Below the pieces are notes generated by a model. That model saw nothing but the letters and a program-made list of their open reading frames with translations, was not told the DNA's origin and searched no databases. Shown here one piece after another: positions 1 through 64,000 of a stretch of 64,000 nt of DNA. The first letter of the stretch is position 1. Each line of letters opens with the position of its first letter. This DNA comes from Nereocystis luetkeana (taxonomy: Eukaryota; Sar; Phaeophyceae; Laminariales; Laminariaceae): the NCBI GenBank assembly GCA_031213475.1, contig JARUPZ010000023.1, positions 9,752,157-9,816,156 of the forward strand, written 5' to 3'. The translations under genes were made by a program, and so were the position numbers.

Positions 1-140
1 TGCGGTTTGGGGTCAGGGTTAGGGTTAGGGTTAGAGTCAGGGGTTGGGTTGGGTCTTCGCCCGTACCTTGATCCCGACAGGAACCAAAACATCCGAACAG
101 CCTACCAACCTAAAGATCCCTTCTCCCAGATTGTTGAAGG
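1..140. repeat. telomere-like repeat plus subtelomere-like sequence (copy 1)
   Basis: GGGTTAGGGTTAGGGTTA units at 14-34 are followed by a sequence that continues through the words GATCCCGACAGGAACC and AAGATCCCTTCTCCCAG. The same block occurs in inverted orientation at about 55833-55996. I see no gene in the first 900 bases. Confidence 0.7.
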
Positions 141-942
141 TCCTCGGCCTGTTGGCGCGTTTCTACGTACTGCTTTGCTTTAACTCGCACACCTTCCAAA
201 ACCAATCTTCGTTCACTTTTTGCCAAATCCTTCAACCCCAGCCCTCGCTGCAGCACTATTATATTACTGTAGTTTCTGCCAGTCGTTTACCAAATTAGGT
301 TTGTGTACTCTGCCAGATGCTTCGCTTCTCAGTGCCTGTCGTGTCCTTGTCTATCTCCTGAGCATGAGTTCAACCTCAACCTCAACTCCACACTCTCTAT
401 GTGCAATACCAGCGTTCATCCTCTAAACAACCAAAACACGCCTCGTGTATTGAGATTTAATTATCTTCGTTCAATCAATCTTCCATTCTACTTCGTACCT
501 GGTACGACGATGTGTAGCGAGCCGAACCTGCTTCCGAAAGGTGAGAGCTTGCGCGCATGGTTGATTGAGCTCCTCGCAGTCTGCAGCAACACACTGCTTT
601 GTACTAACTGAGCTATATAGTTGACGCTTTGACACGGCAGTATGTAGCAGAGTCGAACAACTGCGGTTGTAGCAGAGTCGAACAACTGCGGTTGAAGGAA
701 CTAACCAGTCTGTTGTTTTGCCTTCCAATCTGTCACGCTTGCCACCTGCACACCAGGTAGCTGTCCTCTTTCACAACCAGCTCGGGCTGGACAAAGCTGG
801 CGACTTTTGTGGAGATATTTTTCGAACCGCCGTACATGTACCGCGATTATTTTCTCCCGGTATATATTTCTCGACTCCTTGGAAAAAGAGAACGCCGCCC
901 CGCAATACAATACTGCTGCGGTTTACCTCTTTGTCCAAGAAG

Positions 943-960
943 ATGGTTGACGCACGCAAA
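943..960 (+). CDS. DESI2: tentative first coding exon of the DESI2-like gene
   Basis: ATG at 943 gives MVDARK and ends in phase 0, which would read on as MVDARKVYDLHES. Most family members have about this many residues before VYDL. The donor AAA|GTCTAA is poor, so the true first exon may lie elsewhere upstream. An in-frame TAG at 1901-1903 shows that some upstream exon is needed. Confidence 0.25.
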
Positions 961-3291
961 GTCTAAATGATCACCGTAGTTCCAGGATTTTCCCACAGTC
1001 TGGCGACTGTATAGGCAACCCCTAAAATGACGAAAAAAAAAATGCTATTGTAAAGTGAGGGCCATAGTAAATAGGACCTACGGTACACACAAGAACCTAC
1101 ATACTTCCCTATTTTTACTAACAATATTTTGCCCTATTTACTATGGTCCCCCGTAATAGTAAAACGCTCTGGACACTTTCGCTCCGAGGGAGTCAATTTC
1201 GACCCCGTGACAACCGTGTATATAGCAGAGGCACGATCCGGATGGCAGTCGAGGTGACGGGGATTGGGGTTGGGTTGGCCACGGAGTAACAAATACCAAA
1301 GGATACTCCGCCTCAACCATTCTCTTCGACAAAGTGGTAATTATTTCCGACAAAATGGTAAACTGACCTCGTGCCCCGTGATTGCTTTTTTTCGGGGGGG
1401 GGGGGGGGGGTTCGTTGGTTCCAAAGGCCAGCGCGAAGCACCTCTTTTGGCGTATACTAACTGTACCAGAGTATCTCTGATGGGTTAAAACGTACCCTAG
1501 GACAATGTGGCTTTTCGCAGAAGCGACAGGTTTTCATCCCTCGTTGGACGAAGTCTGGCCCTCTTGAACGGGGCACAGGGCATGTTTCGGGGGGGGGGGG
1601 GGGGGGGCTGTTCATCCCGTGAGCTCACCCAAGTTTCCCACCCCTACCCTACCCTGCACTGTCTTGCCCTACCCTAAGTACTCCTACCCTATCCTGCCTT
1701 ACTCTATCCCCACCTGTCGCTGCCGCACATACCCACCCCTGCTCTATGCTACCCTGCCTTACCCTACCGCACCATTGAGTGCATACTGTGCACCCGCTGC
1801 TACTTGCTGTCTTTGAATAACCCCCGCTCCCCCTTGGGTGCCCCACCCCACCCCACCTCACCCCAACCCAACCCAACCATGACCCCGAACCGGCGGCGTT
1901 TAGGTGTACGACCTACACGAGTCAAACTCATGGCTGCAGCATGTGGGCCTAGGGATGTACCACAGCGGGGTGGAGATCGGCGGGGTCGAGTACACTTTCA
2001 GCGAGGCTGGGATTAGTCAGCACCCGCCGAGGCGGGTGGCCGCGGAGGGCTGCGCCTACAAGACGACAGAGGTGCGCACGCAGAACGTGGAGGCTATGAT
2101 ATGTACGTATGTTGTGTACTCGTACGCTTGTTTCGTACGATGCTTGCAAGGCTCCCCTCCGGGATGTGGTTGACTTGAAATCCCGGGGGGGGGGGGGGGG
2201 GGGGGGGGGGGGTTGAAAAGGGGAAATGTAGGCGCTCCTGCGTATGTTAGCCTGTGTGAGGTCCGCTGGGGTTGTGCGGGTCGATGCTGCCTCTGTCTGA
2301 TTTTTTGTATTCAAACCGTTGCTGTTGTACTGCGCGGGTGCATTTGACATTCAGAACAAGTGTGCGGGTCGGAATCGTCTAGCTCGTTGTGTTCAGGATG
2401 GCACGCCCACAAAAGCGCACCTACAAACAAACACGGTTCGTAGCACCGTTCGTAGCTGTGTCACGATATGAAGACTTTGAGTTACTGCTGCTGTTGCCTG
2501 TGCCATGGATGCTGCTGCTGCCTGTCCCATGGATGCTACGACGTCAAGAGCTACCGCTTACAGCAGCAGAGTGATGCCTGCGCAGATAGTACACAACAGA
2601 AGAAGCAGAGGGCATGATATCATCATCGCGAAATAAAGCTGAAATTGCCCCTGGCCTCCCGGCCCCTACTTCCGTAGGGTATTAACACGCACGCGCACGC
2701 TCACACACACACGCAGCAGCACAGTTCGTGGCTGTCACAATTGGGAAAAATTCGAAGCGCGGCTGTTGTACCGTGGCTGCCTAGCAAAAAACAGCAACAA
2801 GCAGCAGCCTGGCGAAGAACACAAAGTGGAGGAAAACACGACAGTCGGGGAGGTTTCCATGGGCTTTGCGTTGACTCTACTGCTGTAGCTGGGCGGCAGA
2901 CCTCCCCCTGATTACTTGCCAGACTTCCGCGAATCTAAACGCCCAGAGCACGCGCCACGGGCCCCGGCCGGGACCCGCACGTGCGCCGTGGCGTACACGC
3001 GAGCCCCCCTGCGTGTCCCGCAGCCGAGAGCGCAGAAAAGACCCGCGATCGGAGGAGAAAAAGTAGAGGTATTCCGGGGAAAAAGAAGTCAATTTCGTAG
3101 AAAGTAATACCCCGGTATGGTATAGTATACCTGGTACGCGAGTATTATATGCGTGTTTGTACCCCGAGCGTACGACATATAGTGAGAGACGGGCTGCCAA
3201 TTGGCGACGGGGGAACCGTGTGTGGTTGGGCATCGTATCTATTGGCTTCGATATATATATATATATAATTTATATTATACCAGGTATATAC

Positions 3292-3333
<42 letters not shown>

Positions 3334-5304
3334 CCAGTATATATACCAGGTATATTATAAGGATGTTGCCCGCTCCCACGGCGCTTTCTGTGTGTTATTA
3401 ATAGTTCGTGTGTTTGTTTTCGTATACTCTGTACAACCTGGTGGAGCACTTCGGCGTTCGCTCTGAAGCTACGCTACAGTAATCCTGTAATAGTAGCTGC
3501 AGTTGGGACGGACGGAACCGGGAAAGGAGGGCCCCACTGCTGCCGGCGTACAATGTTTTAGGCGTATGCTGCTTCCTGTTTACCGGGTTGGACTACGACA
3601 GCGACCGGCTGGGTTATCGGCAGGGCTCACCCACTCTGCGTTGGTGGCGGCTAGTCCGGCCTTACGACAGAACAATATTTTTAAACGAAACAAGCATGGG
3701 GCACCCTGGTTGGGCTGCCTTGTGAATCTACGATGGCGCTGTGTCGATCCACGTGGCTTACCAATACATGGACACAACCCCCCCCCCCCCCCCCGACCCC
3801 CACCCCCCATACACTAGCCCAGTCAAGCAAAACAGCCCCCCTGGGCTCCCATCGACGCCCGAGGACGTACGTATTGTGTTCTTTGGCCACAATCGCCCTT
3901 TTAAAAGCGTGTCCTCGCAAGTAGCGTTTCGTTTGGGTCTTTTTTGTTCCGTTTCGTTTCGTTTCTCTTCATTTTTTGTTTTCGTTTGTTTCGTGCCCAT
4001 TTGATCGGGTGTCGTTCTCTGCCCCACCTGACCGACTGCCCGCTGCAGGTCCTAGGAGACTTCATCGGGAGCGTGCCGGACATGCGCCGCATTCTGAACG
4101 GGATGCGGGAGGGCGCCTTCGCGGAGGGGGCGTACGACGTCGTCCGCAAGAACTGCAACAACTTTTGCGACGAGTTCGTGTTCGCGCTGGTCGGGAAGCG
4201 CATCCCGTCGTGGGTGAACCGGGCGGCGACCCTCGGGACATGGGCTGGTCTGGGCGAGGTACGTACAAGGTGTTCCCCTGCTGCAGCTTCGCGACCGTGT
4301 CCCTTCTTGTCAGTTCAAGCGTATTCTGGAACCAAACACCATCAATAGTAATTCGTAGCACAGTATTTCCCTCACACCAACCGCCAACATGCGGACACGT
4401 CAGCTGGCGGATCGTATTAACGGTGCGTCTGAAAGTTTTCCAGCCGCTCTGTCACCGACCGACAAGTCTGGCCACCGACGACCACGACCCCCCAACACCT
4501 CACGGCGCTTCGCGCTTGGGTGTAAGCAATGTCTGTCTGCCTGGTGGGTGAAAACCCGACGTGCTCCGTCCCGGCGTTGTAGGGATGCGAGGGTCTAGGG
4601 TTATACGACTACGGCCATGCATGATAATGAGTGTACGCGCCCCTCCCCCCCCTCGTGGACCTCTGACGTGACGAGTTTTCGCATTTCGCGCGATGCCGAG
4701 GATGAGGCCACGACGTGTCGTAGTTGCGCAGCCCTTGTAGCTGTCGAGGCCTCGATGAAGGCTGCAGTCTCTGGATGGTTTTGGGCCGGCTTGCTCTCGA
4801 TCGGAACAATCGGCTGCTCCCCTGGTCATGTTCTCGGGGTGCTGTGGGGGGCGGCACTCCGTGAAACCCCTCGTCCGACCGACCGACCCACGCCGCGCCG
4901 CTGTTCCCCCCCCCGCCTGTCTCCGAATGCGGGTTGCGAGATTGGCGGTCGAACAACCTACGGAAAGCATGTACCCCCCCCCCCCCCCCCCCCCCCGATG
5001 CGTCATCAATGGGCAAAATGCCTAAAGCAAGCAACAAATAAGTACCACTCCCCTCCCCCGCGCCCCGCCGGTGACCCCCGTTTTGGGTTTCCTACAGCCA
5101 CGAAAGGGTAGCGGCGGCGCCGATGGAAGTGGGCAAGACGCAGCGCCCGCGGCTGGAGCACTGCGGTCTAAGGCAAGCGCTCCCCCCTCTAAAGACCGGA
5201 AGGAGTTGACGCAAAAACAGCGAGACCTCTTGGCCAAGATGCGGACCAGCAGAAGCTCGGTGTCGGAGAGGCGGGGGGGGGGGGGTGGAGGAGGAGCGGC
5301 GTAA
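943..5304 (+). CDS. DESI2: DESI2-type PPPDE cysteine isopeptidase (deSUMOylase/deubiquitinase family), spliced
   Basis: The model joins 1904-2071, 4049-4258 and 5098-5304, all in phase 0, optionally preceded by 943-960. The protein of about 200 residues matches the usual DESI2 length. PPPDE proteases remove SUMO or ubiquitin with a His-Cys dyad. The His lies in GLGMYHSGVEI (about residue 26) and the Cys in VRKNCNNFCDEF (about residue 98). The family's IPxWxNR segment is present as IPSWVNRAA. Joining GAG at 2071 directly to GTC at 4049 gives YKTTEVLGDFIG, which aligns without a gap to the family pattern FRKSILIGRTDLG. The tail is Gly/Ser/Lys rich and ends in a G homopolymer run that encodes poly-Gly before the stop. 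Domain and junctions are firm; the start codon is not. Confidence 0.85.
1046..1158. mobile_element. TATTACGG inverted-repeat MITE, diverged left end
   Basis: GGGCCATAGTAAATAGGACC ... CCTATTTACTATGGTCCCCC then GTAATA. This is the GTAAATAGG variant. Confidence 0.8.
1904..2071 (+). CDS. DESI2: DESI2-like exon with catalytic His
   Basis: Starts after the acceptor GCGTTTAG and encodes VYDLHESNSW...GLGMYHSGVEIGG...AYKTTE. Ends at GAG before the donor GTGCGC. The first half of the PPPDE fold, including the active-site His, is here. Confidence 0.82.
2185..2212 (+). repeat. 28-G homopolymer
   Basis: The longest G run in the window, in the second intron of the DESI2-like gene. Other unattached runs lie at about 1394-1410, 1589-1607, 13290-13304, 13646-13668 and 46976-46992. 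C runs lie at about 3778-3794, 4976-4996, 12360-12377, 16389-16410 and 59467-59490. Confidence 0.9.
3252..3358. repeat. AT dinucleotide repeat with TACCAGGTA motifs
   Basis: TA/AT tract interrupted by TACCAGGTA at 3278 and 3344 and TACCAGTA at 3332. Intronic. Confidence 0.85.
4049..4258 (+). CDS. DESI2: DESI2-like exon with catalytic Cys
   Basis: Acceptor CGCTGCAG, donor GAG|GTACGT, 70 codons in phase 0. Contains the KNCNNFCDE nucleophile motif and IPSWVNR. The 2.0-kb intron before it holds a 28-G run and AT microsatellites. Confidence 0.9.
4497..4652 (+). repeat. C-tailed dispersed repeat
   Basis: Contains GCGCTTCGCGCTTGG, GGTGGGTGAAAACCCGAC and ATACGACTACGGCCATGCAT, ending in a C-rich run. 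It lies in the last intron of the DESI2-like gene and is one of at least ten copies in the window. Confidence 0.75.
5098..5304 (+). CDS. DESI2: DESI2-like last exon
   Basis: Acceptor TTTCCTACAG, phase 0. Basic, Ser-rich tail (KDRKELTQKQRDLLAKM) ending in seven Gly encoded by a G run (about 5273-5290), then Ala-Ala and TAA. The glycine count probably varies with the homopolymer. Confidence 0.75.
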   Translation, partial: PRKGSGGADGSGQDAAPAAGALRSKASAPPSKDRKELTQKQRDLLAKMRTSRSSVSERRGGGGGGGAA

Positions 5305-6640
5305 CCCGCACCCGCGTGACGGGGGCGTTGTTTTTTTTTTCCGTGTTCGGTTTCTCCCCGAAGCGGCAGAGGTTTTTGTTCAAGCCGAGCCCGACGCGGG
5401 CCTGTATGCGCGATATGTAGCCACGCGCGCGCGCTGAAGCGAGAGGGAGAGACACCCAGGGGGGGCTTAGGGTGCTCCCTCCCGCCCTCCCTCTGTCCAT
5501 CTGTATGCCCGTGGGCTGCTGCTTGCGCGCGCCCGCTCGCCAGATACGCTCTGGTCCACGGCCGCGTTTGTGTCACCCGCCTTCGCGGTGAGGTCGTTGC
5601 CCCATATGTCGGTTCGCGCGACACGTTGACCTCTGCTGGTCCATTCCCGTGACAATGTCTCCTTCCGCGACCGTTAGGCTCGAGTATGCACAAGCATAGC
5701 TGGCATTGTAGAGTGTAGGGGTGTACGTCGAGGAGGGGGTCACGCGGTCTTGTCGCCAATCGTGCCTGCCGTGTTCGCGTGCGCGTGTGTATTTTTGGGC
5801 GCCAACGCGAGGGTGGGTTGGGTTTTTTTTTTTTTTTGGGGGGGGGGGGTGGGGGAGGGGGGGGCGGGGACGGAGGGGGGAAGGGGGAGGAGGTTCCTTG
5901 TGTTACGTACATCTCTACACTGTAAAGTAAAACAGTTGTGGTTGATAATGGGTGTTGTTTTGGATTTTGAGTTGTTGCGGGGGGCAGCGCAGCTCTCCAG
6001 TCGTCTCGTTCGTGGTTTGCGTGAGCCAAGCTAGTGCGCCGAACACGGCGGCCGGGCTGTATAACGGGCAGAAAAAAAAGGGAGATTTTCTGTGGTGAGT
6101 CGGCTCCGCGTTGTGCCCTTTGTCGGACGAAAACACCTGCCTTCAGGCGTGGTGCCCTGCTGATAGTTTCGCTTTTTTTCCCGATATTCGCTGATGGGTT
6201 TCCACCAAGAAGGCGGAGCATTTTTTGCGAGACAGGTGTACGTATAGTAGCGAGGAACACTTGGTCCGGAGATACGTGTATGTATAGTATTGATAGCGCG
6301 GCCAGGGACACCGCATTTTGATATTGTGTACCAGCCTAGGTACTGCTACTACAGTGGTAGAGTAGTACGTGCTTGTTTTTGCGCCGCCCGAAGGGAGTGT
6401 ATGTACGTGGGCGTGTTTATATCCTTGTGTATGTTTTTTTTTAGGTGGTGTGCAGGTAGAAGAGGCGGGATATCTTGAAATAGCAGAGGAGCAAACACCA
6501 GCAACGAGAAGTGGTTGATGTCCCCTTTCGCGAGGCAGTCGTTCAAACAACGGAAAATTCAACAGGTCAGTGCAACGTCTAGTTTTTTCTTGTCAGGGTG
6601 TCAGAGGTACCAAAGGTATCACATAATTACCCGATGCGTA
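5305..6640. other. intergenic, no gene recognised
   Basis: G-rich and T-rich low complexity (about 5820-5895). The long frames here are Pro/Gly/Arg shadows of simple sequence. No splice-compatible conserved motif was seen on either strand. Confidence 0.5.
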
Positions 6641-6641
6641 C

Positions 6642-6757
6642 TATTACGGGGGACCATAGTTAATAGGACCTATGGTATAGATAAAAACCTACCTGGTATA
6701 TAGTTGACCATTTTTACTAACAATATTTGGTCCTATTAACTATGGCCCCCCGTAATA
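6642..6757. mobile_element. TATTACGG MITE with internal CCTGGTA insertion
   Basis: Complete copy with both inverted ends, GTTAATAGG variant. TACCTGGTA at 6691 sits where other copies read CCTACATATTT. Confidence 0.9.
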
Positions 6758-6771
6758 GCAACCCGTTTCTC

Positions 6772-6871
6772 NNNNNNNNNNNNNNNNNNNNNNNNNNNNN
6801 NNNNNNNNNNNNNNNNNNNNNNNNNNNNNNNNNNNNNNNNNNNNNNNNNNNNNNNNNNNNNNNNNNNNNNN
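6772..6871. other. assembly gap (100 N)
   Basis: Exactly 100 N, the usual placeholder for a gap of unknown size. It lies 14 bases right of a MITE and directly before a C-rich tract. Confidence 0.98.
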
Positions 6872-7870
6872 CCCCCCGAAGTCCGAAGCCGCCCGTCGTC
6901 CGTCCCGCCAGGCAGGCAGGTACTGCAAGCCATTCGAAAAGGAGCCAACCAGGGGGCACGACAAACAAACCACGCAAGCTCAGCGGCGGCCCACTCGCTC
7001 CAACACGACCCCACTCCCACCCCCCACCCCCGCACTCCCATTCAACAAAGCTCGAACCCGTCTACAGCGCAACACCCCCTCAACAACTCCCTGCCCCCCC
7101 CCCCCCCCCCCCCCTCCCCGCACCCCCCCCCCCCCCCCCCGCCCCGCCCGCCCCGCCCGCCCGCCCGCCCCGCCCCCTCCGCCCGCCGCCCCCTAAAACT
7201 TACAAAACCGTGACTACCGCCACATCCCGCTCGTTGTTCCCTCTTTCGAGGCCGACCCACACCAAGCAAGCCACAGCCTTGGCCCCCTCCCCCGCCCCCA
7301 ACCATCACCGCCAAACCCACCCCTACCACGAACCACCGCAGGCGCGACACTAAAGCCAGACAGTACCAGGAAGTCAAGCCACCCAGCCGATATTACCCTT
7401 GCTCCGTGCCCCTCTCGGCGGCGGCGGCGGCCCCGCGCTGTCTCCAAGTGGCCATTTCAATCTCCTCCACGCCGTCCGCGCCAGCGCCGCGCGCGCCCCC
7501 GCCAACAAGCGGCGTCTCCTGCTCTGATCGCGCGGCCACCCGAGCCCGCGCCCGCCCCCGCCCCCTGGCTCGCGCTCGGCCCCTCTCAGCGCGCACGGGG
7601 GGGATGTTTTGGTCTTGACCCTCGAACGCCGCTCCACCCCCACCTCCACCCCCTCCCCCTCCCCCACCCCCTCCCCCACCTCCACCCCCTCCCCCTCCCC
7701 CAACCCCCACCCCCCGCCCCCGCCCCCACCCCCGCCCCCTCCTCCGCCCCCTCCGCCTCTCCACCACCCCGCCCCCCCGCTATGGCACCGCCTACCCCAC
7801 CACCCCGCCCCCCGCTAATGCACCGCCTACTACTCCTGTTTCTCCTGCTTCCCTTCTCTCTCCCCCTCCC
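6872..7870. repeat. C-rich low-complexity block
   Basis: Long runs of C with CCCCGCC and CACCCCCTCC repeats on the plus strand. Frames here encode Pro or Gly homopolymers only, so no gene is called. Confidence 0.7.
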
Positions 7871-8095
7871 CCTCCTTCTCGTCGGGTGCTTCCCCAGGCC
7901 GACTCGGCACATCATCTGCATAAACGCCTACGCCGAAGTGTTTGGCGGGATGAAGAGGACCAGATAGGCGGCAGTGCCGCACCCCACGTCGGCCCTGATC
8001 GTCGTCCGCGGTGTTAAACGCGGAAAATGAGAGGAGGGGCGAATGGGGGGGAGGGCGGGGCGGGTGGAGGAGGCATATGTTTAGGAAGAGAGGGG

Positions 8096-8338
8096 TGGGG
8101 GGGGGGGGGCGTGTACTCGATAGGAGCGATGTACTCGATCTCATGCATGGCCGTAGTCGTATGACCATAGACCATCGCATCCCTACAATACCGGGACGGA
8201 GCATGTCGGGTTTTCACCGACCAGGCAGACATTGCTTGCACCAAGCGCGAAGCGCCGTGAGGTGTTGCGAGCGAGTCGCATGAAGGGTGAGCTGCATCCT
8301 ACTAAGAACCACTTTGAGGCGGACTTGCATGGACGACA
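8096..8338 (-). repeat. C-tailed dispersed repeat (G tract first on plus strand)
   Basis: G run at 8096-8109, then TGTACTCGATAGG, CATGCATGGCCGTAGTCGTA, GGTTTTCACCGACCAGG and GGTGAGCTGCATCCTACTAA. Read on the minus strand it ends in a C homopolymer. Confidence 0.85.
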
Positions 8339-8381
8339 GCTTCAGTACGTTGATTGAGGCGTCTTCAGGAGGAGGAGGAAA

Positions 8382-8608
8382 GGGGGGGGGGGGGGGTACT
8401 CATGTCAAGCAATGGTCGTTGTCGTCGTATGACCATAGACCCTCGCATCCCGACCATGCCGGGACGGAGCACGTCGGGCTTTCACCGACCAGGCATTACA
8501 CATTGCTTGCACCGAGCGCGAAGCGAAAAGTAACACGTTCGGCGAGTCGCACGAAGGGTGAGAGCTGAATCCTACCGAGAGCCACTTGTGTGGCGGACTT
8601 GCTTGCAT
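8382..8608 (-). repeat. C-tailed dispersed repeat
   Basis: G run at 8382-8396 followed by TACTCATG and the same body, ending near GGCGGACTTGC. It directly abuts the preceding and following copies. Confidence 0.85.
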
Positions 8609-8614
8609 TGGGGA

Positions 8615-8721
8615 GGGGGGGGGGGGGGGGGGGGGGCACTCGATAGGAGAGATGCACTCGATCTCATGCATGGCCGTAGTCGTATGACCATATAGACCGA
8701 GGGGGGGGGGGGGGGGGGGGG
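8615..8721 (-). repeat. truncated C-tailed repeat bounded by two G runs
   Basis: G run 8615-8636, CACTCGATAGG...GTATGACCATATAGACC, then a second G run to 8721. Only the tail-proximal 60 bases of the unit remain. Confidence 0.75.
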
Positions 8722-8772
8722 TGTAAGGTGTTCACCCTCTACGTGTCGCAAAAGTGTCCGATTGTGAATTCT

Positions 8773-8881
8773 ACCATTACGGGGGACCATAGTTAACAGG
8801 ACCAAATATGGTTAGTAAAAATGGTTAAACATCTAAGTTTTTATGCATACCATAGGTCCTACCAGGTATTAACTATGGTCC
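8773..8881. mobile_element. TATTACGG MITE, right end truncated, with CCAGGTA insertion
   Basis: The right arm reads GGTCCTACCAGGTATTAAC, against GGTCCTATTAAC in other copies: an exact 7-bp insertion at a TA. The element stops at CTATGGTCC. Confidence 0.85.
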
Positions 8882-9126
8882 AGCTTCAAAAGGGAGTTTG
8901 CCAAGTCACGGAGAGCGGCGGCCCGTGTGCATGTCGCAAGACATCACGAAGAAGAAAAAAAAGAGGGAGGGGGGTGACGGGGCAAGGATAGGACGGACGA
9001 GACCCCCCCCCCCCCCCGCCGCCGCACTTTTGAAACGGCAAGCATCGTTGGAGAAGGTGTTGCACAAGAAAAAAACATGTACGAAAGTATTTCCTTGCTC
9101 CCTTGCTTCCTTGCTTCGCCGCCCCT

Positions 9127-9584
9127 TTCTGGAGCGAGAACCTCAAGACCACGAGCACCACCACCAAACACCACCATGAACACCACCATAACCCCCCCCC
9201 CCCCCCTGCCGCTCCCTCTGTCCCTATCCCCCCCCCCGCGCAACTCACAAGGAAGCTCCACGTAATGAGCCCGCGGCTGCTCTTGCGATATATCCCCGCT
9301 CGTGTAGGCCGGGAGCTCTATCGCCTGCAGCACGTACAGCATCACGGAGAACATCACGAAAAACGCAGTCCACGCCGCGAGGGCAAAGAAGCCCATCTGG
9401 AAGTGGTAGAAGTACACGTGGAAAGCCAGGAAGGACAGCGCCGCGGTCCGCGAGAAGAACACGATGCTCGACCGCGCCCGAACGAAGATCAGGGCGAAGT
9501 ACTCCCACAGCATGACCATGCCGTACAGCCACACCTAGAGCGCGGGGAAGCAGCAGCGGCAGCAGAAGCAGCAGCGGCAGCAGA

Positions 9585-9671
<87 letters not shown>

Positions 9672-12600
9672 GGAGGTAGCGGTGGCGGTGAGCGATAGAG
9701 GCGGGTGGTCGCGGTGAGGGAGTACAGCGCTTCAAGTACCACTTGTTGGGAGGAAGTGGTCGGTTGACCTAACCTGTCTCAAGAGACCGGCGCATACAGC
9801 TATTAATAACCCTAGCCCAGAGCCAAATCAGACCACAATCAACCATTGGTTGTTGGCGCAAAAGTCCCCGTTTGTAAGCGGTTGGCTTGAAACCAGCCTG
9901 TCTTAAAAAAGAGACCCAACACAACCAACAACCCCCAACGAACCCAGAGCCATTTTCGGACCGAATCCCCCCATTTTGTCGTTATCATAGCGCAAAATAA
10001 TCCCATTGCCTCGTGAACAGTGCTCAGTGTAAACATAGCATTTCCGGGGACCACAGTAAATAGGACCAAATATTGTTGGGAAAAATATTTACTGAGGGTA
10101 GGTTTTTTGTGCATTACCGTAGGTCCTATTTACTGCCGTCCCCCGGTAATAGTGTACCCACCCCAACCATTTTATCGGTCAAAGCGGTGACGACCTGCCG
10201 GTCACGGTAGCCGTGTCGGTACGATAGCGGTAGAGGCGGTGGCGGCGATAGCGATAGAGGCGGTGGTGGCGCTGGCGGCGGTAGAGGCGGTGGTGGTGTA
10301 GGCGCCATAGCGGTGGGCTAATAATAATAATAAAAAAAAAAATACGACGGAAAAAAACAGCGTATTCCACTCTGTCCCTATCTATAGGCACCGTTTTGTT
10401 CACTAAATGTTCAATGGAAACGGCCCCCTATATTTACAGAGTGGAATATACATATAAATACATGTGCCCACGCACGCAAATAATCCAATGACCCGTAGTC
10501 CTGTTGAAACTATTCCGGAACAAAATAGAAAAATAATCGGTCTACTACTATCATATGTATGCCGTCTTGTAGCCGGTCTCTTCGGGCCAAAGCAGCTGAG
10601 ATCAACGGCAGTCCTGTTGAATCTGTTCCCGAAAAGTCCCTCCACTCGCGAATACTGGTAGTATAAAGCTCTCGCGAATCAGGGCTGACGATCTTGCGAA
10701 AGGCCACCGAAACGCCCCCACGGCGACCGACCAGAGAAAACGAATTTATAGTTTTGCTTATATATACCAGTATACCTGGTATATAATACCACAGCGTCGG
10801 TTACACAAAAAAACAGCTCGGGCCTGGCGGACCAATGCAAGGGGATATGACACATACGGCAAAAAAAACGCCACAACAGAAGCGGAACGCCACGAGTTCT
10901 GCCCCGACACTACTCGGAGCGTGCCTGAGCGCTCTCACTATTAATAGCCATGCTTGATACCACTCTAAATCCCGAAACAGAACGAACGTTTTGACTAATT
11001 ATTACTACACAAATACTCCCATGTATTTTGAGACATAGTGGTAGACCATTAATCGACGGCTTGCAAAACCCTTACAGCTACGCTTTTTTCACGCGGTGTG
11101 CCTGGGGACCCAAAATAGGTGAGGGGAGCGGCCGGAGTGTTCGTACAGAAACGAGGCTTTTGCCCAGGGCGGGGGGCAGAGGCGGGCAGATTGCGGTTCG
11201 GGTATAGATCTAAATATTACACTGCTGTGAGTACGGAACAAGGGGAGAACGCGAGTGCTTTCCTTTCGTTGATCCGGTGTAATTTGTGGGTTCCCTGAGA
11301 CTGCTATATACTGCTGTACGTAGGGAACGAAATAAGAATGTGACTTCTTTCGCTATGCGTTCAGCGGGTGTTGGGAGGGGGGTGGGGGTGTACTTGATAG
11401 GAGATACATACTCGATATCATGCATGGCCGTAGCCGTATGACCATAGACCCTCGCATCCCTACAATGCCGGGACAGAGCATGTCGGGTTTTCACCCACCA
11501 GGCAGACATTGCTTGCACCGAGCGCGAAGCGCCGTGAGGTGCCTGGCGAGTCGCATGGAGGGTGAGCTGCATCCTACTAAGAACCGCTTTCAAGGCGGAC
11601 TTGCAAAAGGGAGTGTACTGGGGGGGGGGGGGGGGGGTTCTGGGTTCCTGAGACATTTGGTCCACGATACAACGCGAAACGCACACACATATACACACAG
11701 GAAATACAGGTCAAACACATGAACGCAACTACACGCATATCAAGCATACACCAACCTCAAACACCACCATCAATACTAATACCGACGCAAAAACCGCACA
11801 GGCACGTAAAACGCAGCTCAGTGTCGCGACGCCCCAAAACACGCATACATGCTCCTCCCTCCCTCCCTCCCTCCCTCCCTCGCAGTAAAAGAAGCCGCAA
11901 CAACTAAAAGGGGGACCCTTCTACCCTCTTGCCTGGAGAGAGGTGCTCATGGTCTTGCCGTACAGCCAGAATGACCAAGCCAGGAGGCAGGCGTTGTACA
12001 CGGTGTAAAACACCACCATCTGCCGAACCACGACACACCGACCGCACAACACCGCGAGCAAAACAGCACAAACACACAGGACAACCACAGCACAGATACA
12101 GCAGCAGCAACAGAAGAGCACGAATACGCCACGACATGGAAACAGAGCACAGCACCAAGCACCACAGAACAGCACAGCAGCACACGGCAAGGACGAGGGT
12201 CAGAGAGAGGAGGAGGAACAACAACAACGGCGTGTGAAAACGAAAAACGCCTGTTCAACGAGTACGGGCAGAAGGGGATGCTGGGGGATTCATTTAGTAC
12301 AGTTTGGCATAGTAACGCGAGCCCCGTTGCGAAAAGGAAGCGGGGGACACGATGGAGCCCCCCCCCCCCCCCCCCCCACCCCTCGCCTCCCCCACGGGTA
12401 GAATTTACGCTTTTAGAACCACAGTCCCGTTTTGGGGACAAGCCAGTCAAATTCCTAGTAGTTTGTCCCCAAAACGGGACTGCAGTCCTAAAAGGGTTAA
12501 CTGGCCAAGAAAAAGAGGAGGGAGAGAGGGGGGGGAGAGGAGGGGGGGGGGGGGGGCGTGAGCCGCCAGGGGGGGGGAAGACAGGAGAAAGAGAGGAGGG

Positions 12601-15600
12601 GGGGGAGGAGGGTAACGTCGAGGCGGAAGAAGAGGGTGGAAGGACAACTAGGAAAATACTAGAACAATGGGGGGGAGGGGGGGGGGGTGTACTCATGCAT
12701 GCAATGTACCAGGTATGATCGTAGTCGTATGACCTATGATGAGAACGGGTAGGGTGGGTAGAACATGCGGCATCACCCGTGGTCAAGGTGTTGCCGGGTA
12801 TGTACTCCCGCGGCCACACGTGCTGCGACAACTACTACTAGACAAACCACAGACCACCAGCCAACAGAGATTGCCACGGACTCCCTAAAACACCAACAGA
12901 CGAAAAACAAAAGCCAGGTTAATTCCTGGTGGAGCCTACGTAATCCATTCAGAAACCGTGGAGAGGGGGGGGGGGGGGGGGGGGGGTGTACTCGATATGA
13001 GATATGCACACGATCTCATGCATGGCCGTAGTCGTATGACGAGGCGGGGGGGGGGGGGGGGGGGGCGAGGGTCGAAAAACGCCATTCGAGTTTAAAAACC
13101 TCACATACCTACTGCAATACCCGATATAAACGATAAATGCACCACGTTGACCTCTCGCGCGCTCCCGCCGCCGTTACCGTAGCCCTCCCTCGCGCTGCCT
13201 GTTCAACAACACCAAGCCCGCCCTTCCCTTCCCCGCCCCCCACAACCAACCAACAAGCCACCCGGCCCACCAGGCGGAAAACAAAGAAGGGGGGGGGGGG
13301 GGGGCGACCCACCTGCATGATATGGCCCATCACAAAGGCCCCGACCGGCTTATTCTGACTCCGAAGGTGCTCAATAGGCAGACCCAGCCAAGGGTAAGAG
13401 AAGGCCAGCACGCGCTGCCAGGGGGGGGGGGGGTGATGCGAGAGGGTAGGCGGAGCGCGCGCGAGCGCGCGTGGGGAGGGGGTGCACTCAAGTCTCAAGT
13501 CATTTACCGCCGTAAGGGGCGACGGGGGGGGGAAGGGACAAGGGGGGACAGAGGGACGGTGAAAAAAAAACCAACTCGCTCCGAAATCAGAACAACAGAA
13601 AGACGATACTCTTATCACGTCAGACCAGCGCCGTGCCATTCACGTCGGGGGGGGGGGGGGGGGGGGGGTTGAACGCTCCGAGGGAGCCCAGGCCAAAAGC
13701 CACCCACAGAAAACGTCCCGCGGCAACGAAGCCAACGACTTGCCGGTTCGGAAAGTACGAAGCAGCAGCACAACCCATCGCGGCAACTACAACTACAGCA
13801 GATACCGGTACGCGTCTGGTCCAGAAAGTAAAAAAATAAAAAATAAAAATAAACGGACCACGACCTCAAGGCGATCAACCAATCATCATTGATATTTAAT
13901 AGTTGGCTCAGGAGTTTTGCACACGCTTCGTATGTTGTGGTCTGCAACCCCCACTACCAATGCATCGTAGCCGTCTCTGCTGCTGCCGTACTACACAACG
14001 TCGCTTTGTTATTCACGCGCCGTCAGAGAGGGGGAACAAAAAAAAAGCAGCACCGAATAGTCTGAAAAAAAAAAGAAAAAAAAAGGACGAGATAGGAGGG
14101 AAGGCGGCGGGAGGGAGGGGGGTGGGGAGAGGGGGGAGGGCGTACTCATTTGTTGCTTGCTTTCGTCTTTCGACCATTGACCACGCATCCCTTTCGAGAC
14201 AGAGCAACGTTCCTGCTCCTGAAAAACAGGGACACCTTCAACATTAGGGGGCGCTCATTACGTTTTTCCCCATGACCCACGAGTATCACATACCAGGTAA
14301 GAAACTTTCCTCTACCGTAATGCCCCCCCCCCCCCCCCGCCCGCCCCCTTTTCCTGTTTCGCCCGCCGCCTGCGGCCACCATCTATTCCTCACGATGGAG
14401 GACATTTTTGTCCGTTCTTCTTTTATCGTCGTCGCCCTCACGTTTATGTCGGGGCCGTACCACCCCGTTCTCTCCATCAGCATCGCCATGGGGAAAATGA
14501 CCACCACGCCGGAGCTCAGCAGCGTCCGCACGGTCATGGCGGTCACCGTCGACATGAGGACGAAGGCCGTGATCGATCGGAGCACCACCTGGGCCTTGAA
14601 CGCCAATGTGAAGAAAAATCGCTCGGCGCCTGATGACGGCTCCGGGTCCTTGGCCCACATCCACTCCCCTCCGGTCTTCCGACATAAAAAGGCGGAGAGG
14701 GGAGGAGGGGGGGGTAGGAGGATTATGATACGTGCGTCAGCGATTATTGCATCATAGTTCATATCATATATCCACTATTAATAGTTTCTGAATCGTACTA
14801 TCAATTCAAAGCGCGAGTCTACGAGGGAATAAAGAGCTGACGTATTTTCGCGATTAAAAAAAAGCAACGCACGAGCTGTAGATGGGGGGGGGGGGGGGGG
14901 GCTCTGCTGTGGCCCCGGATCTGCGTTTACGCTTATTAATAGGAGCGAGAGAGAATAAGAAGGGCGAAGGACAATAAATGGGATAGAAACACAAGAAAAA
15001 AAAAAAATGCCGAACTTACAGTAGGCATTTGCTGCAGCGGCGGAAGACAAGAAAAAAAAAAAAAAATGTAATACGACAAGACACCGACAACAGCAACAAA
15101 CATGAACACCGCCAGAACCAACAAACGATTATACAAAAATCGAAAGCATATACAGGCCACACAAAAAAACAGCAGCGTTCCCCCCCCCCCCTCCCGCCCA
15201 CCGGGATCTCCCCCCCCCCCCCCCCGCTCCCTCCCACTCTCCCGCCCACCTTGGTGTTCTTCAAGAGCCCCTTGGACTTCATGGCGAACATAAACATATT
15301 CACCATGATCACGTCGTACCCGACAACCGTGGCCGCGAGCGCGCGCGACACCAGGCCAGCCTCCTTCAAGCATTCGCTCGGCTCAATGGTAAAGTTGACC
15401 TGTATATCCCACAGGCATACGAACAGTGAAAAAAAACAAAACAAAACAAAACAAACAAACAAACAAACAAACAAAAAAAACAGAAAAAAAACGGGACGAC
15501 AGAAGACAATCAGAAAAAACGCAATCACAAAAACATGAGCGGGGAAACACGACGACGAAGAAGAAGAAGGAGAAGAAGAAAAAACAGCGCGCGGGGGGGG

Positions 15601-18600
15601 GGGGGGAGAAAGAGATATGGGGGGGGGGGGGGGGGGGGTCTGTACACCGCTCTTCATAACGCCACCATACGCATGGGTGCGAAGCCGTGCATCTCGTACA
15701 ACCTCCACCACGCCAACACCGCGCGGGCTTCCTGCAGAGGGAGGGGTGTTCATATAGAAAGCCCGCCGTATACAGGGGAGGGGTGTGGGGTTTCGGCCGC
15801 AAAAAGGTCATAACCACCGCGGTTCGGCGGCGCGGGAAGAACCGAACTCCGCGCCGCCCCCACAGGCACGCGTCGCCGTCTTCAGCCGGGCGCAAAATTC
15901 AACTCTCATGAGGAAACTTTCGAAACAAGAAAACGAAAAACAAAAAACGAAACAATCGTAAGGGCTGCTGGAGGCGCCTGAACGTGTTCCCGCCTCTCCC
16001 CCCAACGATGGCCACTACACCATTAGCAGTGCAGTGTGTAGATTTGGCGAGCATGGGCTCGATCTACTCGAGAGAACAGCTTCAGCAGAATCATGGCCGG
16101 GCGCTCTCCATTTTTCGAAGAAGGTCGACAGCTCGACCGGGCAATCCCGAAAACCCTGCCACTCCGGGCAAAAGGTCTCTTCCTCTACTGTAACTATATC
16201 GTACCAGGTGTGCTGTATACACAAAACAGTACGTGCACTCGGTGTGCGGCGCTGTGCGCACCCTACCAACGACGTACTGCCGGCAAACCCAAACACGCAC
16301 CCGTTACCCCTACTCGTATCAACAACCCAAAACCGAACCCTAACGTACAACTAACCACCGAATCACTCGAAGACTCTAACCCAACCCCCCCTCCCCCCCC
16401 CCCCCCCCCCTTTCTCCCCGCCCCGACCCTCTTACAACGGTATCTTGAAGCCAATGACCGATCACCACTGTATACAAAAAAACACGTGAAAAAACGAACC
16501 CTAAATCTATAACTTAACCAGTGGTCGCTAACTACTATTACGGGGGGTCATAGTTAACAGGACCTATGATATACATAAAACCTACCAGGGGTATATATTA
16601 AACCATTTTTACGAACAATATTCGGTCCTGTTAACTATGGTCCCCCGTAATATCACGGGGGGCCATAGTAAATAGGACCTATAGGACAAACAAAAATCTA
16701 TATATTTACCTATTTTTACTCTTAATAACAATATTTGGTTCTATTTACTATGGTCCCCCGTAATACTACTGTCAGACCCTATAATACCAGCCTATCAACC
16801 GCACTCATGACCTAACCGTCACCCTACACTCGGCATGACCCAAACCAAAACCAAACCAAAGTCAGGGACCGAATACTGGCAGGCCCGATTGTAACCCAAC
16901 AAAAAAAACACTACAAATAGTGAGGTACCCATTTCAAGACCTCCGCGTGACAAGCCAATAAGCGTGGTCTTATCGCTGATGTGACCTTATATCCTCTACT
17001 GACCACACTACTAATACTGTAATTTTGATGAAATAAAAAAAAACAACAACTAGAAAAAAAAAACTGCGACAAAAACAACGTCAGCCGTGAGCTAAAACCG
17101 ATCGGTCGATAGTCAACTTTGCAATCTGCGCGAACCGTTCGCGCGTTTTCCATTTCCGCCCCCCGCGGTTGACAACCCGCCGGTGACTCTCTCCCCTGGA
17201 AGTAATTTCGAACAGTTTTTTTTTTTATTTTTTTTTTCCCGTGACAGGACGATTTGCCTGATTTTTCATCATCTCCCGAAAATTCTCAAGACAGATGATC
17301 CTAAAAGTTGGTGACCCCGCTGTAACCCCAACCTCAATTCCTGTAGCCCTAGTCCTGATAATCCAACCCCAACACTACAGTAGACCCGCCACAGGGTATG
17401 GGCGGCGGGGAGGCCGGCAAGCGGAGGCAGCCGCGGAGACGGGAGCTCTCACCCATTGGAAGGCGTGACTCTGTTGAAGCTTGTCCGGCAAGAGGAGCAC
17501 GATCGGCTCGAACGCGAACGTGTAGTCCGCCGAAAAACTGTCATGTTTTACACACAAGAAAGAAAAAAAGAAAAAGAAAAGAGAACGAAAAGAGAAGCGG
17601 CAGGGAGGGGGCACGCATGAAACAAGTAAGGCGCCACGCGGACACAAAAACAAAGCAAAACCCAAGATAAGCCAACATGAGGCAGAATAAACCAACAAAA
17701 CCTTGAGAGTACATGGCAGGTACGTAAAAGAAGCCAGCAATAAGACAAATATCATCCCCTCTAGACCCGCAGTCCCGTTTTAGGGACAAACTACTTGAAG
17801 GGGTTGAGCACGAAAAAAAGCCAACAACGATATTAGTGCTGGCAATAACAGTACTATTACGGGGGACCATAGTAAATAGGACCAAATATTGTGGGTGAAA
17901 AAAGAGAAATATATAGTTTTTAGCGTGTATCGTACTTCCTATTTACTATGGTCCCCCGTAATAATAATATTTCGAAACATATTGAACCCCTTTGGGGCTT
18001 CCGAGGAAAAATATGACGATAATAAATGGCGTGAATATCCCAGTAGAATTATGAGGGCGGACCACAGCAGTAATCAGGACCCGTGATATACACAAAAACC
18101 TACATACTACAGTATTTATACTATTCAAATTCGGTCCTGAATACTCCGCTCCCCCGCACTGGTAGTACAGCGTCAGTCACACGAACCAGCGCAAGCAATA
18201 CACAATAAACACACGTATAGACATTGCCGAGGTGTAGATGAGGTAGGGGGACGTACCCGAAGCACGATGCCAGGAGATCTCACCCGCACGCAACACGATA
18301 CACATCGTACCTGGTACCGCAGAGTGGACGTATACTACTGCTGCACGATTCCACCACCAATACTACCCTATACAGTGCGGGGGAACATATCAACAGCAAC
18401 CAGAACAAAAAATGGTGTGTAAAACAGAGGGGGATACGTGGTTTTTGGGCCTATCGTGGGTGCTGATTCTTACTACACATGCCCACCCCGTAAATAGACG
18501 CTCTACCCTTTTAGGACTGCAGTCCCGTTTCGTGTACAAACTACTGATGATTTGATTGCGTTGTCACTCTAAACGGGACTGCAGTCCTAACAGGGGCTTA

Positions 18601-21600
18601 TTATTAAAAGGCTGCGACTATAGTTGTTTTGGCCGATATAATATATATATATAATATATATATACATTGTACCAGGTACATACTATATACCATGGTATAT
18701 AATATATACCAGGTATATATAATACCAGTGGAACATATAAGCCGTTGAATTAAGTACTCTGGGGTAAGTCAATATAACGTGAAATTTCAATTAAAGGAAA
18801 GGGGAAAGCTTCAACGACGAAAAGGTCCCCCATCGAAACCAGCACACATTATCGTCCTGTTGATCTCGGCACACCTTGTGGTCTGCATGAACAGCAGTAC
18901 CCAGGGGAGGGGAGTAACTCGCCTGATTGCATCGTTTTCGTAGACATCACATCATACATACGAGGACTAAACGTGCTGTGGAACATGGATGGCCTTTTGC
19001 CGCGTTTCCTTTCGCAGTGTGATCAATGGTACGATGTACGACATGAGTTATGATACGATCTATGATATGACCCATGACATGATCTACGTATGATACCAGG
19101 TATCATCTATGATATGGTCTATGCTACCCGGCACCTGGTTTGATCAATGATACGTATGATCTATGAAAATACTGTAACATGATCTATGATAAGATCTACT
19201 GGTGTGATATTATCTATAATCGGTAAGACGTATGATGTGATCTATGCCATGACCTAAGATATGATATAATTCTACATAATAAAACACGGACCAAGCAAAA
19301 TGTACCCGCGAAACGCATTCAGTGGGTTTCCGTACTATAACATGGCGTGTTTCTTGGGCGTACGAAAGATGAAAACAAAAACTACTGGCGAATCTACTGG
19401 CCAGGTCAATCAGCAGACTACTTTACTGCCAGTAGATTGCTACTGCCAGTACATACTGTGCCAGTGCCCAGCCCTAGTATTAATAGTAGATAAGCTAGAA
19501 CCTAACCTGCCGTAATGATAGGTTGTGCGTGACCTGAACAGCACAGCTCCAACCCAGGAAACATGTCCTATGTACTGCACATCATGCAGGTCCCATCCAA
19601 CCCTGAAACGTGAGCTGATATGTCATACAGACCAGGAAAATATCTCCCCCTCGGACAAAATTGAAATTGCGGAAGTCGGAATCGATTATCTACACGATAT
19701 GTGCACTTAGGCCCCTCTTTCGCAAATCTAAAAAAGGAGGTATAACCCTTTTAAAGCTTTTAGGACCGCAGTCCCGTTTTGGGGACAAACTACTTGAAAT
19801 TTGAGTGGTTTGTCCCCAAAATGGGACTGCAGTCCTAAAAGGGTTGACCCTTTTGGGGCAAAAACTGCAGTCCCGTTCTGAGGCCAAACCGGTTAAATTA
19901 TGAGCAGTTTGTCCCCAAAACGGAACTGCCGCCCTAAAGAAGGGGGGGCGTAGTTTCAAAAAACTATTACGGGGGGCCATAGTTAACAGGACCAAATATT
20001 GTTAGTAAAAATGGTTAAACATATAGGTTTTTATGTACACCATAGGTCCTGTTAACTAGGGTCCCCCGTAATATTTACGCCGCGGTTGCCACGTAAAAAG
20101 GAGCACGCGACATTCCAGAACAAAACAAATGAATAAATATAATGCTTGCCAGGTAGGTACTATTACGGGGGACCACAGTAAATAGGACCCAATATTGTTA
20201 GTAAAAATAGGGAAATATATAGTTTTTTTGTTTGTACCGTAGGTCCTACTGGTATTTAATATGGCCCCCCGTAATATTATACTAATAGCGACACGTAGAC
20301 GTACACCACTACGGGGGACCATAGTAAATATGCCTACGGTATACACAAAAACCTGAACATTTCCCTTTTTTTACCAACAATATTTGATCCTATTTACTAT
20401 GTCCCCCCGCAATAGACCGTATACCTGGCAGTGCGCAACATGGCACTTCCAGACAGCAGCAGCCTAGTAGTATGACGATGCGATTTGTGGTTGCCAAATA
20501 GCAAGCAAGCACTACATTCCCAAAACCACCTACTCTGGAGCCCCGGCCCACAAGAAGCAGTCCTTCGCTCCTGGTTTCGGATGCCTTCGATCTCCTCGCG
20601 GGTATTCACAACCCTCGTCCTAGCTCGCTCATGGTGCCGCCGTTATAACCCTTTCAAGACCGCAGTTCCGTTTTGGGGACAAACTACTTGGAATTTGAGT
20701 GGTTTGTCCCCAAAACGGGACTGCAGCCCTGAGAGGGTTAGTAGGGTTAAGCACACATCGGACAGGTCACAGATAGATCTACAGATAGATCATCTACAGA
20801 TAGATCACCTACATCTTGACCTGCGTTTAGAGAAGCTGTGCAGGATGTACAAGTTCGTACAGACCCAACGTCGGAAACATGTCCTAGATCACGCAGATTT
20901 TGCAGCTCCTCCCACCCGGCAACATGACGAGCAACAGATCACACAGATCAGGGATTTATCTATCCGCCCTCAAGTATCTAGATCATGGAGTAGTAATCGA
21001 TCATCTGCCCGAGGAGTAAGGGCCCTTGTGCTTGAATACCGCGAAAATGGTCCCACACAAATTCTTAAGTATTTTCCCCTATACAGAAAACACGTATAAA
21101 AGGCTCGAAAGTGCCACGCGCCTACAACCATAACCCCAACAGCGATACCCATCACCCCTCTCGATCGAGGCAAGAGCGCGCGTCGGCAGAGGCAGCTCGC
21201 AAAACAAAAAGCAAACAAACACCAGCCGAATGAAAGCATCCCAGATTCATGGTTTCGGCCGAGAAAGAAATGCCACGCGCTCTTCCCAGCACTGACTTCC
21301 GCCACCTTTCCTTGAAAAAAAAAAACTCTTTACCAAACATGAAAACCAATTTCAGTCAGTGAGTTCACTCACGTAGTTCCGTTAGCAGCCATCTCCGAAC
21401 TGGTGCCCCCCACACCTGCCGCTGCAGCACCAGCGCCTCCTCCATCTGCTTTCCCTACTTCCTCTCCCCCCCCCCTCTCCTCGCTACCCTCGCTGTTCTC
21501 GTCGCCCTCGCCCCCCCCGTCCCCATCGGCCAACTTCCTCCCGTCTCCCGCGTCTCCCGAGCCGCGCAAGCCCCAAAAACGCCTCCCCGAGCTTCCATGC

Positions 21601-24600
21601 CCACCACCAATGGAAACCCCGACCATCACATCGTACGGCATCCAAGCGCCGGACGGCATCCTAATCCGAGTGGGGTGGTTGTCGCCGTCGTCCTCTTCTT
21701 GACTGTCCCCTTCCCCCTCCCCAGCGGCGTCCCCATTAACCGCCCCCTCTCCCCGTCCCGGGTCGATGATGGCGCCATCGTCGGAGATCTCAACCGTCCC
21801 CTTGGTGTTGTTGGCCACTATCGAGCCGATGGTTCGCCCGTCGGCGCGAACCTTCCCTCCAGAAGAGGAACTTGCGGGTATGAGCACGCCTTCCGCCCGT
21901 GCGGCTTCTTCGAGCAATACCCCCAGGCAACCTGTACGCAGTCAGTCGTGTCGTGCACGGGTGTATGTACGTACGCGCGTGAGAAAAAACACGCATAATA
22001 CGTACGCCAAACGAACGAAAAAATAAGGAAAAAAAGTGAGGAAAGTACGAGCGAACAACAGAATAGCAAAATGAGCAATAGCGCGCACGAGCCGGCGCGG
22101 AAAACAAGCAGGAGGACCATACGGCGGGCGAACGATGAGCGCCCACTCCGCCGGGTGATGTTCGGGATGGTGGCGGGTTGTGACACTCCGGGACCACGCC
22201 GACCAGATGGCCCATTGCCCATCTACAGCAGAAAAACCTCAAGCTGTCTCGAGCCACGGGGACGCACCGGAAAAACTGCCCTGTGTTGCTCGGAGTAGAG
22301 ACGGTGTTTTGTGGCCCACGGGGGTTGACCCTTTTAGGACTGCAGCTCCATTTTAGGGACAAACTACTTGCAACTAGACTGGATTGTCCCCGACATGGGA
22401 CTGCGGTTCTAAAAGGGGTAAAAAAGGGTGGCAAGTAGTACTGAGGGCCGTCGAAGCGGCGGATTGTTTCACAGCGAGGTGGCGTACGGAAATGATGGAG
22501 AGGAGCTGGCTACGTCACGGAGCAGCGAAGACGGGCGGCAAGGGGAAGGGGGGGCAGCCGTACTGATACCACTGTCGCCGCAAGCAAAAATGAATTGTGG
22601 CAAGGTAAGGTTGCAGTTCGACTCGTAATATGCTCTTGCTGCCCCCGAGTGCTTGTGTTTTGCTTGGTTGTCTCCGCTCTTTTGCTTCGTCTTTGTTCTG
22701 TGTTTTTTGGCCGCGGGGGGAAAAGGGGGGGGCAAGAAACAAAATTCGTAGAATACGATGTACGTGCGATCCCCTGTGCTACATTGCCAACACAGAAAAG
22801 TGAACAAGCACACTCAAAAACGCCAAACTTTGTAGAAAGCGGGGTGTGACCAATACCAACCCCTCACAAGGCCGTTTGAGGCATTCTTCACAGGCACCCA
22901 GCTCCCCGCGGAAGGAAGACTCCAAATAACACGCCACGCGAAGAGGAACTCGCTCAAGCCATGACTCGGCTCTACTACTGTTGGCCGGTGTTTCGTCTTT
23001 CTAGAGTGGATAAAATCGGTTCACCGCGGCTGGGACAGCTAGCAAGGCATCTGCGGTCGAGGCGAATGCGCTACCTGATTAGGCACTCCTCACGGCGAAA
23101 CTCGCCCTCGAAGGAGAGCACGAAATCGCCGAGGATTCCTCCAGTGTACTCCTAAACAGGCAGACACATCACTTCTGCTGCGCGCGGAAGTATTGGACCG
23201 AAGCTACAGCCGCCGGGTCGGCCTCAGGACACCTCCGAAACAGCGAAACATGTACAAAAACCGATTTCCTGCTCCCTCGCTTGCGTCGATAGTCGAAATC
23301 CGCCCAAAAACATTTGTTCATCTACCCCAAGCCCACGCAGACACGTAGACCCTTGAAAAATAAGCGGGAAAGTAGCGGAGCATAATCTACGCTGTTGCTG
23401 CAAAAAAATAAAAAAATAGAAACGTTGAAAAAAAACGGAGGAAACTGGTACGAGTATATACGTCTCTGCAACAGTAAAACGAATAGCACCTGGTACTTGG
23501 CCAAACGCAGCACAAGAAACCGCAAACTCGATCGCCTGGTATATACTCGAGTCATGTTTGTTTTTTTTCTGATCGGGCTCGGTTAGCACATCCCCGGCCT
23601 CTCAGGGCTCCTAATTGAACAACGCCTCCTTTTACTCCTTGCCGACGAGAGCCTTTTTTCCCCCGTTTTTGGTTTTGGGTGCGCGTGAGTATACCCAGAG
23701 TACGGTAACGCGGGCGAGCGCGGTGCCGGCGCCATCGCCGGTGTCGGCGGGCGCTAGCGTATAGAGGGTGGGGGTCGGAACGAGCGCGGAGGTCGTTTTC
23801 GTGGCTACATAGGCGTCGATTTTTTTTTGCGGCGGTGCTGTGCTTTGTCTTTCGGATATATCAAACGATGCACACTTCAAACACACATCATGATCTATTT
23901 ACAGTAGATGATCTAGTTCCTCAACCTGCCGTTGCGAGAGGTTGTGCAACATCTGCATAAATAGTACAGGGTCCAATCCCGGACACATGTGCTACTTACT
24001 TTGTAGATCATGCACATTATACGTACGGCCCCCACCCAGCAAAATCGGGATTAGATCATACGATATCGGGAATAGTTTATCCATGTATCTGCCTTGGAAC
24101 ATCTAGATCATCAACTGTGGGCATCGATGATCTGCCCGAGATGTACATACACGTACGTACCACTATTACGGGGGGGACCATAGTAAATAGGACCAAATAT
24201 TGTAAGTAAAAATAGCGAAACATATAGGTTTTCGTGTATACCATTGGTCCTATTTAATACAGCCCCCCGTAATACATGCTTCGTGCGTACAGCGTCCGGG
24301 TTTTATTTTCCGGTAGCGTGGAGCTCTACTAATAGGCGTATTGCGAGTCGCCCGTTTGGCACCTACCTGGTACCTGGTTTTTTTTTTTGGACCGTCTGTC
24401 CCGTTCCATTCTTCCTCGAGAGCGAGCGTAGCGGGCGGAACCGCTTAAACACGCCTGGCTGGTATCCCACATTATCCAAGCTTCAAGCGACTAAGTCGTG
24501 CTCGAAGGGAGGCACGAAAACTGGGGAGCACTTTCTCGTAACCCGAAGATTGCACAAAATTACAATCATTTCGTGGCCCGTAATTTTGAGCTTCAGATTT

Positions 24601-27261
24601 TGACCCGATAGCTTTTTCAGCTGAGAACTTCGCGAATGGAAACAGTCTTCTTGTGCAGAGAAAATCAGATTTATCGTGCGTTTAGAGAGATTCAAGCAAA
24701 CGCCGGGTCCAACTGCCGTTGTTGTGGTCTGGCGCCGCGGGCAGATGCGCCGAGTGCGCTGCACTGCACGTAGGACGCAAGCGTCCGAGCCCACGCTGAC
24801 TGCCTCTGGTCTGGCGGCGAAGAGACGTGCCGAGTGCGCTAGAATCAACTTGTCTTGGTATTTTGTAGTTCACAATGTGACTGACTGATGCTGCTGTAGT
24901 CCACGAGTACGTATCCACAAAGAGGTGCGCGCCGAACGCGCTCCTCTTGGTCTCTAGGCCCGAGCCCGCGCCAGCCGACTGTAGTCTGGCCACGGAGAGA
25001 CGTGCCGCCCGCCAACTGCGCGCCGGGCGCGAAGCAACGTCGAAATGCAGCCCCGTCACCATCCAGCGCATCGATCGTTCAGCTGCTGCTTGCTGTCGTG
25101 GATAACACCTTGAAGTTAAGAGACCTTCCATTTTTCGATTTGCAAATCTAATGGCCCAAGTTGTCGAATTTCGAGCCAAATCGGACGACTTGGGTCATCG
25201 GATATTCAGATCGGAAAAAATCCGGTCGGGTTTTGCATATTTGGACTGCATGAGCAGATATTTTCATTTTTCGGATCGAACAATACATATCTGACGCTCG
25301 AAATCGAACCGCATAGGAAACGGCGGAACCCGATACCTGGTACATCTCCTCTACCCCTACCCGCCCCTAGCCCAACCCCAGTACGTATTCAAATTATTAT
25401 TAATAGTGCGTCTTGAATTTGCATTATCATTTTTAGCTTTTGGGCTTTTTCTGCCTCACACAGCAGTCTTTGACCAAAACATTATTACGGGGGACCACAG
25501 TAAATAGGACCAAATATTGTTGGTAAAAATAGCGAAATATACAGGTTTTTGTGTGTACCGTAGGTCCTATTTAATATGGTCCCTCGTAATAGCATCTCTC
25601 TTGCGTAGGATAAGGAATCAGGACCGACACTGGGTGTACTGATGAAGCTGGGTAGACAGGACGATTTAATGTGACGGACACACAGGAGTGTGTCGTGAGT
25701 CTGGAGCGTTCCGCGTGTTTCTCTGTTATTTCGGCTATATTCCAACTAGGGGTTAAAAGGAAACATTGGAGCAACCTGCGGATTACAAAATTGTAGGCGC
25801 CCCCCGAAAAGTGCTGCCGCTTGTGCCACACTACAGGGGGTGCGTGCACCATGGAGACCATATCTACAACGCGAAGTCTTGGATCAGAGACCTACCGGTA
25901 CTCGTACAGCAGTATGCACACTTTAGTAGTCAGAGCTGGGCAGTACTACGAAAAATACTAAAAAAACAAAAACAATTAATACCTCGTGCCGATAGAGATG
26001 TTTCCAGCATAGATCGAACAATCGGCCGAAACTACATGTACTCCAGTTTATAAATACGAGTATCATACGTGGGACTAGTTTTGGTGAGCAATGCAAGACA
26101 GATAGTGTATTTAGACAGGAGGAGGGAAGAGGAGAGGTCGGGCTAACGCTATACATAGAGCAAGCAGTAAGGGGAGAGGGAAGCTGTGGTGCAGGCATTG
26201 GCCCGGACAAATAAAACATCACCGCGAAGCCGCAAACAGCGAAACCGTAACCGAAATGCGCAAGACCCCTGCCGCTAACTTCTCCAGCCTTGTGCGCACT
26301 CTCTCGGTGAAATCAATCAGATTGTTCAATTTACGTAGTTGTGTGAGGAAAACGAGCATGCCCGCGACAAAGAGCAAAATACCGCCCCCCCCCGCCCCCC
26401 CCCCCCCCCATCGCGTCTGGAAAGGGATGTGGTCAATGGTCAAACGACTCAAGAATGACCCAAGGCATCAACCCAATCCCTCCCGGGTAACCATGAGGGA
26501 GAGGCGAGCAACAGCAATATCGCATCGTCTGCCACCCAACTGCCAAGTCCGAGATAAAGTAATCGCGGGGAACGGCTGCCTCTCGGACATAAGGAATGGG
26601 TCCACGAGCAACGGTAGAAGCAGCCCGAGCCTGGGAAGCAGCCCGCGCCTGGGAAGCAGCCCGCGCCTGGGAGGCAGCCTGCGCCCGAAGGCAGGCCGTA
26701 GGCGTCTGGCTTGAGAGACACTGAGCACTGGTGGGATCGTGACGTGACCTGTGGCAACGAATTACTCGTGCATACCAAAACGAATACCTGGTACCTGGTA
26801 CGATACGGTACTTGTACGTGGTGTACAAATACTGCTGTTTGCGTGCTGTTGAGCTGTTGTTGCGGTAGTCAAAACGCAGATTTCCCGAGCCTGTTGTGCC
26901 TAGAAAATGGTCATCCCATCGCTCTTCTTCTTGCCGACAGACAAGGCTTTCGATTTTTGGACGCGTGATCCAAGCTACCCCTCGCCGCCCCCGAGATCTT
27001 CTCACGGGACACGCTCTCTATCGGGTTCTGTGATGGCGTGGGATGTCAAGGCATCCCCGAGAGGTGGTGCTGCAAAATTCAAGCCTCATCACCTGGGTTG
27101 TTGACGAATTGCCGGTGCAAGAGGAAGAGCGTTGCGAATAGGCCCGCCGCCGTCACCAGAAACAATTTCTGCGCGAGGTTGCACACACTCTTCACGCCAG
27201 GGGACTCGAACCCTTCCATCGACTTGTCGTATACCCGGAATAGCGCCCTCTCGTACTCCAT
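9127..27261 (-). CDS. TMEM259: membralin (TMEM259) family multipass membrane protein, eight exons over 18 kb
   Basis: Exons in coding order: 27261-27093, 21931-21373, 17537-17453, 15399-15250, 14675-14442, 13414-13313, 12019-11933, 9534-9249, then the stop. Every junction keeps phase. The protein has about 557 residues (human membralin 620). Order: cytosolic N-terminus, TM1 (about 29-48), a luminal loop opening with Cys58, an acidic Gly/Ser-rich insert (about 60-240), a luminal core with VGYDVIMVN and GLLKNTKTGGEW, then TM helices from residue 350 to the C-terminus ending near VLQAIELPAY. In animals membralin acts in ER-associated degradation, including at the inner nuclear membrane. The exon 3-4 segment aligns without gaps over 35 residues to my recollection of plant membralins. 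Introns reach about 5.2 kb and carry many repeats. The last junction is uncertain: donor GTGAGT at 9248 to acceptor CTCCAG at 9129 makes TAA immediately, while an acceptor at 8884 would add three residues. Confidence 0.85.
9249..9534 (-). CDS. TMEM259: membralin exon 8 (last TM helices)
   Basis: Acceptor CGCGCTCTAG, 95 codons. MVMLWEYFALIFVRARSS and FLAFHVYFYHF align position by position with the plant pattern LVWLCELFTLISVRTP...FLVFHIYFF. Ends AHYVELP before a perfect GTGAGT donor. Confidence 0.88.
9545..9700 (+). repeat. trinucleotide CAG/GCG tract
   Basis: AGCAGCAGC runs followed by GGCGGTGGC repeats, in membralin intron 7 just upstream of the exon 8 acceptor. Confidence 0.9.
10038..10151. 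mobile_element. TATTACGG MITE, diverged ends
   Basis: GGGGACCACAGTAAATAGG ... GGTCCTATTTACTGCCGTCC then CCCGGTAATA. Confidence 0.85.
11374..11638 (-). repeat. C-tailed dispersed repeat bounded by two G runs
   Basis: GGGGGTGTACTTGATAGG start, near-complete body, GGCGGACTTGC end, then a 19-G run at 11620-11638. This is the best full-length copy. Confidence 0.85.
11933..12019 (-). CDS. TMEM259: membralin exon 7 with GC donor
   Basis: Acceptor GTTCGGCAG, 29 codons (MVVFYTVYNACLLAW...STSLQ). The downstream splice uses CAG|GCAAGA, a GC-AG intron. Joining exons 6-7 recreates the family segment FVHVIESLVF... as FVMGHIMQMVVF.... Confidence 0.75.
12408..12498. repeat. hairpin element (GGACTGCAGTCCC family)
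   Basis: Left arm CTTTTAGAACCACAGTCCC...GGGGACAA, right arm TTTGTCCCCAAAACGGGACT. A near-perfect inverted repeat with a short AT-rich loop. Confidence 0.88.
12669..12735 (-). repeat. truncated C-tailed repeat
   Basis: G run, TGTACTCATGCATG, then a TACCAGGTA motif at 12707 interrupting the unit, then GATCGTAGTCGTATGACC. Confidence 0.7.
12965..13065 (-). repeat. truncated C-tailed repeat between two G runs
   Basis: 22-G run, TGTACTCGATATGAG...GCATGGCCGTAGTCGTATGA, then a 20-G run. Confidence 0.75.
13313..13414 (-). CDS. TMEM259: membralin exon 6
   Basis: Acceptor CTGGCAG, 34 codons (RVLAFSYPW...GAFVMGHIMQ), donor CAG|GTGGGT, phase 0. Confidence 0.78.
14098..14230 (-). repeat. C-tailed repeat, second subfamily
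   Basis: G-rich start, GTACTCATTTGTTGCTTGC, CGACCATTGACCACGCATCC and CGAGACAGAGCAACGTTCC. Shares the tail-proximal layout with the main subfamily. Confidence 0.7.
14442..14675 (-). CDS. TMEM259: membralin exon 5 (TM region)
   Basis: Acceptor GTCGGAAG, 78 codons, donor AAC|GTGAGG. TGGEWMWAK continues GLLKNTK as the family's RNVVSGEHYRF does. Followed by hydrophobic VVLRSITAFVLMSTVTAMTV and VVVIFPMAML. Confidence 0.85.
15250..15399 (-). CDS. TMEM259: membralin exon 4
   Basis: Acceptor GATATACAG, 50 codons, donor AAG|GTGGGC, phase 0. VNFTIEPSECL...VVGYDVIMVN...KGLLKNTK matches the family's C(F/L)G...GYDxILMxS...KGFLRN block. Confidence 0.88.
16536..16652. mobile_element. TATTACGG MITE (left of a pair)
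   Basis: GTTAACAGG variant with both inverted ends. Its last TA (16651-16652) is also the first TA of the next copy. An unusual CCTACCAGGGGTATATA lies internally. Confidence 0.9.
16651..16765. mobile_element. TATTACGG MITE (right of a pair)
   Basis: GTAAATAGG variant that shares its left TA with the neighbouring copy, so the two elements are fused head to tail at one target dinucleotide. Confidence 0.9.
17453..17537 (-). CDS. TMEM259: membralin exon 3
   Basis: Acceptor ACATGACAG, phase 2 entry (AC|T), encoding FSADYTFAFEPIVLLLPDK then LQQSHAFQW. Donor TGG|GTGAGA. Corresponds to the YTYEKGYLMLSEEAR region of plant homologues. Confidence 0.8.
17762..17806. repeat. half hairpin element
   Basis: CCCGCAGTCCCGTTTTAGGG with one arm only. 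Confidence 0.7.
17855..17963. mobile_element. TATTACGG MITE
   Basis: Complete GTAAATAGG copy between GTAC and ATAAT. Confidence 0.9.
18046..18163. mobile_element. MITE, diverged GGCAGTCAGGACC-type subfamily
   Basis: GACCACAGCAGTAATCAGG ... CGGTCCTGAATACTCCGCTC. Same size and internal AAAAACCTACATA as the main family. A similar copy is at 63801-63914. Confidence 0.65.
18505..18597. repeat. hairpin element
   Basis: ACCCTTTTAGGACTGCAGTC ... GGGACTGCAGTCCTAA, inverted arms. Confidence 0.85.
18640..18726. repeat. AT-rich tract with TACCAGGTA and TACCATGGTA
   Basis: Two TACCAGGTA copies (18670, 18707) and TACCATGGTA at 18688 within TATATA sequence. Confidence 0.8.
19020..19275. repeat. GATCTATGATA-rich imperfect array
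   Basis: Repeated ATGATCTATGATA-like units, one interrupted by TACCAGGTA at 19094. Confidence 0.75.
19490..19705. repeat. dispersed repeat (CTGCCGT/CCCACCC family)
   Basis: Shares AACCTGCCGT, CAGGAAACATGTCCTA and CATACAGACCAGG with copies near 20755, 23888, 32595 and 35015, and with 38680 in inverted orientation. Confidence 0.6.
19744..19846. repeat. hairpin element
   Basis: TTTTAGGACCGCAGTCCCG ... CAAAATGGGACTGCAGTCC. Directly abuts a second copy. Confidence 0.88.
19847..19939. repeat. hairpin element, second of a tandem pair
   Basis: CAAAAACTGCAGTCCCGTTC ... AACGGAACTGCCGCCCTAAA, diverged arms. Confidence 0.8.
19965..20073. mobile_element. TATTACGG MITE
   Basis: Complete GTTAACAGG copy, ends intact. 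Confidence 0.9.
20161..20276. mobile_element. TATTACGG MITE with CTGGTA insertion
   Basis: The right arm reads GGTCCTACTGGTATTTAAT; other copies read GGTCCTATTTAAT. This is an exact 6-bp insertion at a TA. Confidence 0.9.
20307..20414. mobile_element. TATTACGG MITE
   Basis: Left end lacks TATT; right end CCCCGCAATA. Confidence 0.85.
20647..20740. repeat. hairpin element
   Basis: CCCTTTCAAGACCGCAGTTC ... CGGGACTGCAGCCCTGAGAG. Confidence 0.87.
20755..20995. repeat. dispersed GATC-rich/CCCACCC-family repeat
   Basis: Starts with ACAGATAGATC repeats, then GGAAACATGTCCTAGATCA and TCCTCCCACCCGGCAACATG. Confidence 0.6.
21373..21931 (-). CDS. TMEM259: membralin exon 2 (luminal loop, acidic Gly/Ser insert)
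   Basis: Acceptor GCGTACAG, phase 1 entry giving G-C-L-G-V-L-L-E-E. Donor AC|GTGAGT, phase 2. The 186-residue loop is Asp/Glu/Gly rich (residues about 60-240). Its core shows no similarity I recognise, though its position equals the Glu-rich stretch of human membralin. Confidence 0.72.
22325..22419. repeat. hairpin element
   Basis: TTTTAGGACTGCAGCTCCA ... ATGGGACTGCGGTTCTAAAA. Confidence 0.85.
23590..23800 (+). repeat. partial copy of a large dispersed repeat
   Basis: CCTCTCAGGGCTCC..., CCGAGTACGG-like and GCGGGCGAGCGCGGTGCCGG correspond to 36868-37100 and, inverted, to 57300-57490. Confidence 0.55.
23888..24145. repeat. dispersed GATC-rich/CCCACCC-family repeat
   Basis: CAACCTGCCGTTGCGAGAGG, ACGGCCCCCACCCAGCAA and GATCATCAACTG share order with the copies near 19490 and 32595. 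Confidence 0.6.
24164..24274. mobile_element. TATTACGG MITE
   Basis: Complete GTAAATAGG copy. Confidence 0.9.
25483..25591. mobile_element. TATTACGG MITE
   Basis: Complete GTAAATAGG copy; the right arm reads TTTAATATGGTCCCTCG. Confidence 0.9.
26627..26690. repeat. 18-bp minisatellite, three units
   Basis: Tandem GGGAAGCAGCCCGCGCCT with small changes, in membralin intron 1. Confidence 0.8.
27093..27261 (-). CDS. TMEM259: membralin exon 1 (start, TM1)
   Basis: ATG at 27261. Encodes MEYERALFRVYD..., hydrophobic residues 29-48 (LAQKLFLVTAAGLFATLFLL), then HRQFVNNPG. Donor CCAG|GTGATG, phase 1. NNPG followed by Cys from exon 2 corresponds to the conserved post-TM1 PGC of the family. Confidence 0.8.
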
Positions 27262-27707
27262 GGCTCAGCAGCACTGGTGCGCTCGCGCGCGTGTGTCCGT
27301 GTTCGCGTTTAGGTTTCGCGCAGGTAAACCAGAACTTCGAAGTTGAGATGTCCCTGTGTAAATAACGCCTTTCTTGGTGTGTAAAACCCGTGTTTCTTTT
27401 AAACGCCTTTTTGAGCTCGAAGGTGAGCGATACACAGCGGGGTCTACGCGCTGTCCTTGCAAGTGGAAATAACGATATAACGTAAATACTAGAGTTGGTG
27501 GAAAATTCTGTGCAAGGTGTTGCTGCCAGAAGCTGGCGACGACCCACCTCCGACGTGAAATCCACTGGCGAGCTATTCACACCGTTGGCATCGTCGTTGC
27601 AGGGTCAGGCTTTGCTCTGCTGGGCTTCGCTGCTCCTATTACCAGTACAACAGTAGTGCATTGACTGCAGCTGTGATCTGCTGTTCCTCCCAGCACAAAG
27701 CTTCGCC
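27262..27707. promoter_or_regulatory. divergent intergenic segment, candidate bidirectional promoter
   Basis: 446 bp separate the ATG of membralin (minus) from the ATG of the NEMP-like gene (plus), and must hold both 5' UTRs and promoters. It carries none of the repeat families that fill the flanking introns, and I see no clear TATA box. Promoter status is inferred from the gene geometry. Confidence 0.6.
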
Positions 27708-28532
27708 ATGCGTGGGGCGCGCACCCTACTCGTAGCGGTGCTAGGCCTTCATGTTTCCTCCCTGGGAACGGCCCATACGGAGAATGTCGCAGGCGGCAAG
27801 GGCAATAGACGGGATAATTTTCAAACCAGACACGACCACAACCACCATGAAGATTCCGAAACCCAACGGCGGCAAGGCGCGGCTGCCACAGCGACGGAGG
27901 GGCGCAGAAGCGCCGTCGCCGGTGGTACCGCTTCCACCGCCGACGGTAGCGCTACCTGCCTGGAGGCAGGAGGGAGCCAGGCAGATTCTTGCCTTCTAGA
28001 GCAACAGGAAGATCAGGCCATCACCAGGCAACGACAGCAACAACAACATCAACGACAACAGGAACAACGCCAGAGAAAACAGAGACAACAACAACAGCAA
28101 CAGCAACAGGAACAGGCTCGGCAGGGTCCGTTGGGAAGGGTGGCAGTGAAGACCGGAGACCAGGATGGGGTTCGCATCGATTTCTTGGGAACCTCGGATG
28201 GGACGAGCCCGGAACTCGTGCCGCCGCCGTCACCGCCACCTCGCGCATCAGCGACGACGCGGGAGCGGGCTAGGGCTAAGGCTCCACAGGAGGAGCAGCT
28301 TACAGGGCGAGAGAGTCTATCGGCAGCAGCGGCGGCGGCGGCGGCGGCGGCAGAAGCAGCCGCAGCGGCGGAGATGCCGTTTGGCTTGCTGCGCTGCGAC
28401 GGAGAGAGTTACCGGGATGGGAAAAACGGGGGGCTTACTGTGAAGAGCGTCTGCGACCACATGCTTAGCAAGATGATGGAGAGCGCGCAGCGGGTGTGTG
28501 CTATGTATAAACCACGTGTAAATGATATCAAG
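27708..28532 (+). CDS. NEMP: NEMP-like exon 1 (signal peptide, Q-rich and A-rich extension)
   Basis: ATG at 27708, 275 codons. Hydrophobic signal at residues 1-22, Gln/Arg-rich stretch from CAG/CAACAG repeats at 28028-28110, poly-Ala from GGCGGC repeats near 28325-28372, then GESYRDGKNGGLTVKSVCD. Donor AAG|GTAGCC is weak. Confidence 0.6.
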
Positions 28533-31500
28533 GTAGCCGCTCTCTGCGTTAGTTTCGGTGGGAGCCGTGCTTTTTTTGTTTGCTCATCCCATTCATTATC
28601 TTGCACATCTTCTTCTCTCTCTCCTTCCAACTCGTAACTCAGATCCGGGGTCACATAGCAGGCTCTTCTCCCCCCTTCCCGCTACGGTACGTGCCTTCAT
28701 TTTTATCGCGAGAAGATTTCAGCCTTTTCTTCCCTCGTCGGGGCGTGGGCGTTATGGTCGCGTCCATCATAACGTCAACTGCAGTGCATGCATGAATGGT
28801 GCACTCTGTGCTCTGTACGTAAGTAAGAATGGGGCGAGCTTACGCGTACTCGTACATACCGGTAGGTACGTACGTATGTGTACTGTATTGTAGGTTGTGG
28901 GCTGGTGAGATTGGCCTATTTAATAGAGACCTGGTGGAACATTCTCGGCGGGGTATGTTGCGCATGTTTGCTTCGTTTTTTTTTTTTCTCTTCTTGTCCC
29001 CCTTCTTTTTCCGTTCTTTCTTATTTCGATTCCCTCTTCGTGTTCTTTTTTCTCTTCTTCCTTTCTTCTCTTATTTTTCGAGTGCAGTATATTACCATGG
29101 ATATTTTCCTGGTGATATTTGTTTGCGAGTGATACGGGATGGTATACCACAGCTCGTTAGTACCGTGTCCCTTACGGACTGGTATGATGCTGCCGTGCGC
29201 ACCGTTTCGTACTTGTTTGTTTTCTCCGATCGATATGCTTTTTTGTCGCAGCCTGTTTCGTGACCACAGGCAGGAATTCAGGGATGTGAGCTAATGTGAG
29301 CATATCTCATCATCATGCACGTTATGATACGCAATACTGCTGTACCTGGTACGTCGTGTAATGGCATTTTTTACATAAAATGGAGCGGTTGTTTGTTTGT
29401 GTGTTTAGCCTACGGCCACGTGTGATGGTGGCAGCATCGGAATCGCTTACGCGACTACGCCTTTCACCACTGCAAAACTTATTCAAGGCTGACAAAAATC
29501 CCCAAGTCGTCCATCCCAAAAACATGCGTACAACGCTATAACGGGGTGGGCATATGCAGTAAGAATCAGAACCCACGATGGACCCATAAACCGTGTCCCC
29601 CCCAGATGTTTACACGCCATGGTTGGTCCTGCTTACTGTGTACCCCCGTAGTATTACCGGGGACCATAGTTAATAGGACCTATGGTATACATAAAAACCT
29701 GTATATTTGACCATTTTTACCAACAATATTTGGTCCTATTAACTATGGTCCCCCGTAATAGTCTGAGGGAGAGTCGGTCTAACCCCTACTGCTGTAATTT
29801 GAGCGTGCCACTCCCGCCCTGCCCCCCCCCCCCTCCAAAAGGTCGCGCCGAACACCGTCGATGGTTCGGAGAAGGGCGGCACCGCCGCGGCTAGAGAGGC
29901 TCTTTCTGGGGCGCGCGGCGCTGTCGTGAACGCAGGCTTCGGGCAGGCACTGGTGATGGCGACGGCCCCTGTGTCGTACGTTTTCGGAGTCCTGGGAGGC
30001 GTGCCGGGCTGGTTCAGCGATGCCGTGTTCGAGGTGAAGGGAAACGATGTGCAAGAGGTTGCGCTTATTAATAGTAGCGGTGCCAACTAGGTTTTGTTTT
30101 TTTTCAATCAGACTCGGGTAGGTACCCGGCACCCTGAATGATACGCCTTACTGAACACACCTGTCAATATGTGTGTCGAGAGAGGCGGGGGCGGGGTGGA
30201 GCGGGGGGGGGGGGAAGTACTCATTTATTGCTTGCCTCAGTTGTTTGAGCATTCACCACGCACCCCTTTCGAGACGGAGCACCGTTCCTGCTTCTCGCAG
30301 AGACAACCTCCAACATTTGGGCGCTCATTCTTTTTTTTTTGTTCCATGTAGTTCATTATCGCATCTTGTTTTATCTCACGTATCCCCTTCCTGTTTCGCT
30401 TTTCGTGGCCACCATCTATCTTCTGGCATAGCGATCGTTTTCTCGCTGGTATGGGGGGGGGGGGTGCGGTATTAGTAGCGTGGAAGGCTTCATGAGCGTA
30501 AGGTACATGAGGCCTTTGTGTTTATGTTTCGGTTGTTTAGGCGTGCGCTACGGTTTACTGTAGGCGTCGCATCTCTCGCGGTGAATTTTTCGATTTTTCG
30601 GGTCTATGAAATCGTTCCAAAGCCTACACATTTCTTTTTCGGGCTCAAGTTCCAGACGACGGCGTATGAAGGACTCGTTCACCCTCTTTCTTTCTCTCCG
30701 TGGCGAGTTGACGTTTTCATGGAGATGTGGAAGCCTAACTTTTCGACAGCTCTCAGCTAGAGACCCGTGAACGTCAGCTTCCCCCCCTCCACCTCGCATG
30801 ACACCGTGTACCTCGTTCCCTCGGCAAACAAACTCTTCCCCACCTCTTCCTTAAATGACTCAATGACGCACGTCACAGGTGAGGTTGAAAAAGGGTGAGA
30901 CCGACGAAGATCTCCCGCGACGCCTACTCCTGGTGCAAAACCCGCCCCGGTCTTTGGAGATGGCGTGCTCGTTGCTCGCGCCGCCCCTCCTGCGCTCCTT
31001 GGACTCCTCGGCAACGGCAACCACCGCGGGGGAGGCTAAGTCTGCGTCGGCGACCATTCTGCCTCGCCTGGTCCGCACGCTGTGCTCCACAGACTCTCCC
31101 TTTCCCGGGAGGATGGTATCCCGCCCTTGCCGCATGGAAGCGGCACCGCCAACGGAGTGGGTTTCCACCACCGTGCAGGCGGCGCTGAGCGTGGTTGGCC
31201 TCGGTGGTGGGGGGGGTGATGGAAACGGAAACGGACGTGATGATGGCGCATACAGCAGCAGCAGCGGCAGCAGCAGCGGCAGTGTTGGTGGGGGAGTGTG
31301 CGAGTGCGTGATGCGACGTGGTGGGGGTGGCGGCGGCGGCGGCGCGTGCACGATTCGAGCGTCTCCCGTGCGCGACCCTTGTCTGTACCTCGAGACGGGC
31401 GACATGTCCAGGGGGGGGAGAACTGAAAAAAAGGGAGGGTACAGCAACAGAGCTGATGATACCTTCGGAGTTGAAAGTGTGGATGCCTCTTCTTCTGTGG

Positions 31501-34500
31501 AACTTCGCATGCTCCGCGTTTCCACCTCACCGATGACGACGATAGTGACAGCAGCTGAGGGCAGCCAACAGGCTGGGCGGAACGGCTCCGAGAGGGGAGG
31601 AAGGAAGACGGCGGTGACGGACACGCTGGCGGCTCTGCAGGCGGCCGTCGCCAAGCAGGAACTTCCGTCCAGCTTCGGTGTACCGGTCTACGCCGCGAGG
31701 CTGGTGGCGGGCGCCGTGCTCCTGTTCCTGGCGAAGTCACTCAGCGAGTCCCGGCTGTTTCACTACCTGCTCTCGGCGATGCTCGGAGGGATTGTGGGCG
31801 CGACCGCGCTGGCGCTGCGCACGCTTGCCAATCCTCGGCGGACCCCCATGCGGTGAGAAAGTCGAGAGAAAAATATTTGTCCTCCCCCCCCCCTGTGTGT
31901 TTTTGTTTTTTTTCCCGTTTTTTTTTTCACGGAAAAGATGGGTCTGACTCTTATTCTAATTGTTTCCCCCCCCCCCCCCCTCAAAATAGGAGGGGTGCGT
32001 GCCGTTCTTAGTCCTTTTAGTGCTGCGGTGCACATACACGCCTATTTGACTCTAACTCCAAGTAACTTATGCCCCAAACGGGAGTGCTGTTCTAAAAGGG
32101 GCTACTTGGTACCAATTAAGGGGTTCCGTGGCACGTTTAAAATCAATCAATCTATATATATGCCGGCGTTTTGTTGCGCACGGGGCAGATTAACTAGTTG
32201 GGCGTCGTTCCATGTGTCACTCTGTTTAGGGTTTCAGGTTGAAGAGGCCCAGCTCGACTAACCATCCATTGCTCGGTATATACGCGTGTATATGTATACG
32301 AGGTCTGTATCAGATTGCGGTCGCGAGTCCAGGTGTGCGCTGTCCGGGGTAACTTTCTGAGCGTGAATAGGAGGACCGCTTAGTTTTAACACCAATGTTT
32401 AAACTGCCCTTACTTTACGACCGGGAGTGGCGCATAACATTCCGATCCCGCTGTGACCTGTTTTTGTTCTGTTTTGTTTTGTTTTATTTTGTCCGCCCGA
32501 CTATAATACCGGTGGGCATTTCCATGTGGGAGAGTGTCCCGAAACATGGCTATATATGCTGCGTGTGAATGTTTCACACATCGGCCACATAGATATATCT
32601 GTTAGATCAGATAGATCAGGCAGATCAGAGATATCAGACAGATCAGAGATACCAGACACATCAATCAGACTAGTCAGATAGATCAGACAGATCAGATAGA
32701 TCCTAAGCTGCCGTTACAAGAGACTGTTGATTGAGCAGGACTGTGTGTTAGCACAGACCACCCAACCCAGGAAAGCGTGCCCTACAGACCGTACAGGCAG
32801 GTTATGTACGGCTCCCACCCAGCCAGCAGCGTGAGCTATGCAGACCATACCGATGAAGATAATCAATCTCTCTCGGCGCCAAAATGTTTAGATCGTCAAG
32901 TGGTACCGCTCTGGGCGTAAATATAATAACCGGTTTGTCTTCATGTTAATGTACAAACGGTCCTTATATTTCCGCCCGTAGGGGTATTCGATGACCTGTC
33001 CGAAGTGTGTGATATTGGTATTGGAGCCCGATTCATCAGTATTTGACCGATGAATGAATGAATGTGCATCTCCGAGTGAGTGGTAAGCTCTACTGACGGA
33101 GAAAACAAGGGCACGCGTCGTCCCGCTTTTCCCCCCTCCACTTCGTCCAGCCCCCCCCGTCCGCCTCTGAAGAGGTTCTTAGCAGGATGCAGCTCACCCT
33201 TCGTGCGACTCGCCAGACACCTCACGGTGCTTCGCGCTTGGTGCAAGCACTGTCTACCTGGTGGGTGAAAACCCGACATGCTTCGTCCCGGCATTGTAGG
33301 AATGCGAGGGTCTATGGTCTTACGACTACGGCCATGCATGAGATCGAAGACATTATCCCCTATCGAGTACCCCCCCCCCCCCCCCCCCCCACCCCCATCC
33401 TCTCTTCTGCCCGATCGGTCTTTTACCTCGTGATCGCGTGCCCATTTTCTCGGCGGATCGAAGGGTGCTGCTGTTTTTGGGACTGGCGATGTGGCTGGCG
33501 GTTACGGTGGGAGGAGACGTTGCCTTGTCCCCCTGCGGGCTTCTGAGCAGCCTCTTCACCTGGGCGTTGGTAGGTCTTCGTGGTCGTTGTTGTCATTTAC
33601 CGGTCTGGTCGTAAACATAAGGACGGTTTAAACATGATTATTGATAACAAGCGGTGCTTATATTTACGTCCAGACAGGTATTTTTTCCGTTATTGTGTTC
33701 TCCTGTTTTGTTTTTGTTTTGTTATTTTTGTATGCAGCTAATTGAGTTTCCACACAACCTTAGGCCACTTCTTATGCAGTCGGATTTGCAGTCAGTTGGA
33801 AATGGTGCTATCGGCACGTTCGCACGAGCTTTTGCCCCGAAAATGTGCGAAGTTGCTGTTTCTCGCCTCAGAATGACTCGATCTTTCCTCCAAGACCTAT
33901 CTAGAGCTGTTTCCCGCTTCCCGAGGTGGTTTTTTCCGATCCGATCCCTGATCGTAATCGTATTTGACCCAGTTGGATCGGAAAAATACCGAATGTGATT
34001 TCGTGCAACTGGGCACCTGGAGAAGCGGGAAACAGCTCTAGATAGGTCTTGGAGAACAGTCCAAGTCATTCTGAGGCGAGAAACAGCTGTTTCGCACATT
34101 TTCGGGGCAAAAGCTCGTGCGAACGTGCTGATTGCACCATTTCCAACTGACTGCAAATCCGACTGCATAAGAAGTGGCCTTAAGATATACCAGGTACCTG
34201 GTACCTGGTATATTATTAATAGTAGTCTTGCGGTCGTCATGGGGACGTTCGGAGTACGTCCCCGGGGTTTCTTGAGTGGTTATTATATAGAGATCATATT
34301 TAAGGCGTGACGTGTAACGGACGAAGCTGCTGTGTGATGCCTGGTATGATATAACATCCCACACGGCGGTCGTAGTATTACGGGGGACCATATTAAATAG
34401 GACCTACGTTATACACCAACACCTATATATTTCGCTATTTTTACTAACAATATTGGGTCCTATTTACTATGGCCCCCCGTAATAGTACACGAGACTGTCG

Positions 34501-37500
34501 CTGTTACCGGCGCGGTGTCATTACAGCACGCCGGCAATATTCGTTTGATCGTATGCCAGGTACCTACACTTATTCCCATGGTATACATTGCTGCAGCAGT
34601 AGCAGTAGTGCCCCCTCGCCTCCTGCCAGTTTTGTCGCTTGCTTATCCCCCCCCCCCAACAAAAAAAAACTTTGGAACTACACGCACGTTGTTTTTGGAC
34701 TTTTGCGTGCACTTTCGATATCCTCCCGCCAACCTCTCGGTAACCTCCCGGTAACCTCCTGGAAGCCTCCTGGCAACCTCTCGGTAGTCTCCCGCCAAGC
34801 ACGGAAAGCTCGGTGAACTTACCGGAAACCCCACCGGTAACCTCATAAGAGAGGCGGAAAGGGACGAAACAAGTTGCAATTACGGCGTCGGACACTCGTA
34901 TCACATATATACCAGGTAAGATTGGATATCATGCATAGCAACCCGGCGCTGGTAGGGGGGCGGGGTTAGGGGATGACACACGTAGGTGCCGGAACTATCC
35001 CACAGCTCGGACACATGACGATTCAGACCACCTGGATCCTAATCTGCCGTTTGGATATTTTGTGCGCAGGATCTGTCCAGTACGAGATCCAAAGCCGGTA
35101 AACCTGTCCTGTGTCGCGAAAAGAGTAAGAACATACGGCTCCCACGCGGCAACATGAGCCATTAATAGACCATACCAGGCACAGATCAGGAAAGTATCTA
35201 CTTCGAGAGTATCTTATCTATCTGCCCTGTGGGATGACATGAAGGATCTATCTACATATCTATCTATATACCAGGTAAGCCCTGAAAAAAACTAAACTGG
35301 TATCGTGAAGTAGTGAATGGATGGTCTCTCCGACGCGTGGCCCTATTCATACTGCTGTTGAACTCTGCATAATATGTCGTAATACAGTCTCGCAGTCGTC
35401 ATGCTATGTAAGACTCCTTTTCGATTAGGAGTTAATGTGAGAACAACAACAACAACAACAACAACGACATAGTCTACGTATGTAGAGCTCTAGAAGAGGT
35501 CGGCGTATACTCATGCCACCACGGGGGAGCATAGTAAATAGGACCTACGGTACACACATGAACCCATATATTCCCCTGTTTTTACTCACAATATTTGGTC
35601 CTATTTACTACGGTCCCCCGTAATAATTGTAGTCAGAAGCGTTCGACGAGAGTCGACGAGAGAAGAGAGGGCTGAAGCCTTTTTTGTCGCGATAAAAATG
35701 CCTTCGAAGGCAAGAACCGTCGCGGGGAGCAGGGAGAGAAGAAAGAGCCTGCTTTTGTGACCTCGGCTCTGAGCTCACGACGATTATTAGGAAGGAGAGA
35801 GAAATATAGGGCAAAGACAATAAAAGGAATGGGAGGGATATATGTATGTATATATTATAGATATATATATTCGTACTATTACGGGGGACCATAGTTAATA
35901 GGACCAAATATTGGTAGTAAAAATGGTTAAATATATAGGTTTTTATGCATACCATAGGTCCTATTAACTATGGTCCCCCGTAATACTGTATACCTGGTAT
36001 ATGATATATGGTGTGCAAACATAGAATATAATCAGAACACATCGTGATTTTGATCGTTGTACCGGCTGCCCCCCCCCCCCCTCATTTTCGTTTTTTCAAC
36101 GTATGTATGCCATACGTTTCGTGCTGCAACTCCAACGGTTTTGCGCTGCTCTGGCAGGCTTTCTGGCGGGACGGTTTCGACAGGTTCCCCTTGGCGGGAA
36201 AAGCCTTATTTTCGGCCTCGAGTCTGGCAGGCGTGCTCATCACCCGGTGGCAAGGCCTGTTCCTGGACGAAGGAGATGGCCCTCGCGGGACCTGGTACGA
36301 TACGACGGCGGGAAAAGCCGTGGGTGTGCGTGTTTAATGACTGCAGGAATAACTGTAGAGGTACTAACTGATCGAAAGGAGTAGCCTATTAATAGTAAGC
36401 AGACGCGTCAGGGTAGTCTACTGCACCGAACAGGAATAGTCTATGGATATTATTGTAGACGTGTTGTAGTAGTCTACTAGTAATACTCTTCGGGAGTAGT
36501 CTACGGGTAGGCTTTTCAATAATCTACTGATGTACCGACCGTACAGCGTGTATTAGTAGGCGTGTTGGCAGTATACGGTACCGTACAGATTCTATTAGTA
36601 GGTGTGTCAATAGTCTACCGTACCTCCCTGGAGTAGTCTATCAATAGGTTTATCAATGCGGCTGCGGCGTTCCCGTACACTGCGTGAGAGATAAACACAT
36701 TCGGCGGCGAGTTGTCTCGGGGTGTATGCCTGTAGGACCTGAGCCCATTCGCGCCTGGCGCGGCGGAAAAAAAAACCAGGACGCACACAGCACTACCGAT
36801 ACCACCACTGCCCCTAGATGTAGGGACCCTTGTCATTGAATATTGGTATAAAAACGTTTACATCCATGGCCTCTCAGAGCTCCCACTTCCAAACCGCCTC
36901 CTTTCATTGCTTGCCGAACCTTTCCAGCAGTTCTTAGTTTTCTCCATTTCGCTTGGCACTCTCGGTCCTTCCTTCCTTTTTTCTTCTTTCGTTTCGTGTG
37001 CGTGCGTGTACTCCGAGTACGGCACCGCGGGAGAGCCCGGCACCGCCGCGGGTGTCAGTGGGTGCTGGCGGGTAGAAGGGGGGTTGCAAGGAGCGCGGTC
37101 GCCGCTTTCGTGCCTAGGCGTCGCGTGTGCCTCGAGGCACGAGGGATGCATGAAAGGGCTTTGTCTGGCTTCCGTTTATGATTTTTGATGGAGTATGTAC
37201 GAGTTATAAAGGTCGTTCGGGATGGCAAGATAATGTTCAAGCGGTGCTTACTTGCGACCACGCTGAAGTTGAAAGAAGGAGGTGTGCAGTTTGAACACCA
37301 ACGTTTTCGAGCTGGCGAACGGAGGCCATGGTGAGCACCGGACTTCACGCGAGGCGGGCGACGGGGCTGATTGTGGCAGAGAGTGATAAAAGCTTTACCC
37401 GGACCGAATCGGTGGCGAGGTGGTCGCGAGAGGGGCGGGTGGCGTAGGAGGCTGAGAGAGAAGCTCTTCTGTGCGATTTTTTTCTTTTCTTCTTTTCGCC

Positions 37501-37955
37501 CGGGTGTAAGGTGTTCCAATCAGGCAGAACATTTATGCACGAGAGGGGATGGGGACGTTTTTTCTTTCCGAATTTTCGGTTTCATTTTCATTGTTTTTTC
37601 TGCTGTGCCGTGCTGTGCTTTCGCTTTCTTCGTACATACGAGTACAGACAGAGCATATCAGAATAAGAAAATAAGTGCAGCAGTAGTACCCTACCTGGGG
37701 TATGTACGTACGTACGACATCCGCGACGCGAAGCGTATTATGTGGCGTCCGAGCTGACGTCGGAGCTGTTTTTTCCTGAAGCATGGCGGCAGGACTCTTG
37801 GCATTATCAAGTCGCCGGTTTGCAATTACGATCCTTAAAAAAGCTAAATTCAATCGTGGACCTCTGTTCGCTTCGCATAATTTGATGTACTTTTTTCCTT
37901 CCTGAGCAAGCGTAGCGGGCGGCGTAGGCCACCCGCGGAGCGAAGCGCCTTGTAT

Positions 37956-37994
<39 letters not shown>

Positions 37995-40415
37995 CCGGTA
38001 TTGTTTATATATATACTGTGATTACTATCCCGGTACTGTACTGTGATTACTATCCCGGTACTGTATGCGATATGATAGACAGTAGTATTTTTTTTTTGGC
38101 ATCGATTACGAACCTTCCAGAAAATGGCGCAATCGGCATCACCGACACTATTATAATACCTGGTACCTTTTTTTTTTGCGCACACAAAAATCTGCTGCCT
38201 TTTTTTTTGTCTCGCGTGCGCGGGCTGCGGGTGTTTACTCTCTCTACTTTCTCTCTCGTCAAAGGTAGGAAGGGTGCTAAACCCGAATATTATATACTTT
38301 CGGTAGGGTTTCGACTACGTGTTTTCCGAAAACACCTTGTTCGGTACCTGGTATTCGGTATATTTTCGATAGGCTCTCGACCACGTGTTTTCCGAAAACA
38401 CCTTGTTCGGTACCTATTAATAGTATTCGGTATATTTTCGGTAGGCTCTCGACTCTTGACCAAGTGTTTTCCGAAAACACCTTGCTCGGTACCTGGTATT
38501 CGGTATTGACAGCAGCCTTCCCGTTCTGAAAAAAACGAGCGCCTGAAAAACGACCGCACCCCTGTGTGTGAATGGACTCAACGCGTTCCTTATTGTATAC
38601 ACCAGGGTACACGACTTTTTAAGTTAATTTTAATTTTAATTTATTTTATTTTATTTTCGAGAGAGAGAGAGCGAGAAAGAGATTGAGCTCGGGCTGGTCA
38701 CCAAGACCCGGCTCGGCTTCTGAGGCTCGTGTTACAGATCCTGCTGCACAGCACCTCAGAACGGCAGGTTAGGATCTGGATGATCTATCAGATGATCTAT
38801 CTGATATGTAGATGATATATCTGATATGTAGATGATCTATCTGATATGTAGCTGACCTATCTGATATGTACATGACCCATCTGATATGTAGATGTTCTAT
38901 CTGATACGTACATGATTTATCTGCACAGTAGGTGATCTATGTGGTCTGTAGATGAGATCTAAATGTCCGGCGTGTGGAACCTTTTCCCAAAACCTGTCCT
39001 CCAATGTTTCCGATTTCGGTCGTTGTTTCCGTCACGCGTCCCCACCTTTGAATGCCAACCCGGAAGTAAGCGATGATCAAGTTAAAAAAAGCAGCCCGGA
39101 CGTACACCACACACCAGTCCCCAACGCATCGACCATTTTCGACGGCGAACCTCACAAATAAAACAAGGCTCTTTTCTCTTTTCGGAAGTGGAGTGGTCTG
39201 TCTCGCTTTGGTCTTGAAAATATTGGGAACAACCGACATTTTTGTACTGCATGCAACGCTGCAGGTCCCTTTCGCAACTGACCTAATTACGCGGTGCTCA
39301 TACTTAGTCCTAACTGAAGATCTTCAGCCCATCTTGACCCGTAACCGACAATCGCCACACACACGCACGCGTATTTTCCTACGAGTTATATGTATATACC
39401 TGGTACCAGGTACCAGGTACTGGTATATACTTATTTATTTTTTCTCGTTCGTCCGTATTTTGCCCGCTGCGGACATTTCCTCTCCGATGGCATCAGGTTC
39501 AACGGCCAGACCTGCATTCGCAGGGTTTTGACAATTTCGGGAGTTCTTCTGATGTACTACGGCGTTTCTGATGCGGAGGTCGGAGTGGTGAGTCCTGCGG
39601 TAATAAACTGCGGCGGATTGTTTCGGCCCCGCTATATGTCTCTCGGCTGCATACAATATTTCCCTGGTTGGCGTGATTTCCGACGTTCAAGTTTTAGGTT
39701 GCCTTTGTTGCTGATATGTGCGAAACTGTGCTGGGCCAGCACACAGCTCTGTTCATGGTTTTCTTGCTCGTGCATATACACGGTTATCGAGGGATGAACG
39801 TTCTCGTAGTTGGTTTACTTTCAGGCGACGATGTATACAAAGTATTGTTAAAGAATTGGATGAGTTGATTTCATACGGGTTAGTAGAGAATGGGCGAACG
39901 AACGAACCAAAAAAAAAAATGCTTACGATACGTGGTACCTCGTATTTTGTTTTGGATAGCATATATCGCAAATCACGTTCAAATGGACGAAGTAATTTTT
40001 CGTACCTTGTACCAGAGATAATGAACTATTACGGGGGACCATAGTTAATAGGACCCCTATGGTATACATAAAAACCCATGTGTTTAAACCATTTTTACTG
40101 ACAATATTTGGTCCTGTTAACTATGGTCCCCCGTAATACATACAGCAGTAAAAGTGTTTCTATTTTTAATTTTTTGGAACAAAATGTACCGGTACAGTTT
40201 TTTCGGGACGATGTATATATTTTTTTAATGAGCTGATCTCCACGGAGCGAGAGCGGTAGAGCCGGTCTCTGTTGAAAAACGCCTTCTGCAGGTGGTAGTG
40301 GTGGCGAGGGCGGCCCCGGCCCACCGCTGCTCTACGTACTCGATCGAAAGCGGAGCACTTTTCGTTGAATGCCCGAGGCTCATAAAACACATCCTATTTT
40401 CCCGATTTTTTTTGG

Positions 40416-40447
<32 letters not shown>

Positions 40448-43400
40448 TTCATGTGTTCGTCGTGTTTTCGCTTCGTTGCACTACAAGGCTCTCGTGATTC
40501 TGGCTCTGGCTGTCCCGACATTGGCTCACTACGCCCGGCGATACAGCATGTGGAGCAGCAGGTGGGTGCGGGGTGCTACTGGTGGTGGTCGGTATTCTGA
40601 CAGAAAAAAAAAAAAACTCACGATGTGATTTTGGGTGATACAATCGTAAAATGAACGTGATACCCTCATGTACCGGTGTTGTGTTGCGATACCACACGTA
40701 CAGTAGTACATTATATCGTATCGTATCGCACAATATCATATATTGTACTACCGGAGTATCGCATCATATTATTCCGATAGAACCTGGTCTCATATTTTAT
40801 TTTTATGGCACCTAACTTTTAGTTGCATTGTACGATACGATCCGCATCACCGCGCAACTAACGGTGCAGGCTAAGATCGTGTGCTAATATTAATGTTACG
40901 GGGGGCCATAGTTAATAGGACCCAAATGCCGGCGTCCCCGGTGGCTTGGTAGGTGGTCCGCGTGCCTATCAAGATCAATTTCGTGGGTTCAAGTCTCGCC
41001 GAATGCATGCTCGTGGCGTTTTCTTGCAAAAAAGAAATTGATTAGCGGAAAGCGCGAGAGCGTGAGTTAGCTACATTCGATGAAAATCGACGAGCAGTGG
41101 GAATGCTGAACCCTATGCGCGACAAAAACTAAAGGCACGTACCGGGGGGGAGAAGGGATGACACCTGTGACAACGGCGTGTCCAGAAGCTCGTTGAGGGT
41201 AAAACCTCCCACGAGTAAGGCTGGAAAGTAAAAGTGATATTGAAAAAAAATAAAAAAATAAAAAATATATTGTTGGTAAAAATGGCTAAATATATACCTG
41301 GTAGGTTTTTATGTATACCATAGGTTCCATTAACTATGGCCCCCCGTAATAGTTGTCTCTTGTGACCTATTAGTATCGCCATCGGCCACTTCGCTGTTCT
41401 GGTACTATACGAGTAGATACCGCCCGCGCTTTATTGTGAGGGTACATGTATGAATATGACCGCTTTGTGCGATGTTCTCCACCAGGTTTGCCCCGTTTAA
41501 CCCGTCAACCAATCCATATGCATCTGTAAAGAAAACCCGGGGACGTATCCAGGACGCCCCCTGACGAACACAAAACCTTGGAAAGTTGCGATACCCGTTC
41601 ATACCGACGGAAATGCAACGGTCGTCGGGGCATACCAGGTGCAGAGTGGTGTACCCATTTTTGGACGACGCCGCGACAAAGCACTAAAACGTGCTCCTAT
41701 TTATCTCTTATCTCCGATATTACGGTCTTATACTTCACCAGGTACTGCTGAAAATATTAATGTTGTCGCAAACTAATTCCAGGCGAATTTTTGTTTCTCT
41801 CGTGACAATGCCCGATGTACCTGCTGGTGTTATGTCTCGGGCGTCCTTGGACCGGATGGCAGCGAGTGACCCTTGTAGGGCAAAACTGCAGCAGTCCCAT
41901 TTTGGGGACAAACTGCTTAGACTTTGAGTGGTTTTGTCCCCCCCCCCCCCCCCCCCCCCACACCCCAAACGGGACTGCAGTTTTGCCCGATACTGGCTAA
42001 AATGGGTACACCGGTACTGTCTGCAAGCATGAAGTCTGATTGGTCCTCGCATTTACGTCCAGAATGGTGAGTGACACTCTGTCTCCAAACATAGGGACAT
42101 TTTTCATTCAATATTTATATGAAAACGGCGCTTATATATAGGGACAGAATGATATTGCTTTTCTTTTTCTGGCCACATGCACCAGTCTGTCCGGCCCAGA
42201 ACGTGGAGGGGGCCGTCTGGGGCATTTGTACCATTAGGGCGTCTGCGATAGTCCAATTTTTGGTTGGTTGGGCGAAAAATACACGAAGTATATATCTTTG
42301 AAAAAAAAAACACCTGAGGAGCTTATTGGACGGAGCAGGGGAGAATCAGAAGTTGCTCCATTTGCTGACCAACCCCAACAGACAACAGGGTTACCCAACC
42401 CCAAGCATGCTTTCTGTAGGTTACAGATGTCGAACATTGTCATTTTTTTTCCCCACAGCAATTGATTTTTCGTGCGTTGGGGTTGTTATTGTACGTAATA
42501 GGGTTGTTATTGTACGTAGTAGGAAACGTATTATTACGGGGGACCATAGCTAATAGGACCAAATATTGCTTTTAGAAATGGTTAAATGTATAGTTTTTTA
42601 TGTATATCACAGGTCCTATTAACTATGGTCCCCCGTAATACAAGAAACCCAACCCCATTAGAGTATCGGCCGACAGCCTACTATCTTGGCGATAATTTGA
42701 AAAATATGGATTCGGTTTTATGTACCGCCACAGGAATTTATTTTGAAGGTTTTTGCCAAAATCGGGTACACGTTTTCCGTTCGAGCCAAAAAGAGTTACA
42801 TCTTGAAAACCAAGTAAAAATCACAGGCCACGAGCGGTGTTTTTCTGGCCATGAGGAATCACAAACATTGTCGTAGAACGCCTCTTTGGTCAGGCGCCAG
42901 TTCAAGGAGGATGGGTCTGTAGCTTGTGCTCTACATTGTTGGGCAAAATGCGCACGTATGTATACTACACGTACGAGATGCGTGTAGCATCTGTCGTAGT
43001 CATAGGCGTTGTCCCCATTGCGTTCCGCATTATACCTGTGGGGGGGACATGGGAGCCTCGCAAAACATTACGGTGAACCTCTATCGTAGAACGCCCCCCG
43101 GAAGCTGAGGCCGCCTCGACGCGGGGTGAGGCGGACGGCCTGCCGCCTGTGTCGACGATGGGGTACAACAACAGGGTGCAGCATCATATCAACTGACTGC
43201 ACATGGTACACCCCAAAGAAAAAAAAGGGGAAATCAGCGCACATACGTGTATGAGACCCGTACGAACGGAATTGAGACATGATAATTGCAGCCGAGGGGC
43301 GGGAAGCCACAAACGCAGAGACGAAACAGCAGTGTGCGTGTGTATGTGGCCCCTCTGATTGGCTGAAAATCAGGCGAAAACAGATGGAAGCTATCAATAG

Positions 43401-46400
43401 ACAAGTAGACAAAATCCAGATGTACCTGGCCAGTTTCAAGCCAAAATCAGGTACGATGCGGGGCTCGCCAATGGCGGGGCTGGCTCCTGGCGTGTGATTT
43501 GTACCTTTTTCTGGTGTGTAACCGGTTTGGGCATAAAAAGTGGCAAGGTACACCTTATTTTGGCAATCACCTTTTATTGTATGCTCCCGAAGGTTCCGCT
43601 GTGAGGGGTTTATTTATCGTCACTATGATATGCTTTCCGACTCGAAGAACTAGTTACACTCAACTATTGCGGGGGACCATAGTAAATAGGACCAAACATT
43701 GTTGGTAAAAATAGGTAAATATATAGTTTTTTGTGTGTACTGTAGGTCCTATTTACTAGGGTCCCCCGTAATACCTTTCGGACAAGAAGCCGTGATCACG
43801 GGTGCCAACCCTTCTCCCCCCCCCCCCCCCCCCCCCCCCATGGTCATACGACTACGGCCATGCAGGATAATGAGTAGACCCCCGACGGCAATGCTCCGTC
43901 TCGAAAGGGATGCGTGGTCAATGGTCAAACGACTAGGGCAAGCGACAAATGACCTCCATCCCCCCGGCCCCCGGCGGCTTCGGTGGGGTCCATAATTTGG
44001 AGTAGGAACGGTGCTCCGTCTCGAAAGGGATGCGATGGTCAAATGATTAAGGCAAGCGAGAAATGAGTAACCCCCCCCCCCCCCCAACCCCCCCACCTCG
44101 GTGGTATTGGAGTAGGAATTGTGCTCCTCCTCGAAAGGGATGCGTGGCTAATGTTCCAATGACTAGTAAGGGAAGCGTGCTCCGTCCCGGCATTGTAGGG
44201 ATGCGAGGGTCTATGGTCATACGACTACGGCTAAGCACGATAATGAGTACCCCCCCCTCGCCCCCGCAGCAGCAACATGCCTCCATTTTTACCGTGCATA
44301 TCCCGTAGATGGATTGCAGCATGCAGTAGTCCCCCCCCCATGGTCATCGGCTTTCGCCGATGTTTGCTAACTCGCGATATGTGTGTATGTGCGGGTGCTC
44401 GTGTGTATGTGGCGCAGCTCCGGTTGGTACCGAGCGGGCAACAAGCTCTCGCAGTCCGAGTACGAGAAGCAGGGGGACGAGTACACGCGTCAGGCGATGG
44501 CGGCTCTACGCGCCAGCACCACGGAGAACTGGTCGCTCGTCAAGAAGGTTAGTCGCCGGGAACGGAGCGGCAAAGCGCGCGCGGGGGGGGGGGGGGGGGG
44601 AGTGTACTCGATAGGAGAGATGTACTCGATCTCATGCATGGCCGTAGTCGTATGACCATAGACCCTCGCATCCCTATAATTCCAGGACGGAGCATGTGCG
44701 CGGCGGGGGGGGGGGGGGGGCGGTACACACACACGTGCTTAATTAACCCCGTTAGAATCACTTTACCTGGTAGCATTTTTGGCGACGAATTATTACGGGG
44801 GACCATAGTTAATAGGACCTATGGTTTACATAAAAACCTACATATTTAACCATTTTCGCGAACAATAGTTGGTCCTAGTATAACTATGGCCCCCCGCAAT
44901 AGTTGGAATTAGTGTGGGGTAAGTTTCACAGTGCAAAAAAGGTTTCTTAAGTAACCAAGGGAACTCGAAAAAAAAAAAAAGAAGGAACGGCATCCCACTT
45001 TTTCGTTGTTGAGTCTCAGACAGAGGGGGGTTATACTGAATGAACCAAGTGAACAAAAAAATCATGAAAAAAGCTTGGAATAGACGTCATTTTCTAAATT
45101 CGTCCAGAAATCTCACTGGCCTGTTTACAAGGAGTGTGTACTGAGGCTCGTTGCGGTCTCTTCTTTCTTTCTTTCTTTCTTTTTTGTTTCTTTTTGTTTG
45201 TTTCCCGTCCACCCGTCCACCCGGGGAGTAAATAAGTAAAATGTGCATGCGGGTCTCCGTGTCGATCGGAGGGCAGAGACGCACGGAGCCAGAAGTGATA
45301 TACCACTCACTCTCACAAATTTGATGTCCGTACTGTATGAGAGTCCAAACGATGATCATGTTAGCGATCAGAATTTGTATATAAATATCACCCATAGTTC
45401 GCAAAGATGAGTTTCTTGTTTCGACGAAATATTAAATATTCGATCTGAGCAGGGTTTTTTTTTTTTGCAATTTATATGAAATTCATTACCCAGGTGATAA
45501 TTACCTGCTTGATTGATGTTGAGCAGTACTGGCCTAAGGCTGGGTGGCCTTTCTTGCATGTGACCCTCTATGAGTACGCGATGCGGCTATATATAGGCAC
45601 CTTTTTAATGGCAAACAAAAAAACGAAAACAAAAAACGTTAAATGTTCAAAATGTTTTCGTTTGTCGAGAAATATGACACAACCCAACGATAGTTTTGAG
45701 GCTGCGGGCGACCATGATTGCTGTCAGATGAGAAATTGCTAAAACAGTCAATCGCCGTTTTGTAAGCCGTCTACTGTATATATATACGCAACCAACCCTC
45801 TAGAACTTCCTTCCCCAACAATGTCATCCCATGCTCCCCTTCCTTCCTCCCTCCCTCCCTTCCTCCCCTTCCTTCCTCCCTCCCTTCCCGCACGCGTTTT
45901 TTTTTCTGTCCCGTTGTTATCGTATACTTGTTACCTGGCTTTCCACCGCGCGCGCGGCAATTTATTGGTTTGGACAGTTGAAAAACCAGGCCAGCCGTAA
46001 AAGGATGACCGCTTTTGCGCAGAGCGGCGAGCATTTCGCCCCCCCCAGCGAGGAGAAGAGCGCGGGCGGGGGGCGCTGCTCGGTGCAGTGACGGGGACAT
46101 GCGCCCTTGCGCTTGTGCTGGAGATGACAAGACAGACAAGCCGAGCGAGCGAGAAAGCAAGCAAGCAAGCAGTGAATACGGCGGAGCTAGCTTTACACAC
46201 GATACAACACAACAACAACAACAACAACAACAGTAGAGCAAAAAACAGAAAAGTGTGTGTGTGTGTTGTGTGTGTTGTGTGTGTTGCGTGTGTCCTCGAA
46301 GCGGAGAGCTGCAGTTAGCTTCAGAGAGAGAAAAAAACAAGATGTGTGTCCGCCCATCCATCCGTCCGTCCGTCCATGGAGCTCTCCGTGCAGTTCAGAA

Positions 46401-49175
46401 AAAAAAAAGCATGTGTGTGTTTGTGGATGAAGTCGGAAGCGTCTGTACTCCTACTACTACTGCTACTACTACCAGCACAACCGTTGATGCGAGAGGGGGC
46501 CGAGGAGGAGGAAGGAGGCGTGGGTGCGAAGCGGGGGAGGGGGGGGGAGGGGGTTTTGCTCTCAGCGGTGTATGTGCGCGTGTGTGATGTTGGAAGTAAA
46601 GTATAGATTTTTTTTGTTGGAGGAGAGGAAAGACATTCGAAAAAGGAAGGAAGAAAGGAAGGAAGGAAGGGAGGAAGGAAGGGAGGGAGGAAGGAAGGCG
46701 TGTACGCAGCGTGTAGTCCGTCCGTTGCCCCGTGTTGTGTGTAATGTATTCACGCGAGAGGAAGCAAAGCGGAGCGAAGCAGAGCGAAGCTGAGCGAAGC
46801 AGAGCGAGCGGTGTGTGCGTGTGTAGTGCGCCCGTCGCGTGATCGGGATTCGGTGCACCTTTTAGTAGCGGAGATCGCAGAAATCGCGCGCGTCTGTTTT
46901 TGTGCCCATGCGCGTGTTGCTTGCGCACATCGTGTGTCGGCTGTGTTTTGCTTGCGAGGCATGCCAATGTAGCGGGGGGGGGGGGGGGGGGGAGGGAGGT
47001 GTTTTCTGGCTGAAATAATTCTGACTAATGGGACGGGGCTCTATCCTCGCTTGGGGAACTACGCGCTATACGACCCGCTGCGTACGTTGTTTTGCGTCTT
47101 TCGTTGCGGGACCTACCGGACGTACTGTTGCTTTAGGGCAAACCACGTTATTCGGGGTTGTTCTTGGAGTGTTCGCGCACGACGACTACAGCAGTATTTC
47201 GCACCTGCTGCGGATCACCTACCCACGGTAGCCCTCATGCTGCGCGGTACGTTGTGCAGGGATTTTGTATGCACAGCAGTAGTACATACCCAACTCGGGG
47301 AAAAAAAATACGCCCTTCTAGTAGATCCATCCAGATCACACGGTGCTCCCTTCCCGGCAATTTGAGCTTCAGCAGTAGAGCGCCCCCCCCCCACATTTCA
47401 GAACAAGAACTTGCTTGCATCTTCCCCGAATCTGATATCATCTGCAGTCTACGGTAGTAGATCGTGACGACGTGGATAAATCGATGACCTGTCTATCGTG
47501 TTGTGCAATGTTAACGTTTCTCAAGAGTTTGATTTTTTTTTTTGTTTTGGGGGGGCGAGAGGTGAGGCGTGAGAGCGTCTGCTGTTAATAGTGGTGACGC
47601 GAGAGGCAGTTTTCGTTTTCCTGTACCGTGCGAAAGGGCGGCATGCTCCTCTTGCAGCAGAAGAAATCGATGCATCCCCGCGAAATGCGCAGTTTTTGAG
47701 TTGATCGCGGTTTTTTTTTTTTTTCATGGGACGTACGGACACGCGGTCAGTGCTGCTGGCCGTGTTTTGTGTGTCTCTTTTTTTTTCGCTCGCTCTGATG
47801 ACACGAGGCCGCAGGAAGCAGGCATTATGGCAAGAGTATGTTTAGTAGGGTGTCTACTCTGGGAGTGCCCGAGTATCTACTCAAGTATATACTCTGGGGA
47901 TACTCGGGTATCTATCCGAGGGTGCTAGGGTATCTAACGGAGTATATACCCTGGAGGGAATCAGGTATCTATACGACGGTACTGGGGTATATACCCGAAT
48001 ATATACTCGGGGGGGACTCGGGTATCTATACGAGGGCACTACTGTAGGGTATCTACCCTGGGGGTACTAGGGTATCTATCCGAGGGTACTAGGGTATCTA
48101 CCCGAGCAGGTGCTCTGGGGGCACTCGGGTCCACCTACCTGAGGTACTAGGGCATATACCAGAGGGGCCCAAGATAAGCAGGTTTGTTGCCCGGGTGCAC
48201 CCCAGAGTATGTACCCTATACTAAACACACCCTTACAGTGTACAATGGGTTTTTCTCGAAAAGTTTTGTGGAGAGATGACTTCTCTAGGGTGCATGGTTC
48301 CGGCACAACGTATGATTTTAAACAGACGTGTACGTCCGGCGCTGAGCTTTTAGTGGGAAGAAGGAAGGTGGCGGCGGGGGGGGGGGGGGGGGGGGGGTTG
48401 CTCACATCATGTTGTGGCCGTGGGGGGGGGGGGGGTGAGTGATGTCGGTTATTTGATGAAGTTTGTTTGTGGATTGTTGTGCTATTAGATACAGAAAAAG
48501 GAAAAGCTCGGGTGCGAGGCGAGACCTATATATGCGCCGAGTTTTTTTGTATACTATACACACCGTTTTTTTTTTTTCATGTTATGGTCACAGCCCATAG
48601 GGCGGGACTAGCATGTACGCACGTGTTGCCCATTCTCGAGGATGGACAGCTCTAGAGCTGAGCCATAAAAAGGGCTGACAACGAACGGACACCCAATGAA
48701 AAACCGGAATCGATGGGGACACGAGGGGATGCGCAAGGGGCTGCAGCAACGTGGAGTGTTGATCGTGGTCGGTCGTACTTTAAGAGCAGAAAAACATGAA
48801 TGGAGGGGATAAGAGAGTGGAATACGCCTCTTGTTGCGTTGGTAGCGTTGGCCCTTGATGAGTGTCCTGTGGTGGGAAGGGGAGTGCGTTCGGCAAGGCA
48901 GAAAGGCGAAGGTTGTGGAGGCTGTTTCTACGTAGTCAGCCATATCCGTCGACAAAAATAATATATACCTGGTACATTGTTCGAAGGTCATTCACAGGCC
49001 TCTTTCGCTCATTTATGCATGCCTTTTTTTTACGACGACGACGACGACGACGACGGCGTACATACGTGCACGAGCTTGCCAGATTGGCCGCTTCCAGACC
49101 CGCGGGCTTGGACGCTGCGCAGCAGTTGGGGTTGACGCCCCCAGCCGCTATACTCACTGCAGTGAAAATGCTCAA
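27708..49175 (+). CDS. NEMP: NEMP-type nuclear envelope integral membrane protein, nine or ten exons over 21 kb
   Basis: Exons: 27708-28532, 29842-30033, 30761-30878, 31093-31852, 33464-33569, 36158-36294, 39497-39587, 40488-40561, 44418-44547, and possibly 49075-49175. All junctions keep phase. About 811 residues plus the tail. Order: signal peptide (MRGARTLLVAVLGLHVSS), a Gln-rich then Ala-rich N-terminal extension (to about 230), a luminal domain, and TM helices starting at RLVAGAVLLFLAKSLSESRL then FHYLLSAMLGGIVGA. That stretch matches the family pattern MLFFCGDLLSRSQIFYYSTG. Further TM segments lie in exons 5-8, and LSQSEYEKQGDEYTRQAM matches the conserved plant C-terminal (E/D)EYxxQGxxxTxxAL block. 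NEMP/PNET2 proteins reside in the inner nuclear membrane. The TM core and C-terminal block are firm; exons 1-3 are linked by phase and position only. Confidence 0.75.
29537..29654. mobile_element. diverged MITE relative
   Basis: TATAACGGGGTGGGCATATG ... TACTGTGTACCCCCGTAGTA. An inverted relative lies at about 18432-18496 (GGGTGCTGATTCTTACTAC). It abuts the intact copy at 29652. Confidence 0.6.
29652..29760. mobile_element. TATTACGG MITE
   Basis: GTTAATAGG variant with complete right arm. Confidence 0.9.
29842..30033 (+). CDS. NEMP: NEMP-like exon 2
   Basis: Acceptor CCTCCAAAAG, phase 0, VAPNTVDGSEKGG...VSYVFGVLGGVPGWFSDAVFE. Donor GAG|GTGAAG chosen over GAG|GTTGCG at 30057 on consensus. Both keep phase 0, so eight more residues are possible. 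Confidence 0.5.
30203..30330 (-). repeat. C-tailed repeat, second subfamily
   Basis: G run 30203-30214, AGTACTCATTTATTGCTTGC, CCACGCACCCCTTTCGAGAC. Confidence 0.7.
30761..30878 (+). CDS. NEMP: NEMP-like exon 3 (luminal domain)
   Basis: Acceptor CTCTCAGCTAG, only one open phase: RPVNVSFPPSTSHDTVYLV...MTHVT. Donor CACAG|GTGAGG, phase 1. Confidence 0.6.
31093..31852 (+). CDS. NEMP: NEMP-like exon 4 (luminal domain and first two TM helices)
   Basis: Acceptor TGTGCTCCACAG, phase 1 entry. Gly/Ser-rich middle from GGT and AGC repeats, then the diagnostic VPVYAARLVAGAVLLFLAKS and LSESRLFHYLLSAMLGG. Donor CG|GTGAGA, phase 2; the apparent stop TGA at 31854 is inside the donor. Confidence 0.78.
32012..32103. 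repeat. hairpin element
   Basis: TCCTTTTAGTGCTGCGG ... CAAACGGGAGTGCTGTTCTA. Confidence 0.8.
32595..32905. repeat. dispersed GATC-rich/CCCACCC-family repeat
   Basis: Array of CAGATAGATCAGA units, then AAGCTGCCGTTACAAGAG, ACGGCTCCCACCCAGCCAG and GCAGACCATACC. Confidence 0.65.
33182..33391 (+). repeat. C-tailed dispersed repeat
   Basis: GGATGCAGCTCACCCTTCG ... CATGCATGAGATCG ... TATCGAGTAC followed by a 22-C run at 33370-33391. It lies 72 bp upstream of NEMP-like exon 5. Confidence 0.88.
33464..33569 (+). CDS. NEMP: NEMP-like exon 5 (TM helix)
   Basis: Acceptor CGGATCGAAG, phase 2 entry (CG|G), VLLFLGLAMWLAVTVGG...LLSSLFTWAL, donor TTG|GTAGGT, phase 0. Confidence 0.78.
33759..34183. repeat. 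large foldback (inverted-repeat) element, about 425 bp
   Basis: Left arm from CTTAGGCCACTTCTTATGC to AGCTGTTTCCCGCTTC is mirrored by GAAGCGGGAAACAGCT to GCATAAGAAGTGGCCTTA, about 165 bp per arm with few mismatches. The loop is itself part-palindromic (GATCCGATCCC / GTTGGATCGG). In NEMP intron 5. Confidence 0.9.
34188..34221. repeat. stacked TACCAGGTA/TACCTGGTA motifs plus TATTAATA
   Basis: Three overlapping 9-mers at 34188, 34195 and 34202 share their TA ends, followed by TATTAATA at 34214. Confidence 0.9.
34376..34484. mobile_element. TATTACGG MITE
   Basis: Complete copy; internal CCTATATATTTCGC serves as the empty-site reference for the copy at 63934. Confidence 0.9.
35015..35262. repeat. 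dispersed GATC-rich/CCCACCC-family repeat
   Basis: AATCTGCCGTTTGG, ACGGCTCCCACGCGGCAAC, AGACCATACCAGG, then ATCTATCTAC repeats. Confidence 0.6.
35519..35625. mobile_element. TATTACGG MITE, left end shortened
   Basis: ACGGGGGAGCATAGTAAATA ... ACTACGGTCCCCCGTAATA. Confidence 0.88.
35877..35985. mobile_element. TATTACGG MITE
   Basis: Intact GTTAATAGG copy, followed six bases later by TACCTGGTA at 35991. Confidence 0.92.
36158..36294 (+). CDS. NEMP: NEMP-like exon 6 (TM helix)
   Basis: Acceptor GCTCTGGCAG, phase 0. AFWRDGFDRFPLAGKALFSA then SSLAGVLITRWQGLFLDEGD. Donor TG|GTACGA lies inside ACCTGGTAC, a near-match to the TACCTGGTA motif, and gives the phase 2 exit that exon 7 requires. Confidence 0.75.
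36868..37950 (+). repeat. large dispersed repeat, arm of a distant inverted duplication
   Basis: Blocks at 36868-37100, 37140-37275, 37300-37700 and 37735-37950 reappear in inverted order and orientation at 57490-57300, 57300-57240, 56460-56155 and 55760-55565. Shared words include CTCGAGGCACGAGGGATGCA and AATTTGATGTACTTTT. No protein function recognised. Confidence 0.75.
38300..38508. repeat. three-unit tandem repeat (about 70 bp) with alternative insertions
   Basis: Each unit carries GTGTTTTCCGAAAACACCTT then TTCGGTACC. Units 1 and 3 continue TGGTATTCGG; unit 2 continues TATTAATAGTATTCGG. Confidence 0.92.
38680..38965. repeat. GATCTATCTGATATGTA array and dispersed-repeat copy (inverted)
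   Basis: About ten degenerate units of GATGATCTATCTGATATGTA follow GGCAGGTTAGGATCTGG, the reverse of the CTGCCGTT-family head. Confidence 0.75.
39397..39425. repeat. four stacked TA-CC(A/T)GG-TA motifs
   Basis: TACCTGGTA (39397), TACCAGGTA (39404, 39411) and TACTGGTA (39418) overlap by their TA ends. Confidence 0.92.
39497..39587 (+). CDS. NEMP: NEMP-like exon 7 (TM helix)
   Basis: Acceptor GATGGCATCAG, donor GTG|GTGAGT (perfect). FNGQTCIRRVLTISGVLLMY then YGVSDAEVGV matches the plant segment FVAWSIRILAAVMILQSSLD. Confidence 0.82.
40027..40138. mobile_element. TATTACGG MITE
   Basis: Intact GTTAATAGG/GTTAAC copy. Confidence 0.92.
40410..40446. repeat. TTG microsatellite
   Basis: About eleven TTG units just upstream of the NEMP-like exon 8 acceptor. 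Confidence 0.95.
40488..40561 (+). CDS. NEMP: NEMP-like exon 8 (last TM helix)
   Basis: Acceptor GCACTACAAG, ALVILALAVPTLAHYARRYS then MWSS, donor AG|GTGGGT, phase 2. Confidence 0.78.
40894..41351. mobile_element. TATTACGG MITE split by a nested insertion
   Basis: Left part 40894-40927 and right part from about 41267 form one element once the 340-bp insert is removed. The right part also carries a CCTGGTA insertion (TACCTGGTA at 41295). Confidence 0.88.
40928..41266 (+). mobile_element. tRNA-derived SINE-like insert in a MITE
   Basis: The start has an A-box-like TGGCTTGGTAGG and a B-box-like GGGTTCAAGTC at tRNA-like spacing (about 40943-41002). The 3' end is A-rich (AAAAAAAATAAAAAAATAAA). 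A target duplication around AAAT is plausible. The body was not recognised. Confidence 0.7.
41867..41990. repeat. hairpin element with a 22-C expansion in one arm
   Basis: Left arm GCAGTCCCATTTTGGGG; in the right arm the expected TTTGTCCCC is extended to about 22 C (41938-41959) before CACCCCAAACGGGACTGC. Confidence 0.85.
42532..42640. mobile_element. TATTACGG MITE
   Basis: Intact GCTAATAGG copy, preceded by a duplicated GTTGTTATTGTACGTA. Confidence 0.92.
43665..43773. mobile_element. TATTACGG MITE
   Basis: GTAAATAGG copy, left end TATTGCGG. Confidence 0.9.
43816..44262 (+). repeat. cluster of four C-tailed repeat fragments
   Basis: 24-C run 43816-43839, then CATACGACTACGGCCATG. GTGCTCCGTCTCGAAAGGG-type copies follow near 43890, 44008 and 44118. 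C runs also follow at 44071-44085 and about 44250. Both subfamilies are interleaved here. Confidence 0.8.
44418..44547 (+). CDS. NEMP: NEMP-like exon 9 (conserved C-terminal block)
   Basis: Acceptor GTGGCGCAG, phase 2 entry (AG|C). SSGWYRAGNKLSQSEYEKQG then DEYTRQAMAALRASTTENWS. Donor AAG|GTTAGT. A C-tailed repeat follows within 40 bp. Confidence 0.85.
44583..44720 (-). repeat. C-tailed repeat between two G runs
   Basis: 18-G run, GTGTACTCGATAGGAGAGAT ... GACGGAGCATGTG, then a 17-G run. Confidence 0.85.
44791..44901. mobile_element. TATTACGG MITE
   Basis: GTTAATAGG copy; the right arm reads CCTAGTATAACTATGG, with an extra GTA at the position where others have CCTATTAAC. Confidence 0.9.
46635..46700. 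repeat. GGAA/GGGA microsatellite
   Basis: GGAAGGAAGAAAGG-type tract. A GAGCGAAGCA minisatellite follows at about 46765-46810. Confidence 0.9.
47855..48165. repeat. imperfect array of GGGTATCTAYCCGAGGGTACT units
   Basis: At least a dozen related 20-25 bp units with partial dyad symmetry (GGGTATCTA ... TATACCC). In the NEMP 3' region. Confidence 0.8.
49075..49175 (+). CDS. NEMP: possible NEMP-like exon 10
   Basis: After GTGCACGAG, phase 0: LARLAASRPAGLDAAQQLGL then TPPAAILTAVKML. It resembles, weakly, the plant tail [20 protein letters not shown]. The acceptor is poor and follows a T run and an ACG microsatellite. The terminal exon remains unproven. Confidence 0.3.
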
Positions 49176-49956
49176 GTGCGTATCATCGGAGACACCGTCT
49201 CTTTGGGCGCTCCAAGGTCTATTTTGTCCTCATTATGTTAGGTTTAGTGTGGACAGTGGTCAGCCAAGGGGCCAAACCGCGGTCTCTTTCACATATTTGA
49301 CTACAGTGCTACTGTAGTACACATAAGTATCGTCCTCGGTTTTTTTCGTCGGGTTGCGGCGCCAAAAAAACAGGAGCGAGCCGGTGAAAAGTGTGTGTGT
49401 GTGTTTTTTTTATTATTATTTGCTCCCTGTTGTTTGGCGTTTTACACTCAAAAGAAAACAAAAAAAATGCTTTTAGTATAGTGTCCAACACCGCAACTTT
49501 GGGTATTGAGTAAGACTTGAAATCGGTCCTACGCAGTCAATTATTTCCAAAATGTATGTGCGCGAAACTTTTTACAGGCATGCCTGAGTACACCTGGAAC
49601 CCGCAGGTTCGGAGGAAAAAGGGTTTCTGCGTACTGAAGTGCACACGGACTTGCTGACAGCAGTCGCCATGCTTGTCGTTTATGCATGAGAAAAACAATG
49701 TTGTGGCTGACGAAAGAAGCGAGGATGATACCTCTGGCCAGATTTGTCGTCGATCGAACGGAACAAAAGCAAACAGCGAGTGGTGGTGGCCGAAAAGTGT
49801 GCCGAGATGCTACACACTGCTGTATATAGACAATATAAAAACACCTGGTACGTACGTCCATGTTTATACAATATACATGAAGAAAAACACGCCTGGTAGA
49901 GCAAGAATAATAGCAAAAAAAGAAGCATACCCCGAAAAATCATACGAATGAAATGT
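49176..49956. other. no gene recognised
   Basis: Short frames only; one TACCTGGTA-like ACCTGGTAC at about 49845. Nothing conserved seen. Confidence 0.4.
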
Positions 49957-50436
49957 TATGGTTAAGGGCACTATGTGGACCAAGGGACCGACTATTACGG
50001 GGGACCATAGTTAATAGGACCAAATATTGTTAGTAAAAATGGTTAAATACATAGGTTTTTATGTGTACTATAGGTCCTATTAACTACGGTCCCCCGTAAT
50101 AGTCGTGGCAGATGTGCCCCTGCCTCTGTTCTAGTCACCTACACAAGGTGCTTGACAATGCTTGAAGGTTAGAGTTTCTTGTATGATCTTGCACTCACGC
50201 CCGATGCCTTCTGAGCGAAAGTAGGGGCGAGATATGTTTATCACCCAGGCAGGCGATAACGTCTGCCAGGTAAGATGATGGGACAGCTGCTGCAAACCAT
50301 AGCACCGCGACAGAGGGGAGGGGATGCCAGAATACCAAAACGCTAGCCCACCTTACCAGGTAAAACGTGGGGGCGCTTGCTACAAATCGTAACGCCGCAA
50401 CAGGGGAGAGGGGAAACCATAACACTAGCCCACCCT
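49957..50436 (-). mobile_element. inverted LTR fragments with a nested MITE
   Basis: GACCAAGGGACCGAC ... GAGGGGATGCCAG and a second partial copy to GGAAACCATAACACTAGCCC are reverse-oriented relatives of the LTRs at 53466 and 55008. Confidence 0.75.
49993..50101. mobile_element. TATTACGG MITE inside an LTR
   Basis: Flanked by GGGACCGAC and GTCGTGGCAG. The related LTR reads GGGACCGACTACTTCTAG, so the insertion is at TA with a TA duplication. Confidence 0.92.
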
Positions 50437-50649
50437 GAAGGGCCGTATAAATATTATGCAGATTCACACGTAAAAAGACAGGCAGGAAGTAAACCCATCC
50501 GGGGGCGTCGGAGCATGAATCGAAGAGATGCGACACTTGACCACCCCCTCCCCTCACACCTCTAACTTGCAAGGCAGAAACCGATATTAAACGTACGCAT
50601 TCACGGCGAAATGGACCTGGAACAGGGAACCAAAAGAGTCTTTTACCGT

Positions 50650-50830
50650 CGACGGCAATCTTATGGTTGAGGGCAGCATGAACCTAGGGACCAACTACTG
50701 CTAGCAGGTGTGCCTTTGGCTCTGCTCTGGTCACTCACACAACGCCTGCCAGGTAGGATGGGAGGGGACACTTACTACAAACCATGACGCCGCAACAGAG
50801 GAGAGGGAAATACCACAACTAATAGCTAAA
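50650..50830 (-). mobile_element. inverted LTR fragment
   Basis: GGACCAACTACTGCTAGCAG, CAAACCATGACGCCGCAACA and AGAGGAGAGGG match the LTR body in reverse. Confidence 0.7.
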
Positions 50831-51326
50831 AGAAAACACCACCGCAGAGTGGAAGAAAAATACGCCGAGCCTGAGACAATATGGATGGATACGCAACACA
50901 ATAATAACACCATATCTGCACACGCCAGCAAGCCATATACTCTGAATAAAATAGAGGGGGGAAAACGACAGACCATCCAACGCAAAATGTGAGGGCGTCC
51001 CCGCTACACGACACAAAAAAACCCACATAAAAAACACAGAGATACATGCATGACGTTGTCTACGAAAAAACGAAGAAACGAAGATGCCCACATTTAAAAT
51101 TTGCTTGTGACAGGGTCTGCCACACACTTAGTTGTAAAACCGTTTCCTTGGTTGGTAGGGCTGTGGTAACAGCGGCGGTGTTTGTTGTTTTGGTAGATCA
51201 TAACAGGGGAGTATATACCTGGTACCAACAAAGAAACAATGGTTCCATTGACAACTTCATACTTCAATCGATATCGTGTCAACGCGACTGGAAAGAGAGG
51301 AAGAGAGCGAAGAGAGACGGGGGCGA

Positions 51327-51567
51327 GGGAGGGAGGGAGGGAGGGAGGGAGGGAGGGAGGGAGGGAGGGAGGGAGGGAGGGAGGGAGGGAGGGAGGGAGG
51401 GAGGGAGGGAGGGAGGGAGGGAGGGAGGGAGGGAGGGAGGGAGGGAGGGAGGGAGGGAGGGAGGGAGGGAGGGAGGGAGGAAGGGAGGGAGGGAGGGAGG
51501 GAGGGAGGGAGGAAGGGAGGGAGGGAGGGAGGGAGGGAGGGAGGGAGGGAGGGAGGGAGGGAGGGGG
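51327..51567. repeat. GGGA microsatellite, about 240 bp
   Basis: About 60 GGGA units with two GGAA interruptions (near 51479 and 51510). The long Gly-Arg-Glu and Pro-Ser-Leu frames across it are artefacts. Confidence 0.97.
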
Positions 51568-51778
51568 AGGTAACGCGAAGAGAGGGAAGCAGGGAGTGTC
51601 GGCCTCTCGAAAGGAACCGAGGGGAGGGCAGACAGTGCATCGCGAGGAGGCGCGCGGCGAGAGTGGTCAGCAGTTAATTCACCGTAGAAAATCTCAAAAG
51701 TTTTGTCCGTCATCACAGGCGGTCTACGTTTCGGTTTGAGGCTCCTCTCAGATGTGCTCGTCTTCTTGTCGAGCATGT

Positions 51779-51887
51779 TGACCCTTTTCTAGAGCAACTA
51801 CAGTCAGTCCCGTTTCAGGGACAAACCACTCTAATTCAAAGTTGTTTGTCCCCAATACAGGACTGCAGTTTGCCCTAGAAGGGTTGA
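51779..51887. repeat. hairpin element
   Basis: CCCTTTTCTAGAGCAACTAC ... GGACTGCAGTTTGCCCTAG. Confidence 0.8.
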
Positions 51888-52472
51888 CATATAGTAGTAT
51901 TTTGGCCGACTGCACTGGTAAAAGGTTATCCGATCGTCTACTATACCCAAACTGTCAAGCCTTCATAGGTATAATGCCCCCTTTTCCCCCTGGAACCAGC
52001 CAAATATACAGATCGACAGGTACGGGTGCACGTGTTAAAATCAAGGTCGGGACCCTTTGTATCCCAGGACAGGTTTGCCTATTAAGTTGGTACTCGTTGG
52101 TACTCGCAGGGAAAACCCCTGGTATATAATTTAAGGCACGCCTCTCAAGTACTACAAATACGATCCCAATACCTGAACCCAGGTATTTACCGGGCGTTCA
52201 GCCTCATTCAAAGCAGTACCATAACACTAGCCCACTCTGATGAGCCGTATACACATAATTATGGGAAATTCGTGGAAACCCCGATTCCACGAGCTAGATC
52301 ATGACTCGAAGATGCTGCTCCTCAAAACCCACTCCCACACCTCTGAACGACAAGGCAACGAAGCCAGCAAGGCACGTCAAAAAAGAGAAAGGAAGGAAGG
52401 CCTAGCCTTAAGGGGCACAGGAATAAATCGTCAATCCCAACCGGGGATCCAATTGGTAGAAGTAAGACCTTA

Positions 52473-52934
52473 ATGGTTTTCAGAAGGGTCGATTCGCCAA
52501 AGCCCCCCCAAGAACGAGGGGCGCCTTTCTGCTCGCACGCGGTGGATGCTGCCCCACCGATTTTGTCCTTCCCTGGCTGGGACGCCGTAGCCATCGGCTC
52601 TCGCTCCTTCCACGTGTACTGCGACGCCTACATCAACGGTGTTAGTGCCGCGCTCGAACAAGAACAACCGGACGGGTCGGTACGTCCCATTGCGTATATC
52701 AGCCTCGCTACCCTCGATTCCGAGAGGCACTGGACCCCGCTGGACTTGGAAGCTGGCAGCATTGTCTGGGCTTTCAAACGACTCCGAGGATACCTATGTG
52801 GCACGAAGTTTCGCATATTAGTGCATGTTACCAGCACGCGGTTCCAACGTCTGGGGGAGGGTACTCCCACAGGGAGGAGAGCATTTTTCAGGTTCGACAT
52901 AATATTACGGGGGAGTTCGCACCTTTTTCTTTGA
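52473..52934 (+). pseudogene. Ty3/gypsy-type RNase H fragment of a retrotransposon pol
   Basis: The 153-residue open frame contains FHVYCDAYINGVSAALEQEQ and RPIAYISLATLDSERHWTPL, then DLEAGSIVWAFKRLRGYLCG. This is the RNase H entry segment that follows reverse transcriptase in gypsy elements. No reverse transcriptase, integrase or flanking LTR in the same orientation was found, and the frame runs out after about 110 residues of similarity. Treated as a relic. Confidence 0.8.
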
Positions 52935-52964
52935 AAACGATTATTGTTTTGAACGGTGGGGAGA

Positions 52965-53465
52965 TTCGATCCCGGGTGGCCTGCCGACAACGCCATTCGT
53001 TAAGGTATTAGTCTGTTGAGTTACAGGTTTGTAAAGGGTTATCTGATCGCCCACCCAAACTAAGCCTTATACTATATACTCGAAAACGATATCTGGTACC
53101 CCGGTAGTACACGAAAAGCCGTATGGGTGTGCTCGACGAGTGAGTGTGAAGGTGTTGCCTTCTGAGCTATAGGGGTAAAAGATCGATCGATTATCCCGCC
53201 CAGGCCAAATCCTTATAACACTCTTCCCTCCTCTGAACGGCGGGATGTTTGGGGCGTCGGTACCGTATAAGGCCGTACGATGCCCTACACGCTTCGTTTC
53301 AGTAGCTGGGGAACCAGGGAGATATATGAGTTTAGGGGGACGCGCGAGCGCTTACTCTAAAAAGGAAACGTTAGAAGAGAGATTCGAACCCGTGTCCTCG
53401 ACGACGTGAAATGTGAGGGTGTTACCTACTGAGCTATAGGGGTAACATACCGATCGATTACCCAG
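52965..53465 (-). repeat. tRNA-like repeats, inverted copies
   Basis: On the minus strand: CCCCTATAGCTCAG(T/A)AGG A-box sequences at about 53160 and 53440, and GGGTTCGAATC / GGGATCGAATC B-box sequences at about 53385 and 52972. Interrupted on the right by the LTR element. Confidence 0.7.
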
Positions 53466-53724
53466 TGTTATGGTATCCCCTCTCCCCTGTCGCGGCATTA
53501 TTATTTGTAGCCAGCGTCCCCTCATCATACCTGGCAGGCGTTATGGCCTGCCTTTCTGATGGATGCCTCGCCCCTTCGTTCAGAAAGCATCTGGCGAGGC
53601 AAGCAGCAACTATTGTAAGAGCCTATAACTTCGAACATAGCCAAGCACCTTGTGTGAGTGACCAGAGCAGAGCTAAAGGCTAGAAGTAGTCGGTCCCTAG
53701 ATCCATACTAATTTACACTTAACA
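53466..53724 (+). repeat. left LTR
   Basis: TGTTATGGTATCCCCTCTCC ... GTGACCAGAGCAGAGC ... TTTACACTTAACA. Confidence 0.82.
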
Positions 53725-53850
53725 CTGGCGTCGTCGGCAGGACCGAAGTCACGCTAACTGAGCAAGGATCCCCGCCAGCGCTCGTCCTCCGCCAAAGCAG
53801 CGGACAACGGCACCGACTCGGACGTCGCTCGGCTGAAAACTCCCAGGCAA

Positions 53851-54468
53851 GTGGTTCCTTCCCTTCTCGATGTTTCTTCCGGTGGTTGTATCCACCAACT
53901 GTCAGGTAGCGAACCTGCCACCGACGACCGTGCGCTACCGTTGTCCTCGACGAGAGCGCACGTAGATCAAGCTACAGTCGCAGCTGTAACAGTTGCAGCA
54001 GAGAGTGACGCAGCCTACGATGCTGCTAGAAAGCGTGCTTATGCCAACAACATCAACGTCCACAAAATCGAACGTGTCACACCTACGTGCCATTTCACGC
54101 AGCTCTCGACAAAACCGGCGCACCACACCAGTTCACACGTAGTGTCAAACTCGCGGCAGCGATAATCTATTATGACGTGACGACAGATGCTTTGACGGTC
54201 TAGACTCCGAGTCTTAGCTTCCCGGGTGGGAACTCCCGCTTCGCAAATGGGTTCAGAGGGCCATCACACCCGACAAATCTTCGACCTTCGACCTCACTAA
54301 CGCCTTGGACGACTTTTTTCGACAGGTGAAACGGAGTCTACTGAACGGAGCAAACGGCCCGGACGCCTTCGAGCTGTTTCTCCGCCTCATCAGCTCGCAC
54401 TTCGACCACGGCAACCGAAGCGCAGCCATTGCCAAGCTCCATTTGTGTGGGGTAGCCACGAAGTAGAC
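53851..54468 (+). pseudogene. degenerate internal (gag-like?) coding remnant
   Basis: Fragments such as DKSSTFDLTNALDDFFRQVK and LFLRLISSHFDHGNRSAAIA are readable but separated by stops. The gag assignment is by position only. Confidence 0.4.
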
Positions 54469-55007
54469 GCCTTTCGAGAGCCGTTCTCGGGCTTTCCACT
54501 TTCTGATGGCGTCCGTTCCGGACAGTGACAGGTCCTGGCCCCAGGCGTTGAGGTTGTGCTAGAGGTTGTTCGTAACAACGTTAGCGAGCAGTAGTACCCG
54601 AGCCTCACGCCAGTTTTGTATCCGGGAGATTCAGCGACTGCGTCGGAACCTTTTGGGTCTATGAATATCGACGAAATGTGGTTGGCGTTTGTTGGTCTTT
54701 CGACCAAAACATCTCACCCTTCCACCCCGGGGCTCGTCGACCGATTGAGCACAGACCAACGCACGAGCTTTCTACAAGTATGGAAAACCGCTTGCGGTCG
54801 CACATGCGCGAAATCGCCAATGAATTTCGGACTTGTTTTCTGATTCACAGTGTCCACGGTGATCGACTTCTGCCTCGCAAATTAGAGGTGTGGGAATGGG
54901 TTGTGAAGCGCCGCATCTTCGATCCATTCTCCGAATTCTCCGAATTGGTTTGTTTCGTGTCTGAGTTTTCTGTGAATTTGCATGTACGGCCCTTCAGGGT
55001 GGGCTAG

Positions 55008-55272
55008 TGTTATGGTACCCCCTCTCCCCTCTTGCGGCATTATGATTTGTAGCAAGCCCCCCCACATCATACCTGGCAGACTTTAACACCTGCCTTTCTG
55101 GTGAATGCCTCTCCTCCTTCGTCTAGAAGACATCTGGCAAGGCAAGCAGCAACTAATACAAGAGCCTATCACTTCTAACATCGTCAAGCACCTTGTGTGA
55201 GTGACCAGAGCAGAGCCAAAGGCACGCCTGCTAGCAGTAGTCGGCCCCTAGTTCTATAATGCCTTACACTTA
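55008..55272 (+). repeat. right LTR
   Basis: TGTTATGGTACCCCCTCTCC ... GTGACCAGAGCAGAGC ... CTTACACTTAAC. Differs from the left LTR by scattered substitutions and indels, so the element is not recent. Confidence 0.82.
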
Positions 55273-55832
55273 ACTCCACAGCCCAGGGAAGTCCTTATAT
55301 ACGAGTATTATACTACTGTTTGTTGTGGTTTGTTACTGCTGCTGAACTATAAAATAGTTGTTATTGCCCTCGAGCTAAAGGCGCTCGTTCGAGTTTCGTT
55401 GCGAACGATCCCTGGGTGTCCCTGTTTTTTTTCGTCAATTTCCCTCAAGTCCCTTTGGGCCTGCGTGGGTAAGCTCTAGGGGAGGCTGTGGTCATCAGGG
55501 GGCATTCTGGGTGCATCCCCGGGTATATCGTAGTGGGACACAACCCGGTTCTCTCCGTGGGCGGCCTACGCCACCCGACGCTCGCTCAGGAAGGAAAAGT
55601 ACATCAAATTATGCGAAGCGGATAGAGGTCCATGATTGAATATAGTATGATTGTAGTTGCCAACTGGCGACTTGATAATGCCAAGAGTCCCGCCGCCATG
55701 CTTCAGGAGAAAACAGTTCGGACACCACATACGCTTCGCGTCGCGGGCGGTTCCGCCCGCTACGCTAGCTCATATGCCGCACGTACGTACGTACGTACGT
55801 ACGTACATACCCCAGGTAGGGTATAATACTTA

Positions 55833-55996
55833 TTTGAGGACCTTTAACAATCTGGGAGAAGGGATCTTTAGGTTGGTAGGCTGTTCGGATGTTTTGGTTC
55901 CTGTTGGGATCAAGGCACGGACGAAGACCCAACCCAACCCCTGACCCTAACCCTAACCCTAACCCTAACCCTAACCCTGACCCCAAACCGCAGCCG
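55833..55996 (-). repeat. interstitial telomere-like repeat (copy 2, inverted)
   Basis: CCCTAACCCTAACCCTAACC units at 55940-55976, flanked by the reverse complement of positions 35-140. Confidence 0.85.
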
Positions 55997-56449
55997 AAAC
56001 GGGCCAAAACTCGCCATAAACGAGGCTACGCCGAGTTTGCATCGAACCAGGAAATTTCTCAGATGCGGACGACGATTCCGAAGTGCAGACCACGCTACAC
56101 ATTTTTCAAGTAAAAAACATCCCTAAAGATCCCTTCTCCCAGACTGCTAAACCTACTCACTTATTTTCTTATTTTGAATAAAACTGTTCTTTCTATACGT
56201 ATGTATGTACAAAAGAGAAAGCACAGCACGGCACAGCAGCAGCACCGCGAAATGAAAATGAAACCGAAATTTCGGAAAGAAAAATAAATCCCCGCTCCCT
56301 CTCATGTAAAATACCTTTCTGCCTGATTGGAACACCTTGCACCGGTAAAAACAAAACAAAAAACGAACAACTGTTAACAGCAGAGCTCAGCCTCGTACAC
56401 CGCCTACTGCCCCTCTAGCGACCACCTCGCCACCGATTCGGTTCGGGTA

Positions 56450-57092
56450 AATGTTATAAGGATTACCCTGGGCTGGGAAATCGATCGATCTTTTACCCCC
56501 ATGGTAGCTCAGTAGGTAACACCTTCACATTTGACGTCGTCCACGTCACGGGTTCGAACCTCACTCCGAACGTTTCTTTCACAGAAACGCTTGCGCGTGC
56601 ACACCTAAAAAAAACACATATCCCTGGATCCCCAGGTAATGAAACGAAGCGGGTAGGTCACAGCGTACGGACGTATACATATACCAGGTATACGGTTCCG
56701 ACGCCCCAAAGATCCCGCCGTTCCGAGGGGGGGAGAGTGTTATTAGGATGACCTTGGGCTTGATAATCGATCGGTCTTTTACCCCTATAGCTCAGTAGGT
56801 AACACCTTCACATTTGACGTCGTCCAGGTCACGGGTTCGAACCTCGCTTCTCACTTCGGACGTTTCTTTTACAGAAACGCTTGCGCGTGCACACCTAAAA
56901 AACACATCTCCCTGGTTCCCCAGGAAGGTAATGAAACGAAGCGCGTAGGTCAGCGTACGGACGTATGTACGGTTCCGACGCCCCAAAGATCCCGCCGTTT
57001 AGAGGGGGGGAGAGTGTTATAAGGATTACCCTGGGCTGGGTAATCGATCGATCTTCTACCCCCATAGCTCAGTAGGTAACACCTTCACATAA
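56450..57092 (+). repeat. tandem tRNA-like repeat, about 280-bp period, three units
   Basis: Each unit has GATTACCCTGGGCTGGG-like lead, ATCGATCGATCTT, an A-box TAGCTCAGTAGG (56505, 56788, 57065) and a B-box GGGTTCGAACC (about 56550, 56832). The third unit is truncated after CACCTTCACAT. The anticodon arm does not pair convincingly, so these are called tRNA-derived repeats, not tRNA genes. Confidence 0.7.
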
Positions 57093-57492
57093 TTTTTTTA
57101 AAGCTTTCCTCCCTCTCTGCCACAGTGAGCCCCGTCGCCCGCCCCGCGTTAAGCCTGGTGCTCACCGTGGCCCTCGTTCGTCACGTCGACAATGTTGGTG
57201 CTCAGACTGCGTAGCTCTCTCTGTGAACTTCTGAATTCAGCTCGGTCGCGAAAATAAGCACCGCTTGAATGTCATTTTGCGATCCCGAACAACCCTTATA
57301 GACTCGTACATACATACGTACTCAATCGAAATTTTCAGATGGAGGCCAGGCAGAGCCCCGTCCATGCTTCCCTCGTGTCTCGAGGCACACGCGATGCCTA
57401 GGCATGAAAACGGCGGCAACGCTCCTTTCACACCCCCCTCTACCCGCCAGCACCCTGTGACACCCGCGACGGCGCCGGGCTCAGAGGCCAGG

Positions 57493-59280
57493 GACGTACC
57501 AACCGAGCACGCTCAGAGAGTGAGATATCTGTAAGTAGTTCTATGCCAGGTATGGGTTATGCGGATGGTCAAACGGATGGACGGAATCCACAGGGGGCAT
57601 CCAAGTTAGTTACATCTCCGGGGTTTCAGTTGTATGTGGATTATGCAGGAGAGATGGAAAATGGAACAATTTGTTTCTTCAGCAGCTAGCTGCTGTCTAC
57701 ATGCATGCGCCCTGCGCCCACAAGCATCCAGTCCGGGGTTCCGACGTGGTCTGTTCTTAGCTTTTGGGTACTTAGGGTCATTCTTATCGGAGAGCTTTTT
57801 GTCCATATTTTCGACATTTTTTTCGCGCAATTTTTCAATCTTCCATATTTTCCTGTTTTTTTTTTCCAAATATTGGAATGTTAACGAACTTGATATTTTT
57901 GATTCTGGAGAATTTCACGAATAGTGACAGAACGCCTCCGTATATCGTTACATATCTCCAATTATTTCCAAACTTTGGAATTTTTGGAAAAAACGCTCTC
58001 CGATAAGAATGTGTTGAGCCTTAAAAGTACGAACAATTTCACGTTTTTTTTTCTCATTCGTGTCGGCGAGAGGGTGCTCATCCAATCGGTGTAATGCCCA
58101 CCTACCTGCACACAGCACAAAAAAATGCACGTATTATATATATATATCTTCACGTATGGTGCCAGGACTTTCCCGACGCCAGACCGTCCTTCCTTACGTA
58201 CCACGAAGAAATTTCAAGAAGCCCCATCTACCACCCACCACACACGTGAGCACAAAAAAAAGTTGACACTACGTGTCGTACCTGGTATGTATAACATACT
58301 TTTGGTGAAATTGGGATCCTATGTTTCGATTGAGAACACGAAATTCAGTGATCGGTCTGGAAAAAAACAGCGCATGATGGTGTTTGATTAATGACCCCAC
58401 CATCACCGTGACGGTTTTGTACCTTTTTTGATGAAAAAAATACGCGAGTGACATATTGATGCTACTTTTTCGTGTGTATATATGCATGCACAGAAAAACT
58501 AGCAGACTGGTTCTTGATGGTGTTTGATTAACGACCCATCACCGTGGCAGTATAGTGTATACGTACATACTGCTGTAGTCCCGTGTACCGGACTTAATCT
58601 TAAAGCAGGCGATCATGTCGAGCGGCTGCTTCGGGGCGAGAGCCACGAAACTTGAAACTGCCTCTCGACCATGGCATGAAAGAAGAGAAAAAGTGGGAAA
58701 AAAAACTTTTTTGAGCACTATTACCCCGTACACTATTTACTACGGGTATATATTCTACCCATCGTAATCATACGTGCGTGTACTTATACCAGGTACCAGG
58801 TACCTGGTATACTACAATCGACCTGATACAAAATATGTTACACAGAGACAAGCAAAAGGGGAACTCGTGCCCGCAGCAATAGGATTGGTCGCAACATTTA
58901 AAAACCAGTGGCCGATATGATGAAACTGACGTCACCTTGAACGACACAAACAACGTGCCACTCAGGGAAGTCCCACCAACCAGTAACACTCCGTAAAAAA
59001 CTCTGACCAATCAAAACTGCGTGCAGAAAAAAACCTTTTTTCGTCTCTCTACGCAATACGCAACGTTGTCGTCCCCCCGTAGGTGGCAAACAGCACATCT
59101 ATCACCCCTGCTTCTCGGTATTCGTTAATACACTTCACAATAGCTATCTGCACTACTACCTATTATTATACCAGGGTAGGATACTCCCAGGCGTCATACT
59201 ACAGTAGCATGCCAGTTTTGGAACGACCGCGACCTGCATGCTTACTCGAGAACCGCACAGCACCCACCCCCCCCTAAGCT
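57493..59280. other. intergenic, no gene recognised
   Basis: Two copies of GATGGTGTTTGATTAA (58376, 58517) and stacked TACCAGGTA motifs at 58787-58809. No conserved protein motif seen on either strand. Confidence 0.45.
58787..58809. repeat. three stacked TA-CC(A/T)GG-TA motifs
   Basis: TACCAGGTA at 58787 and 58794 and TACCTGGTA at 58801, overlapping by TA. Confidence 0.92.
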
Positions 59281-59285
59281 GAGGA

Positions 59286-59375
59286 TTTGTTCATCAAGGC
59301 CGCTTCGCGAGACTACTTGTTCATCAAGACCGCTTCGCGAAATTACTTGTTCGTCAAGACCGCTTCGCGAGACTA
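59286..59375 (+). repeat. 30-bp tandem repeat, three units
   Basis: TTGTTCATCAAGRCCGCTTC then GCGARAYTAC, three units with few changes. Confidence 0.93.
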
Positions 59376-59561
59376 CCCATCAACACCACCACTCTCTACT
59401 ACTCACTCCGCAGTCGACCATACAGGTATCTAAGGCAACCTCGAGTAAAACAACTCCTCCTGTAGTAGGCAAGCACCCCCCCCCCCCCCCCGGCGTCTAC
59501 CCTCACCACAAAAAAACGCACACACAAAACACACACACGATCACTCAGTGCCTTCCTCCAC

Positions 59562-59637
59562 CGTGTTTGTGTATGAGAAACAAGCCGAGGTTGGGCACCG
59601 CGATCACCAAGAACAGCAATAAAAAAGTACGCACCAG
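59562..59637 (-). CDS. possible isolated exon, one transmembrane helix
   Basis: Between a G-run/GAG acceptor and a GTGGAG donor: LVRTFLLLFLVIAVPNLGLF then LIHKH. The pattern recalls a helix of amino-acid permeases, but no partner exons were found, so the family is not called. Confidence 0.2.
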
Positions 59638-60009
59638 CTCCCCCCCCCCCCGCTTTAACACACGAAAGGAAAGGCAGCTAGCAAAATAATAGCTGACGGC
59701 ACAAAACGTGGTACGAGAACACCCACCCACCCACCCACCCACCCACCCACGCCATCACTCCAGCATGAATTAACTCGCCCATCATGCGACACAGCCAGGG
59801 CTACCGTGGCTATATACCCCTCCATCCGCCCTGCGCCCCGAACCCATCCAGCTACAAGAAAAACAAAACACGCGCACCTTCATTCAACATGCGGTGTTCT
59901 TGGTCGTATTGGCATATTGGCATGGTACCGGATCCTCCTCCAAGACCGAACCGATACCGCACGCAATCAAATAAAAGACTGCTGCTGTAATAACACAAGA
60001 CTACATTTT

Positions 60010-61939
60010 TCATGAGGGTGAGGTAGCGGGTGCCGGAACAACGCGGCGGCAAAACCCGTCACACGTCTGGCCAACATCGGGCACATGCCCGGCACAGCAT
60101 ACACCCGGCACACGCGGCGAGACACCACGTACTACTGTAACTACTGTCAGCTTGTCATCTGCACTCCACTCCCACTCCCACCTCTCACGAGGACAACCCT
60201 TTGCCCGTCTCCAAAGCCCCTTGCCCGCTGCTATAACTTCCATACACAGCGAGTGGCGTTCGCTTACGTTCTTACAGGCAGGGCGAATCGCCACCCCATC
60301 ACCATCGCAGTGCCGCACACAGCGGCGATAACCACTGGCCTTTTGGGGCCGTTGTTTCCGTCCTTCCTTCCCTCCACCTCACTCTCCCTCCCTCCCTCCC
60401 TCCCGCCCGCCCTCCCCCCATCTACGTACGTCGCCCGAAACGCGCAAATCTTCTACGGGAGCCGACAGAGGTCCGTTCTCCGCAAGCCAAACGCTAAAAA
60501 AACAACAAATCTACACACCTAATACTACATCAACGCGTTCAGTTTTCCCGAACAATCAACGTCGAAAATACTTCACCGGCCTTTTTTTTTCTTTCGTTTT
60601 TGGCATTTTCTGGGGCCTCGAAACGACACGCTTTTTCGCAGGAGACCTGATGATGCGGTCAACGGATCTATAAATATATCCGTTTGTGAAACCCGGGTAT
60701 GTACCCAGGAAACCCCGTGACGACCACAAGTCTTTTTTTTTTCATACCATAGCAAACTGATCACCTACAGGCCTCGCTCACACAGCCTCGCTCGGCGCGT
60801 GACTGAATTCGACGACCGCGGCGGACAAACTTCGTGGGCGAGAGCGACTCTGCGGCGTCAACAAAACACACCACACCCAACGCGGCTTGGGTTACAAAGA
60901 AGTCCGGTGTATGTGCAGAGCGAGCGTTCGACAAGCGGGGGGTACAGCTGTGTTGCCTCCCTTCCCCCCCCCCCCCCGCCTAGAGTCGCAACGCTACCAC
61001 TGCCACCTGCTGTTCCCCAGCAACAACGAACGCCTCCTTTTTCCGGTAGGCAACGGTAGCACAGCAGAACCCACGTCGCAAATTTCAACAATACAGCAAC
61101 AGATTCAACGACAGAATTTCAGAATTTTTATCTCAAGCAAGGCAGCCTTCGCAGCCTCTCACAAAACGAAAGGCGAACTAAAGCAACCGAGAGCGAGAGA
61201 GAGGTGGGGGGGAAAAAAAAAAGAGAAAAAAAAGATAAGCCCTCTACGACGTATATAGCTATAAAAAAGTATAAACACCGAAGGCTCCTCTATAGCTTTC
61301 CCACCTCCCCCGAGCAAAACAACCATTTGTGCGCGAAAATACACAAGACACGCACATTTCAAAAGATCACGAAGAGGACATACGTACCTACATCCTTTCT
61401 CCGGCCCCAATGCTTTCACGAGGCCAAGCCCACAAGGTCACGACCCCCCCTCCTCCCCCCCCCCCCCCCAAACAAACCCTATGGGCAAAGAGATAAGGCA
61501 CGCAAACAACCCCCCTACCCCTTCCCCCCTTTGGGAAAAGAGATAAGGCACAGTCAAAAACTCCCAACCCCCTCCCCCCCCAACACACACCCTCCTGTGG
61601 GGAAAGACGCGAGGAACACGAAAGCAAACACCCCCTCCCCCGTTTTTTTGTGTTGGAAGAGATGGGGTAGACGAAAACAAGCACCCCCCCCACACCCGCC
61701 CCCCGCCCCCTACCCGCCCGAAATCGAGAACGGCCCACCGCTTGGTCGACTCGGCCCCGCCCGAATCACACGGCGCCTCGTCCCACGAGAACCTACTTCA
61801 TACGTCCAGCAAAAAAGCAGTGGACTGCTTTCCTGGACCCTGCCTTCGGTCTCCTCCTCAACACCCTCAATCCCTCTCCCCCCTCATTCCCTCCCTTCCT
61901 CCGTCCTTTCCTTTCCTTTCTGACGGGCCCTGCGTTTTG
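60010..61939. other. no gene recognised
   Basis: C-rich plus strand with CCCCCT and CTCC microsatellites. May contain introns or further exons of the minus-strand gene at 61.9-63.5 kb. Confidence 0.4.
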
Positions 61940-62023
61940 TCACGGTGCGGCAAGAACGGTCGAGAGGATGCGCTTGAAGGTCGCCTCCAGCAGGTCGTGG
62001 TTCGCCAGCGGCGTTCCGTACAT
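61940..62023 (-). CDS. EF-hand-like gene, last exon candidate
   Basis: Acceptor CGGAGCAG, 27 codons and TGA. A GTGACA overlapping the stop could be a donor instead, in which case more exons follow to the left. Confidence 0.4.
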   Translation of the reverse strand: MYGTPLANHDLLEATFKRILSTVLAAP

Positions 62024-63497
62024 CTGCTCCGCGGTCGGTGGGCGATGCGATGTGATGCGAGATGATGCCCCGGTGGAAGAGGAGAGAACCAAAACGTCAC
62101 GACGGGGACAGAACAGACAAAACAATGGCGACGAGATTTTAGCTACGCCAGCGACATTCTTTTTCAAAAAGAAGGGAAAGTTTTGGTAGTGCATGGTCGG
62201 GGGTCGAGGGGGGGGGGGGGGGGGGCGCTTAGGCACCGGTGGCACCAACAAAAACAAAATAGACACGCAGATGAGACACTCAAGACACTCATAGAAAAGG
62301 TGAGTAAAAGACAACGCGACCGAAGAGCGGCGCCAGAACAAAAGCCAAGAATAAACAAAGCAGACGAAAGTACATACCTCCCACAAGAAAAACGCGCGCG
62401 CCCGACAACAACCAAACACCGGACACCACCCAGGATTCAACAAAATCAAAGAACAAAACAACCGATCAACCTGCCAACCAACTCACTAACCAACCAACGC
62501 ACCAACAAACCAATTCAACCAACCAAATAGAAAGGTAAAAAACCAACCAACCAAACAACCGACCAATCCGGAACCAAACGATCAAAAACGAAAACAAAAA
62601 CGCCCAGCCAATCCCACACCGCTCAAACCACTCACGCACCTCTCTCTGGTACCGCATCCGCAGGTCCATCAACCCAACCCGCGCCCTCACCCCGGCCCCG
62701 CCCCCGACAACCCCAGCCGCCGCCTCCCCCTTCTCCCCGGAATAAAACGCCATCAGCGCCGACAGCAAATCCCCGGAGGCGACCCTACCACCCCCTTCTC
62801 GGTCCAGCGCGCAGTAGAGCCACCTCGTCTCCTGCGCCGCCAGGCCGCACCGCGCCAGCAACACCGAGAACTGCCGCTCGGTCAAGCTCTTCCCGTCCCC
62901 GGAAAACCGACGCACGACGAGGTTCACGTGGGCGACGTCCGGCAATGGCATCTCCGCCGCGCAGGCCAGCGCAAGCCCCTGTCCGGTCAGGTACGCTTCC
63001 ACTCTGGGCCGCGAGCCGCGACCCTTGCGCTGCGGCTCCCCGGCGAGCAGCCCTCCTCCCGCCCCCCCCCCACCGATGCCGCTTGTCGCGGCCGTTGCGC
63101 CTCCCGCGACAGCGGCGGCGGCGGCGGCTGCCGCCGCCGCCGCCACCGTTAGGGTTCGGGTGTGGGCGCCGAGCGGCAGCGCCGAAGGCGCCATCACCGC
63201 GGGAGCGGCTATCGCGCTCATCGGCGCAGACGGCGGCAGCGGTAGCGGCGTCGAAGACAGAGCGGAAGCGGCGGCGGCGGCGGCAGAGGCGGAGGAGGAG
63301 GAGGAGGAAGAGGAGGAGGACGGGGCAGAGAATACGAACGAGTGCACCTCGCAGTTGTGCACGCGCTGCTTAGTGATGTCACTGCTCGTGATTTTTTTTT
63401 CGTCATCGGGTTTTTTGTTTTTTTGTTTTTTGTTGTTGTGGCGGCGGCGGCGGTGGTCGTTGTGGTTGCAGCGGGGAGCGCAAATGAGAGGCACCAA
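61940..63497 (-). CDS. EF-hand-like protein, two exons, ends uncertain
   Basis: Exon 63497-62640 (286 codons) joins in phase 0 to 62023-61940, ending TGA. Residues about 60-160 are Ser/Ala/Gly homopolymers from trinucleotide repeats. Residues about 205-260 form two EF-hand-like units: GDGKSLTERQFSVLLARCGL, then WLYCALDREGGGRVASGDLL. The second loop keeps D1, E3, G6, V8 and D12. The donor is GAG|GTGCGTGAG, like that of the DESI2 gene. The last exon reads MYGTPLANHDLLEATFKRIL then STVLAAP. The start Met is uncertain, since an upstream exon may exist beyond or before 63497. Possibly a calcium-responsive protein; specific family not recognised. Confidence 0.5.
62640..63497 (-). CDS. EF-hand-like gene, main exon
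   Basis: Composition and codon periodicity are convincing from about residue 165 (RGSRPRVEAYLTGQGLALAC) to RMRYQRE; the Ala/Ser-rich part before it is low complexity. Confidence 0.5.
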
Positions 63498-63725
63498 GAA
63501 ACGAGCGGCCGGCGGGGACAGAAGGTGGGGAAGACAGAGGGCGGGGCGCGAGAGAGGTCGGAGGTGGGGGGAGAGGGAGGCAGAGCGGAGGCGTCAGGAA
63601 CGGAGGAGACGTGGGCACAAGCTCGAGCGAAAATTACCGTGGTTGGCAGGGCTGTGATTTGGCTGACCACCCAACCCTTTCAGTCTCGTTCTGCGTGACA
63701 AACAACACAAATCCTAGCAAATTAC

Positions 63726-63758
63726 CTCTGCCCCTAAAACGGGACCGCAGTCCTAGAA
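63726..63758. repeat. half hairpin element
   Basis: CCCCTAAAACGGGACCGCAG then TCCTAGAAG, one arm only. Confidence 0.7.
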
Positions 63759-63800
63759 GAGACGCCGACGACTACAAATAATAGTAGCTATCAGTTGGCC

Positions 63801-63914
63801 ATTAAGGAGGGCCATGGCAGTCAGGACCCGTCACACACACACACACACAAAAACCTACATATTCCAGCAAGTTTACCAATCAAACTTGGCCCTGATTGCG
63901 ATGCTCCACCGTAG
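63801..63914. mobile_element. MITE, diverged subfamily with CA expansion
   Basis: GGGCCATGGCAGTCAGGACC, CACACA microsatellite, AAAAACCTACATATTCC, GGCCCTGATTGCGATGCTCC. Pairs with the copy at 18046. Confidence 0.65.
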
Positions 63915-63933
63915 TTTCGGTATGAAATACGCT

Positions 63934-64000
63934 TAATACGGGGGACTATAGTTAATAGGACCTACGGTACACACGAAAACCTACTGGTATATATTTCGCG
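63934..64000. mobile_element. TATTACGG MITE, cut by the window end, with CTGGTA insertion
   Basis: TAATACGGGGGACTATAGTT ... AACCTACTGGTATATATTTC. The copy at 34376 reads CCTATATATTTCGC, so 6 bp were inserted at a TA. Confidence 0.88.

Follow-up and report, generated by a model that had tools for sequence, protein, structure and literature searches.

What has scattered one nine-base palindrome, TACCWGGTA, across a 64,000-nt stretch of the Nereocystis luetkeana genome (the window)? The window held 40 exact copies, 23 with the centre CCTGG and 17 with CCAGG. One hundred dinucleotide-preserving shuffles averaged 0.47 copies (sd 0.61) and never exceeded 2, and Markov models of order 2-3 gave an expectation of 0.55-0.6. 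A first-pass annotation had rightly expected about 0.5 copies and reported both central bases. Its total of about 37 was an undercount, missing the sites at 14291, 44764 and 50354; 34 of its 37 hand-read positions were exact and three were misplaced (6691 for 6690, 29342 for 29343, 56692 for 56682). TACCWGGTA ranked top by likelihood among the 9-mers scored with a Markov background. The plain observed/expected ratio was higher for some MITE-derived 9-mers.

The genome-wide count against background that the annotation had called for gave 182,395 copies in 465 Mb, compared with 1,744 for the reversed control. These ~182,000 units fell into ~166,000 loci (166,478 arrays). Twenty 10-kb stretches (contigs 1-20, each from position 1,000,001) contained 77 units, so the window is richer than the genome mean (0.63 versus 0.39 per kb), yet not special. 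Rfam searched at gathering scores gave no match, and ARAGORN no tRNA. Among viral contigs, the doublet pattern occurred in 9, which a rough estimate puts within chance expectation for a pattern that short, and the MITE core matched none.

The 40 units in the window formed 33 loci: 29 single, one doublet and three triplets. Exact single copies of TACCTGGTA were located at 496..504, 3128..3136, 10773..10781 (adjoining a 4-nt variant, TACCAGTA, at 10765), 18308..18316, 25334..25342, 29343..29351, 35991..35999 (directly outside a MITE copy), 38157..38165, 44764..44772, 48966..48974, 51216..51224 and 58279..58287; another, at 24364..24372, was followed by a broken second unit. Exact single copies of TACCAGGTA were located at 3278..3286 (in an AT-rich stretch), 3344..3352 (with TACCAGTA at 3332), 12707..12715, 14291..14299, 18670..18678 (with a 6-nt variant, TACCATGGTA, at 18688), 18707..18715, 19094..19102, 34910..34918, 35269..35277 and 50354..50362. 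The stacked arrays that the annotation had described were the doublet at 26785..26800 and the triplets at 34188..34210 (A-T-T), 39397..39419 (T-A-A, then a 4-nt variant, TACTGGTA, at 39418) and 58787..58809 (A-A-T). A scar of another family, TATTAATA, was present at 34214. The 6-nt variant TACCAGGGTA lay at 59169..59178 on the + strand.

Not all 33 loci are independent: some reside in related MITE sequence, and the TACCTGGTA copies at 38345..38353 and 38490..38498 belong to units 1 and 3 of a 66-bp tandem repeat (38293-38506). Unit 2 of this repeat has TATTAATA in the same place, at 38415. The TACCAGGTA copy at 56682..56690 is in unit 1 of a 277-bp tandem repeat (56452-57090); in unit 2 the motif is missing together with about six further bases, so there is no clean 7-bp difference.

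Clean differences were found in the TTACGGGG MITE. As the annotation had claimed, the motif is an exact TA-duplicating insertion of 7 bp relative to sister copies, at 6690..6698 (TACCTGGTA, copy 6640-6758), 8860..8868 (TACCAGGTA, copy 8773-8881) and 41295..41303 (TACCTGGTA, 3' part of copy 41267-41353). Its 6-bp insertions proved to be the TA-CCAG-TA variant TACCAGTA, read as TACTGGTA on the + strand, at 20247..20254 (minus strand, copy 20159-20277, TA duplicated) and 63982..63989 (minus strand, copy cut by the window end). A further insertion, the 7-nt variant TA-CCAGGGG-TA (TACCAGGGGTA), was detected at 16583..16593 (+ strand, copy 16534-16652). Of the 34 MITE copies that were 86 bp or longer, 7 carried an insertion (5 CCWGG, one CCAGGGG, one CTGG), one entry of this set being two adjoining copies merged. 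The sister MITE copies thus show a TA target duplicated on insertion, as in Tc1/mariner.

Taken as a set, the TACCWGGTA loci shared a palindromic preference in their flanks, with Y at +1, T at +6 and W at +7. For 246 flanks, which are not fully independent, chi-square comparison with all TA sites gave p=9e-16 (+1), 5e-20 (+6) and 1e-15 (+7). The motif agreed between the window (66 flanks) and the remaining sample (160 flanks), and was absent from other TA-N5-TA sites (1,650 flanks). A palindromic target preference around TA, as in Tc1/mariner, was thus present; it is compatible with that superfamily and not exclusive to it.

Two variants of other length, CCAG and CCAGGG(G), kept much of this signature. 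In a 317-kb sample counted on both strands, TACCAGTA occurred 35 times (9.8 expected), TACCGGTA 40 times in 20 places (9.7 expected) and TACCAGGGTA 9 times (0.9 expected). TACCTGTA occurred 12 times on both strands (12.8 expected), and TACCTGGGTA, counted in the sample via its complement TACCCAGGTA, 0 times (0.8 expected). The excess of TACCAGGGTA over TACCTGGGTA, first seen in this 0.32-Mb sample, recurred genome-wide, with 11,422 copies (control 409) versus 1,578 (control 362); TACCTGGGTA, though much rarer, was about fourfold above its own reversed control. A few of the 11,422 CCAGGG copies come from a satellite. The T at +6 and A at +7 preference was retained by CCAG (n=35) and CCAGGG(G) (n=12), while CCGG (n=20) preferred T at +5, not +6. 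Target-motif scores, for which sites up to nine bases from an intact TACCWGGTA were skipped, were above the TA-X-TA mean for CCAG (n=33), CCAGGG (9), CCATGG (3) and CCGG (20), with CCAG (0.24) below CCWGG (1.10). CAGG (n=12), which our model did not predict, scored -0.68, slightly above the mean of -0.96. A single element end, 5'-TA/CCAGGGG, cut with a stagger of 4-7 nt (mode 5), would explain CCAG, CCAGGG(G) and the TACCAGGGTA excess. Two other enriched motifs in the 317 kb were set aside: TACWGTA (131, 45.8 expected) was considered a possible short version of this scar and rejected, its flanks being without the target motif, and TACTCGTA (44, 10.8 expected) had no signal at +6 and +7.

The sample included four loci fetched for their doublets (L010-L013) and twelve fetched for transposase matches (L034-L045, part of the 317-kb set). 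The former were omitted from the per-locus logos, the TACCTGGGTA and TACCTGTA counts, the comparison of window, remaining sample and 1,650 other flanks, and the one-mismatch counts given below. They were kept in the stricter inverted-repeat scan, the TA-duplicating insertions, the 317-kb variant counts, the flank preferences of the variants, the 246 flanks, the 34 MITE copies and the target scores.

The TTACGGGG MITE served as a positive control, with a scar that matches the terminal nucleotides of the element. Its TA-flanked ends (n=46) and the TATTAATA sites (TA-TTAA-TA, n=62) had G at +1, T at +2 and A at +3 in common, a target motif different from that of TACCWGGTA. Of the 46 TA-duplicating insertions that distinguish repeat copies, 7 were TTAA, which tied as the most frequent. 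Here 34 MITE copies (86 bp or longer) stood beside 72 TATTAATA sites; set against this copy-to-scar ratio, ~166,000 CCWGG scar loci with no visible element are unusual.

No family of full TA-flanked elements starting with CCAGG or CCTGG, for which the annotation had proposed a search, was found in 276 kb or at two spacings genome-wide. In the 276 kb, a stricter scan for TA-flanked inverted repeats gave no CCWGG-ended family, and the 29 loose pairs with CCWGG ends appear to be AT runs, stacks or chance matches. Genome-wide, TACCAGGG...CCCTGGTA at 116-176 bp spacing matched 21 unrelated places (reversed control 348), and TACCAGGGG...CCCCTGGTA with exact ends at 178-238 bp spacing matched none (control 272). 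The MITE, with ends similar to the reversed pattern, has probably raised both controls. A profile search of the genome with PF13358 (DDE_3) gave no match; neither did PF01359, a weak result, as its controls were silent too. The pogo-type profile PF03184 had 28 matches in the genome, and 12 of these 28 transposase loci (~3.4 kb each) contained no CCWGG inverted-repeat pair. Sorting end sequences by target score revealed no donor.

We consider it likely that the TACCWGGTA copies are footprints left by the excision of a cut-and-paste transposon that is specific for TA and has a long, 5-nt self-annealing overhang. The annotation had suggested scars of a TA transposase with a CCAGG overhang; the empty sites, target motif, variants and TTAA control speak for this, while the donor was not found. 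The best reading is that the transposon works like Tc1/mariner, a superfamily to which it may belong. The insertions with their TA duplication, the target motif, the variant spectrum, the stacking and the genome-wide count are observed; from them we infer the transposon behind the CCWGG scars, its ends, the size of its stagger and the way the break was repaired, as follows. A transposon with both ends 5'-CCAGGGG would enter a TA and duplicate it. The transposase would later excise it by a staggered cut, leaving the outer nucleotides of the element, mostly five, single-stranded on both flanks. Two CCAGG overhangs could then pair through four G:C pairs and one A:A mismatch. End joining would close the break, and resolution of the mismatch to either A or T would yield TA-CCAGG-TA or TA-CCTGG-TA. 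With a stagger of 4 nt the scar would be CCAG, with 6 nt CCAGGG and with 7 nt CCAGGGG; filled-in joins would give CCGG (2+2 nt) or CCATGG (3+3 nt). Each scar is bounded by TAs that themselves match the target preference, so later insertions would stack on it.

Excision with another geometry is unlikely. Ends of CCA leaving the usual 2-3 nt could form CCA+GG or CC+TGG by a 3+2 join, with CCGG (2+2), CCAG (3+1) and CCATGG (3+3) as side products; all three are in excess and have target-motif scores higher than average. It would also need no unusual stagger, Tc1/mariner overhangs being given as 2-3 nt in PMC3878927. However, CCAGGG, with its 11,422 copies, and CCAGGGG would require an added G, and the dominance of 3+2 joins would be unexplained, whereas CCAGG overhangs anneal mutually. 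The empty donor searches, in the 276 kb, around the 12 transposase loci and at the two genome-wide spacings, agree with a micro-insertion, in which a transposase carrying pre-cut ends, or templated repair, writes 5-7 nt into a TA and a long element never exists. We judge this very unlikely: the variant series obeys the annealing rules of one end sequence, and a second family, TTAA, has element and scar side by side in the same genome. Host-run excision as in ciliates, programmed or near-complete, would likewise leave only scars without donors in the sequenced tissue, and the internal eliminated sequences of Paramecium also have TA boundaries. It is highly improbable here; we know of no germline/soma split in kelps, and the scars differ in length and show partial decay, which marks them as inherited old events, not fresh ones.

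Genome-wide, doublets numbered 15,917 (control 2) and triplets 1,689 (control 0). Such two- and three-unit arrays, and the equal centres in 40 of the 59 doublets listed, are what replication slippage or a 7-bp satellite could produce, an origin to which we give almost no weight. Only 14,228 of the 166,478 arrays had at least two units, ~91% being single; the ratio between successive stack sizes was nearly constant (0.087, then 0.106); and 19 of the 59 listed doublets mixed A and T (14 A-then-T, 5 T-then-A), in a tally made by eye on contig 1 and not randomly drawn. The last two observations also count in favour of the excision reading. Among the 15 doublets of the fetched sample (AA 5, TT 4, AT 3, TA 3) there was no T-then-A deficit. 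As a high-count palindrome, TACCWGGTA might instead be a functional motif, regulatory or a CCWGG methylation site, kept by selection. Copies with one mismatch numbered 274 (121 expected), 150 of them transitions, and the single-base changes hit the flanking TA and the core alike, so that these copies look like neutral decay. Selection of CCWGG is disfavoured because the extra bases are insertions relative to sister repeats and decay strikes TA and core; a target motif in the flanks would not be expected either, and we regard selection as barely credible.

Assays normally deal with only a handful of excision scars; this one genome carries ~182,000. Scars without their element allow counting, rough dating by decay, and reading of repair, target choice and end sequence. 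At 7 bp they are presumably too short for ordinary repeat annotation, and empty and filled alleles could act as strain markers. If true, a 5-nt self-annealing overhang would widen the range of staggers known to us for TA-specific transposases. The missing donor poses a well-defined problem that lends itself to testing. The transposon may be gone or nearly so, through excision that was almost always final, in a host-run or developmentally timed elimination by a transposase of 5-nt stagger, a combination we think quite unlikely; were the donor lost, the scars alone would preserve its end sequence and target code.

Among known systems, the Tc1/mariner elements Sleeping Beauty and Frog Prince leave the footprint TA-C(A/T)G-TA, whose A or T centre is accounted for by repair of an A:A mismatch. 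A table in PMC3878927 gives this footprint as C(A/T)GTA, and a CAG footprint is reported in a passage of PMC8151067. The kelp scars share with them the TA duplication, a putative short terminal overhang and the A or T centre, but have 5-nt CCWGG in place of 3-nt CWG and are inherited at ~166,000 loci in one genome. The kelp genome's own TACWGTA sites are without the CCWGG target motif. In Ectocarpus, also a brown alga, 17 Mariner-Tc1 families with almost 12,000 copies, mostly non-autonomous, are described in PMC12477816, the available text of which has no words starting with 'footprint' or 'excision'. Osmar5, Ppmar2 and Stowaway MITEs combine TA cleavage with short scars of relic end bases (excerpts of PMC9632168 and PMC3660474); Osmar5 and Ppmar2 scars measure 1-4 nt, compared with 4-7 nt (mode 5) in the kelp. 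The overhangs given in the relevant parts of PMC9632168, PMC2642840 and PMC3878927 are below 5 nt (2-3 nt for animals, 1-4 nt for rice and bamboo), so the kelp mode of 5 nt, if it reflects the overhang, exceeds the 3' overhang of Tc1/mariner. For in vivo mariner excision, PMC2642840 places the 5' strand cut two or three nucleotides inside. Its oligo list shows CCAGG following TA in the 5' inverted repeat of Mos1, a precedent for an element end starting with CCAGG; the kelp end would continue as CCAGGGG, that of Mos1 as CCAGGTG.

The motif TACCWGGTA (W = A/T) occurred 40 times in the window, compared with 0.47 expected, and these units formed 33 loci. Of the 37 positions counted by hand in the first-pass annotation, 34 were exact and three were misplaced, while three further sites had been missed. 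The genome-wide count that it had called for placed the motif far above background, with 182,395 copies versus 1,744 for the reversed pattern (assembly of 465,085,209 bases in 1987 contigs; window at C23:9752157-9816156). Twenty 10-kb stretches held 77 units, and their density (0.385 per kb) was close to that of the whole genome (0.392 per kb). The window is eukaryotic. A PPPDE-domain protein predicted in it, assembled from three exons, matched a contig protein at 93% identity, and its named matches were brown-algal (87% jgi/Undpi1, by its label Undaria; 69% Ectocarpus siliculosus; 65% Ascophyllum). The host is probably a kelp (Laminariales).

Scar insertions were revealed by aligning copies of a 110-bp MITE with ends TA-TTACGGGGG. 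The earlier claim that the motif is an exact insertion relative to sister copies held at 6690, 8860 and 41295, each a clean TACCTGG or TACCAGG insertion at a TA. The alignment also revealed a 6-bp TA-CCAG-TA insertion at 20247 and 63982, and a TA-CCAGGGG-TA insertion at 16583. In the 317-kb set (the window plus sampled loci), 7 of the 34 MITE copies of at least 86 bp carried a scar insertion, one of the 34 being two adjoining copies merged. The TACCWGGTA core is an insertion at TA. In an unselected census of 3-16 bp insertions between repeats, strict enough to miss some cases including 6690, 46 of 226 duplicated a TA. The commonest classes were TTAA (7), CGAC (7), A (5), CCWGG (3) and C (3), and CCAG was found once. 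A ~340-bp insertion at 40926-41266, which splits a MITE copy, has promoter boxes resembling those of tRNAs as well as an A-rich tail; it is probably a SINE.

At 106 CCWGG loci, reading away from the TA on either side, a pyrimidine filled +1 in 85% of flanks and +2 was mainly A/G; T occupied +3 in 42% and +6 in 52%, and +7 was A/T in 81%. Compared with all TA sites, the 246 CCWGG flanks gave p = 9e-16 at +1, 5e-20 at +6 and 1e-15 at +7, with the two flanks per locus and related loci not fully independent. The pattern agreed between the window alone and the remaining sample, and other TA-N5-TA sites (1,650 flanks) did not show it. It is the expected trace of integration at a preferred target.

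Stacked arrays comprised 15,917 doublets and 1,689 triplets genome-wide (2 and 0 in the control). Relative to the 182,395 units, the successive ratios were 0.087 and 0.106, near-equal values that correspond to a steady chance of further insertion. In the sample, 113 scar loci occupied 0.7% of 16,025 TA sites and held 11 extra units, from 5 doublets and 3 triplets, which makes an insertion next to an existing scar several times likelier than average. For its own outer TA, each scar provides C at +1 and TA at +6 to +7, matching the target motif. Among the 59 doublet matches listed, the centres were equal in 40, A-then-T in 14 and T-then-A in 5. This T-then-A deficit (p=0.002; A-then-T versus T-then-A alone, p=0.06) ran the way that a preference for T at +3 would predict; the 15 doublets of our own sample showed no such deficit.

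The MITE served as a positive control. Its TTACGGGG ends (n=46) had G, T and A at +1 to +3, a target motif different from that of CCWGG, and the octamer TATTAATA (n=62) had the same G, T and A. Between two TAs, this octamer holds the opening two bases of one MITE end followed by the closing two of the other; genome-wide it was found 93,112 times versus 10,689 for the reversed control. Excision of the TTACGGGG MITE with 2+2 nt left behind is its likely origin. Since it shares both target motif and end bases with the MITE, this genome displays a known element alongside what is probably its footprint. In the window, TATTAATA lies at 3396, 9801, 10939, 14776, 14934, 19478, 25398, 30066, 34214, 36387 and 38415. 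In a 66-bp tandem repeat at 38293-38506, the first and third units contain TACCTGGTA and the second has TATTAATA at the equivalent place, perhaps through MITE insertion and then excision inside a decayed CCTGG scar.

The variants fit an element with the 5' end CCAGGGG, which would be left single-stranded on both flanks and self-anneal. Staggers of 4, 5, 6 and 7 nt would then give CCAG or CTGG, CCAGG or CCTGG, CCAGGG or CCCTGG, and CCAGGGG or CCCCTGG, respectively; neither CCTG nor CCTGGG is predicted. The 317 kb contained 35 TACCAGTA (9.8 expected), 9 TACCAGGGTA (0.9), 12 TACCTGTA (12.8) and no TACCTGGGTA (0.8). The asymmetry between TACCAGGGTA and TACCTGGGTA, first noticed in the sample, was afterwards checked on the genome. 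TACCAGGGTA reached 5,725+5,697 (controls 195+214), slightly inflated by a satellite-like series from C1:1304145 onward, mostly spaced 528, and TACCTGGGTA reached 780+798 (controls 185+177), a roughly fourfold excess over the reversed control. TACCTGGGGTA lay mostly within copies of one repeat family, TACCCTACCTGGGGTATG, and was not counted as independent.

Target-motif scores averaged -0.96 over all TA-X-TA sites. CCAGG (n=138) scored 1.10; the matrix derives from CCWGG loci in these 317 kb, which leaves only the remaining classes independent of it. Above the mean were CCAG (33; 0.24), CCAGGG (9; 0.47), CCATGG (3; 3.03), CCAGGGG (2; 0.75) and CCGG (20; -0.01), and marginally so CAGG (12; -0.68), CG (-0.79), CCCGG (-0.83) and CCA (-0.85). 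CAG (-1.37) and TTAA (-1.87) fell below it. High scores were also obtained for AT-repeat classes, for GGACC and AAAACC (MITE parts), and for CCTGA (8; 1.49), probably a decayed CCTGG. TACTCGTA (TA-CTCG-TA) was about fourfold over expectation in the 317 kb (44 versus 10.8), with flanks lacking the +6/+7 signal.

The excess of one-mismatch copies over expectation was 0.63 of that of intact copies, a rough estimate of ~7% change per site if neutral, and 150 of 274 one-mismatch copies were transitions. The scars look like inherited, decaying events.

Full TA-flanked elements with CCAGG or CCTGG ends, which the first-pass annotation had proposed to search for, appeared neither in the TIR scans of 276 kb nor at two genome-wide spacings. 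The 29 loose CCWGG-end pairs listed from the 276 kb appear to reflect chance, stacks, AT runs or one known repeat. No CCWGG family emerged when TA-TIR pairs were scanned more strictly. Genome-wide, TACCAGGG...CCCTGGTA at 116-176 bp was found at 21 unrelated places (control 348) and TACCAGGGG...CCCCTGGTA at 178-238 bp at none (control 272), both controls probably being raised by the MITE. Profile searches gave no match for PF13358, none for PF01359, though its controls were silent too, and 28 for PF03184 (pogo-type). Twelve of these 28 loci were fetched and contained no CCWGG inverted pair; other inverted repeats were present in three (L042, L043, L044). A stretch of ~2.2 kb around a pogo-type DDE_1 match (L044:235-2422) had near-perfect 27-bp ones starting TACAGTACCGGCCAG, and TA-flanked ones starting GCACCGGGGTGCGATAAA were seen at a second locus (L042:1036-2951).

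Other window features were 277-bp tandem units at 56452-57090, possibly SINE-derived, with a tRNA-like stretch (GCTCAGTAGG ... GGTTCGAACC) in which ARAGORN called no tRNA. At 52347-52931 and 53467-55120, a reverse-transcriptase RNase H fragment (PF17917) lay beside repeated retroelement-like pieces, and long poly-G/poly-C tracts were numerous (e.g. 2185-2212, 7094-7193).

The TACCWGGTA copies are real and make up a very large population of excision-type scars, for which no donor has so far been found. No earlier report of CCWGG scars was found in the literature searched, most subscription papers lying outside its reach. In the text of a survey assigning 17 Mariner-Tc1 families to Ectocarpus, the words 'footprint' and 'excision' are absent (PMC12477816). 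The footprint of Sleeping Beauty and Frog Prince is C(A/T)GTA, with Tc1/mariner overhangs put at 2 or 3 nt (PMC3878927), and Osmar5 and Ppmar2 scars measure 1-4 nt (PMC9632168). The CCWGG scar works like a Tc1/mariner footprint but exceeds these reported lengths; that length, together with the lack of a linked transposase or inverted repeat, kept us from filing it as Tc1/mariner. The 5' end of Mos1 is TA-CCAGG, beginning as the inferred scar source does, whereas mariner breaks in vivo lie 2-3 nt inside the element (PMC2642840).
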